Shown: piece by piece, positions 1 to 64,000 of the stretch
Numbering within the stretch: the stretch's first letter is position 1
Layout of the letters: every line of letters begins with the position of its first letter
Assembly (NCBI RefSeq): GCF_900186995.1
Contig: NZ_LT906463.1
Location: 682,001 to 746,000 of the forward strand
Source of the DNA: Haemophilus pittmaniae
GTDB lineage: Bacteria > Pseudomonadota > Gammaproteobacteria > Enterobacterales > Pasteurellaceae
Direction of reading: 5' to 3'
Length of the DNA stretch: 64,000 bases
The notes under the pieces: model-generated
Told to the model about the DNA's origin: nothing
Database searches by the model: none
The model's input: only the letters and a program-made list of their open reading frames with translations
Translations under genes and position numbers: made by a program

Positions 1-629
1 TACCGGCGGATTTGACAGCCTTATTAAACACTAAGCAACGGCATCGCCGCGTGGTATGCGCGGTTCCTCCACAGCTTGTGTGGTCTAAAAGCCTGATTTT
101 GCCACAGTCGCTGGATGCTGATGAATGTGAGCAGCAAAGCCGTTTTATTCTACAAAAATCATTGCCGGTCGCATTGGACGAGCTTTGGTTTGATTACCGG
201 GCCAATAGTTTGCCACAAGGTTGTCGCCTGGAGATTACGGCGATTCGGCAGCGTTTAGCATTGGATTTTTTACAGCAATTTTCGCCTTGTCAGCCGAACA
301 TTTTAGACACTCAAGTGAATAGTCTTTTACGGGCATTCACGTATCTGTTGCAGCAATCCGTACAAAATCGGTTGTTAGTCTATATTCATGGGCAACAAAG
401 CTTAATGCTTTGTGAACGGGCTCAGCAATGTCAAATACGGCAAGGTGGGGCGGATTTACAAGCGCTGTATCGGGATTTTCAACAGTATTTCAAAGAGCCC
501 TGCGAGCAGATTTATGTGTATTCGGACATTGAACGCAAATTGCCGGCAGATTGGCAAAGGGTTGATTGTGTTTGTTCGCCAATTGCTTTAGGGAATGCCT
601 TATGGCCTAAGTTTGAACAAGGTGAGTAG
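1..629 (+). CDS. comA: Competence protein ComA (PilM-like), 5' end outside the window
   Basis: Partial gene. The reading frame is open to the first base of the window, so the TTG at 12 is not its start; about 208 C-terminal residues are present. ComA is the PilM-like cytoplasmic protein of the Haemophilus com operon and is thought to anchor the inner-membrane part of the type IV pilus/DNA-uptake machine. I identify it mainly from context: it lies 8 bp before a PilN-like gene, at the head of a tightly packed cluster ending in a secretin. The sequence is Gln- and Leu-rich with no membrane segment, as expected for PilM. The promoter of the operon, where a CRP-S site would be expected, is not in the window. 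Confidence 0.85.
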   Translation, partial: PADLTALLNTKQRHRRVVCAVPPQLVWSKSLILPQSLDADECEQQSRFILQKSLPVALDELWFDYRANSLPQGCRLEITAIRQRLALDFLQQFSPCQPNILDTQVNSLLRAFTYLLQQSVQNRLLVYIHGQQSLMLCERAQQCQIRQGGADLQALYRDFQQYFKEPCEQIYVYSDIERKLPADWQRVDCVCSPIALGNALWPKFEQGE

Positions 630-637
630 GAGATAAT

Positions 638-1150
638 ATGCAGGGAATAAATTTGTTTCCTTGGCGGCAGGTGCAATATCGGCGGGCATTAAAATATTTT
701 TTACTACGTCTGTTGCTGTTGTTCTTGTGTGCACTAGGCGGATATTGGGGACTTGAGCAGATCAATCAACAGCAAAGGCAGTATTTAGCAGAACAGCAGG
801 AACAACTAACCCTTTTAAATCAACAATTGATAAAACAGGAAATGGAAATTAGCCAACAACGTCGCACACTATTACCGCAAAGTGATGGGCTAACGCTGGC
901 TTCTGCGAAGGCCATTGCAAGATTGCAGCTGTTACATGAACTGCCTTTGCTACAAGGTGAATTAACCGAGGTTCGATTGGATTCCGAACAATTGGATATG
1001 GCAGGGAATATTGATTCACAAAATGCATTTGCCGAATTACATCAGTTTTTACAACAGCGTTGCGGAGCAGTGAATTTATCTCAATTACAAAATGAAGCAA
1101 CGAACATTGCATTTCGGCTACAGACGGCCTGTGATGGGGAGAATAAATGA
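638..1150 (+). CDS. comB: Competence protein ComB (PilN-like)
   Basis: 170 residues. One hydrophobic segment at about residues 20-40 follows a short basic N-terminus (begins MQGINLFPWR, typical of PilN-like proteins). A Gln-rich stretch at about 45-75 looks like a coiled coil, followed by a small C-terminal periplasmic domain. This is the PilN architecture: an inner-membrane alignment protein that binds PilM and pairs with PilO. The start has a good AGGAG-type ribosome site just after comA. The stop overlaps the next start as ATGA, which suggests translational coupling. Required for transformation in H. influenzae; the role here is inferred from family and synteny. Confidence 0.88.
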   Translation: MQGINLFPWRQVQYRRALKYFLLRLLLLFLCALGGYWGLEQINQQQRQYLAEQQEQLTLLNQQLIKQEMEISQQRRTLLPQSDGLTLASAKAIARLQLLHELPLLQGELTEVRLDSEQLDMAGNIDSQNAFAELHQFLQQRCGAVNLSQLQNEATNIAFRLQTACDGENK

Positions 1151-1674
1151 GTTGGAATTGGCTTAACGACTACCATCATTGGCTGGGACGTTGGTTACGT
1201 AGTGCTTGGTATTGGCACCGTTTGTTTGAGGTGATGCTAGTGTTACTGGTTATTGCTATTCCGTTACAACAATTTTATCTGTTGCATACAGCGAAGATAG
1301 CCTTGATGCAGGAACAGCAACGATTAAATGAGGAGTTAAATCGTCAGCAACGCATTGTAATAGCGCTTCGACAGCAAAGTACCGTTAATCAAACGTCCCC
1401 ACAGTTGGCGAATCAGCTCTTACCGATCAATCAACAAATTGAGCAATTGCGCGGGCAATTAGATGTGATGGATTTACGTTGGGAATTTCTGGCTACACCC
1501 CGTCTACATCTCTCTTTAGTTGGTGGATTTAACGAGTTTCAGCATTTTATCGACAAGCTACTAAACAACCGCCAACAACTGCGATTAGAACAGTTACATT
1601 TGCAAAAAGCAGCTGATTCTGCTGCTTTCATTCGGGCTGAATTAATTTTCCGTTTGCATAAGGAGTTGCAATGA
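1147..1674 (+). CDS. comC: Competence protein ComC (PilO-like)
   Basis: 175 residues, bitopic: a single membrane segment at about residues 25-45, then a long Gln/Leu coiled-coil-like region, then a C-terminal domain. This matches PilO, the partner of PilN in the inner-membrane alignment complex. It overlaps comB by 4 bp (ATGA) and comD by 4 bp (ATGA), so comB, comC and comD should be made in fixed proportion. Sequence conservation in this family is low, so the call rests on topology, length and fixed position between ComB and ComD. Confidence 0.85.
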   Translation: MSWNWLNDYHHWLGRWLRSAWYWHRLFEVMLVLLVIAIPLQQFYLLHTAKIALMQEQQRLNEELNRQQRIVIALRQQSTVNQTSPQLANQLLPINQQIEQLRGQLDVMDLRWEFLATPRLHLSLVGGFNEFQHFIDKLLNNRQQLRLEQLHLQKAADSAAFIRAELIFRLHKELQ

Positions 1675-2036
1675 AAATTTTGTATTTATTACCAATATGC
1701 CTGTTCACAGGCTCGCTTTGGGCAGCAGATCCTTTCTATCGTCAAGGTACTTCGACGAGTGCAACAACGGTTGTCTCAAATCAAAATGGTGCATGTGCTT
1801 TAACTGAGGGGACGGTTGCAGGAAATATTCCTTTTAACCAACTAAAGGTGGTTGGAGCGGTACTCTATAAAACGATGCCGGAAGCCTATTTTGTAGATAC
1901 TCAGGGACAATTATTCAATCTCAAAATCGGTGAACGTGTGGGATTGGAGGGATATCGTCTAGGAAAGCTCGATAAGCGTGAGCTCATTTTTGATGATATT
2001 TGTGGACGACAAGTTTCTCAAAGCGTGCGTTTCTAA
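1671..2036 (+). CDS. comD: Competence protein ComD (PilP-like)
   Basis: 121 residues with an N-terminal signal peptide ending near residue 18 (hydrophobic run, then LWAAD). I see no lipobox cysteine, unlike classical PilP lipoproteins. The mature part has the small beta-rich PilP-type domain (VVGAVLYK...AYFVDTQGQLFNLKIGE) that links the inner-membrane PilN/PilO pair to the secretin. It overlaps comC by 4 bp and ends 9 bp before the secretin gene. Two cysteines (in ACALTEG and DICGRQ) could form a disulfide in the periplasm. Confidence 0.85.
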   Translation: MKILYLLPICLFTGSLWAADPFYRQGTSTSATTVVSNQNGACALTEGTVAGNIPFNQLKVVGAVLYKTMPEAYFVDTQGQLFNLKIGERVGLEGYRLGKLDKRELIFDDICGRQVSQSVRF

Positions 2037-2045
2037 GGAGTAACA

Positions 2046-3467
2046 ATGAAACAGGGACAGGTTTCTTTTGGTATAGCGAGGGCGCATAGGCTAGGAAAAT
2101 GCATATATCGTGCCTTATTAGGGGGATTAGTGCTGTTATGCAGTACTCAGCTTGCCGCCGATGAGAATTCGGTGTTTTCGGTTCGTCTTAAACAGGCGCC
2201 ATTAGTGGCGACATTACAGCAGCTGGCACTAACGCAAAATATCAATTTGTTAATTGATGATGAGCTAGAAGGCAATTTATCCCTGCAGTTGGATAATGTG
2301 GATGTGGATCGTCTATTACGTGCAACTGCCAAAATTAAAGGTCTTTCCTTTCATCAAGAAAACGGCATCTACTATCTCGGCAAATTATCGGAAAATGAAA
2401 AATATGCCGGACAAATGAGTACACCCAATACGCTCGAACCTGCGGATATAGCTGGAACTTCTGTAGCGGTGGAACCCAATTTGCAACATGCCACAATCAA
2501 ATTACATTTTGCGAAAGCGCAGGATGTTCTGAAAACTCTTACCGGAGGTAGTGGTAGCCTGCTTTCAGCGAATGGTGCAGTAAGTTTTGATGAACGCAGT
2601 AATCTGCTATTAATTCAGGATGATGCGCGTTCCTTAAGAAATATTAAAAAATTAGTTGCCGAACTGGATAAGCCCATCGAACAAATTGCGATAGAGGCCC
2701 GCATTGTTACGATTACCGATGAAAGCCTGAAAGAATTGGGAGTGCGCTGGGGGATCTTTAATCCTGCGGCAGAGTCACATCGAGTTTCGGGCAGTTTGGC
2801 TGCCAATGGTTTCAACGATATTGCTAATCAGCTAAATATCAATTTTGCCGGAGCGATTAATCCGGCCGGTTCCGTTGCGTTGCAGGTGGCGAAAATTAAT
2901 GGCCGCCTATTGGATTTGGAATTAACCGCTTTAGAGCGTGAAAATAATGTGGAAATCATCGCTAGTCCACGTTTGCTCACAACTAATAAAAAGAGTGCCA
3001 GTATCAAGCAAGGAACCGAAATTCCTTATGTGGTTACTAATGGGCGTAATGATACGCAGTCGGTAGAGTTTCGCGAAGCTGTACTTGGGCTTGAAGTGAC
3101 ACCTCATATATCCAAGGATAATACAATTTTGTTGGATTTATTGGTTAGTCAAAACTCACCAGGGAATCGGGTTTCTTACGGACAAAATAGTGAAGTTGTC
3201 TCAATTGATAAACAGGAAATTAATACGCAAGTGTTTGCTAAAAATGGTGAAACTATTGTGCTGGGCGGAGTATTTCATGACACCATCAGTAAGGGCGAAG
3301 ACAAGGTGCCGTTGTTGGGAGATATTCCTGGGATAAAACGATTGTTTAGCCGACAAAGCGAACGTCATCAAAAAAGGGAATTGGTGATTTTTGTCACTCC
3401 GCATATTCTCACTCCAGGCCCCTTGCCGGCAGGATTTCATCCTGGCAAGCAAAAGAAATCGCAATAA
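2046..3467 (+). CDS. comE: Competence secretin ComE (PilQ-like outer-membrane pore)
   Basis: 473 residues, the outer-membrane channel for the type IV pilus and incoming DNA. Visible parts: a signal peptide within the first ~38 residues, an STN-type N-terminal domain (about 43-108), a secretin N1 domain (about 150-215) and the secretin core (about 270-460). The core includes the family signature VPLLGDIPGIKRLF near residue 421. Length fits the Haemophilus protein (about 445) plus a slightly longer leader. An AGGAG site precedes the ATG. The stop codon TAA is also the first bases of a dispersed repeat (copy 1), which separates comE from comF. Confidence 0.93.
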   Translation: MKQGQVSFGIARAHRLGKCIYRALLGGLVLLCSTQLAADENSVFSVRLKQAPLVATLQQLALTQNINLLIDDELEGNLSLQLDNVDVDRLLRATAKIKGLSFHQENGIYYLGKLSENEKYAGQMSTPNTLEPADIAGTSVAVEPNLQHATIKLHFAKAQDVLKTLTGGSGSLLSANGAVSFDERSNLLLIQDDARSLRNIKKLVAELDKPIEQIAIEARIVTITDESLKELGVRWGIFNPAAESHRVSGSLAANGFNDIANQLNINFAGAINPAGSVALQVAKINGRLLDLELTALERENNVEIIASPRLLTTNKKSASIKQGTEIPYVVTNGRNDTQSVEFREAVLGLEVTPHISKDNTILLDLLVSQNSPGNRVSYGQNSEVVSIDKQEINTQVFAKNGETIVLGGVFHDTISKGEDKVPLLGDIPGIKRLFSRQSERHQKRELVIFVTPHILTPGPLPAGFHPGKQKKSQ

Positions 3468-3539
3468 ACGCCCCTATGATTTGCAAAGTTTTTCTGGAAA
3501 ACGCGTCTAAGTTATTGATTTTATTATGGTTGAGTAAAA
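3467..3539 (+). repeat. Dispersed ~75-bp intergenic repeat, copy 1
   Basis: Begins AACGCCCCT in the comE stop codon, has the core TAAGTTATTGATTTTATT at 3508-3525, and runs up to the comF ATG. It fills the whole comE-comF gap and therefore supplies comF's upstream sequence; no clear ribosome site is visible in it. One of nine copies found by eye in this window. Confidence 0.85.
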
Positions 3540-4235
3540 ATGCAGTTTTCTCCATCTTTTTGGCAGTTTAGTTGCGTGCATTGTGGCCAACCTTTGTATT
3601 TTGGTGCCCATGGACTTTGTTGTCGCTGTCGCCGAACAATCGTTGCGCCCGATTATTGTGGGCGCTGTGGAGCGCCCTTGAGTAAACCGGCAATGGGCTG
3701 CGGTCATTGTTTGGCGGCACCTCCGGCATGGGAGCAAATGGTGGTGGCGGGACGTTATTTGGAGCCGCTTTCGACACTGATTCATCGTTTTAAATTTCAG
3801 CATCAATTTTGGTTAGATGGAACGTTAGCACGTCTGCTTTATTTGGCGGTACGCGAAGCGCGCGCGAAGCATGGCTTGCTCTTGCCAGAAGCGTTAATCC
3901 CTGTACCTCTGCATCATTGGCGACAATGGCAACGCGGTTATAACCAAGCGGATTTATTGACGAATTGGCTGGCAAAAAAATTAGCGTTACCAAATGCCGG
4001 ACAAATTGTGCAGCGGGTGAAAAATACTCCGACCCAGCGCGGCTTAACGCCGGGTGAACGAGCGCATAATGTCACCGATGCTTTTGCTCTGAATGAAAAA
4101 ATGTCGTTTCCGTATCAACGCGTAGCTTTAATTGATGATGTGATTACTACGGGAGCTACTTTAAATTCCTTGAGCCAATTGTTGCGTCAGGCGGGGGTAC
4201 AGCATATTCAAGTGTGGGGATTGGCGCGGGCTTAG
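3540..4235 (+). CDS. comF: ComF amidophosphoribosyltransferase-like competence protein
   Basis: 231 residues, close to the 228-229 of H. influenzae ComF (Com101A). The N-terminus has a zinc-finger pattern (CVHC at 12-15, CCRC, YCGRC, CGHC). The C-terminal half is a type I phosphoribosyltransferase fold with the PRPP-binding loop VALIDDVITTGAT at about 197-209. ComF is cytosolic and needed for moving transforming DNA across the inner membrane; the enzymatic substrate is unknown. The ATG at 3540 is the first start and directly abuts repeat copy 1, with a poor Shine-Dalgarno sequence. Confidence 0.93.
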   Translation: MQFSPSFWQFSCVHCGQPLYFGAHGLCCRCRRTIVAPDYCGRCGAPLSKPAMGCGHCLAAPPAWEQMVVAGRYLEPLSTLIHRFKFQHQFWLDGTLARLLYLAVREARAKHGLLLPEALIPVPLHHWRQWQRGYNQADLLTNWLAKKLALPNAGQIVQRVKNTPTQRGLTPGERAHNVTDAFALNEKMSFPYQRVALIDDVITTGATLNSLSQLLRQAGVQHIQVWGLARA

Positions 4236-4312
4236 CGGAAAAGATTGGTATTTTGTTGGCCAGAGGAGTATCATCTCCGACAATTTTTATCAAGTAAAGA
4301 AGAAGGGAATTT

Positions 4313-4897
4313 ATGCAAAATATTTCAATTTCAGCAGCGGCTCAAGCACATTTTCGGAAACTCTTAGACACTCAGGAAGAAGGAACTAATATTCGAGTTT
4401 TTGTTGTGAATCCGGGGACGCCAAATGCCGAGTGCGGCGTTTCTTATTGTCCGCCGAATGCGGTGGAAGCCAATGATGTGGAAATGAAATACGATACTTT
4501 TTCCGCATTTGTGGACGATGTCAGCTTACCATTTTTGGAAGACGCGGAAATTGATTATGTCACGGAGGAATTGGGGGCGCAGCTTACCTTAAAAGCACCA
4601 AATGCAAAAATGCGCAAAGTGGCTGATGATGCACCGTTGATTGAACGGGTGGAATATGTCATTCAAACTCAAATTAATCCACAATTAGCCAGCCATGGTG
4701 GACGTATTACTTTGATCGATTTAACCGAGGACGGCTATGCAGTGTTGCAATTTGGTGGTGGTTGTAATGGTTGCTCTATGGTGGATGTGACTCTCAAAGA
4801 TGGCGTGGAAAAACAATTGGTAAGCATGTTTCCAAATGAATTGAAAGGCGCACGCGATGTAACCGAACATCAACGTGGAGAACATTCCTATTATTAA
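4313..4897 (+). CDS. nfuA: Fe-S biogenesis protein NfuA
   Basis: 194 residues. The N-terminal ~100 residues form an A-type-carrier-like domain (with a CGVSYC pair but not the full A-type cysteine set). The C-terminal NifU-like domain carries the catalytic CNGC at residues 151-154, the site where a [4Fe-4S] cluster is held between two monomers. NfuA delivers clusters to apoproteins under oxidative or iron stress. A good AAGAAGGGA ribosome site lies upstream. Its position next to comF is shared with Haemophilus. Transcription probably ends at the terminator-like stem at 4924-5014. Confidence 0.95.
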
Positions 4898-4923
4898 TTC
4901 ACAACTCTAATAGCAATTTTAGA

Positions 4924-5014
4924 AAAAAACGCGGTGTTTTAAAGGCGTGCTAATAAAATCAATGACTTAGGGTTGATTTTAAGTAAAAGTCTGACAAACG
5001 ATGCCGCGTTTTTT
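4924..5014. terminator. Terminator-like stem (AAAAAACGCGG/CCGCGTTTTTT) with a repeat in its loop
   Basis: AAAAAACGCGG at 4924-4934 is perfectly complementary to CCGCGTTTTTT at 5004-5014. Symmetry means it can end transcription from nfuA (+) and hypF (-). The 69-nt loop is unusually long and consists almost entirely of dispersed repeat copy 2, as if the element had inserted into an ordinary terminator. An alternative reading is that part of the right arm (AACGCGG on the minus strand) belongs to the repeat itself. Confidence 0.55.
4940..5010 (-). repeat. Dispersed ~75-bp intergenic repeat, copy 2
   Basis: Minus-strand copy between nfuA and hypF; core AATAAAATCAATGACTTA at 4952-4969. It is more diverged than the AACGCCCCT copies: its start reads AACGCGGCATCG, like copy 4 (AAACGCACTATCG), so copies 2 and 4 may form a subfamily. 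Confidence 0.75.
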
Positions 5015-5120
5015 ATTTGCCATTGCTAAAATCATTAGAATGTTTCAGCGCTACTTTAATTAAATTTCAATAAAATTGATTGAGTATTGTTTTGGCAAGC
5101 TCATCGCAATCAAGGGGCAT

Positions 5121-7409
5121 TTATGCCTGTAATTTTGCTGCAGCGATCACCGCTTGCCCCAAACTTAAACCACCATCGCCCATTGGATATGCATGGGCGC
5201 TAAATACTTGAAAGTCAGCTAAAGCTTGCTTGCACAGGCGGCGTAGCAACTGATTATGCCAAACCCCGCCTGATAGTACGATGCGTTCGCATTGATATTG
5301 TTGTGCCATATTGCGCGCCAATTCGGCTAATCCTTGGGCAAGTGCGTAGTGGAAGGCGAATGCTAGCGCTTCAGGTGTTCCTTCGGCAGTTAAAAATGCC
5401 TGCCAAAAGACAGCTAAATCCAACCGATTACCTTTTAGCGGCATACGTATATTGCGTAAGAGTTCAGGTAAATTGGTGCTATCAAGCTGCTGTCTGGCAA
5501 AGCTTGAGCGGGCGGCCTGTGCTTCTAAAATACAGGCTGCCTCCCCTTCCCAAGAAAGTTTATGCGGTGCCAATGTTAAGGCAAAAGCAACAGCATCAAA
5601 TAGTCGCCCGGCCGAGGAAATTGGTGGGCAATTGAGTTTTCGTTCAATTGCTTTTGCCAGTAGTGGCCAATCGGTGTTGATGCCGCGTCGTGTCATCCAA
5701 TTTTGCCAATCGGGTACAAATTGTTGCAAATGTGCTAAAAAATTACGCCAAGGTTCTACTGCCGCACGATCTCCGCCCGGCAAGGCTACCGCAGGCAAGC
5801 CACCTAAGTGATAACAGGTTTTATCATCCGCCAAAAGGCATTCACCACCCCAAAGTTGCTGATTTTCTCCCATGCCGATGCCATCAAGAGCCAAACCGAT
5901 CACTTGACCTTGTAAGTTATGTTCGGCCATAACGGAAACGATATGCGCATGGTGATGTAGTACTTCGACATAGGGCACTTGAAACTCATCTGCCAAGGCA
6001 AGGCCACTTTGGTGGGTAAAATAGCCGGCATGACAGTCAACTGCGATGGCTTGCGGGGCAAATTGATAGATTTGGCGGAAAAGTGCGAGATTATCAATTA
6101 ATTGCTTTTTGACTAGTTCATTATTGGTATCACCGATGTGCTGACTGACGACTGCACGTTGGCTGCGAGCTAGGCAAAAGGTATTTTTAAGATCGGCCCC
6201 CAACGCTAATATAGGTTTCTCAATCGCTTGCGCAAGCGCTGTTTCATCGGGCACATAACCGCGAGCCCGTCGAAGAGTTTCGGTGCCATCAAAGGCAGCC
6301 CTTACTAGCGAATCATCAGCACGTTGCAATATGTCTCGATTGTGAAATAGGAAGTTATCCGCCAATCCGGCTAATTTGCTTTGTGCGTCTTCATTTTTTA
6401 ATACTGGTGGCTCCCCCGAAGGGTTGGCGGAGGTCATGACTAATGGCCGATTCACAGCATGTAATAACAGATGTTGGAGCGGGTTTGAAGGTAACATGAC
6501 GCCAATTTCATTCAGCCGCGGAGCGATAGCTTCAGTAACATGTGGCACTTTGTCCTTTGCCAGTAAAACAATAGGGGCAGCTGGGGAGCTTAATAAACGG
6601 ATTTCGGCCTCGCTGAGAGCAGTAAGAAATTCCAAATTAGGAACCATTATGGCTAAGGGTTTGCTAGGACGATGTTTGCGTTGACGCAATGTGTGTACGG
6701 CATGTTCATTTCCTGCATCGACTGCAAGATGAAAGCCGCCAATACCTTTGATAGCAATAATTTTTCCATCTTTGAGTAATTGTGCAGCTTGTTCAATCGC
6801 CTCATCGTATTGGCTGAGTACTTGTGTTTGGTCGCTTAGCCAAATATGCGGGCCACAATCGGCGCAAGCATTGGGTTGGGCATGGAAACGACGATCGGCG
6901 GGATTTTGGTATTCGTTTTTACATTGTGGACAAAATGGAAATGCCGCCATGGATGTATTTGGGCGATCATAAGGAATGGCTTTGATAATGGTAAAACGCG
7001 GACCGCAATGGGTGCAGTTAATGAAAGGGTAGTGATAGCGACGGTTATTGCGATCAAATAATTCCCTTAGACAGTCTGGACAGGTGGCAGCATCAGGGAC
7101 GATTTGGGTATCCATAGCGTTGTTTTCACTTTCACGGATTAGAAACTCATCATGTGGAATGTCTGATGCACTAATTTGCCGTTGGCTGAGCGCGGTAATT
7201 TTTGCCAACGGTGGTAATTCCTGTTGTAGTGCTTGTAGAAATTGCGTGAGCTTTTTTTCTTCCGGTGCATAAAAACGGACTAATACGCCTTGTCCATCAT
7301 TATTGACATCCCCAAATAAGTTAAAGCGGTTGGCTAATAACCAAACAAAAGGGCGAAAACCAACGCCTTGAACCTTTCCTTTAATTCTTAATTCAATTCC
7401 GTTTTGCAT
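5121..7409 (-). CDS. hypF: Carbamoyltransferase HypF, [NiFe]-hydrogenase maturation
   Basis: 762 residues, normal for the family. HypF makes the carbamoyl group that becomes the cyanide ligands of the [NiFe] active site, using carbamoyl phosphate and ATP. Domains in order: acylphosphatase-like (about 1-95, GKVQGVGFRPFVW), a double zinc finger with eight cysteines (C110/113, C132/135, C160/163, C182/185), a YrdC-like domain (about 200-380) and a Kae1-like C-terminal domain with the HHHAHIVSV metal site. It is transcribed away from the hyf operon. hypABCDE are not in the window, so they must lie elsewhere. There is no clear Shine-Dalgarno; the start is set by alignment to the family N-terminus. 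Confidence 0.96.
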   Translation of the reverse strand: MQNGIELRIKGKVQGVGFRPFVWLLANRFNLFGDVNNDGQGVLVRFYAPEEKKLTQFLQALQQELPPLAKITALSQRQISASDIPHDEFLIRESENNAMDTQIVPDAATCPDCLRELFDRNNRRYHYPFINCTHCGPRFTIIKAIPYDRPNTSMAAFPFCPQCKNEYQNPADRRFHAQPNACADCGPHIWLSDQTQVLSQYDEAIEQAAQLLKDGKIIAIKGIGGFHLAVDAGNEHAVHTLRQRKHRPSKPLAIMVPNLEFLTALSEAEIRLLSSPAAPIVLLAKDKVPHVTEAIAPRLNEIGVMLPSNPLQHLLLHAVNRPLVMTSANPSGEPPVLKNEDAQSKLAGLADNFLFHNRDILQRADDSLVRAAFDGTETLRRARGYVPDETALAQAIEKPILALGADLKNTFCLARSQRAVVSQHIGDTNNELVKKQLIDNLALFRQIYQFAPQAIAVDCHAGYFTHQSGLALADEFQVPYVEVLHHHAHIVSVMAEHNLQGQVIGLALDGIGMGENQQLWGGECLLADDKTCYHLGGLPAVALPGGDRAAVEPWRNFLAHLQQFVPDWQNWMTRRGINTDWPLLAKAIERKLNCPPISSAGRLFDAVAFALTLAPHKLSWEGEAACILEAQAARSSFARQQLDSTNLPELLRNIRMPLKGNRLDLAVFWQAFLTAEGTPEALAFAFHYALAQGLAELARNMAQQYQCERIVLSGGVWHNQLLRRLCKQALADFQVFSAHAYPMGDGGLSLGQAVIAAAKLQA

Positions 7410-7413
7410 AATT

Positions 7414-7432
7414 TAAAATAATAATTATTATC
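7414..7432 (-). promoter_or_regulatory. Possible Fur box in front of hypF
   Basis: Read on the minus strand, this 19-mer (GATAATAATTATTATTTTA) matches 14 of 19 positions of the Fur consensus GATAATGATAATCATTATC and lies 5-23 nt before the hypF ATG. The region is very AT-rich, so a chance match is quite possible. Confidence 0.3.
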
Positions 7433-7597
7433 AAGTTTAAATTTATCTTGTTACTCATTGGAATAATAAAATTTCTTTTAAATTCAAATAAATATAACAA
7501 GTCTTATATTTACATTAGATAATTTTAGAGGAAAGTTACTAATTATTTAAATATATTTTTAAACAAAGCTAAATCCGTCCAAATATTTAATTCTTCC

Positions 7598-7611
7598 ATG
7601 ATCTTAATCAA
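7598..7611 (+). promoter_or_regulatory. Putative FNR box of the hyf operon
   Basis: ATGAT-CTTA-ATCAA matches the FNR consensus TTGAT-N4-ATCAA at 9 of 10 positions. It lies about 140 bp before hyfA in the divergent hypF-hyfA region. A TAATTAT at 7639-7645 could be the matching -10 element, which would place FNR near -41 to -46, an activating position. This agrees with anaerobic induction expected for formate hydrogenlyase. No sigma-54 promoter or HyfR/FhlA-type regulator gene was seen. Confidence 0.55.
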
Positions 7612-7643
7612 CAAAAATTAAAACTACCCTGGTTGAGGTAATT

Positions 7644-7694
7644 ATGAAGGAGTATCCTCAGTATCGGAGTGGTTATTTGGGAGCCTGTACTTAG
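7644..7694 (+). CDS. Possible 16-residue leader peptide before hyfA
   Basis: Short open frame encoding MKEYPQYRSGYLGACT. A strong-looking TGAGG ribosome site sits 5 nt before its ATG, better than that of many real genes here. Its last codons and stop lie inside a potential hairpin (7676-7711), so translation would open that hairpin. Against it: if the TAATTAT at 7639-7645 is the -10 element, the peptide's ribosome site would not be transcribed. Speculative. Confidence 0.3.
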   Translation: MKEYPQYRSGYLGACT

Positions 7695-7711
7695 GTGAAG
7701 TCGCCCCCAAA
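7659..7711 (+). promoter_or_regulatory. Structured 5' leader of the hyf operon
   Basis: CTC/GAG (7657-7659 with 7666-7668) could close a small hairpin. TTTGGG (7676-7681) pairs with CCCAAA (7706-7711), enclosing a second hairpin GCCT/AGGT (7683-7686 with 7693-7696). No U-run follows, so this is not an intrinsic terminator. I could not match it to the molybdenum-cofactor or nickel/cobalt riboswitch consensus from memory. Otherwise the 337-bp hypF-hyfA gap holds only AT-rich promoter sequence. Confidence 0.35.
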
Positions 7712-7746
7712 ACTATATTTAAACGTTTACTATCTAGGGAGAGATT

Positions 7747-8346
7747 ATGAACCGTTTTGTTATTGGCGATCCCAAAGATTGCATCGGTTGCAATACTTGT
7801 ATGGCAGCTTGCAGTGAAACCCACAAGGCTTTCGGATTGCAGTCATTTCCACGTCTACAAGTGATGCGTAACGATGACATCACTGTACCGATTCTCTGTC
7901 GTCATTGTGACGATTCTCCATGCGCCACCGTTTGCCCGGTGCACGCGATCACCCATGAAAATAATACGATTCAGCTCAACGAAGGAACCTGCATTGGCTG
8001 TAAATTGTGTGCCATTGCTTGTCCATTCGGTGCGATTACGCCTTATGGCAGTAGCCCGATTGATGCGCCGACGTATTATGAACATTTCACTTTTGCGGAT
8101 GCCGTTACTCGAGATATTCGTACAGCACCAAACAACACCGATGTATCAAGTATGTTGGCTTGGCAGCCGGGAGTGAAAGCCATCGCCGTCAAATGCGATT
8201 TGTGTTACTTCCGCAAGGAGGGGCCGGCTTGTGTGCAAACTTGCCCGACCAAAACATTGTTTTTAATCAGTGATGAAAGCATTGAAAAAGCAAATCGTGA
8301 AAAACGTGAACATTCGATGACAAATATTCCACTTATTCCGCATTAA
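7747..8346 (+). CDS. hyfA: Hydrogenase-4 electron-transfer subunit HyfA
   Basis: 199 residues, a four-cluster ferredoxin of the HyfA/HydN/HycB type. Four cysteine motifs are visible in order: CIGCNTCMAAC, CRHCDDSPCATVC, CIGCKLCAIAC and CDLCYFRKEGPACVQTC. In formate hydrogenlyase this protein carries electrons from formate dehydrogenase H to the hydrogenase. It is the first gene of an eleven-gene same-strand run. AGGGAGAG precedes the ATG. It could be called HydN on sequence alone; position at the head of hyfB-J favours HyfA. Confidence 0.9.
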   Translation: MNRFVIGDPKDCIGCNTCMAACSETHKAFGLQSFPRLQVMRNDDITVPILCRHCDDSPCATVCPVHAITHENNTIQLNEGTCIGCKLCAIACPFGAITPYGSSPIDAPTYYEHFTFADAVTRDIRTAPNNTDVSSMLAWQPGVKAIAVKCDLCYFRKEGPACVQTCPTKTLFLISDESIEKANREKREHSMTNIPLIPH

Positions 8347-8372
8347 GTGATGTTTAATCAATGGAGTGAATT

Positions 8373-10391
8373 ATGAGTTCGATAACCTTGTTATTCGCTG
8401 CTTTGTTGATTTATGTCGTGGCTGCATTTGCTTCATTATGCGTAAGACGCAATGAGCAACTGTCAATTAATTTGGCAGGTGTCGGCGGCATTTTAGGCGG
8501 TGTGCTGGGCATTTTAGCCTGTATTCCCGCACTCATTGGCAGTGAACCTATCTTGGCAACCTTTACCACACCTTTTGATTTTGCCCAATTCTCAGTTCGT
8601 ATGGATGGATTGGCTGCATTTATGGTGTTGGTAATTTCCCTATTGACGATCATTACATCGTTGTATTCCTTTGCTTATGTTGCCGAATATAAAGGCAAAG
8701 GAGCGGGAACGATGGGATTTTTCATGAATATTTTTATCGCATCAATGGTCGCTTTAGTGACTTGCGATAATGCTTTTTACTTTTTAGTTTTTTTTGAAAT
8801 GATGTCGTTGGCATCTTATTTCTTAGTTCTTACGGAACAAGATGATAATGCCGTTAATGCGGGGCTTTTGTATTTCTTTATTGCCCATGCTGGTTCGGTG
8901 TTAATTATGATCGCCTTTTTCATTTTCTATTGCTATGCAGGTAGCTTTGAGTTTGCCGCATTCCGTCAGACCACACTTTCCCAACCGTTGGCATTTACAG
9001 TATTTATCTTGGCATTCTTAGGATTTGGAGCTAAGGCGGGGATGATACCGCTTCATGGTTGGTTACCAAAAGCTCACCCAGCTGCACCTTCTCATGCATC
9101 AGCGATGATGTCGGGGGTCATGGTTAAAATTGGGATCTTTGGGATTATTAAAGTCGGTATTGATCTCTTAAATGCTGAGAACCTCTGGTTTGGTGTAATT
9201 GTGCTGGGCTTTGGCGCGGTATCTTCAGTTTTGGGGGTGTTATATGCCCTTGCTGAACACGATATTAAAAAATTATTAGCTTATCACACCGTTGAAAATG
9301 TCGGCATTATCATGATGGGGGTTGGCGTTGGAATGATTGGTATTGCAACTAATCATCCAATTTTGGCTACGGTTGGTTTATTGGGGGGACTATATCACCT
9401 ATTAAACCACGCTATCTTTAAAGGGTTACTTTTCTTAGGTGCCGGTTCTATTATGTACCGTTTACATACCAAAGATATGGATCTAATGGGCGGATTGGGC
9501 AAACTAATGCCTTATACAGCGTTAACCTTTTTAATTGGTACGATGGCTATTTCCGCATTACCACCATTTAATGGTTTTGTGAGTGAGTGGTTTACCTATC
9601 AATCACTTTTCACTTTAAGCCAAAGTTCTGATCCGATACTTAAATTCGTAGGCCCAATAGCGATAATTATGTTGGCATTAACAGGGGCATTGGCAGCACT
9701 TTGTTTTGTCAAAGTGTATGGTATTAGCTTTGGTGGTGCACCACGTAGTGCTAAGGCTGCTGCAGCAAGAGAAGTGCCAAAGGTTATGGTTTGGGCTATG
9801 GCTTTGTTAGCTTTAAGCTGTATTGTGCTAGGTGTAGGCGCATCGTGGATTACTCCGGTGATCAGCCAGATTGCTGCAAATCTTTCTCATAGTGAAACAT
9901 TAGTGTTAGCTGAAAATGGGGTAGTGGTTGCTCAAACTCCGGCTCAAACTATGCTGTCCACCCCTATGGTTACTATTATGCTAGTCGCTTTCTTCTTAGT
10001 TCCTTTCGCAATTTATGCTATTACGGGTAAAAATCGTTTGGCCGATCGGAGTAAAGGAAACCCTTGGGCGTGTGGCTATGCGTTTGAGGGAGATATGGCG
10101 GCTTCTGCCGGTAGCTTTACTAAACCATTGCGGATTATTTTTAGACCGTTGTATCGTATTCGCCAAGTTCTTGATCCTGCACCTTTGAGTCATAAAGGTA
10201 TTGAAGGATTAATTAATGGCGCAACAAAAGCCGAGCCATTCTGGGAAGAACGAGTCACGATGCCAATTGCTCGCTTTATCCCTTGGTTGGGTACGAAAAT
10301 TCAATGGTTGCAACAAGGGGATTTCCGTGTGTATTGCGGATATTTTGTAATCGCTTTGTTTGCTTTATTGCTCGCAATTGCATGGATGTAG
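8373..10391 (+). CDS. hyfB: Hydrogenase-4 membrane subunit HyfB
   Basis: 672 residues, the same length as E. coli HyfB. Strongly hydrophobic, about 14-16 membrane segments, of the NuoL/Mrp-antiporter family (motifs GFGAKAGMIPLHGWLPKAHP and LLAYHTVENVG with the usual conserved Lys/His positions). It would form one proton-pumping module of the membrane arm of formate hydrogenlyase. It lies 26 bp after hyfA with a GGAG site. The stop TAG leaves 10 bp to hyfC. Confidence 0.95.
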   Translation: MSSITLLFAALLIYVVAAFASLCVRRNEQLSINLAGVGGILGGVLGILACIPALIGSEPILATFTTPFDFAQFSVRMDGLAAFMVLVISLLTIITSLYSFAYVAEYKGKGAGTMGFFMNIFIASMVALVTCDNAFYFLVFFEMMSLASYFLVLTEQDDNAVNAGLLYFFIAHAGSVLIMIAFFIFYCYAGSFEFAAFRQTTLSQPLAFTVFILAFLGFGAKAGMIPLHGWLPKAHPAAPSHASAMMSGVMVKIGIFGIIKVGIDLLNAENLWFGVIVLGFGAVSSVLGVLYALAEHDIKKLLAYHTVENVGIIMMGVGVGMIGIATNHPILATVGLLGGLYHLLNHAIFKGLLFLGAGSIMYRLHTKDMDLMGGLGKLMPYTALTFLIGTMAISALPPFNGFVSEWFTYQSLFTLSQSSDPILKFVGPIAIIMLALTGALAALCFVKVYGISFGGAPRSAKAAAAREVPKVMVWAMALLALSCIVLGVGASWITPVISQIAANLSHSETLVLAENGVVVAQTPAQTMLSTPMVTIMLVAFFLVPFAIYAITGKNRLADRSKGNPWACGYAFEGDMAASAGSFTKPLRIIFRPLYRIRQVLDPAPLSHKGIEGLINGATKAEPFWEERVTMPIARFIPWLGTKIQWLQQGDFRVYCGYFVIALFALLLAIAWM

Positions 10392-10401
10392 GGGGCTTGA
10401 A

Positions 10402-11364
10402 ATGATTACATTACCTTCAGAAGTTGCCACCTCCAGTTCAATGTGGCTGCTTGGTTTGCTACAAGCGGTACTCTTGCTGTTGTTGGCTCCATTATTTTCT
10501 GGAATATCCCGGATGATTCGAGCTCGAATTCAATCTAGACGGGGCCCAGGGGTGTTACAAGATTATCGTGATATCAGCAAATTGTTGAAACGGCAAAATG
10601 TGTTACCGGAGAATGCAAGTTGGGTATCTAGAGTTATGCCTTTTGTGCTAATCAGTAGTGTAATGGTGGTAGCAATGAGTTTGCCACTGTTTACTCGTAT
10701 AGCACCTTTAGGTGCCGCAAGCGATTTGATTACAGTCGTATATTTATTGGCGCTTTATCGCTTTTTCTTCTCTATTGCTGGTTTGGACTCAAACAGTACA
10801 TTCTCTGGTTTAGGCGCTAGCCGTGAAGTGACTTTAGGTGTCTTGGTTGAACCTATTTTAATGTTGGCATTTTTGGTTATTGCTTTAATTGCGGGTTCAA
10901 CAAATTTTGCTGTTATGGGAAGTCGATTGTCTGAAATGTATGAGCTATATCCAATAGCAACAATTGTTGCCGTTGTAGCTGCTGGTTTTGCTGTCTTTAT
11001 TGAAATGGGGAAAATTCCGTTTGATTTAGCCGAAGCAGAGCAAGAATTACAAGAAGGTCCGTTGACTGAGTATTCTGGACCGGCATTAGCTCTATTAAAA
11101 ATGGGGCTCAGTTTGAAATCAATAGTAGTGGCTGCAATTTTTGTTAGCGTGTTAATTCCGTTTGGCGCTGCAGACTCATTATCCACAACTACTGTTTTGG
11201 CCGGTTTAGCAATCTTCTTTGTTAAGTTAGTAATTGCTTTTGTATTAGCTTGTATATTTGAGAATACTCTCGCAAGAACCCGTTTCATGCTGACTGGTAA
11301 ATTAACTGTGGTTGGCTTCGGGATTTCTGTACTGGCTTTCGTATTTTATATTGCAGGATTGTAA
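10402..11364 (+). CDS. hyfC: Hydrogenase-4 membrane subunit HyfC (NuoH-like)
   Basis: 320 residues, NuoH/HycD family membrane protein that links the hydrophilic hydrogenase arm to the antiporter modules. Motifs: SRMIRARIQSRRGPGVLQDY near the N-terminus and the acidic loop EMGKIPFDLAEAEQELQEGP, both typical. I chose the ATG at 10402 because a GGGGG ribosome site lies 6 nt upstream and because the in-frame upstream start at 10360 would overlap the end of hyfB and add 14 residues not expected in the family. Confidence 0.94.
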   Translation: MITLPSEVATSSSMWLLGLLQAVLLLLLAPLFSGISRMIRARIQSRRGPGVLQDYRDISKLLKRQNVLPENASWVSRVMPFVLISSVMVVAMSLPLFTRIAPLGAASDLITVVYLLALYRFFFSIAGLDSNSTFSGLGASREVTLGVLVEPILMLAFLVIALIAGSTNFAVMGSRLSEMYELYPIATIVAVVAAGFAVFIEMGKIPFDLAEAEQELQEGPLTEYSGPALALLKMGLSLKSIVVAAIFVSVLIPFGAADSLSTTTVLAGLAIFFVKLVIAFVLACIFENTLARTRFMLTGKLTVVGFGISVLAFVFYIAGL

Positions 11365-11376
11365 GGAGTTGAAATT

Positions 11377-12813
11377 ATGGACAATTTAGCACTAATTACA
11401 ATCATACTCCCTTTTGTTGGGGCTTTTGTTACAGGATTGAGTAAACGCCATTTCGCACCAATTGCAGTCCTCTTTGCTGCTCTTGCTATGCTTGGAACTA
11501 TTGCAGTTGGTTGGTCTTGGCATGTAAGTGGAAATTCGGTAATCAGTTATGACTTAGTTCAAGTGGGAAATACGGCAATCTTTGGAATTACATTGGATGC
11601 AGTGAGTACGTTGATTGCCTTTGCGGTGGTTGCACTTGGTTTTCTCATTTGTCTCTATTCGTGTGGGTATTTAACGGATAAAAACCGTGAGCATCCGCAT
11701 AATGGTAAGCCTCGTTTTTATGCCTTTTTACTGATTTTTATCGGTGCGATGGCGGGATTAGTCTATTCCTCTACATTGGCTGGACAATTACTTTTCTTCG
11801 AAATTACTGGTGCTTGTTCTTGGGCATTGATTAGTTATTACCAAACCCCTAAAGCACAAGCTGCAGCAATGAAGGCCCTGCTTATTACTCATGTTGGTTC
11901 TATTGGTTTGTACTTTGCTGCGGCTTATTTATTTAGCCAATCCGGTACTTTCTCTGTGACAGCATTAGAAACATTACCAGCAGATGCTAAAGTATTAGTT
12001 CTATTTGGTGTGATGTTTGCTGCATGGGGCAAATCTGCTCAGTTACCGATGCAAATTTGGCTACCAAATGCAATGGAAGCGCCTACACCGGTGAGTGCCT
12101 ATTTGCATGCGGCTTCAATGGTTAAGGTTGGGGTGTACATCTTTGCCCGTGCAGTTATGTCAGCTGGTGATATTCCGCACATTGTTGGTGAGGTTGGCAT
12201 TATTATGGCAATGATTACCTTAATTTATGGTTTTTTGATGTACTTGCCACAAACCGATTTAAAACGGTTATTAGCTTATTCGACCATCACCCAGCTTTCC
12301 TATATCTTTATTGGTATTTCGTTAGCTGCACTAGGTTCCAAATTAGCATTGATTGCCGCAATTGCGTATATCTTTAACCATGCTTTTGCAAAAAGTCTCT
12401 TCTTCTTAATCGCTGGTGCATTAAGTTATGCAACTGGAACCCGTTCTATGCCACGCTTGCAGGGTATTATGAAAACTATGCCGTTAATCGGAACAGGATT
12501 TGGTATTGCCGCGCTTGCGATTGCTGGGGTTCCACCATTTAATGGTTTCTTTAGTAAGTTCCCATTGTTTGCCGCGGGATTTGAGTTGGCAAATACCTAT
12601 CCTTGGATTACTTGGTTGATGATATTGGCATTGGTCGAATCTGTAGCAACTTTTGTGTGGCTTTTATACAAATTTGGCCAATGCGTTATCGGACAACCTT
12701 CTGACGATGTGTTAAATGCTCAACCAATCACTTTCTCAATGAAATTAGTGTTGATTATTTTGATGATCATGTCTGTGGTGTCGGCCTTTATTGCCTCATG
12801 GTGGTTAGGTTAA
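11377..12813 (+). CDS. hyfD: Hydrogenase-4 antiporter-like subunit HyfD
   Basis: 478 residues (E. coli HyfD 479). Multi-pass member of the NuoLMN/Mrp-antiporter family, with the conserved GKSAQLPMQIWLPNAMEAPT loop and a LKRLLAYSTITQLSY segment. HyfD has no counterpart in formate hydrogenlyase-1 (Hyc). Its presence, with HyfE and HyfF, marks this as the larger FHL-2 type, which is thought to couple formate oxidation to ion pumping. AAGGAG lies just upstream of the ATG. Confidence 0.95.
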   Translation: MDNLALITIILPFVGAFVTGLSKRHFAPIAVLFAALAMLGTIAVGWSWHVSGNSVISYDLVQVGNTAIFGITLDAVSTLIAFAVVALGFLICLYSCGYLTDKNREHPHNGKPRFYAFLLIFIGAMAGLVYSSTLAGQLLFFEITGACSWALISYYQTPKAQAAAMKALLITHVGSIGLYFAAAYLFSQSGTFSVTALETLPADAKVLVLFGVMFAAWGKSAQLPMQIWLPNAMEAPTPVSAYLHAASMVKVGVYIFARAVMSAGDIPHIVGEVGIIMAMITLIYGFLMYLPQTDLKRLLAYSTITQLSYIFIGISLAALGSKLALIAAIAYIFNHAFAKSLFFLIAGALSYATGTRSMPRLQGIMKTMPLIGTGFGIAALAIAGVPPFNGFFSKFPLFAAGFELANTYPWITWLMILALVESVATFVWLLYKFGQCVIGQPSDDVLNAQPITFSMKLVLIILMIMSVVSAFIASWWLG

Positions 12814-12823
12814 GGAGAAAAAA

Positions 12824-13462
12824 ATGTTATTCATAAATGGACTTGCCTGCTTACTCCTAATTACATCCTTGTGCGTGATTATGGTTGGTACGGCGAAAAA
12901 AGCAGCATCATTTTATGCGCTGCAATCTCTTGTGCTGGTTGGACTTTTTGTTGCCCTTGCCTATGAGATGGATGCTCATGAGCTTTATATGTGGTCAGTC
13001 GGAGCTTTTATTACCAAAGTTATTTTGGTACCGGCAATCTTAATTTATAGCTTGCGTTATATCGATGAATCGAAAGTGGCAAAAGGCATTAATAATGCTT
13101 GGTTAATCCCGATTACGGCAATTATTGTTTGTCTCTGCTACTTTGTTGTGCAACCGGTGAATCTACCATTAGTAGAGCATTTGAAACCAGCATTATCAGT
13201 TTCTCTTAGCCACTTCTTATTAGGGGTGCTATGCATTGTGAGTCAGCGTAATATCATTAAACAGATTTTTGGTTATTGTCTAATGGAAAATGGTTCGCAC
13301 TTAACTTTAGCTTTATTGGCTAATAATGCTCCTGAGTTGGTGGAGATCGGTATCGCAACGGATGCGGTGTTTGCTGTTATCATTATGGTTGTGTTGGTGA
13401 ATAAAATTTACCGGACATTCCAAAGTGTTGATGCTAAAGAATTAATGAGTTTGAAGGGGTAA
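12824..13462 (+). CDS. hyfE: Hydrogenase-4 membrane subunit HyfE
   Basis: 212 residues (E. coli 216), about six to seven membrane segments. HyfE is an extended NuoK-like protein: the C-terminal half shows the NuoK-type pattern (SHFLLGVLCIVSQRN...LMENGSHLTLALLANNAPELVEIG). It is FHL-2-specific and probably provides part of the ion path between the NuoH-like and antiporter-like subunits. It starts 10 bp after hyfD behind AAGGAG and ends 4 bp before hyfF. Confidence 0.93.
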   Translation: MLFINGLACLLLITSLCVIMVGTAKKAASFYALQSLVLVGLFVALAYEMDAHELYMWSVGAFITKVILVPAILIYSLRYIDESKVAKGINNAWLIPITAIIVCLCYFVVQPVNLPLVEHLKPALSVSLSHFLLGVLCIVSQRNIIKQIFGYCLMENGSHLTLALLANNAPELVEIGIATDAVFAVIIMVVLVNKIYRTFQSVDAKELMSLKG

Positions 13463-13466
13463 CGCT

Positions 13467-15005
13467 ATGTATGAACAATGGATTATTGCGTTATTAATCG
13501 CACCTTTAGCTGTCGCATTAATTAATTTTGCGGTTAGCGGATCAAAAAATCGGAATTTGATTACCGCATTGCATGTGACAGGTCTGGTTTTAATGGTGAT
13601 TTTTGCTCTACAAGTTATTCGTGGTGTACTGGCTCAGAATACCATAGAGGCTCTAAATCACTGGTTTTATGTGGATAGTTTGTCAGCCATCTTCCTTGGC
13701 TTAATTGCTATTGTGGGGACTTTGGCTGGAGTGTATTCAATAGGCTACATGAATACAGAACTAAAAGAAGGACATATTGATTTTAAAACTTTTGGTCGAT
13801 ACCACGGTTTTTTACATTTGTTCTTTTTTACCATGTTGTTATCGGTGATGACCAATAACATTATTTTGATGTGGGCTGCCATTGAAGCAACAACGTTGAG
13901 TTCTGCGTTTTTAGTTGGCACTTATAAACAAAAAACTGCTTTGGAGGCTGCCTGGAAGTATATTGTTATTTGTTCGGTCGGTGTTGCTTTTGGTTTGTAC
14001 GGTACGATATTGACATTTTCTGGTGGCGCAAATTTGTTAGCTGATGCGGGTGATGCCATTTTCTGGTCATTCCTTAATAGTCAGGCAGCGGGTTTGAATC
14101 CGATGTTAATGTATATCGCATTTGCTTTTATCTTGGTTGGTTTTGGTACTAAATGTGGTTTGTTCCCAATGCATACTTGGCTACCGGATGCTCATAGTGA
14201 GGCTCCAAGTCCAGTGAGTGCAATACTTTCAGCAGTATTGTTAAATTGCGCGATGTTAATTGTACTACGTTATTACATTTTGGTATCAAAAGCCGTTGGT
14301 AGTGATTATCCACAAACTTTGTTACTTACCTTTGGTTTACTTTCAACGGGTATTGCTTCCTTCTTTATCATTATGCAGCATGATATTAAACGCAAATTAG
14401 CCTATCACAGTATTGAAAATATGGGGTTAATTAGCTTTGCATTCGGTCTCGGCGGTCCAATTGGTGCATTTGCAGGGCTATTGCACACTATTACGCATAG
14501 TTTGGCTAAAGCTTTATTATTCTGTGCATCAGGAAATATCTTACTGAAATATCGTAGTCGTGATATCACTCAAGTTAGTGGACTTTGGGTTTCGATGCCG
14601 ATAACTGCAGTTTTATTTGCTGGAGGTGCTTTAGCTCTTGGTGGGATGCCTCCATTTGGTATGTTTACCAGTGAGTTTGCGATAGCAGTCGCAGGTATTT
14701 ATGCAGGTAAGACTTGGTTGATTATCCTATGTTTAATTTTCTTAACCATAGCTTTGGCAGGATTAACAACGATGTTGTTGAAAACCGTATTAGGTAAACC
14801 TAAAGAAAATATTGAATTAGGCGAAATAAATAAATCATCTGTAACCGTATTGGCTATCTATTTGTTATTACTCTTCATGATGGGTGTTTATATTGCTGAT
14901 CCGATCTTAGAATTATTGAAAAATGGGGTCGGGATTGTATTGGGCGTGGAACAAGCATCCTTTGGCGATATGCTGGTTTTACCTTGGCAAAGTATAGCGA
15001 ATTGA
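13467..15005 (+). CDS. hyfF: Hydrogenase-4 antiporter-like subunit HyfF
   Basis: 512 residues (E. coli 526), third Mrp/NuoLMN-type subunit. Conserved loop GTKCGLFPMHTWLPDAHSEA and KRKLAYHSIENMGLISF. With HyfB and HyfD it gives the membrane arm three antiporter-like modules, resembling respiratory complex I more than FHL-1 does. The 4-bp gap to hyfE and the 22-bp gap to hyfG support one transcript. Confidence 0.95.
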   Translation: MYEQWIIALLIAPLAVALINFAVSGSKNRNLITALHVTGLVLMVIFALQVIRGVLAQNTIEALNHWFYVDSLSAIFLGLIAIVGTLAGVYSIGYMNTELKEGHIDFKTFGRYHGFLHLFFFTMLLSVMTNNIILMWAAIEATTLSSAFLVGTYKQKTALEAAWKYIVICSVGVAFGLYGTILTFSGGANLLADAGDAIFWSFLNSQAAGLNPMLMYIAFAFILVGFGTKCGLFPMHTWLPDAHSEAPSPVSAILSAVLLNCAMLIVLRYYILVSKAVGSDYPQTLLLTFGLLSTGIASFFIIMQHDIKRKLAYHSIENMGLISFAFGLGGPIGAFAGLLHTITHSLAKALLFCASGNILLKYRSRDITQVSGLWVSMPITAVLFAGGALALGGMPPFGMFTSEFAIAVAGIYAGKTWLIILCLIFLTIALAGLTTMLLKTVLGKPKENIELGEINKSSVTVLAIYLLLLFMMGVYIADPILELLKNGVGIVLGVEQASFGDMLVLPWQSIAN

Positions 15006-15027
15006 TCGACTTTTAGGAGAATCAAAA

Positions 15028-16758
15028 ATGGAATTAACAAAAAACACGTCAGTCGATCCTGCCAAAAGGGTAGGTACGAATTATATTGATGCAGTAAATA
15101 TAAAATTTCCGAACACAATTCTGGATGAAGAATGGTCAACAACTAATCAGGTTACATTGACCATTAAAACTAATATGTTACCGGATGTGGTGTCTTATCT
15201 TTATTATGAGCACGAAGGTTGGTTGCCATTAGTATTTGGTAATGATGAGCGCTCTATTAATGGACATTATGCAGTTTATTATGTCCTCTCCATGGAAGGT
15301 GAGGTTAAATCCTTTGTGACTATCAAAGCATTAGTGGATCCGGTTAGTCTGGAATTCCCATCGGTAACTCCGAAAGTGAAAGCTGCTGTATGGGGGGAAC
15401 GTGAGCTCTTTGATATGTATGGATTGAAAGCCGTCGGTTTGCCGGATCAGCGCCGTTTAGTATTACCGGATGACTGGCCTGATGATCTTTATCCATTACG
15501 AAAAGATTCAATGGACTACCGACTTCGCCCAGATCCGACAACCGCCACTGAAACCTATCAGTTTGTGAATGATAAAGGTGACGCACGGGTTGTACCAATT
15601 GGGCCATTACACATTACTTCAGATGAACCAGGGCATTTCCGTTTATTTGTTGATGGTGAAGATATTATCGATGCGGATTACCGTCTATTTTATGTTCATC
15701 GTGGTATGGAAAAATTAGCGGAAGTTCGTATGGACTATGATCAGGTCACTTTCTTAGCTGACCGGGTTTGTGGTATTTGTGGTTTTACGCATAGCGTGGC
15801 GTATGCCAATTCGGTAGAGAATGCTTTAGGAATTGAAGTTCCTATCCGAGCACAATGGATTCGAGCAATTTTACTGGAAGTAGAACGCCTACACAGTCAT
15901 TTGTTAAATCTTGGATTATCTAGTCACTTTACTGGTTTTGATACGGGCTTTATGCAATTTTTCCGTGTGCGGGAAAAATCCATGACTCTTGCCGAAGTAC
16001 TCACTGGTGCTCGAAAAACCTATGGGATTAATCTGATTGGAGGAGTTCGCCGCGATATGTTGAAATATCAGCGGGAACAATGTCGTAAACTTATCAGTGA
16101 AATGCGAACTGAAGTGACCAATTTAGTAGAAATTTTGCTTTCTACACCAAATATGGAGCAGCGGACCGTTGGGGTTGGGATTTTAGACCGCCAGGTCGCT
16201 CGTGATTTTAGTCCGGTAGGACCGATGGTTCGTGGTTCTGGTTTTGCCCGGGATGTTCGCAAGGTTCATCCGTTCTCAGGTTATGGTGATGTTCCTTTTA
16301 ATCTATTTACTGAGCAAGGTTGTGATGTTATTTCACGGGTTAAAGTGCGCATCAATGAAATCTTTGAAGCAATGAATATCATTGACTATATGGTGGATAA
16401 CTTACCAAGTGGTGAATTGCTTAAAGAAGGTCATCATTTTACACCGGGGCGTTTTGCTTTAGGGATTACCGAAGCTCCACGTGGTGAAGATATTCACTGG
16501 TCAATGTTGGGGGATAATCAAAAACTATTCCGCTGGCGTTGTCGTGCGGCAACCTATGCAAATTGGCCGGCTTTACGTTATATGTTACGTGGCAATACAG
16601 TATCCGATGCACCGTTGATTATTGGTAGTTTAGACCCATGCTACTCCTGTACCGACCGGGTGACAGTGGTGGATGTGCGTAAACGTAAAGCACAAACCGT
16701 AGCTTATAAGGATATTGAACGCTACGGAATTGAACGTAAAAATTCACCACTAAAATAA
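15028..16758 (+). CDS. hyfG: Hydrogenase-4 catalytic large subunit HyfG
   Basis: 576 residues. The N-terminal ~170 residues are NuoC-like; the rest is the [NiFe] large subunit (NuoD-like). The nickel-binding cysteines are present in both expected motifs: RVCGICGFTH at about 246-255 and DPCYSCTDR at about 536-544. The ~32-residue tail after CTDR (ending RKNSPLK) is the C-terminal extension that HycI-type proteases remove after nickel insertion; the matching protease gene closes this operon. Catalytic function therefore looks intact. AGGAGAATC precedes the ATG. Confidence 0.96.
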   Translation: MELTKNTSVDPAKRVGTNYIDAVNIKFPNTILDEEWSTTNQVTLTIKTNMLPDVVSYLYYEHEGWLPLVFGNDERSINGHYAVYYVLSMEGEVKSFVTIKALVDPVSLEFPSVTPKVKAAVWGERELFDMYGLKAVGLPDQRRLVLPDDWPDDLYPLRKDSMDYRLRPDPTTATETYQFVNDKGDARVVPIGPLHITSDEPGHFRLFVDGEDIIDADYRLFYVHRGMEKLAEVRMDYDQVTFLADRVCGICGFTHSVAYANSVENALGIEVPIRAQWIRAILLEVERLHSHLLNLGLSSHFTGFDTGFMQFFRVREKSMTLAEVLTGARKTYGINLIGGVRRDMLKYQREQCRKLISEMRTEVTNLVEILLSTPNMEQRTVGVGILDRQVARDFSPVGPMVRGSGFARDVRKVHPFSGYGDVPFNLFTEQGCDVISRVKVRINEIFEAMNIIDYMVDNLPSGELLKEGHHFTPGRFALGITEAPRGEDIHWSMLGDNQKLFRWRCRAATYANWPALRYMLRGNTVSDAPLIIGSLDPCYSCTDRVTVVDVRKRKAQTVAYKDIERYGIERKNSPLK

Positions 16759-16768
16759 GGAGGGGGTT

Positions 16769-17425
16769 ATGTTTAAGTTATTGAAAACCGTTTTTAAAGC
16801 GGGTGATGTGACCACTAAATATCCTTTTAAACCTTATGAAGTGGAACCGGATTTTCGTGGTAGACCTGAGTTAAATTCTGACCAATGTATTGTTTGTGGC
16901 GCTTGTACCATTGCCTGCCCGGCAAATGCATTAACAATGCGCACTAATGTTGAAACAGAGGAGCGGACTTGGTCTTTATTCTTGGGGCGCTGTATTTTTT
17001 GCGGTCGCTGCGAAGAGGTTTGTCCGACTAAGGCGATTCGTCTAACCGAAGATTTTGAGTTATCGGTGAAGAATAAAGCGGATCTCTACCAAGAAACAAC
17101 CTTTGCAACAGTGAGTTGCCAACAATGTGGCAAACCGTTTACTTCTTATAAAGAACTTAATTACGCGATAGAGGTAATTCAGCAGCAAAGTGACAACCCG
17201 CAGGCAGTTCAGCAAAAACTTCAGGTATTACATACCTGCCCTGAATGTAAACGACAAAATAGTTTAGATAAAACAGCTGATATGGAAGCCCATATGCGGG
17301 TGAAATTATTGGCGTTTAAAGAACCAAAAAACCTGAACTTTGAGCGACTTACCGAACAACGTGAAACGCAATTTATGGAGCAAAATGCGTCGCAAAATTC
17401 GCAGTTTTTGGCAGGAGGCAAATAA
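16769..17425 (+). CDS. hyfH: Hydrogenase-4 Fe-S subunit HyfH (NuoI-like)
   Basis: 218 residues. Two [4Fe-4S] motifs, [12 protein letters not shown] and [12 protein letters not shown], place it with NuoI/HycF, relaying electrons between HyfA and the small subunit HyfI. A further CQQC...CPECKRQ set in the second half could bind zinc and is also present in HycF. It is about 35 residues longer than the E. coli homologue (about 180), with an extra polar C-terminus. The stop overlaps the hyfI start by 1 bp (TAATG). Confidence 0.93.
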
Positions 17426-18201
17426 TGAATACGCAAATTCCAATGCCGGTAAATGGCATTTCTACGCCCTTCAGTATTGACGAAAATATCGCCAAAATGA
17501 AACAGACCCTGTTGAAGGATATTCAGCGTTCAGCTTATGTTTATCGGGTTGACTGTGGCGGTTGCAACGGCTGTGAAATTGAAATATTTAGTACCATAAC
17601 GCCAACTTTTGATGCAGAGCGTTTTGGTATCAAAGTAGTGGCCTCTCCCCGTCATGCGGATATATTATTATTCACCGGTGCTGTTACACGGGCGATGCGA
17701 ACACCGGCAATGCGAGCGTACCAAGCTGCGCCGGATCCTAAAATTTGCATTTCCTATGGTGCTTGTGGTTGTGGTGGAGGTATTTTCCATGACCTTTATT
17801 GCGTTTGGGGCGGGAGTGATCAAATCGTACCTATTGATGTTTATATCCCTGGATGCCCGCCAACGCCTGCTGCGACAATTTACGGTTTTGCCATGGCGTT
17901 AGGCCTTCTAGATCAAAAACTAAAAGGTAAACAGGAAACTGCAGATCCTGATGCGACAGCGAAAGTCCGTTTTCCAACGATTCCGCATGATTTACGGGTT
18001 TGTTTGGAACGAGAAGCTCGTCGCATGGCCGGTTATCGGCAAGGTGGTGATATTGCTAATAAATTTATGAGTATGATGAGTGAAACCGATCGTATTCCTT
18101 TTGGTGTACGGTTAGGTGAAATGTTGGAACGTGAGGCAGATCCTCGCTTGGCGGAAATTATGAATCGCCTGCATGCGATTAGCCAACCGTTTTCAGGTTA
18201 G
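17425..18201 (+). CDS. hyfI: Hydrogenase-4 small subunit HyfI (NuoB-like)
   Basis: 258 residues (E. coli 252). Cysteines for the proximal [4Fe-4S] cluster are visible in [11 protein letters not shown] (about 47-57), [12 protein letters not shown] and YIPGCPPTP, the NuoB/HycG pattern. It forms the electron-accepting face of the catalytic dimer with HyfG. It starts within the hyfH stop codon (TAATG) behind GGAGG, consistent with coupled translation. Confidence 0.95.
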
Positions 18202-18209
18202 GAGAAACC

Positions 18210-18614
18210 ATGGCTAAAGTGTGTTTTTATTTGTTAAATCAACGTTTCGTTGAAAACGATAGCCAGGTTCCCGAAGCGGCCAAGGAAGTGATGTATTATT
18301 CCTTGGCCATCGGCCATCATGTGGGGGTGATTGACTGTTTTAAGAAATTGCTGATCTGTGATTATGCCGATTACCAATCTTTTGTGGATGAGTTTCCCGA
18401 GGGGGAGGCAAAGCGCAAATTTGCGGGATTAATTAAGTTTGGGGAAATTGTGATTGATTCTAGCCATGTAAACTTATTAGCTCGGGCGTTGGAACAAAAT
18501 CATGATGCATTTTCCGAAACACATAAAGAATGGGCTGCTATTTTGATGGATACTTTGGCCTCCATTCAACGGGAGCCCGTGATGTATATCATGGTGAAGC
18601 GCCGTGACGACTGA
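18210..18614 (+). CDS. hyfJ: Hydrogenase-4 assembly protein HyfJ
   Basis: 134 residues (E. coli about 137), soluble, of the HycH/HyfJ family of formate-hydrogenlyase maturation chaperones. Typical elements: an N-terminal VCFYLLNQRF, then EVMYYSLAIGHHVGVIDCF, and MYIMVKRRDD at the end. HycH-type proteins act on large-subunit maturation before proteolysis. It is 8 bp after hyfI and overlaps the protease gene by 11 bp. Confidence 0.9.
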   Translation: MAKVCFYLLNQRFVENDSQVPEAAKEVMYYSLAIGHHVGVIDCFKKLLICDYADYQSFVDEFPEGEAKRKFAGLIKFGEIVIDSSHVNLLARALEQNHDAFSETHKEWAAILMDTLASIQREPVMYIMVKRRDD

Positions 18615-19065
18615 GAATTTAATTTTAACCGTAGGCAATTCCATGATGGGAGATGATGGAGCCGGTCCTTATTTGTATCAGTTGCTTACGGAGAACCCAT
18701 TGTCGGATTGGGAAGTGATTGATGGTGGTTCTGCTCCAGAAAATGTGGCGCATCAAATTCGTCAATTAAGGCCTAAGCGATTATTGATTGTGGATGCAGC
18801 GGACATGGAATTGCCTCCAGGAAAAATTCGGATCATTGATAAAGATGCTATTGCCGAGTTATTTTTTGTCAGTACTCACAATATGCCATTAAATTTTTTG
18901 ATTGAGCAATTAGAAGAAGATATTGCGGAGATTGTGTTTGTTGGTATCCAGCCGGATTTAGTTTCTTTTGGCTTTCCTATGACAGAAACTGTTCGTGACT
19001 CGGTGCAGTTTCTGTATGATTTTTTACGTGAAGGTCGAACATTAGATGAAATTCCGCCGCTATAA
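18604..19065 (+). CDS. hycI: Hydrogenase maturation protease HycI
   Basis: 153 residues, GTG start inside the end of hyfJ. Aspartyl-type endopeptidase (M52) with the metal-sensing residues in GNSMMGDDGAGP and DAADMELPPG and the conserved THNMPLNFL. It cleaves the C-terminal tail of the nickel-loaded large subunit HyfG. Very close to E. coli HycI through the first ~130 residues. Last gene of the operon; its TAA stop also provides the first bases of repeat copy 3. hycI is at the end of the hyc operon in E. coli; here it serves the hyf operon. Confidence 0.94.
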   Translation: MTTENLILTVGNSMMGDDGAGPYLYQLLTENPLSDWEVIDGGSAPENVAHQIRQLRPKRLLIVDAADMELPPGKIRIIDKDAIAELFFVSTHNMPLNFLIEQLEEDIAEIVFVGIQPDLVSFGFPMTETVRDSVQFLYDFLREGRTLDEIPPL

Positions 19066-19140
19066 ACGCCCCCTTAGAGAAAAAAGTTTTTGCTAAAACA
19101 AGGTGTAAGTCATTGATTTTATTGGTATTGATTTAAAAAT
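19065..19140 (+). repeat. Dispersed ~75-bp intergenic repeat, copy 3
   Basis: Begins AACGCCCCC in the hycI stop codon; core TAAGTCATTGATTTTATT at 19106-19123, followed by GGTATTGATTTAAAA. Same placement as copies 1 and 5. Confidence 0.85.
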
Positions 19141-19189
19141 CGAAATTCCAAATAGGATTCTGCAACCAATAGCAAATTCATTTGTCAAA

Positions 19190-19222
19190 AGGCCGCTTAC
19201 TCGCAAGGTAGGCGGCCTTTTT
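19190..19222 (+). terminator. Intrinsic terminator of the hyf operon
   Basis: AGGCCGC/GCGGCCT stem (19190-19196 with 19212-19218) with an inner TAC/GTA pairing and a run of T. It lies after hycI and before mscS. Confidence 0.8.
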
Positions 19223-19269
19223 GATGGCGGTAGCAGACCGCAGGTTTATGATTTTATAGAGGAAAGACA

Positions 19270-20187
19270 ATGTCGGCAGAAAATACCTCAGCTACCGCTG
19301 AGCAAATTGATGTGCAAGCCAGTGCGGCAAAAGTAATGGATACCGTGAGCAATATGACCTTTGATTCAATGCTTCACGATTGGTTGATTCCTTATGGTTC
19401 CAAAGTGTTATTAGCAATAGTGATTTTTGTGGTCGGTAAAGCTTTAGCACGAGTAATTAGTAAATTATTGGGTAAGGCAGCGTTAGCTTCGACCAAAGAC
19501 GAAATGTTGCAAAGTTTCGTAAAATCCATCAGCTATTTTTTATTATTATTAATTGTAGTGATTGCGGCATTATCGCAATTAGGCATTAATACGAGCTCTT
19601 TGGTGGCATTGATTGGTGCAGCGGGATTGGCTATTGGTTTATCTTTACAAAACTCTTTGCAAAACTTTGCTGCCGGAGTCATGTTGTTGATTTTCAAACC
19701 CTTCCGCAAGGGGGACTTAATTGAAACCGGTGGACAAACCGGCACAGTAGAGGAAATGGGACTCTTGGTATTGGAATTACGTACTGGTGATAACAAAACG
19801 GTATTAATTCCTAATGGCAAGGTATTCTCTGACAGTATTGTGAATTATTCTGCCAATGAATTACGTCGTATTGATTTCACCTTTGATGTTTCTTATGAAT
19901 CCAACTTGAAAGAAGCGAAGGACATTATCACGCGTATTTTGGCTGAAAATAGTTTGGTTTTAAAAGAGCCTCAAGCGGTAGTTGCCGTGGGCGCATTGGC
20001 GGCCAGTAGCGTGCAATTAATAGTACGCCCTTGGGTGAAAACCGGCGACTACTGGGCCGCTTATTGGGGGATCACCGAAAGTGTGAAAACTGAGTTTGAT
20101 AAGGCCGGAATCGAGATTCCATATAATCAAATGAGCTTACATATTGCAGAAAATCAGGCAGAAAAATTAACACATAAAGCCTCTTAA
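19270..20187 (+). CDS. mscS: Small-conductance mechanosensitive channel MscS
   Basis: 305 residues (E. coli MscS 286). Three membrane segments in the first ~140 residues. The pore helix is rich in Gly/Ala (LVALIGAAGLAIGLSLQNSLQNFAAGVML), then a PFRKGDLIE beta-domain start and a C-terminal cytoplasmic domain. The channel opens on membrane tension and protects against hypo-osmotic shock. The ~20-residue longer N-terminus is Ala/Ser/Gln-rich and polar. AGAGGAAAG precedes the ATG. It is bounded by terminators on both sides, so it is probably monocistronic despite lying between hydrogenase and formate dehydrogenase genes. Confidence 0.93.
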   Translation: MSAENTSATAEQIDVQASAAKVMDTVSNMTFDSMLHDWLIPYGSKVLLAIVIFVVGKALARVISKLLGKAALASTKDEMLQSFVKSISYFLLLLIVVIAALSQLGINTSSLVALIGAAGLAIGLSLQNSLQNFAAGVMLLIFKPFRKGDLIETGGQTGTVEEMGLLVLELRTGDNKTVLIPNGKVFSDSIVNYSANELRRIDFTFDVSYESNLKEAKDIITRILAENSLVLKEPQAVVAVGALAASSVQLIVRPWVKTGDYWAAYWGITESVKTEFDKAGIEIPYNQMSLHIAENQAEKLTHKAS

Positions 20188-20207
20188 CCGAGCACTTTAT
20201 TGATAAG

Positions 20208-20237
20208 CGGCCACATTTTAGGATGTGGCCGTTTTTT
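20208..20237 (+). terminator. Intrinsic terminator after mscS
   Basis: CGGCCACAT/ATGTGGCCG stem with a 6-nt loop and six T (20232-20237). Confidence 0.9.
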
Positions 20238-20369
20238 ATCTGGTTAAAACCTGTCCTATATCAATAAATCCTTATATTTTGTACGTTCTTCTACCTCAAA
20301 GAGAGTATCATTAAACGCGGAATAGATAGGTTATCTTTCTGCTATTTCTAAAAAATAAGGATATTCGTT

Positions 20370-22529
20370 ATGGCAATTAAGAAAGTGATTACTGTATGTC
20401 CGTATTGTGCCTCCGGTTGTAAAATCAACCTTTTGGTTGAAAACAACAAGATAGTGGGAGCGGAAGGTGCACACGGCAAAACCAATGAAGGCGAGCTTTG
20501 CCTGAAAGGGTACTATGGTTGGGACTTCGTCCACGATACTAAAATTCTAACCCCGCGTTTAACGCAACCGATGATTCGTTATGAACGTGGTGGTCCATTC
20601 ACTCCGGTAAGTTGGGATGAAGCGATTTCTTACTCAGCTCGCCGTCTCCAAGAAATTCGCGAAAAATACGGCAATGAATCCATTATGGTAACGGGTTCTT
20701 CCCGTGGGCCGGGCAATGAAGTGAATTTCGTGATGCAAAAATTTGCCCGTGCGGTGTTAGGTAACAACAATATTGACTGTTGTGCTCGTGTGTGACATGG
20801 CCCATCTGTAGCAGGTCTGCTCAAATCAGTGGGTAATGGCGCAATGTCAAACTCCATCGTGGAGATTGAAGATACTAAATGCGTATTTATTTTTGGCTAT
20901 AACGCATCAACTTCGCACCCAATAGTGGCGCGTCGGATTAACCATGCGAAGGCCAAAGGGGCTAAAATTATTGTTTGTGATCCACGTAAAATCGAAACTG
21001 CCCGCATTGCGGACATTTATGCGCCGTTGGCTAACGGCTCTAACGTAGCATTTTTGAATGCTATGATGAATGTGATTTTGGAAGAAGGTTTACAGGATCA
21101 AAAATTTATTGATGAACACACCGAAAACTTTGATGCGTTCTATGAAACCGTGAAGGCTTATACTCCGGAATCTACCCAACATATCACCGGTATCGAGCCG
21201 GAGATGTTGCGTGAAATTGCCCGGGCATATGCTAAAGCGGAAACAGCAACAATTCTTTGGGGGATGGGCGTATGTCAATTCCGCCAAGGGGTGGAAACCG
21301 TTCGTGCATTAGCCAGTTTAGCAATGTTGACAGGCAACTTAGGTAAACCGAATGTTGGTGTAAATCCAGTACGTGGTCAAAACAACGTACAGGGTGCTTG
21401 CGATATGGGGGCATTATTTAACACCTTACCGGGCTACCAAAGTTTTGCAGATCCGGAAATTAATGCAAAATTTGCTAAAGCTTGGGGGGTTCCGTCAATC
21501 CCAACCAAACCGGGTGTTCCGTTAAGTGAGGTACCGCATGCGGTGGCAGAAGGTAAACTAAAAGCCTTCTACATCATGGGTGAGGATACCTTGCAAACTG
21601 AACCGGATTTGAACGCGATGAAACAAACTTTCAAGGATTTGGAATTTATCATTGTTCAAGATATTTTTATGACGCAAACCGCTGCAGAAGCAGATGTGAT
21701 TTTGCCGGCCACCTCCTGTGCTGAACATGAAGGGGTGTACAGTGCGGCCGACCGTGGTTTCCAACGTTTCTATAAAGCCGTTGAACCTACGGGCGATGTC
21801 AAGGATGACTGGGAAATTATTAGCCTGATGGCGCAAGCCTTGGGTTATCCAATGCATTACAACAATACCAAAGAAATTTGGGATGAACTTCGTGAGTTAT
21901 GTCCGATTTATAAAGGGGCAACTTATGAAAAAATGGAAGGGCTTGGATATATTCAATGGCCTTGTACCGATGAAGGTCCGGAAGATCAAGGCACCCAATA
22001 TCTTTATAAGGGACAAGTGTTTGACCGACCAAATGGTAAAGCGGAATTTTTCGCTTGCGATTGGGAACCACCGATGGAAGAAGTTTCCGAAGAATTCCCA
22101 TTGGTTCTTTCTACCGTTCGTGAAGTGGGACATTATTCCTGCCGTTCAATGACTGGTAACTGCCGAGCTCTGGCAGCCCTTGCAGATGAGCCTGGATTCG
22201 TCCAAATGAACGATGAAGACGCCAAAGCATTGGGCATTAAAAACAATGAGTTGGTGTGGATTGCGTCCTCACGTGGTAAAGTCATTTCCCGCGCTGATGT
22301 AAGTCCGCGCACTAACAAAGGGGCTTGTTATATGACCTACCAATGGTGGATCGGTAAATGTAATGAACTTACCGCTGAGCATTTGAATCCGGGATCGAGA
22401 ACACCAGAATACAAATATAGTGCGGTTCGCATTGAAAAAATCGACGACCAACGTTGGGCAGAAAATTATGTTGTTACTGAGTATGCTAAACTCAAGTCCC
22501 GCCTCAAAAACACGGCTCTTGCCGCGTAA
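20370..22529 (+). CDS. fdhF: Formate dehydrogenase H, selenocysteine-containing (in-frame TGA at 20793-20795)
   Basis: 719 residues when the TGA at 20793-20795 is read as selenocysteine (residue 142; E. coli FdhF has 715 residues with Sec at 140). The context CARV-Sec-HGPSVAG is exactly that of E. coli FdhF, and translation continues in the same frame for 577 codons, so this is not a nonsense mutation. The N-terminus holds the [4Fe-4S] motif CPYCASGCK, followed by the molybdopterin-binding domains. The enzyme oxidises formate to CO2 and feeds electrons to the hydrogenase via HyfA. Automatic callers would split it into two genes (20370-20795 and 20829-22529). selA, selB and selC must exist elsewhere. 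AAGGATATTCGTT precedes the ATG. Confidence 0.97.
20796..20827 (+). promoter_or_regulatory. Bacterial SECIS hairpin of fdhF
   Basis: GCAGGTCTGC at 20811-20820 gives the apical stem GCA/TGC with loop GGTC, exactly 15 nt after the TGA codon, the same spacing and loop as in E. coli fdhF. An extra A-T pair, a bulged T and G-C/T-A pairs extend it (TGTA...TCA). SelB binds this loop to insert selenocysteine. Confidence 0.85.
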
Positions 22530-22543
22530 TACATCAATAAAAG

Positions 22544-22571
22544 AAAATGACCGCAGATGCGGTCATTTTTT
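22544..22571. terminator. Bidirectional terminator between fdhF and the ybjX-like gene
   Basis: AAAATGACCGCA/TGCGGTCATTTT, 12-bp perfect stem with a 2-nt gap, A-run on one side and T-run on the other. It serves fdhF (+) and overlaps the stop codon of the convergent gene. Confidence 0.85.
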
Positions 22572-23442
22572 ATGTATCTTGTTGAGCCAGTATTTGTGCC
22601 ATTCGTTCGGCAAACTCATCTAACATGGCATAACGTTTACGGTACATTGAACGTTTCTTACTTGGAATATCGTCCAAATTGCGTGAGCTTTGTAACGGTA
22701 GTTGCCAATAATCGGCAAGTTGGCCACCGGATTCAGCAAAAATAGCATCGTAGTCCACCACATAACGTTTACTTTGTACCAAACGGGATTTATTTTGGTA
22801 TTTTTGTGGAATACCAAATAACCGTTGATAGCCCAGAATTCCGGTAAGCATTTTCATCACTTCTACCATCAAATATGCCGGGCGTAGCCCATGGCAGGAT
22901 TTGGTTAGCTGCTTAACTAATTCCTTCGAACCATCAAAATTCGGCCCTTGCACCACGGCAATTAATAAGGCATCTGCTAATTTTCCAAAGGTTAATAAAT
23001 AGATCAATTGGTTATCGGGTTTATAGCGCAACTCCAATGCCCAATAACCTTCCATAGGTTGATATTCATTAATATTTAGCAAAATCTCAAAATCTTCGAT
23101 TATTTCACCGAAATTTAATGGCTGTTGCCATAGAGGAGGATTTAAATGCGCTAATTTTTGAGGCAAAAAAAGTAAATTATCACAGATAGCCTCAAAACGT
23201 TGGCGGGTATTAAAACGTTTATCTAAGAAACGATGCACCAACGGATAACCGTAATTCACCCGTCGATTTAGCAAGGCGGCAAGAAAGTCATATTGATTGA
23301 TAAATTGTTCGAATTTTTTAATCGTGCCGAGATGCAAGCATGAGCGTAATTGATAACGCAGACGTTTTAAAGCATAGGATTTTTTCCCTTGGTCGGGATA
23401 AATTTGCTGCGCATCAATCCAGTGGTACTGTTGTTTATTCAT
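22570..23442 (-). CDS. VirK/YbjX family (DUF535) protein
   Basis: 290 residues. Matches the DUF535 pattern: a middle part with EDFEILLNINEYQPMEGYWALELRY, then LIYLLTFGKLAD, VVQGPNFDG, the conserved TKSCHGLRPAYLMVE and GIPQKYQ blocks. Family members (VirK, YbjX) are linked to outer-membrane stress and antimicrobial-peptide resistance in enterics, but no biochemical activity is settled. I chose the ATG at 23442 (MNKQQYHW), which has AAGGAAT upstream; a longer frame to 23487 lacks a ribosome site. It is divergent from engB. Confidence 0.8.
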   Translation of the reverse strand: MNKQQYHWIDAQQIYPDQGKKSYALKRLRYQLRSCLHLGTIKKFEQFINQYDFLAALLNRRVNYGYPLVHRFLDKRFNTRQRFEAICDNLLFLPQKLAHLNPPLWQQPLNFGEIIEDFEILLNINEYQPMEGYWALELRYKPDNQLIYLLTFGKLADALLIAVVQGPNFDGSKELVKQLTKSCHGLRPAYLMVEVMKMLTGILGYQRLFGIPQKYQNKSRLVQSKRYVVDYDAIFAESGGQLADYWQLPLQSSRNLDDIPSKKRSMYRKRYAMLDEFAERMAQILAQQDT

Positions 23443-23534
23443 GGTTATTCCTTCAAAAAGCGCGGCATTTTCGCATAATTTCGGCAAATTTGCTATTTGT
23501 GGTATGCTAGTCGCCCACTTGCAAGGAAATTCTT

Positions 23535-24152
23535 ATGTCCGAGAAAAAACTCAATTACCATAAAACCCATTTTTTAACTAGCGCTCCTAATATTCGTGCG
23601 ATTCCTGCCGATGAAGGTATCGAAATTGCCTTTGCCGGACGTTCTAATGCTGGAAAATCTACCGCATTGAATGCCTTAACTAATCAAAAAAACCTCGCCC
23701 GTACATCAAAAACACCGGGACGTACCCAGTTAATTAATTTATTTGAAGTGGAAAACGGCTGCAAATTGGTGGATTTACCGGGGTACGGTTATGCGGCCGT
23801 GCCGGAGCAAATGAAAATTCAATGGCAGAAATCCTTGGGTGAATATTTACAACATCGTCAATGTTTGGCCGGATTGGTCGTATTGATGGATATCCGCCAC
23901 CCATTAAAGGATCTTGATCAACAAATGATTGATTGGGCAGTTTCTGCTGAATTGCCGGTGTTATTGTTGTTGACCAAGGCCGACAAATTGAGCCAAAGCG
24001 CACGTTCTAAACAGGTCAAAATGGTACGGGAAGCGATTTTACCGTTTCAAGGTGATATTCAGGTCGAAGCCTTTTCTGCTCAAAGTAAACTAGGCATCGA
24101 TAAATTGGCCGGCAAATTGGATGGCTGGTTCGCACCACTTATTCCTGATTAA
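23535..24152 (+). CDS. engB: Ribosome-biogenesis GTPase EngB (YsxC/YihA)
   Basis: 205 residues, single TRAFAC GTPase domain. G1 is GRSNAGKST (35-43), G3 DLPGYG and G4 TKAD. EngB is essential in many bacteria and helps late assembly of the 50S subunit. GCAAGGAAA precedes the ATG. It is followed by a CRP-S-like site and a terminator, so it ends its own transcript before comM. Confidence 0.95.
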
Positions 24153-24174
24153 TGCCTTCACCACTGACGAAATT

Positions 24175-24190
24175 TGCGTTAAAGATCGCA
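24175..24190 (+). promoter_or_regulatory. Putative CRP-S (Sxy-dependent competence) site for comM
   Basis: TGCGT-TAAAGA-TCGCA, flanked by T and A runs, matches the competence-type CRP-S site TGCGA-N6-TCGCA with one mismatch. A TATATT at 24230-24235 could be the -10 element, placing the site near -62. In H. influenzae comM belongs to the CRP-S regulon. The terminator at 24196-24230 falls between the site and this -10, upstream of the presumed start. Confidence 0.6.
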
Positions 24191-24195
24191 AAAAT

Positions 24196-24230
24196 ACCGC
24201 GTAATCCCAACGGATTGCGCGGTTTTTTTT
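24196..24230 (+). terminator. Intrinsic terminator after engB
   Basis: ACCGCG-t-AATCC, 4-nt loop, GGATT-g-CGCGGT, then eight T. Confidence 0.85.
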
Positions 24231-24254
24231 ATATTGCCGTTAATTTATCGATTT

Positions 24255-24327
24255 TTATACCACCTCTAATAAAATCAATGACTTAGCCTCTATTTTGGAG
24301 AAAACGTTGGAAAACGATAGTGCGTTT
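24255..24327 (-). repeat. Dispersed ~75-bp intergenic repeat, copy 4
   Basis: Minus-strand copy upstream of comM; core AATAAAATCAATGACTTA at 24268-24285, AACGC end at 24322-24327. Resembles copy 2. With copy 5 it brackets comM in inverted orientation. Confidence 0.75.
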
Positions 24328-24365
24328 GGGCGGGTGATTGAATTCACGGAAAATAAGGATGTTTC

Positions 24366-25892
24366 ATGTCATTAGCAATTGTGTATAGTCGCGCGTCGAT
24401 GGGAGTACAGGCTCCTTTAGTTACTATTGAAGTACATTTAAGTAACGGCAAGCCTTGCTTTACTTTGGTCGGTTTGCCGGAGAAAACCGTGAAAGAGGCG
24501 CAGGATCGGGTGCGTAGTGCTTTGTTGAATGCCCAGTTTAAATATCCCGCCAAGCGCATTACGGTGAATCTTGCGCCGGCGGATTTACCAAAGGAAGGCG
24601 GGCGTTTTGATTTGCCCTTAGCGATAGGGATGTTGGTGGCAATGGAACATATTCCTGCGCAGCGCCTGCAAGCCTTTGAGTTATTGGGTGAGTTGGCGTT
24701 AACCGGTGAATTGCGAGGAGTACATGGGGTGATTCCGGCAATTTTGGCCGCGCAAAAGGCTCGTCGAATTGCCATTGTAGCGGCACAGAATGCTAATGAG
24801 GCAGCTTTGGTAGCGAATGCCAATTGTGTGATTGCTCGTAATTTGCTGGAGGTCGTGCAGTTTCTCAATCAGCAAATTGAGTTGCCAAATGCAGCGGATT
24901 TTCAACAGCAGAGCACTCAGACATTGCCATCCTATAGTTTGGATTTGACGGATATTATCGGTCAACAACACGCCAAACGAGCACTTACGATTGCCGCTGC
25001 AGGGCAACACAATTTGCTCTTTTTAGGACCTCCCGGCACCGGAAAAACCATGTTGGCTAGCCGTCTTACCACAATATTACCGGAAATGAGTGATCAAGAA
25101 GCCATTGAAACGGCCTCTGTAACCAGTTTGGTGCAAAACGAACTGAATCTACATAATTGGAAACAACGCCCATTTCGAGCCCCCCATCATAGCGCGTCAA
25201 TACCGGCCTTAGTGGGAGGAGGCTCTATTCCCAAGCCGGGAGAAATTTCCTTGGCGCATAACGGCGTGTTGTTTTTGGATGAGTTGCCGGAGTTTGAGCG
25301 CAAGGTGTTAGACGCGTTACGTCAGCCGTTGGAAAGCGGTGAAATTGTGATTTCCCGTGCCAATGCGAAGATTTGTTTCCCCGCCCGTTTTCAGTTGATT
25401 GCAGCGATGAACCCTAGCCCAACCGGTCATTATAGCGGAGTACACAATCGTACTTCACCACAGCAAATGATGCGTTATTTAAATCGTTTATCGGGGCCAT
25501 TTTTGGATCGCTTTGATTTGTCTATCGAAGTACCTTTGTTACCGCAGGGCAGTTTGCAACAAAATGTCGATCGCGGCGCTGATAGCGCAACGGTACGTCG
25601 GCAGATTCTACAGGTACGGGAAATGCAATTGGCTCGGGCCGGAAAAATTAACGCTTACTTGAGCGGTAAGGAAATTGAACGGGACTGCAAGCTCACGCTG
25701 GAAGATGCCTTGTTCTTGGAAAAAGCCCTGAATAAATTAGGTTTGTCGGTGCGTGCCTACCATCGTATTCTCAAGGTCGCGCGCACTATTGCCGATTTGC
25801 AGCAGGAGGCGCAAATTAATCGCACTCACTTAGCCGAAGCCCTTGGTTATCGCGCAATGGATCGCTTATTGCAAAAATTATCCGCGCTTTAA
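24366..25892 (+). CDS. comM: Competence protein ComM (YifB family AAA+ ATPase)
   Basis: 508 residues. N-terminal Lon-protease-like domain (about 1-170), Mg-chelatase-type AAA+ core with Walker A GPPGTGKTML (about 220-229) and Walker B GVLFLDELPEF (about 300), and a C-terminal Mg-chelatase domain. ComM is a hexameric helicase that extends heteroduplex during natural transformation, acting after DNA entry. Its CRP-S-like site supports control with the competence regulon. The stop codon is shared with repeat copy 5. Confidence 0.95.
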   Translation: MSLAIVYSRASMGVQAPLVTIEVHLSNGKPCFTLVGLPEKTVKEAQDRVRSALLNAQFKYPAKRITVNLAPADLPKEGGRFDLPLAIGMLVAMEHIPAQRLQAFELLGELALTGELRGVHGVIPAILAAQKARRIAIVAAQNANEAALVANANCVIARNLLEVVQFLNQQIELPNAADFQQQSTQTLPSYSLDLTDIIGQQHAKRALTIAAAGQHNLLFLGPPGTGKTMLASRLTTILPEMSDQEAIETASVTSLVQNELNLHNWKQRPFRAPHHSASIPALVGGGSIPKPGEISLAHNGVLFLDELPEFERKVLDALRQPLESGEIVISRANAKICFPARFQLIAAMNPSPTGHYSGVHNRTSPQQMMRYLNRLSGPFLDRFDLSIEVPLLPQGSLQQNVDRGADSATVRRQILQVREMQLARAGKINAYLSGKEIERDCKLTLEDALFLEKALNKLGLSVRAYHRILKVARTIADLQQEAQINRTHLAEALGYRAMDRLLQKLSAL

Positions 25893-25965
25893 ACGCCCCT
25901 TACAAAATCAGAGTTTTGCTATAAATAACGCATAAGTCATTGATTTTATTGATATTGAAATTAAA
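25892..25965 (+). repeat. Dispersed ~75-bp intergenic repeat, copy 5
   Basis: Begins AACGCCCCT inside the comM TAA stop; core TAAGTCATTGATTTTATT at 25933-25950. It runs into the comM/carB terminator. Confidence 0.85.
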
Positions 25966-25998
25966 ACGCCGTCAAGGGTTATTGACGGCGTTAATTTT
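25965..25998. terminator. Bidirectional terminator between comM and carB
   Basis: AACGCCGTCAA/TTGACGGCGTT, 11-bp perfect stem with a 6-nt loop; T-rich on the right for comM and A-rich on the left for carB on the other strand. Confidence 0.85.
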
Positions 25999-26011
25999 TT
26001 AAACGATGGAA

Positions 26012-29000
26012 TTAGTGTTCCTGATGTAATTCCTGTAAGGCATATACATCACAATGGTCTAAGCTTTTCACCCCTTCAACCAAGGCTTCAGCACCGGCTA
26101 AGGTTGTTTGGAAAAACACCTTTTGCGCTAAGGCACTCGAGCGGATGGAGTGGCTGTCGGCAACGGTTTCTGGCTGGTTGCCGACGGTGTTAATCACCAT
26201 GGCGATTTCCCCATTTTTGATGGCATCAACGATATGCGGACGACCCTCCCGCACCTTATTCACAATTTGGGTTGCCACACCGTTTTCCCGTAGGAATTTG
26301 GCTGTGCCAATAGTCGCGCATAGGCCATAGCCCTGTTCCTGTAAATGGCGGGCAACCGGTAATAGGCGCGGTTTATCGGCATTATCCACGGATAGGAACA
26401 CTTTGCCGGTTTTTGGAATGCGTTCGCCGACGCCCTGTTGCGCTTTTAAGAAGGCTTCCGAGAAAGTTTTACCCACTCCCATAACTTCACCGGTAGAACG
26501 CATTTCAGGACCTAAAATGACATCCACGCCCGGGAATTTGATGAACGGGAATACCGCTTCTTTTACCGCATAATATGGCGGAATGATTTCACCCTCAATG
26601 CCTTGCTCCTGCAGACTGATACCCGCCATTGCGCGAGCGGCAATTTTGGCTAATGGCCGGCCGCTGGCTTTGCTAACGAACGGTACGGTACGGCTAGCGC
26701 GCGGGTTGACCTCCAGCACATATACAACGTTGTTTTGTACGGCAAATTGCACATTCATTAAACCAACGACATGGAGCGCTTTCGCCATGGCGATGGTTTG
26801 ACGGCGGATTTCATCTTGAATTTCCGCGGTGAGGGAATATGGCGGTAATGAACAGGCGGAGTCGCCGGAGTGAATACCGGCCTGTTCGATATGTTGCATA
26901 ATTCCACCAATAATTACTTGTTTACCGTCTGCGATACAGTCAACATCCACTTCAATGGCGTTATTCAGGAAGTGATCGAGCAGAATCGGGCTATCGTTGG
27001 ACACGGAAACTGCTTCACGCATATAGCGATTAAGCTCTTCATCGTTATACACGATTTGCATAGCGCGTCCGCCTAACACATAGGATGGGCGAACCACCAA
27101 TGGATAACCCACTTCATTCGCTAATGCTAGCGCTTCTTGGGCATTGCGTGCGGTACGGTTTTCCGGCTGTTTAAGATTGAGTTCGCGTAGAATTTGTTGG
27201 AAACGTTCGCGATCTTCCGCCGCATCAATACTGTCGGCGGAGGTGCCGATAATATTAACACCATTGGCATGTAATGCATTGGCCAGTTTGAGCGGGGTTT
27301 GCCCTCCGTAATGTACGATAACGCCCCAAGGCTGTTCCACATGAATAATTTCCAACACATCCTCTAAGGTGAGTGGTTCGAAGTAGAGACGATCGGAGGT
27401 ATCGAAGTCGGTAGATACGGTTTCCGGGTTACAGTTCACCATAATGGTTTCAAACCCGCTTTCACGTAATGCTAAAGCCGCATGTACGCAACAGTAGTCG
27501 AATTCGATACCTTGTCCGATACGGTTCGGGCCGCCACCTAAAATCATGACTTTTTTACGTTTGCTTGGTTTTGCCTCACACTCTTCTTCGTAGCAGGAAT
27601 AGAGGTAAGCAGTATCGGAATTAAATTCACCGGCACAGGTATCAACCCGTTTATATACCGGATGCAAATCATATTGATGGCGTAATTGACGAATCGCGGT
27701 TTCCTCGGCATTGACCAGTTGGGCGATACGTTTATCGGAAAAACCTTTACGTTTTAGGTAGCGTAGGAAAGAGCGATCCAAATCGGCAATAGTTTTTTTC
27801 TCCAAGGCCAATTCTTCTTGCACCAAATCTTCAATTTGACGGAGAAACCAAGGATCGATTTTGCTGTAATGATGTACTTCCTCCAAACTAAATCCGGCAC
27901 CAAAGGCATCGGCAACATACAGAATTCTGTTTGGTCCCGGATTGCCGAGTTCCTGACGAATTTTTTCCGGTTGTTCGGATAGTAAGTTGAATCCACAAAT
28001 GCCGGTTTCCAAACCGCGTAGCGCTTTTTGCAGACTTTCTTGGAACGTGCGCCCCATAGCCATCACTTCGCCAACGGATTTCATTTGGGTTGTTAAACGG
28101 TCATCGGCTTTCGGAAACTTTTCAAAGGCGAAACGTGGTACTTTGGTTACCACATAGTCGATGGATGGTTCAAAGGAGGCCGGAATTAGGCCACCGGTAA
28201 TATCATTGCGTAATTCGTTTAAGGTATAGCCGACGGCTAATTTTGCTGCCACTTTGGCAATTGGAAAACCGGTCGCTTTGGAGGCAAGCGCAGAAGAGCG
28301 GCTGACCCGTGGATTCATTTCAATCACAATCATTTCGCCATTAGCCGGATTGATCGCAAATTGCACATTGGAACCCCCGGTATCTACACCAATTTCCCGT
28401 AACACGGCAAGGGAGGCGTTACGCATGATTTGATATTCTTTATCCGTTAGGGTTTGTGCCGGTGCAACAGTAATGGAGTCACCGGTATGCACCCCCATAG
28501 GATCAAAGTTTTCAATGGAACAGACAATGATGCAGTTATCCGCTTTATCGCGCACCACTTCCATTTCATATTCTTTCCAACCTAATACGGATTGTTCAAT
28601 TAATAATTCATGGGTTGGTGATGCATCAAATCCACGTTCGCAAATGGCTTGGAATTCATCGCGGTTATAGGCAATACCACCACCCGATCCCCCCATGGTG
28701 AAGGATGGTCGAATTAATGTCGGGAAGCCCACTTCCTCTTGTGCTTTCCAGGCCTCATCAAAACTGTGACAGACAAAGGATTTGGGTGTGTTTAAACCAA
28801 TTTTGGCCATAGCTTCTTTGAATCGTCCACGGTCTTCCGCTTTATCGATAGCATCTTCGGTAGCGCCGATCAGTTCTACGCCATATTTTTTCAGTACGCC
28901 ATTTTTGGATAAATCCAAGGCACAGTTCAATGCGGTTTGTCCGCCCATGGTAGGTAAAATGGCATCCGGGCGTTCTTTGGCAATAATTTTTTCCACGGTT

Positions 29001-29215
29001 TGCCATTGAATTGGCTCGATATAGGTCACATCAGCCATATTGGGGTCGGTCATAATGGTGGCCGGATTTGAATTAACCAATACGACTTTATAGCCTTCTT
29101 CCCGTAACGCCTTACAGGCTTGCGCCCCGGAATAGTCAAACTCGCAGGCTTGTCCGATGACAATTGGCCCTGCACCGATAATTAATATTGTGTTTATGTC
29201 TGTACGTTTTGGCAT
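26012..29215 (-). CDS. carB: Carbamoyl-phosphate synthase large subunit CarB
   Basis: 1067 residues. Two ATP-grasp halves are visible ([21 protein letters not shown] at the N-terminus and the matching [21 protein letters not shown] in the middle), then a C-terminal MGS-like allosteric domain. With CarA it makes carbamoyl phosphate from bicarbonate, ammonia from glutamine, and two ATP, for arginine and pyrimidine synthesis. Carbamoyl phosphate is also the HypF substrate. Start set at MPKRTD (29215) as in E. coli; an upstream in-frame TTG would add 9 residues. Confidence 0.97.
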
Positions 29216-29257
29216 TTTTGTTTTTCTCTTAATTATATTCAATTTTGATGTGTTCGT

Positions 29258-29713
29258 TTAAGGGTAGAACTTATCCAGTTCTTGCACTAACCGGTGTTCA
29301 TCATTTTCTGCTATTTTTTGTGCGCTCATGTACACCTTGGCAAAGCCCTGATCTTCTTTTGTCGTTAGAACATAAATCACATGTTTAATGCCGCTATTAA
29401 AGTCACAGGTTGCGTATTTGATATTTTGATAGGTCTTAAATTGTAGCTGACAGTCATTTTTGCGGAATCCCTGCTCTTTTTTGTACCAATCTTCGGCATA
29501 TAGACCAATCTGACTGGCCGGCAGTTTTTGGCGCTCAACAAATAGATTATGCGGAACACCGCTGCGGTCATAAGGCAGATAGGTATATAAAGCGTGGCCA
29601 AGACTTAATTCCGCAGAATTGAGTTCGTAGCTTTTACCTTGAAATGTTCGGTCATTGCTGTTTACACAAGCCATTAAAGAGAGAGTAATTAATCCTAACA
29701 ATAATTTTTTCAT
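29258..29713 (-). CDS. Small predicted lipoprotein between carA and carB
   Basis: 151 residues. N-terminus MKKLLLGLITLSLMAC fits a lipoprotein signal peptide with the lipid-bearing cysteine at 16. The mature part has no membrane segment and two further cysteines (NDCQLQF, ATCDFN) that could form a disulfide. I do not recognise the family. AGGAAAAA lies before the ATG. It sits between carA and carB on the same strand, with 89 bp to carA and 42 bp to carB, so it is likely co-transcribed with them. That is unusual, since carAB are normally adjacent. Confidence 0.75.
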   Translation of the reverse strand: MKKLLLGLITLSLMACVNSNDRTFQGKSYELNSAELSLGHALYTYLPYDRSGVPHNLFVERQKLPASQIGLYAEDWYKKEQGFRKNDCQLQFKTYQNIKYATCDFNSGIKHVIYVLTTKEDQGFAKVYMSAQKIAENDEHRLVQELDKFYP

Positions 29714-29802
29714 GATCTTTTTCCTGTTACGAGTGTCCATTATTGAAAATGGTTAAAAAATACAGAGTTCATCCACAGAACTATTGGGATGTACATTTAC
29801 TC

Positions 29803-30930
29803 TTAGTTTTTTGCTGCTTTCATCTGCTCGATAAATTTATCAAATAAATACGCTACATCGTTTGGCCCTGGGCTGGCTTCGGGATGTCCTTGGAAAGAAA
29901 ATGCGGCTTGTTCGGTGAGTTCGATACCCTGCACAGAATTATCAAATAAGGAACGATGGGTCACGCGTACGTTTGCCGGTAAGCTGGCTTCATCTACTTC
30001 AAATCCATGGTTTTGGCTAGTGATAAGGACTTTTTGTGAATCGAGATCCTGTACCGGATGGTTGGCGCCATGGTGACCAAAGGACATTTTTTTAGTTTTT
30101 CCACCAACGGCTAAGCCTAATAATTGATGGCCCAAACAAATTCCGAAGAGCGGTTTTTTACTGGCTAATAGGGTTTTAATGGCTTGGATGGCGTAATCGC
30201 AAGGTTCTGGATCGCCGGGGCCATTGGAAAGGAAGATGCCGTCTGGATTTAATGCCAACACCTCTTCGGCAGCGGTTTTAGCCGGTACGACAGTAAGATT
30301 GCAACCGCGTTCGGCCAACATTCTCAAAATATTGTATTTGACGCCAAAATCGTAGGCGACCACATTGAACTGGCCATTTTTCTTTTCGCCATAGCCTTGG
30401 CCGAGATGCCATTCGCCTTGCTGCCATGGATAGGCTTGCGCAGTCGTTACCTCTTGGGCTAAATCTTTACCGGCCATAGAACCAAAACTTTTAGCTAGGG
30501 CAAGGGCTTTAGCTTCATCGATTTCACCGGACATAATGCAGCCGGCTTGTGCGCCCTTATCACGTAATAAACGGGTTAGACGGCGGGTGTCGATGTCTGC
30601 GATGGCAACGATATTATTGGCTTTGAGATAATCGGCGAGGGAGCTTTCAGCACGGAAATTGCTGTGTAATAAGGGGAGATCGCGAATAATTAAACCGGCG
30701 GCGTAAACTTTGGCTGATTCGATATCTTCGAGGTTAGTACCGGTATTGCCAATATGGGGATAGGTGAGGGTAACGATTTGTTTGCAATAGGATGGGTCGG
30801 TCAAAATTTCTTGATAGCCGGTCATTGCGGTGTTAAAGACGACTTCCCCAATAGTGTGTCCCGTGGCACCTAAAGCCGTGCCATGAAATACGCTGCCATC
30901 GGCGAGCACGAGAATTGCCTGATTAGACAT
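29803..30930 (-). CDS. carA: Carbamoyl-phosphate synthase small subunit CarA
   Basis: 375 residues. N-terminal CPSase domain ([20 protein letters not shown]) and C-terminal class I glutamine amidotransferase domain with the nucleophile in GICLGHQLL and the His-Glu pair in GHPEASPGP. It releases ammonia from glutamine for CarB. Start at 30930 is supported by CAGGAGTTCTT 5' of the ATG; a 10-residue longer frame lacks this. Two ARG boxes lie about 160-195 bp upstream, in line with arginine repression. Confidence 0.97.
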
Positions 30931-31091
30931 AAGAACTCCTGATTGTAATTGGTCGAACACTTACGAATGTTCATTAACCGAATAAAAAGCAGAATCGAAC
31001 TTCTTTACTTTTTACTCCTTACGGCGCACGCCGTCAGGTCGGCTATTCTAATGAAGGTATGCCCATAATGCAAGGCTCACGCAAGTGTAAT

Positions 31092-31126
31092 TGAATAATT
31101 ATGCTGAAATATTGCATATAAAGTCA
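31092..31126 (-). promoter_or_regulatory. Tandem ARG boxes (ArgR operator) of carA
   Basis: Two sites 21 bp apart, the canonical spacing (14-bp core plus 7): TGAATAATTATGCT (31092-31105) and TGCATATAAAGTCA (31113-31126). Each matches the TGAAT-N4-ATTCA core at 8 of 10 positions. They lie between carA and the divergent mlaA. A short palindrome ACGGCG-CA-CGCCGT (31021-31034) in the presumed carA leader has no T-run and no assigned role. Confidence 0.7.
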
Positions 31127-31256
31127 TTTTAATCAAGCGGGATTTTTATCTTAAATGCATTTTTTTATTATTCTCTATCCCAGCCTTGGGCGGAAAAAGC
31201 TTGAGTTCCCGCTATTCTTGATTAGAATGGACGAAATTTTTGGATTAGGAAAATAC

Positions 31257-32003
31257 ATGAAAAAAATCAATCTTATCGTCACATTATGTGCGGCTCTGCT
31301 ATTAGTCGGCTGTTCGGCCACTAAGCCCGATGGTAGCCGCAATGATCCGATGGAAGGATTTAACCGCAAAATGTGGAATTTCAACTATAAAGTTGTCGAT
31401 CCTTATGTATTGCAGCCGGTGGCTAAAGGCTGGAACAAAATGCCGAAACCGATTACCGGTGGTTTAAGCAATATGGCGAATAACCTTGATGAACCGGTCA
31501 GTTTTGTGAACCGTTTATTGGAAGGTGAGCCGCGTAAGGCATTTGTGCACTTTAACCGCTTTTGGATCAATAGCGTCTTTGGTTTAGCTGGCTTCATTGA
31601 TTTTGCGAGTGCCAGCGAGGAATTGCGCATTGACGGAGAACGTGGCTTTGGTGAAACCTTGGGAGCCTACGGTGTTGATCCTGGCGCATATATTGTATTG
31701 CCGATTTATAATGCGACTACGCCGCGTCAATTAACCGGTGCTGTGGTGGATAGTGCTTATATGTATCCATTCTGGCATTGGGTTGGTAGCCCATGGTCAT
31801 TGGTGAAAAACGGTGTGCAAGTGGTGGATAAACGGGCGAAAAGTTTAGACCAAACAGAATTACTGAACCAAGCCCAGGATCCATATGTAACATTCCGCGA
31901 AGCTTATTATCAAAACCTGCAATTTAAGGTGAGCGATGGAAAAGAAAGTGCACCGCAAAAACAGGAACAGCTATCCAACGATGTGTTAAACGAAATCGAT
32001 TAA
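31257..32003 (+). CDS. mlaA: Outer-membrane lipid asymmetry lipoprotein MlaA (VacJ)
   Basis: 248 residues. Lipoprotein signal with lipobox LLVGC (about residues 14-18). The body carries the VacJ pattern: DPMEGFNRKMWNFNYKVVD, FWINSVFGLAGFIDFAS, and GVDPGAYIVLPIYNATTPRQ. MlaA is the outer-membrane part of the Mla system that removes misplaced phospholipids from the outer leaflet. The ATG at 31257 has TTAGGAAAA upstream and gives the correct signal peptide; a longer frame from 31155 does not. Confidence 0.95.
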   Translation: MKKINLIVTLCAALLLVGCSATKPDGSRNDPMEGFNRKMWNFNYKVVDPYVLQPVAKGWNKMPKPITGGLSNMANNLDEPVSFVNRLLEGEPRKAFVHFNRFWINSVFGLAGFIDFASASEELRIDGERGFGETLGAYGVDPGAYIVLPIYNATTPRQLTGAVVDSAYMYPFWHWVGSPWSLVKNGVQVVDKRAKSLDQTELLNQAQDPYVTFREAYYQNLQFKVSDGKESAPQKQEQLSNDVLNEID

Positions 32004-32006
32004 GCC

Positions 32007-32036
32007 AAATGCGGTGCCCTACCGCATTTTTTATTT
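32007..32036 (+). terminator. Intrinsic terminator after mlaA
   Basis: AAATGCGGT/ACCGCATTT stem with a 5-nt loop and T-rich tail. The arm is one base off the uptake-signal core AAGTGCGGT. Confidence 0.9.
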
Positions 32037-32058
32037 TTGATGAAAACAGGAGTTAACG

Positions 32059-32448
32059 ATGACTAAAGTCATTCATACTGAGCATGCCCCAGCCGCGATC
32101 GGTCCTTATGTACAGGCTGTGGATTTAGGTAATTTGGTATTGACCTCCGGACAAATTCCGGTCAATCCGGCGACCGGCGAAGTGCCGGTAGATATTGTGG
32201 CGCAGGCTCGCCAATCCTTGGAAAATATTAAAGCGCTTATTAATCAAGCCGGGCTCAGCGTGGCAGATATTGTTAAAACCACAGTCTTTGTTAAAGACTT
32301 AAATGATTTTGCTGCGGTGAATGCTGAGTATGAACGTTTCTTCAAAGAAAACCAACATCCAAATTTCCCGGCACGTTCTTGTGTTGAAGTGGCACGTTTG
32401 CCGAAAGATGTGGGATTAGAAATCGAGGCGATAGCAGTACGGAAATAG
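32059..32448 (+). CDS. ridA: Reactive-intermediate deaminase RidA (YjgF/TdcF family)
   Basis: 129 residues, full length for YjgF/YER057c/UK114 proteins. It contains the conserved arginine in RSCVEVARLPKDVG and the SGQIPVNPATGE loop. RidA hydrolyses reactive imine/enamine intermediates made by PLP enzymes such as threonine dehydratase, preventing damage. CAGGAGTTAACG precedes the ATG. The stop is followed after 2 nt by repeat copy 6, and then by the ribosomal promoter. Confidence 0.95.
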   Translation: MTKVIHTEHAPAAIGPYVQAVDLGNLVLTSGQIPVNPATGEVPVDIVAQARQSLENIKALINQAGLSVADIVKTTVFVKDLNDFAAVNAEYERFFKENQHPNFPARSCVEVARLPKDVGLEIEAIAVRK

Positions 32449-32450
32449 AA

Positions 32451-32525
32451 AACGCCCCTGCGAATTTCAGAGCTTTGCTTAAAATACATGCTAAGTTATT
32501 GATTTTATTAGGGTTGATTTTAGAA
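32451..32525 (+). repeat. Dispersed ~75-bp intergenic repeat, copy 6
   Basis: Starts AACGCCCCT 2 nt after the ridA stop; core TAAGTTATTGATTTTATT at 32492-32509 followed by AGGGTTGATTTTA. It is the closest copy to the apparent consensus. Confidence 0.85.
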
Positions 32526-32567
32526 TTCATTTTTTGGCAAATTTTGCGCTTTTTTTCGCCATTGGCA

Positions 32568-32596
32568 TTTACAAGTGCAAAAAAGCTCTTTATAAT
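32568..32596 (+). promoter_or_regulatory. Sigma-70 promoter of rplJL-rpoBC
   Basis: TTTACA (32568-32573), 17-bp spacer, TATAAT (32591-32596): near-consensus. It is placed so that transcription starts near 32603, just before the L10 leader. Confidence 0.8.
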
Positions 32597-32602
32597 TCCG
32601 CG

Positions 32603-32837
32603 TCTCAATTATGGTTCATCATAATTTGTTTTCTGGTTGGTGCTTGACCTATTCAAGCCCCGTCCAAGACCGTAGGGAACCTTGGCCTTGGCCTCGGTCT
32701 TAATCATCCTACGTAGATGGTGTACAGAATAAGAATTTTTCTTGCTTCTGGGCACCGAAGTCGTCCCCGTTTGAAAGTCCACTTTCTCGGGGTAAATGAT
32801 TCCGACTATTCGGAATAAATTCAGGAGCTAACAGCCA
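32603..32837 (+). ncRNA. L10 leader (autoregulatory mRNA element)
   Basis: The 235-nt untranslated leader contains the conserved blocks of the gammaproteobacterial L10 leader: CAAGACCGTAGGGAACC (about 32665-32682), TCTTAATCATCCTACGTAG (32697 on) and the structured GGGCACCGAAGTCGTCC region. The L10(L7/L12)4 complex binds this RNA and represses translation of rplJL. Exact ends are inferred from the promoter and the rplJ start. The sequence accounts for most of the 389-bp gap after ridA. Confidence 0.88.
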
Positions 32838-33329
32838 ATGGCATTAAATCTTCAAGACAAACAAGCAATTGTTGCCGAAGTAAATGAAGCAGCCAAAGGT
32901 GCACTTTCAGCAGTAATCGCGGATTCCCGTGGTGTAACTGTTGATAAAATGACTGAATTACGTAAAGCAGCTCGTGAAGCTGGTGTGACAATGCGCGTTG
33001 TTCGTAATACTTTATTACGTCGTGCGGTTGAAGGCACAGATTACGAATGCTTAAAAGATACGTTTGTAGGTCCAACACTTATCGCATTCTCTAATGAACA
33101 TCCAGGTGCAGCAGCACGTTTGTTCAAAGATTTTGCTAAAGCAAACGATAAGTTTGAAATTAAAGGTGCAGCCTTTGAAGGTAAGATCCAAGATGTTGAA
33201 TTCTTAGCAACATTACCAACTTACGAAGAAGCAATTGCACGTTTAATGGGCACAATGAAAGAAGCAGCAGCAGGCAAACTTGTGCGCACTTTTGCGGCAT
33301 TACGCGACAAATTACAAGAAGCAGCTTAA
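32838..33329 (+). CDS. rplJ: 50S ribosomal protein L10
   Basis: 163 residues (E. coli 165). [26 protein letters not shown] start and [13 protein letters not shown] are typical. L10 anchors the L7/L12 stalk to 23S rRNA and is the repressor of its own operon through the leader just upstream. CAGGAGC lies before the ATG. rplK and rplA, which precede rplJ in E. coli, are not here. Confidence 0.98.
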
Positions 33330-33383
33330 TCATTAAGCGTTTCTTACTTCATTTAACTTTACTAATTTTAGGAATTGATTGTT

Positions 33384-33755
33384 ATGTCATTAACTAACGA
33401 ACAAATCATTGAAGCGATCGCTTCTAAATCTGTAACTGAAATCGTTGAATTAATCACAGCGATGGAAGAAAAATTCGGTGTATCTGCAGCAGTAGCAGCA
33501 GCAGCTCCAGCAGCGGGCGGCGCAGCAGCAGCGGCTGAAGAAAAAACTGAATTCGACGTAGTTCTTGCTGAAGCTGGTGCTAACAAAGTAGCAGTAATCA
33601 AAGCAGTACGTGGTGCAACCGGTTTAGGCTTAAAAGAAGCTAAAGACTTAGTTGAATCTGCACCTGCAGCGTTGAAAGAAGGCATCTCTAAAGAAGAAGC
33701 AGAAGCCCTTAAGAAAGAATTAGAAGAAGCTGGTGCGAAAGTAGAAATCAAATAA
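33384..33755 (+). CDS. rplL: 50S ribosomal protein L7/L12
   Basis: 123 residues. N-terminal dimerisation helices ([17 protein letters not shown]), an Ala/Gly-rich hinge (about 37-53) and the C-terminal factor-binding domain ([21 protein letters not shown]). Present in several copies per ribosome, it recruits translation GTPases. I start at 33384 because MSLTNEQ is the family N-terminus. An upstream in-frame ATG at 33375 would add three residues. Confidence 0.98.
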
Positions 33756-33786
33756 TTTTGATTTTTCGCCCTGTTTTTTCAGGTCA

Positions 33787-33818
33787 AATGGCTGGTGGAA
33801 TTCCATCAGCCATTTTGT
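33787..33818 (+). terminator. Attenuator hairpin between rplL and rpoB
   Basis: AATGGCTGGTGGAA/TTCCATCAGCCATT, 14-bp arms with one G-U pair, followed by TTTTGTG. E. coli has a partial terminator with a very similar stem (GGCTGGTG) here, which lowers rpoBC transcription relative to rplJL. The remaining ~220 bp before rpoB hold no gene. Confidence 0.8.
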
Positions 33819-34037
33819 GCTATCAAAAACAGCACAAAACAAATCTGCATTTTCCGTTTAATGGGATTTGTTCCACTTGGTCTAGACAGACGGTTTAAAC
33901 TAAGTAACCCACTACAGAAGTAAGGTTCAGAGTGCGGTATCCGAAACGGCGTCAATCTCCGATATAACTAAAATCGTTCAGTTCAAGTATTTTATTTATA
34001 TCAACTCGCTCTCACTAAAATTTATAGAGGAAAACCA

Positions 34038-37000
34038 ATGGGTTACTCCTACACTGAGAAAAAACGAATTCGTAAAGACTTCGGCAAACGTCCGCAAGTT
34101 TTAAATGTCCCTTATTTATTAACCATTCAATTAGACTCATTCGATAAATTTATTCAAAAAGATCCTGATGGTCAGCAAGGTTTAGAAGCTGCATTCCGTT
34201 CAGTATTCCCAATCGTGAGCAACAATGGTTATACCGAACTTCAATATGTTGATTATCGCTTGGAAGAGCCGGAATTTGATGTGCGTGAATGCCAAATCCG
34301 TGGTTCTACTTATGCGGCAGGTTTACGCGTAAAACTTCGTTTAGTGAGCTACGATAAAGAATCTTCTTCCCGTGCCATTAAAGACATTAAAGAAAACGAA
34401 GTTTACATGGGTGAAATCCCATTGATGACCGATAACGGTACCTTTGTAATTAACGGTACTGAGCGTGTTATTGTTTCACAATTACACCGTAGTCCAGGCG
34501 TATTTTTCGATTCTGACAAAGGTAAAACCCATTCTTCCGGTAAGGTGTTATTTAATGCACGTATTATTCCTTACCGTGGTTCTTGGTTGGATTTCGAATT
34601 TGATCCAAAAGATAATTTATATGCACGTATTGACCGTCGCCGTAAATTACCGGCAACTATTATTTTGCGCGCTTTAGGCTATACCACCGAAGAAATTTTA
34701 GATTTGTTCTTCGATAAAGTGATCTATGAAATTGCCGATAATAAATTGTTAATGACGTTGGTTCCAGAACGTTTGCGTGGTGAAACCGCTAGCTTCGATA
34801 TCGTTGCTGATGGTAAAACCTATGTAGAGCGTGGTCGTCGCATTACTGCTCGTCATATTAAAGCTCTTGAGAAAGATAAAGTGACTCAAGTGGAAGTACC
34901 AACGGAGTATATTGTTGGTAAAGTGGCGGCAAAAGATTATGTAGATTTAGAGTCTGGTGAAATTGTTTGTCCGGCGAACGGTGAAATTTCCTTAGAAGTA
35001 TTGGCTAAATTAGCTCAGGCTGGTTATAAAACAATCGAGACCTTATTCACTAACGATTTAGATTACGGCCCTTACATTTCTGAAACCTTACGTGTGGATC
35101 CTACCTACGATCGTATCAGTGCGTTATACGAAATTTATCGTATGATGCGTCCGGGTGAACCACCAACACCAGAATCTTCCGAGGCCTTATTTAATAATTT
35201 ATTCTTCTCTGCAGAACGTTACGATTTATCTGCAGTTGGCCGTATGAAGTTTAATCGTTCTTTAAGTATTCCTGAAGGTGTTGGTACAGGTACTTTAAGT
35301 AATGACGATATTATTCGAGTGATGAAAAAACTCATCGACATCCGTAATGGTCGTGGTGAAGTAGATGATATCGACCACTTGGGTAACCGTCGCATTCGTT
35401 CAGTGGGTGAAATGGCTGAAAACCAATTCCGCATTGGTTTGGTACGTGTCGAACGCGCGGTGAAAGAGCGTTTATCTTTAGGTGATTTAGATGCTATCAC
35501 TCCACAAGATCTTATTAACCCTAAACCGATTTCTGCGGCAGTGAAAGAATTCTTTGGTTCTTCACAACTTTCGCAATTCATGGATCAAAATAACCCATTA
35601 TCAGAAGTGACGCACAAACGTCGTATTTCAGCATTAGGTCCAGGCGGTTTAACTCGTGAACGTGCCGGCTTTGAAGTGCGTGACGTACATAACACCCACT
35701 ATGGTCGTTTATGTCCAATCGAAACACCTGAAGGTCCAAACATCGGTTTGATCAACTCACTTTCTGCATTTGCTCGTACGAACGATTACGGTTTCTTAGA
35801 AACCCCATATCGCAAAGTGATTGATGGTCAAGTTACTGAAGAAATCGAATATCTATCTGCGATTGATGAAGCGAACTACATCATTGCACAGGCAAACTCA
35901 AACCTTGATGAGAACAACCGCTTTACCGATGCGTTTGTAACTGCTCGTGGTGAGCGCGGTGAATCTGGTCTTTATAAACCGGAAGACATCCATTATATGG
36001 ACGTTTCAACTCAACAAGTGGTATCCGTTGCAGCGGCATTAATTCCATTCTTAGAGCATGATGATGCGAACCGTGCCTTAATGGGTGCGAACATGCAACG
36101 TCAAGCGGTTCCAACTTTACGTGCTGATAAGCCGTTAGTGGGTACAGGTATGGAAAAACCAATCGCACTTGACTCAGGTGTGGCGGTTGTAGCGAAACGT
36201 GGTGGTACTGTTCAATACGTTGATGCTTCTCGTATCGTCATCAAAGTAAATGAAGACGAAACCGTAGCAGGTGAAGCGGGTATCGATATTTATAACTTAA
36301 TTAAATACACCCGTTCTAACCAAAACACTTGTATCAACCAAATTCCTTGTGTGAATTTAGGCGATCCAATTAATCGTGGTGAGGTTTTGGCAGATGGTCC
36401 GTCAACTGACTTAGGTGAATTAGCATTAGGTCAAAATATCCGTGTGGCATTCATGCCTTGGAACGGTTATAACTTCGAAGACTCAATGTTAGTTTCTGAG
36501 CGTGTAGTACAACAAGACCGCTTCACGACAATCCACATTCAAGAATTATCTTGTGTGGCACGTGATACTAAATTAGGTTCTGAAGAAATCACTGCGGATA
36601 TTCCAAACGTAGGTGAATCTGCATTAAGCAAATTGGATGAATCCGGTATCGTGTATGTGGGTGCTGAAGTAAAAGGTGGCGACATCTTAGTTGGTAAAGT
36701 AACCCCTAAAGGCGAAACGCAATTAACACCAGAAGAAAAATTGTTACGTGCAATCTTCGGTGAAAAAGCATCTGATGTGAAAGACTCTTCATTACGCGTA
36801 CCAAACAGCGTAAGCGGTACTGTAATTGACGTTCAAGTCTTCACCCGTGATGGCGTAGAAAAAGACAAACGTGCATTAGAAATTGAAGAAATGCAGTTAA
36901 AACAAGCTAAGAAAGACCTTTCTGATGAATTAGAAATCTTAGAAGCTGGCTTGTTTGCTCGTGTGCGTAATGTACTTATCGCTGGCGGTATTGATGCGGC

Positions 37001-38066
37001 TCAATTAGATAAAATGGATCGCACAAAATGGTTAGAACAAACCATTTCAGATGAAGAAAAACAAAATCAATTAGAACAGCTTGCTGAACAATATGAAGAG
37101 TTACGTAAAGAGTTTGAACACAAACTTGAAGTAAAACGTAAGAAAATCATTAAAGGCGATGACCTCGCTCCAGGCGTGTTGAAAGTGGTTAAAGTTTACC
37201 TAGCGGTGAAACGTCAAATCCAACCGGGTGATAAAATGGCGGGTCGTCACGGTAACAAAGGTGTTATCTCAAAAATCAACCCTGTGGAAGATATGCCATA
37301 CGACGAAAACGGTCAACCGGTTGAAATCGTATTGAACCCATTGGGCGTACCATCTCGTATGAACATCGGTCAGATCTTAGAAACCCACTTAGGCTTAGCA
37401 GCGAAAGGTATCGGTGATCAAATCAATGCGATGATCAAACAAAAACAAGATGTTGAGAAACTTCGTGGCTATATGCAAAAAGCATATGACTTAGGTCATG
37501 GTGCTCAAAAAGTAGATTTAAGCACCTTTAGCGATGATGAAATCATGCGTTTAGCGGAAAACCTACGCAAAGGTTTACCGGTAGCAACACCAGTGTTTGA
37601 TGGTGCTGATGAGCAAGAAATCAAAGAAATGTTGAAACTAGGTGGCTTACCAACTTCAGGTCAGATCACCTTATATGATGGTCGTACAGGTGAGAAATTT
37701 GAGCGTCCAGTAACCGTAGGTTATATGTATATGCTCAAATTGAACCACTTAGTTGATGACAAAATGCATGCTCGTTCAACCGGTTCTTATAGTCTTGTTA
37801 CTCAGCAACCACTTGGTGGTAAAGCTCAATTCGGTGGTCAACGTTTCGGTGAGATGGAGGTATGGGCACTTGAAGCATATGGTGCAGCTTACACCTTACA
37901 AGAAATGCTAACCGTGAAATCCGATGATGTGAACGGCCGTACGAAGATGTATAAAAACATCGTCGGCGGTAACCAACAAATGGATCCGGGTACACCGGAA
38001 TCTTTCAATGTAATCATGAAAGAAATCCGTTCACTTGGTTTGAATATCGAGTTAGACGAAGAGTAA
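34038..38066 (+). CDS. rpoB: RNA polymerase beta subunit RpoB
   Basis: 1342 residues, identical in length to E. coli. The rifampicin-binding region is intact ([39 protein letters not shown]), as is the C-terminal [18 protein letters not shown]. It forms one pincer of the RNA polymerase core. GAGGAAAACC lies before the ATG. The gene is followed by a 123-bp gap with two hairpins before rpoC. Confidence 0.99.
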
Positions 38067-38079
38067 TCGACAAACCTGT

Positions 38080-38101
38080 CTTCCCCTGTGCGCAGGGGAA
38101 G
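38080..38101 (+). other. Hairpin in the rpoB-rpoC intergenic region
   Basis: CTTCCCCTG/CAGGGGAAG, perfect 9-bp stem with a TGCG loop, no T-run. It is likely a processing or stability element on the rpoBC mRNA, not a terminator. Confidence 0.6.
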
Positions 38102-38120
38102 CAGAAGGAAGAAATCGCCG

Positions 38121-38158
38121 AAGTGCGGTTAAAAAAACAGAATATTTTGACTGCACTT
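38121..38158 (+). other. Uptake-signal sequence (AAGTGCGGT) paired with a degenerate inverted copy
   Basis: Exact Haemophilus-type USS core at 38121-38129 with the usual A-rich flank. ACTGCACTT at 38150-38158 pairs with it (8 Watson-Crick pairs and one G-T), making a possible stem-loop 30 nt before rpoC. It is the only exact USS core I found between 1 and 61 kb. Confidence 0.7.
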
Positions 38159-38189
38159 TGAAACCCTTAACTCCGACAGGAGACTATTT

Positions 38190-41100
38190 GTGAAAGACTT
38201 AGTTAAGTTTTTAAAAGCACAATCAAAAACCAGTGAAGATTTTGATGTGATTAAAATTGGGTTAGCTTCTCCAGACATGATCCGTTCTTGGTCATTTGGT
38301 GAAGTTAAAAAACCTGAAACAATCAACTATCGTACGTTCAAACCTGAGCGTGACGGTCTTTTCTGTGCACGTATTTTCGGGCCTGTAAAAGATTACGAAT
38401 GTTTATGCGGTAAATATAAACGCTTAAAACATCGTGGTGTGATTTGTGAAAAATGTGGCGTTGAAGTAACACAAACTAAAGTGCGTCGTGAGCGTATGGG
38501 CCACATTGAATTAGCCTGTCCGGTTGCTCATATTTGGTTCTTAAAATCTCTTCCATCCCGTATCGGTTTACTATTGGATATGCCGTTGCGTGATATTGAA
38601 CGTGTTCTTTATTTTGAAATGTACATTGTGACTGAACCGGGTATGACCGATTTGGAACGTGGACAATTATTAACCGAAGAACAATTCCTTGATGCCGAAG
38701 ATCGTTGGCAAGATGAATTCGAAGCGAAGATGGGTGCTGAAGCGATTCAAGATTTGCTTAAAGGCATTGATCTTGAAGTGGAATGCGAAAAATTACGTGA
38801 AGAGTTACAAGAAACCAACTCTGAAACCAAACGTAAGAAAATCACTAAACGCCTAAAATTATTGGAAGCTTTCTTACAGTCAGGCAACAAACCGGAATGG
38901 ATGGTGATGACTGTATTACCGGTACTTCCACCGGATTTACGTCCATTAGTACCATTAGATGGTGGCCGTTTTGCAACTTCAGACTTGAACGATTTATATC
39001 GTCGCGTAATTAACCGTAACAACCGTTTAAAACGTTTATTAGATTTAATCGCACCAGATATTATCGTACGTAACGAAAAACGTATGTTACAAGAATCTGT
39101 TGATGCGTTATTAGATAATGGTCGTCGCGGTCGTGCGATTACGGGTTCTAACCGTCGTCCATTAAAATCGCTTGCGGATATGATCAAAGGTAAACAAGGT
39201 CGTTTCCGTCAAAACTTATTAGGTAAACGTGTTGACTATTCAGGCCGTTCCGTAATCACTGTAGGTCCATACTTGCACTTACACCAATGTGGTTTACCGA
39301 AGAAAATGGCATTGGAATTATTCCGTCCGTTTATCTACGCAAAATTAGAAAGCCGTGGTTATGCAACAACCATCAAAGCGGCTAAGAAAATGGTTGAGCG
39401 TGAAGACGCGATCGTTTGGGATATCTTGGCAGAAGTTATTCGTGAGCACCCAATTCTATTGAACCGTGCACCAACACTTCACCGTTTGGGTATTCAAGCA
39501 TTTGAACCTCTTTTAATCGAAGGTAAAGCAATCCAATTACACCCACTCGTTTGTGCGGCGTTCAATGCGGACTTCGATGGTGACCAAATGGCGGTTCACG
39601 TACCATTAACCCTTGAAGCTCAGTTAGAAGCTCGTGCGTTAATGATGTCAACCAATAACGTACTTTCACCAGCAAACGGTGATCCTATTATCGTTCCATC
39701 ACAAGACGTGGTGTTGGGTCTTTACTATATGACCCGCGAAAAAGTAAACGGTAAAGGCGAAGGCATGTTATTGCAAGATCCTCGCGAAGCTGAAAAAGCA
39801 TATCGCACAGGTGAAGCAGAATTGCATTCTCGCGTTAAAGTACGTATTACCGAATATGTGAAAAATGAAGCTGGCGGATTCGAAGAGAAAACCACATTAA
39901 CTGATACCACTATCGGTCGTGCTATTCTTTGGATGATCGCACCAAAAGGTATGCCTTATTCATTGTTCAACCAAACATTAGGTAAAAAAGCGATTTCTAA
40001 ACTCATCAACGAAGCATACCGTCGTTTAGGTTTGAAAGAAGCGGTAATGTTTGCTGACCATATTATGTATACCGGTTTTGCTTATGCGGCTCGTTCAGGT
40101 TCTTCTGTAGGTATCGACGATATGGTTATTCCAGAGAAGAAATACGAAATTATTTCTGCTGCGGAAGCCGAAGTTGCCGAAATTCAAGAACAATTCCAAT
40201 CCGGTCTTGTGACTGCAGGCGAACGCTATAACAAAGTGATCGATATTTGGGCTGCAGCAAATGAACGTGTAGCAAAAGCGATGATGGAAAACTTGTCTCA
40301 AGAAGAAGTCATCAATCGTGAAGGTAACTCGGAAAAACAAGCGTCTTTCAACAGTATCTTTATGATGGCGGATTCTGGTGCGCGGGGTTCTGCAGCACAG
40401 ATTCGTCAGTTAGCGGGTATGCGTGGCTTGATGGCTCGTCCGGATGGTTCGATCATCGAAACTCCAATTACTGCAAACTTCCGTGAAGGTTTGAACGTAC
40501 TTCAGTACTTTATTTCAACCCACGGTGCGCGTAAAGGTTTAGCGGATACTGCATTAAAAACAGCGAACTCCGGTTACTTAACCCGTCGTTTAGTGGATGT
40601 TGCCCAAGACTTGGTGATTGTTGAAGACGACTGTGGTACACACGAAGGCTTAGTGGTGACCCCATTAATTGAAGGTGGCGATGAGAAAGTGCCATTGCGC
40701 GAATTAGTGTTAGGTCGTGTCGCTGCAGAAGACATCTATAAACCAGGTACGGAAGAAGTATTAATCGCCCGTAACACTTTACTAGATGAAAAACTTTGTG
40801 ATGTGTTAGATGCTAACTCCGTAGACAGCGTGAAAGTCCGTTCTGTTGTAACCTGTGATACCGACTTTGGTGTGTGTGCGAAATGTTATGGTCGTGACTT
40901 GGCGCGCGGTCACCTGATTAACCAAGGTGAAGCTGTAGGGGTTATCGCTGCGCAATCTATCGGTGAGCCAGGTACACAGTTAACCATGCGTACGTTCCAT
41001 ATCGGTGGTGCGGCTTCCGCAGCAGCGAAAGAATCTAGCGTACAAATTAAAAACAACGGTACTTTACACCTCGTTAATGCGAAATTCGTGACTAACGATG

Positions 41101-42440
41101 AAGGTAAATTAGTGTTAACTTCCCGTAATACTGAATTAACCGTTACTGATGCGTTTGGTCGTACGAAAGAACACTATAAAGTGCCTTATGGTACGGTGTT
41201 AAATAAAGCTGACGGTCAAGAAGTGGCAGCAGGTGAAACTGTTGCAAACTGGGATCCACATACCATGCCGGTAGTCTCTGAAGTTTCCGGTTTTGTGAAA
41301 TTTGTAGATATCGTGGATGGTTTAACCGTAACTCGTCAAACTGATGAATTAACCGGTCTTTCTTCTATTGTGGTACAAGATGTGGGTGAACGTGCAACCG
41401 CAGGTAAAGATTTACGTCCAACCATCAAACTAGTAGATGCCAAAGGTAACGATATTTTCTTACCTGAAACCGATGTTATCGCACAATACTTCTTACCGGG
41501 TAAAGCAATCGTAAGCTTAGATGATGGTGCAGAAGTAAAAGTGGGTGAACCGCTTGCTCGTATTCCACAAGAATCTGTGGGTACTAAAGATATTACCGGT
41601 GGTCTTCCGCGCGTTGCTGATTTATTCGAAGCTCGTAAGCCGAAAGAACCTGCAATCTTGGCAGAAATTTCCGGTATCGTATCCTTCGGTAAAGAGACCA
41701 AAGGTAAACGCCGTTTATTAATCACTCCAACTGAGGGTGAAACCTACGAAGAAATGATTCCAAAATGGCGTCAGCTCAACGTATTTGAAGGCGAGATGGT
41801 ACAACGTGGTGATGTGATTTCTGATGGTGCTGAGACACCACATGATATCTTACGCTTACGTGGTGTACGCGCGGTAACTGAATATATCGTGAACGAAGTG
41901 CAAGAAGTTTACCGCTTACAAGGGGTAAAAATTAACGATAAGCACATTGAAGTGATTGTTCGTCAAATGTTACGGAAAGCGGTGATCACCAAAGCTTATG
42001 ACAGCGAATTCCTCGAAGGGGAACAAGTTGAAGTGGCTCGCGTGAAAATTGTTAACCGTAAACGTGAAGCGGAAGGTAAACCACCAGTTGAGTTCGAACG
42101 TGAATTACTTGGTATTACCAAAGCGTCCTTGGCAACAGAATCCTTCATTTCTGCGGCATCGTTCCAAGAAACCACTCGCGTGCTTACTGAAGCCGCTGTG
42201 GCAGGTAAACGCGATGAATTGCGTGGTTTGAAAGAGAACGTTATCGTTGGTCGTTTAATTCCAGCCGGTACCGGTTTTGCGTATCACCAAAATCGTCACA
42301 AAAACCGTTTGGTTGACGATGTTGTCGTGAAATTATCGGAAGATGATGAACAGGCAATTGCCGATGAGTTCGTGATGAGTGCCGATGATGCCACCAGCAA
42401 TTTGGCAGAAATGCTGAATATGGCGGATGATGCGGAATAA
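38190..42440 (+). CDS. rpoC: RNA polymerase beta' subunit RpoC
   Basis: 1416 residues (E. coli 1407). GTG start as in E. coli, preceded by CAGGAGACT. Visible: the N-terminal zinc site [20 protein letters not shown], the catalytic Mg-binding [12 protein letters not shown], and the second zinc site [20 protein letters not shown]. It is the largest core subunit and carries the active site. The operon ends here with a terminator. Confidence 0.99.
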
Positions 42441-42458
42441 TCGCAATCCTAATCAACA

Positions 42459-42490
42459 AACCCCGGGCAAGTGCTCGGGTTTTGTTTTTT
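42459..42490 (+). terminator. Terminator of rplJL-rpoBC
   Basis: AACCC-c-GgGC...GCtCGGGTT stem and a T-rich tail (TTTTGTTTTTTT). It is followed directly by repeat copy 7. Confidence 0.8.
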
Positions 42491-42566
42491 TACGCCCCTA
42501 TGAAAATCGAAGTTTTTACTAAAACAGAGTGTAAGTTATTGATTTTATTATGGTTGGTTTAAAGAT
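42491..42566 (+). repeat. Dispersed ~75-bp intergenic repeat, copy 7
   Basis: TACGCCCCTATGAAAATC start (one base off AACGCCCCT) directly after the T-run of the rpoC terminator; core TAAGTTATTGATTTTATT at 42532-42549, then ATGGTTGG. Confidence 0.85.
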
Positions 42567-42695
42567 GTAGTTGTATTGGTTAATGCTATGAGCCCAGTCG
42601 ATTAGAACATTTTCTATGGTTTTTATCCTAAATTGGTAGAACTGTGCTATTGTTAGCGGAATTCCATAATGAATATCAACATACAAGGAGCAAAA

Positions 42696-43649
42696 ATGAC
42701 TACTCAATTGGATGCATTGCGCAGTATGACCGTCGTGGTAGCCGATACCGGCGATATTGATGCTATCAAAAAATATCAACCGCAAGATGCCACAACCAAT
42801 CCATCGTTAATTTTAAGTGCGTCGGCATTACCACAATACGCACCATTGATTGATGAAGCAGTGGCTTACGCGAAAGCTCAAAGTGCCGACAAAGCTCAAC
42901 AGCTTATTGATGCAGAAGATAAATTGGCCGTGAATATCGGTTTAGAAATTTTGAAAATCGTACCGGGACGTATTTCTACCGAAGTGGATGCCCGTCTTTC
43001 CTATAACACACAAGCCACAGTAGAGAAAGCGCGTAAATTAATCGCACTCTATAATGCTGCAGGTATCGCCAATGATCGTATTTTGATTAAAATCGCTTCA
43101 ACTTGGCAAGGTATTCGTGCGGCGGAAATCTTAGAGAAAGAAGGTATCAACTGTAACCTGACCTTATTGTTCTCTGAAGCGCAGGCACGTGCTTGTGCTG
43201 AAGCCGGTGTTTATTTGATCTCACCATTTGTTGGCCGTATTTTAGACTGGTATAAAGCGAATACCGATAAAAAAGACTATGCACCAGCGGAAGATCCGGG
43301 TGTGATTTCAGTAAGTAAAATCTACAATTACTATAAACAATATGGTTATAAAACAGTGGTGATGGGGGCTAGCTTCCGTAATGTTGGTGAAATTACCGAG
43401 TTGGCTGGTTGTGATCGTTTGACTATTGCTCCTGCATTATTGAAAGAATTGCAAGATAATAGCGGTGCCTTAGTTCGCAAATTAGATTTCCAAGGTACAG
43501 TTCAAGCGAAACCGCAACCATTAACCGAAGCAGAGTTCTATTGGGAACACAACAGTGACCCAATGGCGGTGGAAAAATTAGCGGAAGGGATTCGCAAGTT
43601 TGCCATTGACCAAGAGAAATTGGAAACCATGCTTTCGGCTAAACTTTAA
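42696..43649 (+). CDS. talB: Transaldolase
   Basis: 317 residues, classical transaldolase (TalB) length. The Schiff-base lysine is K132 in [21 protein letters not shown] and [13 protein letters not shown] are family motifs. It exchanges three-carbon units between sedoheptulose 7-phosphate and glyceraldehyde 3-phosphate in the pentose phosphate pathway, which also includes rpe and gnd further on. Start at MTTQLD behind AAGGAGC; an in-frame ATG at 42669 would add 9 residues. Confidence 0.97.
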
Positions 43650-43665
43650 TTGCTGTGAGATAAAC

Positions 43666-43697
43666 AAAATGCGGTTAGTAATAACCGCATTTTTTTA
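43666..43697 (+). terminator. Intrinsic terminator after talB
   Basis: AAAATGCGGTTA/TAACCGCATTTT, 12-bp perfect stem, 4-nt loop, T-run. The arms contain AAATGCGGT, one base from the uptake signal. Confidence 0.9.
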
Positions 43698-43786
43698 TGT
43701 CTTTTTGGTGGGGACAAGTATAAATACTTGACGAATGTGCTGAATTACTTAACAATTTGAATGTGTTTTGCATAAGGCAAAACGGG

Positions 43787-43813
43787 AACCGCAGCAGGGC
43801 AGTTGCTGCGGTT
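43787..43813 (+). promoter_or_regulatory. Hairpin in the yagU 5' leader
   Basis: AACCGCAGCA/TGCTGCGGTT, perfect 10-bp stem with a 7-nt loop, ending 27 bp before the yagU start. It lacks a good T-run (AATATTTTG follows). Function unknown. Confidence 0.5.
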
Positions 43814-43840
43814 AATATTTTGATATTTCGGAGCAAATAT

Positions 43841-44464
43841 ATGTCAGGTATTTTTCAACAAACTCCTGCGAATCGTCGTCGTTATGGTGTAGCGATTCTT
43901 GTAGGTATCATCGCAGGGCTTATCTCTGCTTTTGTTAAATGGGGTGCTGAGCATCCATTTCCACCACGTAGTCCAATCGACTTTTTTGCTGCAGCCTGTA
44001 AAGTGGATGTCAGCGGTTTAACCCAAGATCAGATTTTAGCGGTTTGTTCTCGTGCCTTCTTGAATCCACCACATGTTTTCTTACGTGACTATTTGGGTAT
44101 CGATCCGACCCAAGCAGCATTCACCTTTGCTGATCACGGATTTGACTGGATTGGAGTGACACATATTACTTTCTCTTTAGTGTTTGCTATCGGTTATTGC
44201 TTGGTGGCTGAGCGTTTTCCAAAAATTAAATTCTGGCAAGGTATTGGTGCCGGTTTGTTGGCAGACATTGCGGTGCACTACATCACGTTCCCTCTATTGG
44301 GTTTAACTCCACCGGTTGCAGACTGGCCATTATATGAACATATTTCCGAATTAGTCGGTCATATTTTCTGGTTCTGGACCATTGAGCTTATCCGCCGTGA
44401 TTTACGTAATCGTATTACTGGTCAGCCGGATCCGGAAGTTCCACTGGACCAACCATTCCGTTAA
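43841..44464 (+). CDS. yagU: YagU family inner-membrane protein (DUF1440)
   Basis: 207 residues (E. coli YagU 204), clearly homologous throughout: [13 protein letters not shown] at the N-terminus, [30 protein letters not shown], and [16 protein letters not shown] at the end. Four or so membrane segments. E. coli YagU has been linked to acid resistance; the mechanism is unknown. Start at 43841 behind CGGAGC gives the conserved N-terminus; a 28-residue longer frame does not. Confidence 0.92.
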
Positions 44465-44469
44465 ACAAG

Positions 44470-44495
44470 AAATGCCGCAATCGCGGCATTTTTTA
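44470..44495 (+). terminator. Intrinsic terminator after yagU
   Basis: AATGCCGC/GCGGCATT with a 4-nt loop and six T. Confidence 0.9.
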
Positions 44496-44509
44496 TATCT
44501 ATAAATTAC

Positions 44510-44584
44510 TTTTTAAATCAATTCTAATAAAATCAATAACTTACAATGTGTTTTCGTGAAAAGTTTTATTTTTAAGGGGCGTTT
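44510..44584 (-). repeat. Dispersed ~75-bp intergenic repeat, copy 8
   Basis: Minus-strand copy between yagU and the carbonic anhydrase gene; core AATAAAATCAATAACTTA at 44526-44543, AAGGGGCGTT at the right end. Confidence 0.85.
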
Positions 44585-44638
44585 TAACGCGCAAGAAAAT
44601 AGCCTTCCAAGTAACTCTTTGAGACAACGCGACAAATA

Positions 44639-44652
44639 TTGACCAAGATCAG
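44639..44652 (+). promoter_or_regulatory. Possible FNR box of the carbonic anhydrase gene
   Basis: TTGAC-CAAG-ATCAG matches TTGAT-N4-ATCAA at 8 of 10. A -10-like TAAGAT at 44674-44679 places it near -41, the class II activator position. Confidence 0.45.
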
Positions 44653-44712
44653 CATTCTTTTAGACGGGTACAGTAAGATGGCGACTCCATTCACAACAAA
44701 TGAGGACGCAAC

Positions 44713-45456
44713 ATGAAATTACGGTTACTTGTTTCTGCCACTGTATTGGCGCTTAGCTCGCAGGTTCAAGCGGAAGGACAAGCACATTGGTCTTATGCTG
44801 GAAACGAAAGTCCTGAGCATTGGGGAGATTTACAGGCTGAATATCAAACCTGTAAGTTGGGACAGAACCAATCACCGGTAAATATCGAACCGAGTGATTC
44901 GAAAGCGCTGACCGAGCCGTTAAAAATGGAGTATTTTGCAACAACGTTTACGTTGGAAAATAATGGCCATACATTGCAGGCGAATGTCACCGGTAAAGCG
45001 CCCACTATTAGTTTGAACGACAAGGTTTATGTATTGAAACAATTCCATTTCCATACACCGAGCGAGCATACTGTTAAAGGGCAACACTACCCATTAGAAA
45101 TCCATTTCGTGCATCAGGCAGAGGATAAATCTTTGGCAGTCTTAGCCGTTATGGTGGAAGAAGGTGAAGCCAATCCATTATTGGCTCAGCTCGTAGCAAA
45201 ACCATTGGCAAAAGGTGAGAAAGAGGCGCTAGCGCAACCATTTGAAGTTGGCAACTTATTCCCTAAAGATATGACCCGTTTCCGTTTAACTGGTTCATTG
45301 ACGACCCCTCCTTGTAGCGAAAATGTGGCATGGCGGATTTTCCAACAACCTATTCAGGCGGATAAAGCACAAATTAGTGCTTTCAATAAAATTTTTGGAC
45401 AAAATAACCGTCCGTTACAACCATTAAATAAACGACATATTGAAGTGGATAAATAG
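44713..45456 (+). CDS. Periplasmic alpha-type carbonic anhydrase
   Basis: 247 residues. Signal peptide of about 20 residues (cleavage after QVQA). The alpha-class zinc ligands are present: two His in QFHFHTPSEH (about 110-119) and one in EIHFVHQ (about 136-142). The SLTTPPCSENV substrate-pocket motif is intact. It interconverts CO2 and bicarbonate in the periplasm. Two cysteines (QTCKLG and PPCSEN) can form the usual disulfide. It is monogenic, flanked by repeat copy 8 and its own terminator. A link to CO2 handling by CarB or formate hydrogenlyase is only conjecture. Confidence 0.95.
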   Translation: MKLRLLVSATVLALSSQVQAEGQAHWSYAGNESPEHWGDLQAEYQTCKLGQNQSPVNIEPSDSKALTEPLKMEYFATTFTLENNGHTLQANVTGKAPTISLNDKVYVLKQFHFHTPSEHTVKGQHYPLEIHFVHQAEDKSLAVLAVMVEEGEANPLLAQLVAKPLAKGEKEALAQPFEVGNLFPKDMTRFRLTGSLTTPPCSENVAWRIFQQPIQADKAQISAFNKIFGQNNRPLQPLNKRHIEVDK

Positions 45457-45474
45457 ATTTTCCTTTTCAATGAA

Positions 45475-45524
45475 GGCGGCTGCGATGTATTGAAGAAATT
45501 CGGCGACATTGCAGCCGCTTTTTT
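45475..45524 (+). terminator. Intrinsic terminator after the carbonic anhydrase gene
   Basis: GCGGCTGC/GCAGCCGC stem extended by an inner ATGT/ACAT pairing, then six T. This isolates the spc operon from upstream transcription. Confidence 0.85.
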
Positions 45525-45554
45525 ATGCCTTTAAAAGATGGGTGTAAAAACTTT

Positions 45555-45583
45555 TTGCTTTTAGGGTTTAATTTTGGTAGACT
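45555..45583 (+). promoter_or_regulatory. Promoter of the spc ribosomal operon
   Basis: TTGCTT (45555-45560), 17-bp spacer, TAGACT (45578-45583). With a terminator just upstream and no S10 operon before rplN, the spc genes need their own promoter, and this is the best candidate. Confidence 0.65.
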
Positions 45584-45589
45584 CCGCCA

Positions 45590-45638
45590 CCTATCCGCCA
45601 TCCACTCGGGTGGTAAGGGTAGGTTCGTCCCGCAAGGG
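45590..45638 (+). promoter_or_regulatory. Structured 5' leader of rplN (spc operon)
   Basis: CCTATCC (45590-45596) pairs with GGGTAGG (45617-45623) and encloses CCAC-TCGG-GTGG (45602-45613). A second hairpin CCC-GCAA-GGG (45629-45638) has a GNRA loop. The transcript would begin right at this structure. I know of no described rplN leader element of this kind. Confidence 0.5.
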
Positions 45639-45664
45639 TGTATTATTAACTTAACGGAGCATAA

Positions 45665-46039
<375 letters not shown>

Positions 46040-46052
46040 GGAGAAGTGAGAA

Positions 46053-47238
<1,186 letters not shown>

Positions 47239-47274
47239 TATACCGCTTTATTTTGGAATCGGAGAAAAAGTACA

Positions 47275-47667
47275 ATGAGTATGCAAGATCCAATCGCAGA
47301 TATGTTGACCCGTATTCGTAACGGTCAAGCTGCGAACAAAGTTGCAATCAATATGCCTTCTTCCAAGCTAAAAGTGGCAATTGCCAACGTATTAGCTGCT
47401 GAAGGTTATATCGAAAGCGTTAAAGTTTTAGAAGGTGCAAAACCTGAATTGGAAATTACTTTAAAATATTTCCAAGGCAAACCGGTTGTAGAAAGCATTC
47501 AACGTGTAAGCCGTCCTGGTCTTCGTATTTACAAACGTAAAGATGAATTACCAAAAGTTATGGGTGGTTTAGGTGTTGCTGTAATTTCTACATCTAAAGG
47601 TGTTATGACTGACCGTGCAGCTCGTCAAGCGGGCTTAGGCGGTGAGATCATCTGTTATGTAGCTTAA
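47275..47667 (+). CDS. rpsH: 30S ribosomal protein S8
   Basis: 130 residues ([18 protein letters not shown]...GGEIICYVA). Primary 16S rRNA binder of the central domain. In E. coli it is the translational repressor of the spc operon, so it is the first candidate ligand for any control element in this operon. Confidence 0.98.
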
Positions 47668-47682
47668 TAGAGGGGTAGGAAA

Positions 47683-48216
47683 ATGTCTCGTGTTGCAAAG
47701 GCACCTGTTAGTATTCCTGCCGGCGTTGAAGTTAAACTCGACGGTCAGCTATTAACAGTAAAAGGTAAAAATGGCGAGTTATCTCGCACAATTCATAACT
47801 CAGTTGAAGTTAAACAAGATAATGGTCAATTTACTTTCACTCCACGTGAAGGTTTTGTTGAAGCGAATGCGCAATCGGGTACAGCTCGTGCATTAGTTAA
47901 TGCAATGGTCATCGGTGTTACTGAAGGCTTCACTAAGAAGTTACAACTAGTGGGTGTTGGTTACAGAGCTCAAGTTAAAGGCAATGTAGTTGCATTAAGC
48001 TTAGGCTATTCTCACCCTGTGGAGCACACTTTACCAGCAGGTATTACTGCTGAATGCCCTTCACAAACAGAAATTGTTTTAAAAGGTGCAGACAAGCAGT
48101 TAATTGGTCAAGTTGCAGCAGATATTCGTGCTTATCGCCGTCCTGAACCTTATAAAGGTAAAGGGGTACGTTACTCTGATGAAGTGGTACGTATCAAAGA
48201 GGCTAAGAAGAAATAA
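47683..48216 (+). CDS. rplF: 50S ribosomal protein L6
   Basis: 177 residues with two related RNA-binding domains and the conserved [13 protein letters not shown] near the C-terminus. Located at the base of the L7/L12 stalk. AGGGGTAGG precedes the ATG. Confidence 0.98.
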
Positions 48217-48229
48217 TTAAGGTAACACT

Positions 48230-48583
48230 ATGGATAAGAAATCAGCTCGTATCCGTCGTGCAGCTCGTGCACGTCATATGATGAGAGAGCAGGGAGTAAC
48301 GCGTTTAGTTATTCACCGTACTCCGCGTCATATTTACGCACAAGTTATTGCACCAAACGGTTCAGAAGTGCTTGCCGCTGCTTCAACTGTTGAAAAAGCA
48401 ATTCGTGAGCAAGTTAAATATACCGGTAATAAAGATGCTGCCGCTGCAGTTGGTAAAGCTGTTGCTGAGCGTGCATTAGAGAAAGGCATCAAAGATGTTG
48501 CCTTCGACCGTTCCGGTTTTAAATATCATGGTCGTGTCCAAGTTTTAGCGGACGCTGCACGTGAAGCTGGTCTACAGTTCTAA
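48230..48583 (+). CDS. rplR: 50S ribosomal protein L18
   Basis: 117 residues ([44 protein letters not shown]). 5S rRNA-binding protein of the central protuberance, partner of L5. Confidence 0.98.
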
Positions 48584-48596
48584 TCTAATGAGGTAA

Positions 48597-49103
<507 letters not shown>

Positions 49104-49109
49104 TTGATA

Positions 49110-49289
49110 ATGGCTAAAACTATTAAAGTAACTCAAGTTCGTAGCTCAATTGCTCGTTTACCAAAGCATAAAGCTACCTTGCGTGGTCTTGGTCTTCGCC
49201 ATATGCACCATACTGTTGAGTTAATCGATACTCCAGCAGTACGTGGTATGATTAACCAAGTTTCATACATGGTTAAAGTGGAGGAGTAA
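49110..49289 (+). CDS. rpmD: 50S ribosomal protein L30
   Basis: 59 residues ([18 protein letters not shown]). I start at 49110, since two extra residues from an upstream start at 49104 are not expected. The GGGG at the end of rpsE serves as its ribosome site, so the two genes are tightly coupled. Confidence 0.97.
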
Positions 49290-49293
49290 GAGA

Positions 49294-49728
49294 ATGCGTT
49301 TAAATACTCTATCTCCGGCTGAAGGTGCTAAGCACAATGCAAAACGCCTTGGTCGTGGTATTGGTTCAGGTTTAGGAAAAACTGGTGGTCGTGGTCACAA
49401 AGGCCAAAAATCTCGTACTGGCGGCGGTGTTCGTCGTGGTTTCGAGGGTGGTCAAATGCCATTGTATCGTCGTTTACCAAAATTTGGTTTCACTTCAATG
49501 AAATCTGCAGTTACAGCAGAAGTTCGTTTAAACGAATTAACAAAAGTTGAAGGAAATGTTGTCACTTTGGATACATTAAAAGCTGCAAATATCTTAACTA
49601 AGGATATTCAATTCGCTAAAGTTATTTTAGCTGGCGAAGTGAAGTCTGCAGTTACTGTACGTGGTTTGCGTGTAACTAAAGGTGCCAAAGCAGCAATCGA
49701 AGCTGCTGGTGGTTCAGTTGAGGAATAA
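49294..49728 (+). CDS. rplO: 50S ribosomal protein L15
   Basis: 144 residues. Gly/Arg-rich N-terminal extension that threads into 23S rRNA ([21 protein letters not shown]) and a globular C-terminus. 4 bp after rpmD, behind GGAGGAG. Confidence 0.98.
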
Positions 49729-49735
49729 TTAGCAA

Positions 49736-51061
49736 ATGGCTAAACAACCAGGTTATCAAAGCAGAAGTACTAATAGTGGTACGAGTGAGCTAAGAAATAG
49801 ATTGCTCTTTGTCTTAGGTGCACTAATTGTTTATCGTATTGGTTCTTTCATCCCGCTTCCTGGTATTGATGCGGCCGTGCTAGCTCAATTAGTTGAACAA
49901 CAAAAAGGCACCATCATTGACATGCTAAATATGTTCTCTGGTGGTGCATTGAGCCGTGCATCCATTTTGGCACTAGGTATTATGCCTTATATTTCGGCAT
50001 CTATCGTGATCCAATTGCTTGCTACGGTCTCACCTGCTTTAGCAGAATTGAAAAAGGAAGGAGCAGCGGGGCAGCGTAAAATTACTAAGTATACTCGTTA
50101 TGCAACGGTAGTATTTGCGACTATTCAGGCTATTGCTATTTCCACTGGTTTGCCAAATATGTTGCCACAGTTGGTTCCAAATATTGGCTTTACTTTTTAC
50201 TTCACTGCAGTAGTGAGCCTTGTTACTGGGACTATGTTCCTAATGTGGCTTGGTGAGCAAATAACTGAAAGAGGTATTGGTAACGGTATTTCAATTCTTG
50301 TTTTTGGTGGTATTGTTGCAGGATTGCCACACGCAATTATTGAAACAATTGAGCAAGCTCGTCAAGGGCAAATGCATCCTTTAGTTCTTCTACTCATCGC
50401 AGCTATTGTTTTTGCAGTAACTTACTTTGTTGTCTTCGTTGAACGTGGGCAACGTAGAATTCGTGTAGAATATGCTAAGCGTCAACAAGGACGTCAGATT
50501 CTAGGTGGTCATTCGACTCATTTACCATTAAAGGTCAATATGGCGAACGTAATGCCGGCAATTTTTGCTTCAAGCATTATTTTATTTCCAGCAACATTAA
50601 CACAATGGTTTGGGCAGAATGATAAGTTTGAATGGTTAAACAGCTTATCCATGTTGTTGAATCCAGGACAACCTTTATATCTTCTTGTTTATGCGATTGC
50701 GATTATTTTCTTTAGCTTTTTCTACACTGCAATGCAGTATAATCCGCGTGATACAGCAGATAATCTAAAAAAATCTGGTGCATTTATCCCTGGAATTAGA
50801 CCAGGTGAACAAACATCTCGTTATATTGACAAGGTAATGACTCGCTTAACTTTAATTGGCGGTCTTTACGTAACGTTTGTATGTTTAGTTCCTTATATTA
50901 TGACTTCAGCATGGGACGTTAAGTTCTACTTTGGTGGGACATCGTTACTGATTGTTGTTGTTGTAATTATGGATTTTATCGTGCAGGTACAGAGTCACTT
51001 GATGTCGTCTCAATATGAATCTGCGTTAAAAAAAGCAAACCTTAAAGGTTTTGGACAGTAA
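49736..51061 (+). CDS. secY: Protein translocase channel subunit SecY
   Basis: 441 residues (E. coli 443), ten membrane segments. Conserved SecY signatures: [15 protein letters not shown] (second segment), the periplasmic and cytosolic loops with [12 protein letters not shown], and [15 protein letters not shown]. With SecE and SecG it forms the inner-membrane channel for secreted and membrane proteins, including the many exported proteins of this window. It starts 7 bp after rplO. Confidence 0.98.
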
Positions 51062-51090
51062 TTGTTCATTTTAGTAAAAAAGGATAAGCA

Positions 51091-51204
51091 ATGAAAGTTC
51101 GTGCTTCCGTTAAGAAGATGTGTCGTAACTGTAAAATTGTGAAACGTGAAGGTGTTGTTCGCGTATTGTGTAGCGACCCTAAGCATAAACAACGTCAAGG
51201 TTAA
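51091..51204 (+). CDS. rpmJ: 50S ribosomal protein L36
   Basis: 37 residues, [20 protein letters not shown]...HKQRQG. The zinc ribbon is complete (CRNC, LCSDPKH), so this is the zinc-binding C+ form. AAAAGGATAAGCA precedes the ATG. The gene is too short for many ORF finders and is overlapped by a spurious antisense frame. Confidence 0.97.
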
Positions 51205-51233
51205 TTAACATTTCTTCTTGCAAAGAACCGGTT

Positions 51234-51250
51234 GAGCAGTTATACTGCTC
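51234..51250 (+). other. Hairpin after rpmJ
   Basis: GAGCAGT-tat-ACTGCTC, perfect 7-bp stem 30 bp after rpmJ, without a T-run. It may mark the spc/alpha boundary as a processing or weak pause site; not a clear terminator. Confidence 0.45.
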
Positions 51251-51265
51251 GACTCATTTATGTCC

Positions 51266-51347
51266 TTGATATTCTGTTTGAGTATCCTGAAAACGGGCTT
51301 TTCAAGATCAGAATATCAATAAGTTAAATTAATAGGAGTGCATAGTG
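51266..51347 (+). promoter_or_regulatory. Alpha-operon ribosome-binding-site pseudoknot (S4 target)
   Basis: TTGATATTCTG (51266-51276) pairs with CAGAATATCAA (51309-51319). The enclosed TTTGAGTATCCTGAAAAC and GGGCTTTTCA are the same as in the E. coli alpha operon leader, as is the AGGAGTGCATAGTGGCCCG start region. S4 binds this pseudoknot and blocks translation of rpsM. The outer stem sequence differs from E. coli while pairing is kept, which supports real structure. Confidence 0.92.
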
Positions 51348-51701
51348 GCCCGTATTGCAGGCATTAACATTCCTGATCACAAACACGCTGTAATCGCTTT
51401 AACTGCAATTTACGGTATCGGTAAGACTCGTTCTAAAAGCATTTGTGCTGCTGCGGGGATTGCTGAAGATGTTAAGATCAGCGAATTGTCTGAAGAGCAG
51501 ATTGACAAACTGCGTGACGAAGTTGGTAAATTTACCGTTGAGGGTGATTTACGTCGTGAAGTAACACTAAACATCAAACGTCTTTTAGACTTAGGTTGTT
51601 ATCGTGGTTTACGTCATCGTCGTAGTTTACCGGTACGTGGTCAACGTACTAAAACTAATGCGCGTACCCGTAAGGGTCCACGTAAGCCGATCAGAAAATA
51701 G
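51345..51701 (+). CDS. rpsM: 30S ribosomal protein S13
   Basis: 118 residues, GTG start as in E. coli, inside the S4-controlled pseudoknot. [20 protein letters not shown] and the basic C-terminal tail [20 protein letters not shown] are typical. It forms bridges to the 50S subunit and contacts tRNA. Confidence 0.98.
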
Positions 51702-51714
51702 TCGGGGTAAATAA

Positions 51715-52107
<393 letters not shown>

Positions 52108-52136
52108 TGGCGTAATAGGATAGTTGGAGAAAGAAA

Positions 52137-52757
52137 ATGGCAAGATATTTGGGCCCTAAACTCAAGCTCAGCCGTCGTGAAGGCACTGATTTATTCCTTA
52201 AATCAGGTGTGCGTGCGATTGATTCAAAATGTAAAATTGATACAGCACCAGGTCAACACGGTGCTCGTAAACCGCGTTTGTCTGATTATGGTAGTCAATT
52301 ACGTGAAAAACAAAAAGTTCGTCGTATCTATGGTATCTTAGAGCGTCAATTCCGTAACTATTATAAAGAGGCAAACCGTTTAAAAGGTAATACTGGTGAG
52401 AATTTATTAGTATTATTAGAAGGTAGATTGGATAACGTTGTTTATCGCATGGGATTTGCTGCAACTCGCGCAGAGGCTCGTCAGTTAGTGAGCCATAAAG
52501 CTATTGTTGTAAATGGCCGTGTTGTAAACATTCCATCTTTCCAAGTTTCTGTAAATGATGTAGTTGCTGTTCGTGAGAAATCTAAAAAGCAAGCACGTAT
52601 TAAGGCATCGTTAGAATTGGCAGAGCAAAGAGAAAAACCAACTTGGTTAGAAGTTGATTCTGCAAAAATGGAAGGTGTGTTCAAACGTGTTCCTGAACGT
52701 TCTGATTTATCAGCAGACATTAACGAACATCTGATCGTTGAGCTTTACTCTAAATAA
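52137..52757 (+). CDS. rpsD: 30S ribosomal protein S4
   Basis: 206 residues ([19 protein letters not shown]) with the S4 RNA-binding domain ([25 protein letters not shown]). Primary assembly protein of the 30S and the repressor of this operon through the pseudoknot before rpsM. GGAGAAAGAAA precedes the ATG. Confidence 0.98.
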
Positions 52758-52788
52758 TAGTTAAGCTTAAAAGTAAAGAGAGGATAAA

Positions 52789-54200
<1,412 letters not shown>

Positions 54201-54219
54201 TTTAGTACTATAAATATTT

Positions 54220-54246
54220 AACCCGCTTTTATAGCGGGTTTTTTAT
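54220..54246 (+). terminator. Terminator of the spc/alpha operons
   Basis: AACCCGCT/AGCGGGTT with a 5-nt loop and TTTTT tail. Confidence 0.9.
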
Positions 54247-54257
54247 TATTTCAAATA

Positions 54258-54286
54258 AAAAGCCTATCTAGTGAGGATAGGCTTTT
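54258..54286 (-). terminator. Terminator after gph
   Basis: AAAAGCCTATC/GATAGGCTTTT, 11-bp perfect stem; on the minus strand it is followed by TTTTTATTT. It lies 16 bp after the gph stop. Confidence 0.85.
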
Positions 54287-54301
54287 AGTATTCAAGTGTA
54301 G

Positions 54302-54976
54302 CTATAAAATATTTTTTAGTTGGGCAAAATCTTCAAAAACCCAGTCTGGATTCGATTCTGCTATCGGAATATTGTAGTTGTAACCATAAGTTAGACCAAC
54401 GACAGCGCATCCCGCAGAATGGGCTGCTAGGATATCGTTTTTCGAATCACCAACAAATAGAATTTGACGAGGTTCTAGTCCGAATTTTCCACATAGATAG
54501 TAGAGCGGGCCAGGGTGTGGCTTAATAGCAGGTAGAGATTGCCCCCCTAGCATTTCACTAAAAAATGATTCGATTCCGAATGCTTCTAATACCGGTAAAA
54601 CATGTCGGGTTGGTTTGTTTGTTACAACAGCCAATAAGTAACCTTGTTCTTTTAAATATTGGAGTGTTTCTTTTACATTTGGATATAGTCGACTGATATT
54701 GCAAAGATTTTCGGCATAGTGGAAATGGAAACGTTCTTTAACTTGCTCAATTTTAGCTTCACTGAGTTCTCTACCGGTTTGAACTTTTGCCCAATCTAAT
54801 GCGCGGGCAATTAACACTGGGGCGCCATTGCCAATCCAAGTCAGCACCAACTCCTCAGATGCTTGAGGTAATCCAAGATCAGCTAATGCTGAATTTACAG
54901 ATAGTGCTAAATCTGGAAGACTGTTTACTAGTGTGCCGTCCAGATCGAATCCAATTAATTTAAATTGAGTTTTCAT
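54302..54976 (-). CDS. gph: Phosphoglycolate phosphatase
   Basis: 224 residues, HAD-superfamily hydrolase: motif I GFDLDGTLVNS, motif II VVTNKPTRH, motif III/IV LFVGDSKNDILAAHSAG. It removes phosphate from 2-phosphoglycolate, a product of DNA end repair. It follows rpe by 9 bp on the same strand, the usual rpe-gph pair. Confidence 0.93.
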   Translation of the reverse strand: MKTQFKLIGFDLDGTLVNSLPDLALSVNSALADLGLPQASEELVLTWIGNGAPVLIARALDWAKVQTGRELSEAKIEQVKERFHFHYAENLCNISRLYPNVKETLQYLKEQGYLLAVVTNKPTRHVLPVLEAFGIESFFSEMLGGQSLPAIKPHPGPLYYLCGKFGLEPRQILFVGDSKNDILAAHSAGCAVVGLTYGYNYNIPIAESNPDWVFEDFAQLKNIL

Positions 54977-54985
54977 TATACAACC

Positions 54986-55657
54986 TTATTTTATAGATGA
55001 GAGTTCAGAACGCATTTTATCAATAATTTGTTTATAGTCTGTTTTGCCAAAAATAGCAGAGCCAGCAACAAACATGTCCGCACCGGCTGCAGCAATTTCA
55101 GCAATATTGTCTACTTTTACGCCGCCATCAATTTCTAAACGTATATCTAAACCGCTTTCATCAATTAAGCGACGCGCTTGACGTAATTTATTTAATGTAG
55201 ATGGAATAAATGATTGTCCACCAAATCCAGGGTTCACCGACATGAGTAAAATGACATCCACTTTATCTAAGACATAATCTAAATAACTAAGAGGAGTGGC
55301 TGGATTAAACACTAATCCGGCTTTACAGCCATGATCGCGAATAAGCTGTAATGAACGATCAATATGTTCAGAAGCTTCAGGATGAAATGTGATGTAATTA
55401 GCTCCGGCTTTAGCAAAATCGGGAATAATGCGATCAACGGGTTTTACCATCAAGTGCACATCAATAGGCGCTTGGATCCCATAATCACGTAATGCCTGAC
55501 AAACTGCAGGACCAAATGTTAAGTTTGGAACATAGTGGTTATCCATGACATCAAAGTGAATCACATCAGCACCAGCATTAAGCACATTTTTCACATCGTC
55601 GCCTAAGCAGGCTAAATTCGCAGAAAGTATTGAGGGGGCTATAAGATAGGGTTTCAT
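54986..55657 (-). CDS. rpe: Ribulose-phosphate 3-epimerase
   Basis: 223 residues, TIM-barrel. Metal and catalytic residues appear in [30 protein letters not shown], and [13 protein letters not shown]. Interconverts ribulose 5-phosphate and xylulose 5-phosphate in the pentose phosphate pathway. AAGGAGAATCCC precedes the ATG. Confidence 0.96.
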
Positions 55658-55743
55658 GGGATTCTCCTTAAAGTAAACTTTACTTAGTTTACTACGTTAA
55701 GGTGAAATTTTCTTGGTTAATTAATTCTGCTTCGAGAATTACC

Positions 55744-55776
55744 CAAAAATAAACCGCATTATAATAAATGCGGTTT
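55744..55776 (-). terminator. Terminator after the OsmB-like gene
   Basis: AAACCGCATT/AATGCGGTTT, 10-bp perfect stem with a 6-nt loop; on the minus strand it is followed by ATTTTTG. Arms again carry the AAATGCGGT variant. Confidence 0.75.
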
Positions 55777-55788
55777 ATTGAAAAGAAA

Positions 55789-55992
55789 TTATCTATGAAC
55801 CTGGCTACCGATAACACCTCCAAGCGCAGCTCCGCCAAGAGTTGTTGCAGCATTACCGCCGAGCATATAACCGGCAGTACCACCGATAGCAGCACCAACC
55901 GCGGTATTTTTCTGGCTGCGACTCATGTTTTCACAGCCGGCAACAGCAACGATTGTCATTAAAATAGCGAGTGTTTTTGTCATAAATTTCAT
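55789..55992 (-). CDS. OsmB-like glycine-zipper lipoprotein
   Basis: 67 residues. Lipoprotein signal ending IVAVAGC (Cys 20). The mature part NTAVGAAIGGTAGYMLGG...LGGAALGGVIGSQVHR is a double glycine zipper, resembling E. coli OsmB in pattern and size. OsmB is an osmotically induced outer-membrane lipoprotein of unclear role. Start at 55992 with CGGAGAGATCC upstream; a nearby in-frame ATG three codons on is an alternative. Confidence 0.75.
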   Translation of the reverse strand: MKFMTKTLAILMTIVAVAGCENMSRSQKNTAVGAAIGGTAGYMLGGNAATTLGGAALGGVIGSQVHR

Positions 55993-56150
55993 AGGATCTC
56001 TCCGTGTAAAATAGAAGGCCATCAATCGTGATGGCCGCTATTAAGACAGAGGTTGGTTAAGAAAAGTTCACTTATGAAATTTGAATGTTGATTTTTATGA
56101 TAAGCAGAATTAAGATTTTGCGCGATTTATTAACCCGTTAAGGACATAAC

Positions 56151-56858
56151 ATGAAAAAACTAACTCAACTTTCCCTTTCATTAATCTTAGGCTTTTCACT
56201 TTCTACCGCCTTTGCTGCAAAAACTGAGCCTTATACACAACCAGGTACGAATGCTCGTGAAATGTTGGTGGAGCAACCAATTCATTGGATTTCTGTTGCT
56301 CAATTGAAGCAGGAATTAGAAGGTAAAGCTCCAATTAACGTGAGCTTTGATATCGATGATACCGTTATGTTTACTAGTGCTTGTTTCTTCCATGGACAAC
56401 AAAAGTATTCACCAGGAAAACAGGATTACTTAAAAAATCAAGACTTCTGGAATGAAGTAAATGCCGGTTGTGATGAATATTCTATTCCAAAACAAATTGC
56501 TGTGGACTTAATTAATATGCACCAAGAACGTGGCGACCAAATTTACTTTATTACTGGCCGTACTGCGGGTAATAAAGATGGTGTGACACCAGTTTTACAA
56601 AAAAACTTTAATATCAAAGATATTCATCCAGTTGAATTTATGGGCGGACGTGATCGCACAACGAAATACAATAAAACACCGGCAATTATTGAACACAAAG
56701 TGACCATTCACTACGGAGATAGTGATGATGATATCTTAGCGGCTAAAGAAGCAGGAATTCGTGGCATTCGTTTAATGCGCGCAGCTAATTCGACTTATCA
56801 GCCAATGCCAACTCTAGGTGGTTACGGTGAAGAAGTTTTGATTAACTCAAGCTACTAG
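56151..56858 (+). CDS. aphA: Class B acid phosphatase AphA
   Basis: 235 residues, periplasmic (signal peptide about 1-22, ending AFA). DDDD-type phosphatase: the nucleophile motif FDIDDTVMF at about 65 and the C-terminal GDSDDDILAAKEAG. It hydrolyses nucleotides and other phosphomonoesters outside the inner membrane, which in Haemophilus-type organisms can supply nicotinamide riboside or nucleosides. It is monocistronic, with its own terminator. Confidence 0.94.
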   Translation: MKKLTQLSLSLILGFSLSTAFAAKTEPYTQPGTNAREMLVEQPIHWISVAQLKQELEGKAPINVSFDIDDTVMFTSACFFHGQQKYSPGKQDYLKNQDFWNEVNAGCDEYSIPKQIAVDLINMHQERGDQIYFITGRTAGNKDGVTPVLQKNFNIKDIHPVEFMGGRDRTTKYNKTPAIIEHKVTIHYGDSDDDILAAKEAGIRGIRLMRAANSTYQPMPTLGGYGEEVLINSSY

Positions 56859-56869
56859 TCTTAAAGATA

Positions 56870-56907
56870 AAAAGTAGACCGCCATTTTAAGGCGGTCTAC
56901 TTTTTTA
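56870..56907. terminator. Bidirectional terminator between aphA and the TonB-dependent receptor gene
   Basis: AAAGTAGACCGCC/GGCGGTCTACTTT, 13-bp perfect stem with a 7-nt loop and T-run on the plus strand; also T-rich on the minus strand. Confidence 0.9.
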
Positions 56908-56920
56908 TTAAGGTTATGGA

Positions 56921-59257
56921 TTAGAAACGGATTTCAATTGATGCGGAATAATTACGTCCTGGCGCGTAGTAGCGTTCAAGACCCAATCCTTTTTCATCAA
57001 TATTATTTGTGGTGCTATGTGCATTGATGCCACGTAATGCGTCCCAAGTATGATATTTTTCATTAAATAGGTTATACACACCTGCTCTTAATGTAATATC
57101 TTTTGTGACTTTATAAAAACCGAATAAATCGAATACGTAGGCAGATTTATTAAGGTATTTATAGTTATCTACAGATTGATATAACTCTTCTTTTGAACAA
57201 ATGTCTCTACCGAACCAAGGGTCATAAGTCCATACTAGACAACGCTTGTTAATTTCAAGGGTTTTGGCATCTTTTGCTTTTTTACCGCCTAAGTAGGTTA
57301 GTCTGCTAAAGATTCCCCATTTACCATCCGGATCTTCATAATCAAGCCCTAAAACCGCTTTTAGTGGTTGAATTGAAAGCAGGTTGGTTGAATTTGATAA
57401 TTTGCCTTTGCTATAACCCAATGCACCATATAGTTTTAAACCTTTAGGTGCTGGAAGAACCGTATCCAAATTGAGGTTTCCTTTTACCTCAATACCGGTT
57501 ACTCGAGCATTATCAACATTGACCATCTGCTGCATTGGTGTTTGGTAAGTCCGTCCATACTGAGTTTGTTCAATAATACTTTCTTGTTCAAATAAGAAAT
57601 TCCGATAACGGGTCTGATATAGATTAATATCAAGCATACCTTTTTCATTTTGTGCTTTAGCAAAAAGAGTATGATTGACACTACGCTCTGACTTCAATCC
57701 AGGATTAGATTTCCATGTGCCATATGCATTGGTAAAGCTGAAATACAACTCTGTGGCAGTAGGAATTCGATAGCCTGTACTGAGTTGATAACCAAATTTC
57801 CAAGTATCTGTTGTTTGGATATCTAGACCAAGAAAACCACTCCAATTTGAGAAACTACTTTGTGCAGGTTCACCTTCAGCTAAACAAGCTTTGCTACAAG
57901 GTGCATTTAAACCTTTTGGCGAAAGTTTGGCGTAATCGTAACGAGTGCCAATATTGGCAGAAAATATTGGTTTCCAACCGCTTTCGAAATGAGGACGCCA
58001 TGTGATTTGATCTTTTAATGACGCTCCGTACATTTTGGTTTTTACAGGTCGTTGAATGGTATACCATTCGTCCAATCCATATTCATTGGTGTCATGGTTA
58101 ATATTTCTAAATACCCGTTCACTAGCATATGTTTTAAAAGATAAAACATGTTCGCCTCCCCAATTAAACGGCATACTTTCTAACTCAGCAGAGGCACGTT
58201 TAAATTCAGTTTTCATTCGACGATCGAAAACTTCACCCAATTGTTTCTCATTTGTTCGCCAGTGCCGTAGGCCTTTATAGTTAACAGCGGCTAAATCTGT
58301 TTTTTGGTAATCAACATCGAATTTACTAAATGCTAAGTATTTAGAGTCCGGTGTATAGAGATAATAGGCGTTGACATTGATACGTTTACTCTGGTCGTCA
58401 GCTTCGCGCCAAGCACTTCCAAAAGAGGTATAGCTACGTTCATCCACATATCGGCTACCTTGCTGTCCGTTAATACCAATACCGATCTTATGATGGGGAG
58501 TAAGCTGATAACCAAGCTTCGCTAAATAGCTATGGAAGCGAGAGGTAACCGGATCTGGATGTTGGCTTTTGGTGGTATTGAAGTAAGGACCATCTCCTCT
58601 ACTTTTCAGTTCATGGCCTGTACGTTGTGAATACATTAAAATAGCATCTACTTTATCGCCGACATATCCAACGCCGATAGTTCTAACCCATTCACTATTT
58701 TTGCTGGCATATCCACCGCGTAATAAAGCGCCAAATTTATTATTAGGTTTAACAATGTCCTGAGCTTCTGCAGTCCGGTAATTAACGCTACCACCTAAAG
58801 CACCACTACCGGAATTAAGTGCATCTGAACCACGAATGATGTCAATATCTCTGACTAACTCTGAATCAATACTCAAACGTGAGGAGTTAAAGTTTCCATA
58901 ACGTGAATAAAGTGAATTCTCTTCGCTATCCGGTAAATTCACACCATCGACACTAATCCCAACTCGGTTTCCTTCAACTCCACGGATGGAAAAACCTTTT
59001 AGGAACCGTCCATTGTCACTAATCCCAACATCGGTGGTATAGCGCACTAAATCACGAGTATCTCTGATGAGCTCTTTTTGAATGGTCTCTGCGTTTTTAT
59101 GAATAACGGCCGTTTGTGTTTGACGGGTTGTATCAACCTCTCCCTGCACTTGGATTTCATCTAATTTTTCTTCAGCTAATGCCATATTGGCGCTTGATAA
59201 GCAAATAGTTATCGGTAATAGCTTATAAACCGTTAGCAGGATTTTATTGTTTTTCAT
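56921..59257 (-). CDS. TonB-dependent haemoglobin/transferrin/lactoferrin-family receptor
   Basis: 778 residues. Signal peptide to about residue 28 (NMALA). TonB box region EEKLDEIQVQG, plug domain (IRGVEGNRVGISVDGVNLPDSEE; IIRGSDALNSGSGALGGSV) and a 22-strand barrel ending in ASIEIRF. In the barrel YRIPTATELYFSF and NPGLKSE resemble the FRAP and NPNL boxes of haem receptors but are not exact. Four cysteines lie in two loop pairs (APCSKACLAE and RCLVW...DICSKE). The ligand is probably haem or haemoglobin but is not proven. Start at 59257 leaves a proper AAAGG spacing; the ATG 9 nt upstream does not. A Fur box lies 73 bp upstream. Confidence 0.88.
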   Translation of the reverse strand: MKNNKILLTVYKLLPITICLSSANMALAEEKLDEIQVQGEVDTTRQTQTAVIHKNAETIQKELIRDTRDLVRYTTDVGISDNGRFLKGFSIRGVEGNRVGISVDGVNLPDSEENSLYSRYGNFNSSRLSIDSELVRDIDIIRGSDALNSGSGALGGSVNYRTAEAQDIVKPNNKFGALLRGGYASKNSEWVRTIGVGYVGDKVDAILMYSQRTGHELKSRGDGPYFNTTKSQHPDPVTSRFHSYLAKLGYQLTPHHKIGIGINGQQGSRYVDERSYTSFGSAWREADDQSKRINVNAYYLYTPDSKYLAFSKFDVDYQKTDLAAVNYKGLRHWRTNEKQLGEVFDRRMKTEFKRASAELESMPFNWGGEHVLSFKTYASERVFRNINHDTNEYGLDEWYTIQRPVKTKMYGASLKDQITWRPHFESGWKPIFSANIGTRYDYAKLSPKGLNAPCSKACLAEGEPAQSSFSNWSGFLGLDIQTTDTWKFGYQLSTGYRIPTATELYFSFTNAYGTWKSNPGLKSERSVNHTLFAKAQNEKGMLDINLYQTRYRNFLFEQESIIEQTQYGRTYQTPMQQMVNVDNARVTGIEVKGNLNLDTVLPAPKGLKLYGALGYSKGKLSNSTNLLSIQPLKAVLGLDYEDPDGKWGIFSRLTYLGGKKAKDAKTLEINKRCLVWTYDPWFGRDICSKEELYQSVDNYKYLNKSAYVFDLFGFYKVTKDITLRAGVYNLFNEKYHTWDALRGINAHSTTNNIDEKGLGLERYYAPGRNYSASIEIRF

Positions 59258-59329
59258 GTTTAGCATCCTTTAATAATCAAAAAATGGTGTTGGGATTGTA
59301 AAAAAGAAATGAATAGAAAGGTAGATAAA

Positions 59330-59348
59330 AATAAGAATGATTCTTATT
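59330..59348 (-). promoter_or_regulatory. Fur box of the TonB-dependent receptor gene
   Basis: AATAAGAAT-G-ATTCTTATT, a perfect 9-1-9 palindrome that matches the 19-bp Fur consensus at 12 positions. It indicates iron-repressed expression. Confidence 0.75.
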
Positions 59349-59502
59349 TCTGTGATCTGGAGCAAATTACCAGCTAGGCTTCATTTGGAGGGGCTATATA
59401 AAATGGATAATTAATGAACAGAAATACTGTACCATAAGGCAACAATACAACTTTGCCGGAAGAAACGGTTTAAGCGAATGATAGGGGGCAAGGGGCAGGC
59501 TA

Positions 59503-59529
59503 GTGGTGCAAGCCGAGGCAATGCACCAC
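59503..59529. other. Strong nested hairpin in an otherwise empty intergenic region
   Basis: GTGGTGCA (59503-59510) pairs with TGCACCAC (59522-59529) and encloses GCC-GA-GGC. No T-run follows on either strand. The 338-bp region 59258-59595 otherwise contains the Fur box and no supportable gene. Confidence 0.5.
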
Positions 59530-59595
59530 CTCACCCAACAAAAAGGAGAATTTGAGATAACTGAGTAATCATCTGAGATTACATAGCATGGCAAG

Positions 59596-59910
59596 CTATT
59601 TGTTATCTAAAATTCTGGCAACCAACTTGAGGTATTCTACGGCCAGACCACGTTGGGTTACGCTGGCATTAAATACGGGATCTTCACCCAACACGCCACA
59701 AGGAAAATCGGATGGGATCTCACCTTGTTCATAGGCATCAAAATCTTCTCGCCAATTCCCGTCAAAATAGTAGGCCTCTAAAGCTTCTATTTTGGGTAAG
59801 AAATCTAGCCATTTTTGTAAGAATTGTTCGGCTTCGGCTAAAAAGGTTTCCGACTGATTCAAAATCTCTTCCATTTCCGCGATATGCTGTAAACGTGCTT
59901 TCGATAACAT
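59596..59910 (-). CDS. DUF4298 domain protein
   Basis: 104 residues, soluble and acidic. The sequence follows the DUF4298 pattern: an N-terminal helix RLQHIAEMEEILNQSETFL, a central YYFDGNWREDFDAYEQGEIPSDFPCGVLGEDPVFN and a short C-terminal helix. No function is known. Single-gene unit; a repeat copy lies upstream. The start has AATGTTAT only, a weak ribosome site. Confidence 0.7.
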   Translation of the reverse strand: MLSKARLQHIAEMEEILNQSETFLAEAEQFLQKWLDFLPKIEALEAYYFDGNWREDFDAYEQGEIPSDFPCGVLGEDPVFNASVTQRGLAVEYLKLVARILDNK

Positions 59911-60025
59911 TGGGACTCCAAAATGCTAAAAATAAATCATGCTGCATCAGTTTACGTATTATAGGCCTTTTACAAGGCTCTTGTGCCGCCGAATTTTTGC
60001 AATTAACTGCTTTTATCCCCATTTT

Positions 60026-60097
60026 TAAATCAACTCTAATAAAATCAATGGGTTACGTGTTGTTTTTAGAAAGACTCTATAAATCGAGGGGGCGTTT
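60026..60097 (-). repeat. Dispersed ~75-bp intergenic repeat, copy 9
   Basis: Minus-strand copy between the DUF4298 gene and gnd; core AATAAAATCAATGGGTTA at 60038-60055 (two changes from consensus), GGGGGCGTTT at the right end. In gnd's reading direction it lies after the gnd terminator. Confidence 0.8.
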
Positions 60098-60120
60098 GTG
60101 GAGGCGTGTCGGGCAAAAGA

Positions 60121-60155
60121 AAACCGCATTTCCTGAACGCCAAGAAATGCGGTTT
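60121..60155 (-). terminator. Terminator after gnd
   Basis: AAACCGCATTTC/GAAATGCGGTTT, 12-bp perfect stem; TTTTCTTTT follows on the minus strand. Arms carry AAATGCGGT. Confidence 0.85.
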
Positions 60156-60174
60156 GGTTTATACGATGACTTTG

Positions 60175-61629
60175 TTACACATCATAGGTAGTGGATGCAG
60201 TATTACCGCCACGACCTGTCCAGTTAGTGTGGAAGAATTCACCGCGTGGTTTGTCGGTACGTTCGTAAGTATGTGCGCCGAAGTAGTCACGTTGTGCTTG
60301 CAATAAGTTTGCCGGTAAACGTGCTGAGGTATAACCATCTAAGAAGGTAATAGCTGATGCCATGCAAGGCATTGGAATACCAACTTCGATAGATTTTGCT
60401 ACGACTTTACGCCATTCACTTAATGCATTTTCTAAAATGCCCTTGAAGTAACTGTCGGAACCTAAGAAGATTAAATCCGGATTTGCTTCATATGCATCAC
60501 GAATATTGCCTAAGAAACGGCTGCGGATAATACAGCCTTCACGCCATAATAGAGCGGTGTTGCCGTAATTGATGTTCCAGTTGAAGTTTTCAGATGCTTC
60601 ACGAATCAACATAAAGCCTTGTGCATAAGAGATAATTTTGGATGCTAATAAGGCCTTGCGTACAGCTTCGATCCATACTGCTTTATCACCTTCCACTTTG
60701 CCCACAGTTTTAGCGAATAATTGGCTTGCGGCAACACGTTGCTCTTTAAATGCGGATACGCAACGGGCAAATACGGACTCGGTGATTAAGGTCAACGGAA
60801 TACCGAAATCAAGGGCATTGATACCGGTCCATTTACCGGTACCTTTTTGTCCGGCTGTATCTAAGATTTTATCCACCAGGCGGTTGCCGTCTTCATCTTT
60901 GTAACCAAGAATGTCCGCAGTGATATCGATCAAGTAACTATCTAACTCGGTATTACGCCATGCTTTAAAGGTGGCTTCGAGTTCATCATCGGATAATCCT
61001 ACACCCTCTTTTAAGAATTGGTAGGCTTCGCAAATTAATTGCATGTCTCCATATTCGATACCGTTATGTACCATTTTCACGAAATGGCCAGCACCGTCTT
61101 GGCCGACCCAATCACAGCACGCTTCGCCTTTGTCGGTTTTAGCTGAAATTGCCTGTAGAATTGGTTTCACGAATGGCCATGCTTCATGGTTACCACCTGG
61201 CATAATAGATGGTCCGTGACGCGCACCTTCTTCACCGCCCGAAACCCCTGAACCGATAAATCGAATGCCTTTTTCAGCCAATGCTTTTACACGACGGTTG
61301 GTATCTGGATAGTTTGAGTTACCGCCATCAATAATGATGTCGCCTTCTTCTAAGTGCGGTAATAATGCCTCAATGAATTGATCCACCACATCACCCGCGC
61401 GCACCATTAACATCACTTTACGTGGTTTTTCTAATTTAGAAGCTAAATCTTCTAACGAGTATGCACCGATAATGTTGGTGCCTTTTGCCGCACCTTGTAA
61501 AAATTCATCCACTTTAGATGTGGTACGGTTATATGCCACAACTTTAAAGCCATGATCATTCATATTTAAAATGAGGTTTTGCCCCATTACGGCTAAGCCG
61601 ATAACACCGATGTCGCCTTTTACTGACAT
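60175..61629 (-). CDS. gnd: 6-phosphogluconate dehydrogenase (decarboxylating)
   Basis: 484 residues, normal length. NADP-binding IGVIGLAVMGQNL, then FIGSGVSGGEEGARHGPSIMPGG and KMVHNGIEYGDMQLI with the catalytic lysine. It oxidises 6-phosphogluconate to ribulose 5-phosphate, CO2 and NADPH. Start at 61629 (MSVKGD) behind CAGGAGAAAACA; a 23-residue longer frame has no ribosome site. No zwf is adjacent. Confidence 0.97.
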   Translation of the reverse strand: MSVKGDIGVIGLAVMGQNLILNMNDHGFKVVAYNRTTSKVDEFLQGAAKGTNIIGAYSLEDLASKLEKPRKVMLMVRAGDVVDQFIEALLPHLEEGDIIIDGGNSNYPDTNRRVKALAEKGIRFIGSGVSGGEEGARHGPSIMPGGNHEAWPFVKPILQAISAKTDKGEACCDWVGQDGAGHFVKMVHNGIEYGDMQLICEAYQFLKEGVGLSDDELEATFKAWRNTELDSYLIDITADILGYKDEDGNRLVDKILDTAGQKGTGKWTGINALDFGIPLTLITESVFARCVSAFKEQRVAASQLFAKTVGKVEGDKAVWIEAVRKALLASKIISYAQGFMLIREASENFNWNINYGNTALLWREGCIIRSRFLGNIRDAYEANPDLIFLGSDSYFKGILENALSEWRKVVAKSIEVGIPMPCMASAITFLDGYTSARLPANLLQAQRDYFGAHTYERTDKPRGEFFHTNWTGRGGNTASTTYDV

Positions 61630-61715
61630 TGTTTTCTCCTGTTGTAGGGTACAAGTTGTTGTACCGATTTGAATATATCGGTGCAATAAGTTGCACATAG
61701 ATGACTACACGCAAA

Positions 61716-61724
61716 AAGTGCGGT
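61716..61724 (+). other. Uptake-signal sequence AAGTGCGGT
   Basis: Exact Haemophilus-type core with the T-rich downstream extension (CGTTTTTTC), upstream of gnd. Confidence 0.85.
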
Positions 61725-61755
61725 CGTTTTTTCAATTGTTTTTTATTGATGCTAG

Positions 61756-62289
61756 CTAGTTAAGATTTTCTGGATCCTTAAGATTTATTTTTATCAAATC
61801 TAAATCTTTTAGATTGTTATCATTGTGTCCAAGATCTTTCCTTATAGCCCTATATAATTTATCAATTTTTCGTAATGCCAAATAAGGATCGTCAGAACTA
61901 GACTCAATATTTTTGAAATCACGCCATGCTATGATTACTTCCTCTGAAGCCCAAAGCATCATATTTTCTGTGAGCTCTTGTATATTTTTTTGGAATTCTT
62001 CATCGTCTAAATCTATGCTTATATTTTTTCTGGCATTATTTTGAAATAGGTTTACCAAGTCAAAAAACATTCTATATGTTTCAATCTTGCTGGCTCGGTG
62101 GCTTTCTCTTATATCTCTGGATTTAGATTGATATTGGCTATAAATAATACCGATAAAACCTAAAGTTGCTGTGAATAATGGGATGCCAATAGTATTATTC
62201 TCAGATATCCAACGAATAATATAGTAGATAGTTATTAAAGATAAGATAATTATAACTAATCCAATAATAAAATTGATATTTTTCTTCAT
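61756..62289 (-). CDS. Hypothetical membrane protein, two N-terminal transmembrane segments
   Basis: 177 residues. Two hydrophobic segments (about 6-26 and 36-52), then a charged, helical cytoplasmic part rich in Lys, Asp, Glu and Asn (ESHRASKIETYRMFFDLVNLF...). I do not recognise the family; the layout is like small membrane-anchored proteins of accessory regions. The DNA is markedly AT-rich against its neighbour gnd, which suggests transfer. Start uncertain: ATG at 62289 has a weak site (TTAAG), and a GTG at 62319 would add 10 residues. Confidence 0.65.
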   Translation of the reverse strand: MKKNINFIIGLVIIILSLITIYYIIRWISENNTIGIPLFTATLGFIGIIYSQYQSKSRDIRESHRASKIETYRMFFDLVNLFQNNARKNISIDLDDEEFQKNIQELTENMMLWASEEVIIAWRDFKNIESSSDDPYLALRKIDKLYRAIRKDLGHNDNNLKDLDLIKINLKDPENLN

Positions 62290-62383
62290 ACACTTAAATC
62301 TAAGATAATAAATTCTCACTAAGGTAGCATCTCTATAACTATTTAATTAGCTATAATACTAACTCAAATACTAATAACCCCAC

Positions 62384-62447
62384 GATAGCGCACGTTTCCC
62401 AACGTGTGCCTTTATCTACAAGCACACGCAATGAAGCGTGCGCTATC
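62384..62447. repeat. Nested inverted repeat (MITE- or REP-like element)
   Basis: Outer arms GATAGCGCACG (62384-62394) and CGTGCGCTATC (62437-62447) are a perfect 11-bp inverted repeat. Inner arms CGTGTGC (62403-62409) and GCACACG (62422-62428) are a perfect 7-bp one. The 64-bp element has no coding capacity and resembles extragenic palindromic elements. It makes up much of the non-coding stretch 62290-62498. Confidence 0.7.
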
Positions 62448-62472
62448 AGTAATCCATTTTCGTGCTACGCAA

Positions 62473-62481
62473 AAGTGCGGT
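62473..62481 (+). other. Uptake-signal sequence AAGTGCGGT
   Basis: Exact core; with neighbours it forms the palindrome AAAAGTG-CGGT-CACTTTT (62471-62488), just after the truncated GNAT copy. Confidence 0.8.
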
Positions 62482-62498
62482 CACTTTTCCAAACGTTT

Positions 62499-62656
62499 TT
62501 AACTCTTCGTCCACGCACTCATGTGCTGTGTAAATCCAATATGCGGATAGTAATCCACCGCTTGCGGGGCGGATAACAGCACAATTTTGGCTTGTGGATG
62601 TACGGCTTGTTTAGTGTGTTTAATCGACTGCAAGATGATACCTTGTTTCTGATATT
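62499..62656 (-). pseudogene. Truncated duplicate of the GNAT acetyltransferase 3' end
   Basis: About 158 bp match the last part of the gene at 63482-63874 with roughly a dozen mismatches, including the stop codon. Translated, it gives the last ~52 residues (YQKQGI through MSAWTKS) almost unchanged. There is no start or N-terminal half; the frame is stopped just upstream at the end of the next gene. It is a gene remnant, not functional. Confidence 0.88.
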
Positions 62657-62673
62657 CTACAGCAAAACTTCTT

Positions 62674-63006
62674 TTAAATTTCTCTAATTAAAGAGTTGCC
62701 TTGCTCTAACGTGTCTAGCCACTGCCATTGTTCATGACCGATGAGTTTACTTTCCTCTAAAGAAAATGTGGTACAACAACGCCCCAAACGATTTTCTAGA
62801 GATTGATTTAAATGTTGATACGTAAATTCAATTTGAGTATCGTCAATCCATTTCCCAATTAAAAAGCCTTTTAAAATTTCACCGCCACTATATTCGGCCC
62901 AAATCATTTTACCTTGTTGATGGTAATGAAATTCGGTTTGGCTACTCACCTCACCATTTGAGGTGTTTTCAACCGCAACAAATTTCTTATTATCTAAATT
63001 CAACAT
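62674..63006 (-). CDS. Small conserved protein of the family often labelled N-acetylglutamate synthase
   Basis: 110 residues, no signal or membrane segment. The pattern NTSNGEVSSQTEFHYHQQG, IWAEYSGGEILKGFLIGKW and GHEQWQWLD matches a widespread small beta-rich family. Databases often call that family N-acetylglutamate synthase without evidence, and it has no GNAT motif. Function unknown. I chose ATG 63006 with GGAG upstream; a GTG three codons earlier is possible. Its stop lies about 18 bp from the GNAT remnant. With the lipoprotein gene it forms a two-gene cassette between GNAT repeats. Confidence 0.7.
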   Translation of the reverse strand: MLNLDNKKFVAVENTSNGEVSSQTEFHYHQQGKMIWAEYSGGEILKGFLIGKWIDDTQIEFTYQHLNQSLENRLGRCCTTFSLEESKLIGHEQWQWLDTLEQGNSLIREI

Positions 63007-63038
63007 TAAAGTCACTCCGCATCTAATGTATCTATATC

Positions 63039-63455
63039 TTATTTTTGCATAATGTAATGCATTTCTACATTTTTCACTTTTGCTGCTTTTTCTAGATCTG
63101 CTTTATCACTTTCACTATCTCCAACAAGGTATAAAGATACATCCTTGCCGACCTTTTCTGCATTATTTAGTCCATACATAGCAACTGCTTTATTCACAGA
63201 TTGACTGTTCCCTGCAATTCCGATGTGTAAATTATCTGTAGCTAAAAGAGATACGAGTCGTTTTCCTGAAGTACCACCTGCAGTTCTAATCGTTGCCACA
63301 AGCATTCCATTTGAAACTGGGTTTCCTGCTTCTGGAACTTGAAGCATTACTGAGCGATTATCTTTTGGCATTTGTGCTGCTAATTGATCTAAAGATGGAC
63401 CAGATGAACAAGCAAATAACAAAGTTGAAGTAAGTAGTACAAACAGTTTTTTCAT
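63039..63455 (-). CDS. Predicted lipoprotein of unknown family
   Basis: 138 residues. Lipoprotein signal MKKLFVLLTSTLLFAC, Cys 16 lipidated by prediction, then SSGPSLDQLAAQMPKDNRS. The mature part has no other cysteine or membrane segment. I do not recognise it. GGAGACAAAA precedes the ATG at 63455. Same strand as its neighbours and 32 bp from the next gene, so possibly co-transcribed. Confidence 0.75.
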   Translation of the reverse strand: MKKLFVLLTSTLLFACSSGPSLDQLAAQMPKDNRSVMLQVPEAGNPVSNGMLVATIRTAGGTSGKRLVSLLATDNLHIGIAGNSQSVNKAVAMYGLNNAEKVGKDVSLYLVGDSESDKADLEKAAKVKNVEMHYIMQK

Positions 63456-63481
63456 TTTTGTCTCCATATCATTCTAATAAA

Positions 63482-63874
63482 TTAACTCTTCGTCCATGCA
63501 CTCATATGCTGCGTAAATCCAATATGCGGATAATAATCCACCGCTTGCGGAGCGGATAACAGCACAATTTTGGCTTGTGGATGTAAGGCTTGTTTAGTGT
63601 GTTCAATCAATTGCAAGCCGATACCTTGTTTTTGATATTGTTCATCAACCGCTAAATCAGATAAATAACAGCAATAGGCAAAATCCGTCACGGAACGTGC
63701 TACACCCACTAATCGTTCACCATCCCAAGCGGAGACTAATAAATCAGCATGGTGCAACATTGCCGCGACACGTTTTTCATCCTCTAACGGACGGCGTGCA
63801 CCTAGGGTTGTTTTATTGAGCAATTCTGTAAATTGTTTGACAGAAATCGGTTCATTAATTTTATAGTTGATCAT
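63482..63874 (-). CDS. GNAT family N-acetyltransferase
   Basis: 130 residues, one small GNAT domain: motif D/A region CYLSDLAVDEQYQKQGIGLQLIEHTK contains the acetyl-CoA loop QKQGIG, and YYPHIGF is the usual end motif. Substrate unknown. Start at 63874 (MINYK) preceded by TAGG; an in-frame GTG two codons earlier is possible. Its 3' 158 bp are repeated at 62499-62656. The last 126 bases of the window after it show no gene. Confidence 0.85.
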   Translation of the reverse strand: MINYKINEPISVKQFTELLNKTTLGARRPLEDEKRVAAMLHHADLLVSAWDGERLVGVARSVTDFAYCCYLSDLAVDEQYQKQGIGLQLIEHTKQALHPQAKIVLLSAPQAVDYYPHIGFTQHMSAWTKS

Positions 63875-64000
63875 TGTCACACCTACGCTCCATGATGTTA
63901 AAGATAAAATAAATTATTTTACTTTGATATTACTCACGAAAATCGGCAACTGCCACGCCCCCCCGGCAAATCCTTTACAGGAACCAGTGGTATATTCTTT

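Follow-up and report, generated by a model that had tools for sequence, protein, structure and literature searches.

A 76-bp repeat dispersed between genes of Haemophilus pittmaniae and centred on a likely IHF-binding site

The stretch of Haemophilus pittmaniae DNA analysed here (the window, 64 kb) holds exactly nine copies of a dispersed repeat by profile search, the same nine that an earlier note on this DNA had proposed (Table 1). Gene calls are the longest ORFs, uncurated, and gene names were assigned by eye. At comE, hycI and comM the last two letters of the TAA stop are the first two letters of the element, as expected from the earlier claim that the stop codon forms its first bases; the spacing at ridA, described before as a start 2 nt after the stop, agrees as well. 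The claim that all copies are intergenic holds for eight of them, which lie between genes apart from the stop overlaps and after pruning of overlapping ORFs; the ninth lies within a 159-aa ORF (59712-60191) that is probably spurious. In the unpruned ORF list, short antisense ORFs cross some copies. Judged by eye, a terminator-like hairpin comes after copy 5 and another precedes copy 7.

Table 1. Copies of the 76-bp element in the window, with the position of the IHF consensus in each
Copy	Position	Strand	IHF consensus	Context
1	3466..3541	+	3508-3520	overlaps TAA stop of ComE/PilQ-like secretin
2	4936..5011	-	4957-4969	between convergent nfuA and hypF
3	19064..19139	+	19106-19118	overlaps TAA stop of hycI
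4	24252..24327	-	24273-24285	between tandem ysxC and comM/yifB, antisense to both
5	25891..25966	+	25933-25945	overlaps TAA stop of comM/yifB; convergent gap
6	32450..32525	+	32492-32504	one base between copy and ridA stop
7	42490..42565	+	42532-42544	past ORF end 42440, upstream of transaldolase gene; starts TTACGCC
8	44510..44584	-	44531-44543	one base shorter; past ORF ending 44464
9	60022..60097	-	60043-60055	77 bp past gnd stop (gnd on minus strand); TAACCC subtype

The repeat unit is 76 bp long, starts with AAACGCC and ends with TTTAAAA(A), and information content drops sharply at its edges. The window copies belong to a family of hundreds: a 28-base split pattern (at most 3 mismatches) found 324 copies in the genome and none in the control, and the core pattern (at most 2 mismatches) gave 316 matches versus 1 for the reversed control, which together exclude a chance origin. 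Mean identity between copies is 69%, and the information per element is 84 bits versus the 13.7 bits needed for finding 324 sites. Statistics were computed on an 864-kb sample of the genome (134 copies, 125 gapless) or on this sample plus extra loci (149 copies, 140 gapless), with target-site duplication, coupling and selection tests restricted to gapless copies. The profile was seeded with core-bearing copies, so that badly broken cores may escape it; partial matches scoring as low as 27.6 bits still came up. At the gathering threshold, Alpha_RBS was the sole Rfam model to match the window, and the element had no match. In agreement with the earlier note, no described repeat family matched among those searched. 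The element was not found described in the openly accessible literature consulted, which does not prove its absence from print.

The consensus of IHF is given as WATCAANNNNTTR in the available text of PMC3682984. Positions 43-55 of the element match it exactly in all 125 gapless copies of the sample, in the form YAANNNNTTGATW. Shuffling of the element consensus yields it in 308 of 20000 trials, and the motif is short, with 289 exact matches across the 864-kb sample, elements included. IhfA and IhfB are both encoded in the genome and score above curated cut-offs. Judging from its sequence, the element is likely centred on a binding site for this DNA-bending protein. The earlier note had missed this site, as well as the A/T phasing and the long class with its two GTGACAT boxes (see below).

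A gene gap could be assigned to 125 of the 134 sample copies (9 unassigned), giving 47 in convergent, 70 in tandem and 8 in divergent gaps, where 21.7 convergent and 37.4 divergent copies were expected; 44 of 101 convergent gaps contain the element. Tandem copies are strand-neutral (35 sense, 34 antisense), and short tandem copies lie closer to the stop in 43 cases and closer to the start in 14. The left edge overlaps a stop codon in 19 of 71 cases versus 4.5 expected from random placement within the same gaps, which makes the element closer to stops than chance. Stop overlap at the right edge shows no excess (3 of 72, 2.8 expected), but this edge lies -2 to +5 from a stop more often than expected (16 cases versus 7.6). 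Stop-codon overlap may reflect insertion instead of function.

Nearest neighbours differ by 0.348 over the 23 variable columns, versus 0.367 in column-shuffled data, and the trace of descent is gone. The IHF positions hold 2 mismatches in 1260, where about 282 would be expected, on a rough estimate, if they drifted like the variable columns. This calculation used 140 of the approximately 324 copies (28 of the long class, 13 of them fetched on purpose), and its rarefaction is flat from 80 copies upward. Only 5 of 134 sample matches are less than full length, and among 24 weaker matches one exceeds the reversed control. Since the variable columns are randomised, the IHF positions intact and fragments few, the pattern points to selection on resident copies rather than recent transposition; the reasoning rests on one genome, and the constraint may partly mirror former copying requirements. 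The retention of the IHF core while other letters drift suggests a genome-wide structural role.

The earlier note considered a non-autonomous mobile element with a 3'-end preference. The dispersed family and the 3'-end preference stand, whereas currently active mobility does not. A selfish element of MITE or REPIN type, with copies that turn over, IHF aiding transposition and the boxes serving transposase needs, would account for the sharp edges, the confinement to one genome in 140 of the family bar a single copy, the rarity in divergent gaps and the stop overlap, with TAA supplied by the inserting element. Correia elements (NEMIS) of Neisseria offer a parallel, their 155-bp form being a MITE that is almost exclusively intergenic, with an internal IHF site and IHF binding in vitro, according to the accessible part of PMC2229807. 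They resemble the present element as short, mostly intergenic repeats with an internal IHF site (predicted here), but they have terminal inverted repeats. The element lacks these: of 20 end bases in its consensus 2 match, versus a mean of 6.2 after shuffling, and individual copies average 3.8. Target-site duplications are likewise absent from short copies, with shared flank 6-mers in 60 of 112 (60.5 expected), 8-mers in 4 of 112 (7.2 expected) and 10-mers in none (0.9 expected); the MITE or IS-end reading was rejected on these two results. In the same test, long copies were seen to share flanking boxes, identical in all of them. Pairs above 90% identity number 2 of 7750, one with identical flanks. 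Within Y1_Tnp, the one transposase or integrase family covered, H. pittmaniae has a single gene, which also occurs in 2 of 10 congeners without the repeat, and the REP/RAYT reading was not favoured. With close pairs so few and fragments nearly absent, a selfish mobile element is considered unlikely.

In 139 other genomes of the family Pasteurellaceae a single true copy was found (genome G080), and none in the ten searched congeners (H. parainfluenzae group). The lone G080 copy adjoins a horizontally transferred segment. A 3-mismatch match in G084 was judged chance on sight. Chance also accounts for a congener locus that carries both motifs (L035, L036), since it lies in a long open frame (L036, 736-3018) with a core-to-box spacing of 73 versus 42. 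A phage, plasmid or virus origin was rejected: 3 phage records and 1 plasmid record gave short weak matches only, and two pattern matches in viral contigs (L157, L158), with alignments of no more than about 40 bp, were put down to chance.

The A/T tracts of the element have a spacing of 10.5-11 bp and run on into the right flank, to about +107, with a right-flank period beyond all 2000 shifted controls. In short copies the periodicity has values of 0.056 for the right flank and up to 0.026 for the left, which is weaker and still beyond its own 2000 shifted controls. This recalls strong DNA gyrase sites: in the text of PMC6379681 available here, the E. coli gyrase motif spans about 130 bp, GC content in the arms having a period of 10.75 bp, and the extragenic BIME-2 repeats are enriched in gyrase sites. 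By this reading the A/T tracts would wrap on the GyrA tail, copies would absorb positive supercoils between convergent genes, where they are enriched, and IHF would be a helper. The likeness lies in a base composition that keeps in phase with the helix for some 100 bp or more; the element differs in its IHF core, its lack of REP units and its mainly one-sided periodicity, the gyrase motif being symmetrical. The same text reports a negative association of gyrase with IHF sites in E. coli, and a gyrase site seems quite unlikely.

A discrete long class (30 copies read; only 17 of the 134 sample copies belong to it) carries an extra GTGACAT box on each side, the boxes lying 94-98 bp apart. The class was defined by boxes with at least 6/7 and at least 5/7 letters, so that box conservation within it is partly a matter of definition; the gap between long and short classes is the better evidence. 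The box AAYGTGACAT is tied to the element, 28 of its 29 sample matches lying within 40 bp of one. The boxes are not marks of young copies, since the cores of long copies resemble one another less than those of short copies do (67% versus 72%) and decayed boxes are no more frequent in short copies than in control windows. The dif site was not found in the genome with the pattern used, and origin and terminus were therefore placed by the GC skew of sampled stretches. The long class lies in the terminus half in 24 of 30 cases, versus 47 of the 117 short copies in the sample (Fisher 1.6e-4), as would suit a macrodomain or segregation site whose paired boxes around an IHF bend are bound by a Ter-region organiser, MatP or ParB-like. 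MatP is present in 11 of 11 genus genomes, yet its canonical matS pattern (GTGACRNYGTCAC) has no match in H. pittmaniae, and exact matS is missing from 10 of the 11, H. pittmaniae included. However, the boxes differ from matS, those listed for congeners are unpaired, and the long class is small, all of which makes such a site improbable.

A functional 3'-UTR element (terminator, stability or processing signal), also raised in the earlier note, is very improbable and was set aside: copies do lie at or just past stops, often with terminator-like hairpins beyond them (in 11 of 25 copies whose left edge is within 5 bp of a stop, and in 5 of 17 for the right edge), but they are strand-neutral, fold weakly (z of -0.43 and -0.14; 80 copies, mononucleotide shuffles), hold a terminator-like structure in 1 of 115 copies, and show no distant covariation among gapless copies, every column coupling above the shuffled maximum lying within three bases. 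The weak folds and missing covariation uphold the earlier statement that there is no consistent strong hairpin.

The preferred reading, given a probability of about 0.6, is that the element is an architectural nucleoprotein site at the DNA level, for IHF and partners, rather than an RNA element or an active transposon, dispersed in the lineage and then held by selection. IHF bound at positions 43-55 would bend the DNA sharply, and other proteins may contact AAACGCC (1-7), GTTTT/AAAA (23-35) and TTG.TTTAAAA (66-76). With A/T tracts near the helical repeat running into the right flank, these contacts would form a compact wrap of about 115-130 bp. In the long class the bend would join the two boxes, where a further protein may bind. 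Sites would be placed where few promoters are disturbed, mostly in convergent gaps and close to stop codons, and their most likely role would be that of architectural or topological landmarks, in folding or in buffering of transcription-driven supercoiling. An ancestral site would have been copied around the chromosome in the H. pittmaniae lineage, by whatever way and in however many dispersals, and the copies since then held by selection. A point against the architectural site is that congeners manage without it. A more specific version is offered only tentatively, namely a lineage-specific, nucleosome-like positioning system of about 324 sites in which IHF and at least one sequence-specific partner wrap the DNA and another protein reads the terminus-biased GTGACAT class, giving two-tier landmarks copied from a single ancestor.

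Nucleoprotein sites of the P1 parS and lambda att types, of which a replicon has one or a few, likewise place an IHF bend between specific boxes, as in the long class. Transcription units of E. coli reportedly carry IHF-binding repeats, RIB or BIME-1, at their 3' ends (Boccard and Prentki 1993). These repeats share with the element a dispersed, extragenic position at 3' gene ends and an IHF site within the repeat, identified in the element from sequence. In BIME-1, as far as the consulted part of PMC2817692 goes, the IHF-binding stretch sits between two facing REP palindromes, whereas the element lacks palindromes and a sequence relation was not found; an E. coli REP-like core pattern has 2 matches across the entire 864-kb sample. 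The best reading is that the element may work like RIB/BIME-1, minus their palindromes.

To our knowledge, IHF-binding gene-end repeats of E. coli have been known since at least 1993, and we know of no settled function for them. The present family, with no sequence relation found to those repeats, is far more regular and apparently selected at hundreds of places. Its presence in H. pittmaniae and absence from the ten searched congeners provide a natural comparison with and without the element, and precise predictions for IHF, gyrase and a further partner follow from the surplus of information, the dinucleotide couplings and the division into two classes. These features also offer a way to test if repeats at gene ends serve as transcriptional insulators or in chromosome folding.

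The genome of Haemophilus pittmaniae is a single contig of 2,181,355 bases, in which the window occupies bases 682001-746000. A profile search of the window recovered exactly the nine copies of the dispersed repeat named in the earlier note, and these are real. The unit is 76 bp long, with information content that climbs at AAACGCC and drops after TTTAAAA; the left flank is near background and the right flank carries an A/T pattern. The expectation of further copies elsewhere was borne out by a genome-wide split pattern (28 specified bases, up to 3 mismatches), which found 324 copies and none in the reversed control. A sample of 864 kb, made up of the window and 40 stretches of 20 kb spread across the genome, contains 134 copies, or about 338 when scaled to the genome. 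The internal spacing is nearly fixed, since the distance from position 1 to the ATTGATTTTATT core is exactly 48 bases in 125 of the 134 sample copies (47 in 6 and 49 in 3). The total information of 84 bits, versus 13.7 bits required to specify 324 places, exceeds what a single ordinary protein site would call for. The IHF match of the element reads YAANNNNTTGATW in all 125 gapless sample copies, the reverse complement of the IHF consensus WATCAANNNNTTR as quoted in PMC3682984. Taken alone the match is suggestive, because 308 of 20,000 shufflings of the element consensus also hold one; the weight of the IHF reading comes from the conservation pattern within the core, where three positions are free and TAA and TTGATT are fixed. 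Three genes of the HU/IHF family are present: two score above the curated IhfA and IhfB cut-offs, and one is nearest to HU-alpha, slightly under that model's cut-off. IHF is predicted to bind the element at this site.

Coordinates of the element's features and of the loci discussed
Feature	Reference	Position	Remark
IHF consensus match	element	43-55	46-48 free
Boxes of long copies	element	-11 or -12; +82 to +86
A/T tracts, right flank	element	80-84, 92-95, 103-107
Coupled columns	element	15-17, 28-29, 7-8, 46-47, others	AAA or TTT
Element copy L123	genome	near 567,670	identical to L171 in sequence and near flanks, opposite orientation
Element copy L171	genome	near 1,492,192	see L123
Origin; terminus	genome	near 0.49 Mb; near 1.64 Mb	from GC skew
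Alpha_RBS (Rfam)	window	51263-51377	alpha operon ribosome-binding site
Shared hisC region (versus L127)	L142	7544-13936	gene name by eye; stops at the base where H. pittmaniae has its own element copy

The copies show a mean pairwise identity of 69%, and identity above 90% is reached by 2 of 7750 pairs. The pair at 567 kb and 1492 kb is a duplicated chromosome segment, as its flanks are identical; the two members of the other lie 1.2 kb from each other and are oppositely oriented. At 23 variable columns of 140 gapless copies, nearest neighbours differ at 0.348 of sites, versus 0.367 after per-column shuffling, and the rarefaction curve is flat from 80 copies on; these columns therefore retain no trace of descent. 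The nine IHF positions hold 2 mismatches in 1260 cells, versus about 282 expected under drift like that of the variable columns (a rough figure based on half the nearest-neighbour distance). Five of the 134 sample matches are not full length, and one of 24 weaker matches (18.4 bits) was distinguishable from the reversed control. The lost descent signal, the near-intact IHF positions and the scarcity of fragments argue that resident copies are individually maintained by selection and do not reflect recent copying. Constraint acting during copying alone would predict long terminal branches with broken cores, and none were seen. The genome has a single Y1 transposase gene (L203, 177 aa), also found in the congeners G008 and G010, which may be a RAYT that has repeats of its own.

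Placement was assessed over free gap length for the 125 of 134 sample copies assignable to a gap. Convergent gaps hold 47 copies versus 21.7 expected (p 8e-8; 44 of 101 such gaps are occupied), divergent gaps 8 versus 37.4 (p 1e-10) and tandem gaps 70 versus 65.8. Tandem copies are 35 sense and 34 antisense, and 43 short ones lie closer to the stop and 14 closer to the start. The anchoring on stop codons described earlier withstood comparison with random placement within the same gap (2000 trials): of 71 short copies, 19 have a left edge that overlaps or touches a stop (gap -2 to 0), with 4.5 expected and a random maximum of 12. Right edges show no excess of overlap or touching (3/72 versus 2.8 expected); in 16 of 72 the distance to a stop is between -2 and +5 (7.6 expected, random maximum 16). 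No long copy lies within 5 bp of a stop (0/22 and 0/20, about 1 expected). In 18 cases the overlap with the stop is one or two bases; each of these stops is a TAA that takes its closing A or A's from the element, as would fit insertion at the extreme end of the reading frame. At comM, relatives' frames end at most 3 codons from the same place; H. parainfluenzae records continue for a few bases to a terminator-like hairpin, and in H. pittmaniae the element lies between the stop and such a hairpin. Terminator-like hairpins accompany 24-28 of 115 short copies per side and strand, versus 18 of 820 random windows, and one of the 115 has a hairpin within the element.

A functional 3'-UTR element, also proposed in the earlier note, is not supported, as folds hardly beat shuffled sequences (z -0.43 and -0.14, 80 copies) and couplings are local: all those above the shuffled maximum join columns at most 3 bases apart, and the covariation check gave no such coupling between distant columns. 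The short-range couplings look to us like a signature of DNA shape. Across the element there is an A/T tract every 8-11 bp, and the series extends into the right flank, where the signal at period 10.5-11 is 0.056, above all 2000 shifted controls, and similar (0.045-0.049) in the 26 copies whose flank lies in or adjoins a neighbouring gene. Periodicity in the left flank is weaker (up to 0.026), yet above its controls.

Comparison of flanks revealed that some copies, the long class, carry AATGTGACAT to their left and right. AAYGTGACAT occurs 29 times in the sample, 28 of them at most 40 bp from an element, on its strand and at the tabulated offsets; four altered patterns occur 1-4 times each. 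Genome-wide there are 56 matches versus 5 in the control, with 19 pairs 94-98 bp apart (mostly 96-97), and congeners have 5-11 matches each versus 1-4 in controls, with no pairing among the congener matches listed. In the 30 long copies read (17 within the sample of 134), GTGAC is present in every left box and GAC in every right box, where G and T are each found in 29, a near-invariance that is partly by definition as the boxes define the class. Decayed boxes are no commoner in short copies than in control windows, and this gap between the classes is better evidence for the long class than box conservation. Since, in addition, similarity is lower among long cores than among short cores (67% versus 72%), the long class is not the younger. 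Of the 30 long copies, 24 lie in the terminus half, versus 47 of the 117 short copies in the sample (Fisher 1.6e-4); in the sample alone, under a slightly different class rule, the counts are 16/18 versus 46/114 (1.8e-4), and 28 of 37 box places genome-wide, a few of them away from any element, fall there (p 0.003). All 11 genomes of the genus encode MatP. The exact canonical matS, GTGACRNYGTCAC, is absent from H. pittmaniae and occurs in just one of the 11. MatP without its canonical site is no more than suggestive of a link to the long class, because ten of the eleven genomes are without exact sites; the MatP site of the genus may differ from matS.

The split-pattern search of the family covered 139 further genomes, and two of them gave one match each. 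That in G084 has 3 mismatches and was judged to be chance. That in G080, a genome of another genus, is perfect; the genes on either side of it were taken for hisD and hisC, and about 30 bp further on begins a segment with 93-95% identity to the hisC region of H. pittmaniae. Upstream of hisC, H. pittmaniae itself has a different sequence. The segment was therefore acquired by horizontal transfer from H. pittmaniae or a near relative, and the element copy was probably acquired with it. Across 394 genomes taken from the order, H. pittmaniae alone matches at 2 mismatches or fewer. At comM, named records match five of the ten congeners at 100% identity (four labelled H. parainfluenzae, one Haemophilus sp. 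HMSC068C11), and congener identity to H. pittmaniae comM is only 71-72%. H. pittmaniae and H. parainfluenzae are reported in PMC13076348 to make up a monophyletic cluster. The comM protein of a record labelled Pseudomonas stutzeri NCTC11607 (L042) is 82% identical to that of H. pittmaniae, and the record is probably a misnamed Pasteurellaceae genome.

RIB/BIME-1 repeats, going by reference titles and a passage in PMC2817692, have an IHF site and are located at 3' ends, and the element resembles them in its predicted IHF site and gene-end location and would work like them. It is not one of them, since their defining palindromes were sought in the element and not found. The element also resembles the Neisseria MITE that carries an IHF site (PMC2229807), and differs from it in being without inverted repeats. 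Computation supports the family and its edges, its restriction to one lineage among the genomes covered, the IHF consensus, the constraint, the placement, the phasing and the long class. Beyond these, IHF and protein partners would bind the element and form a wrap, its role in H. pittmaniae would be architectural, and some machinery would have dispersed it through the genome.
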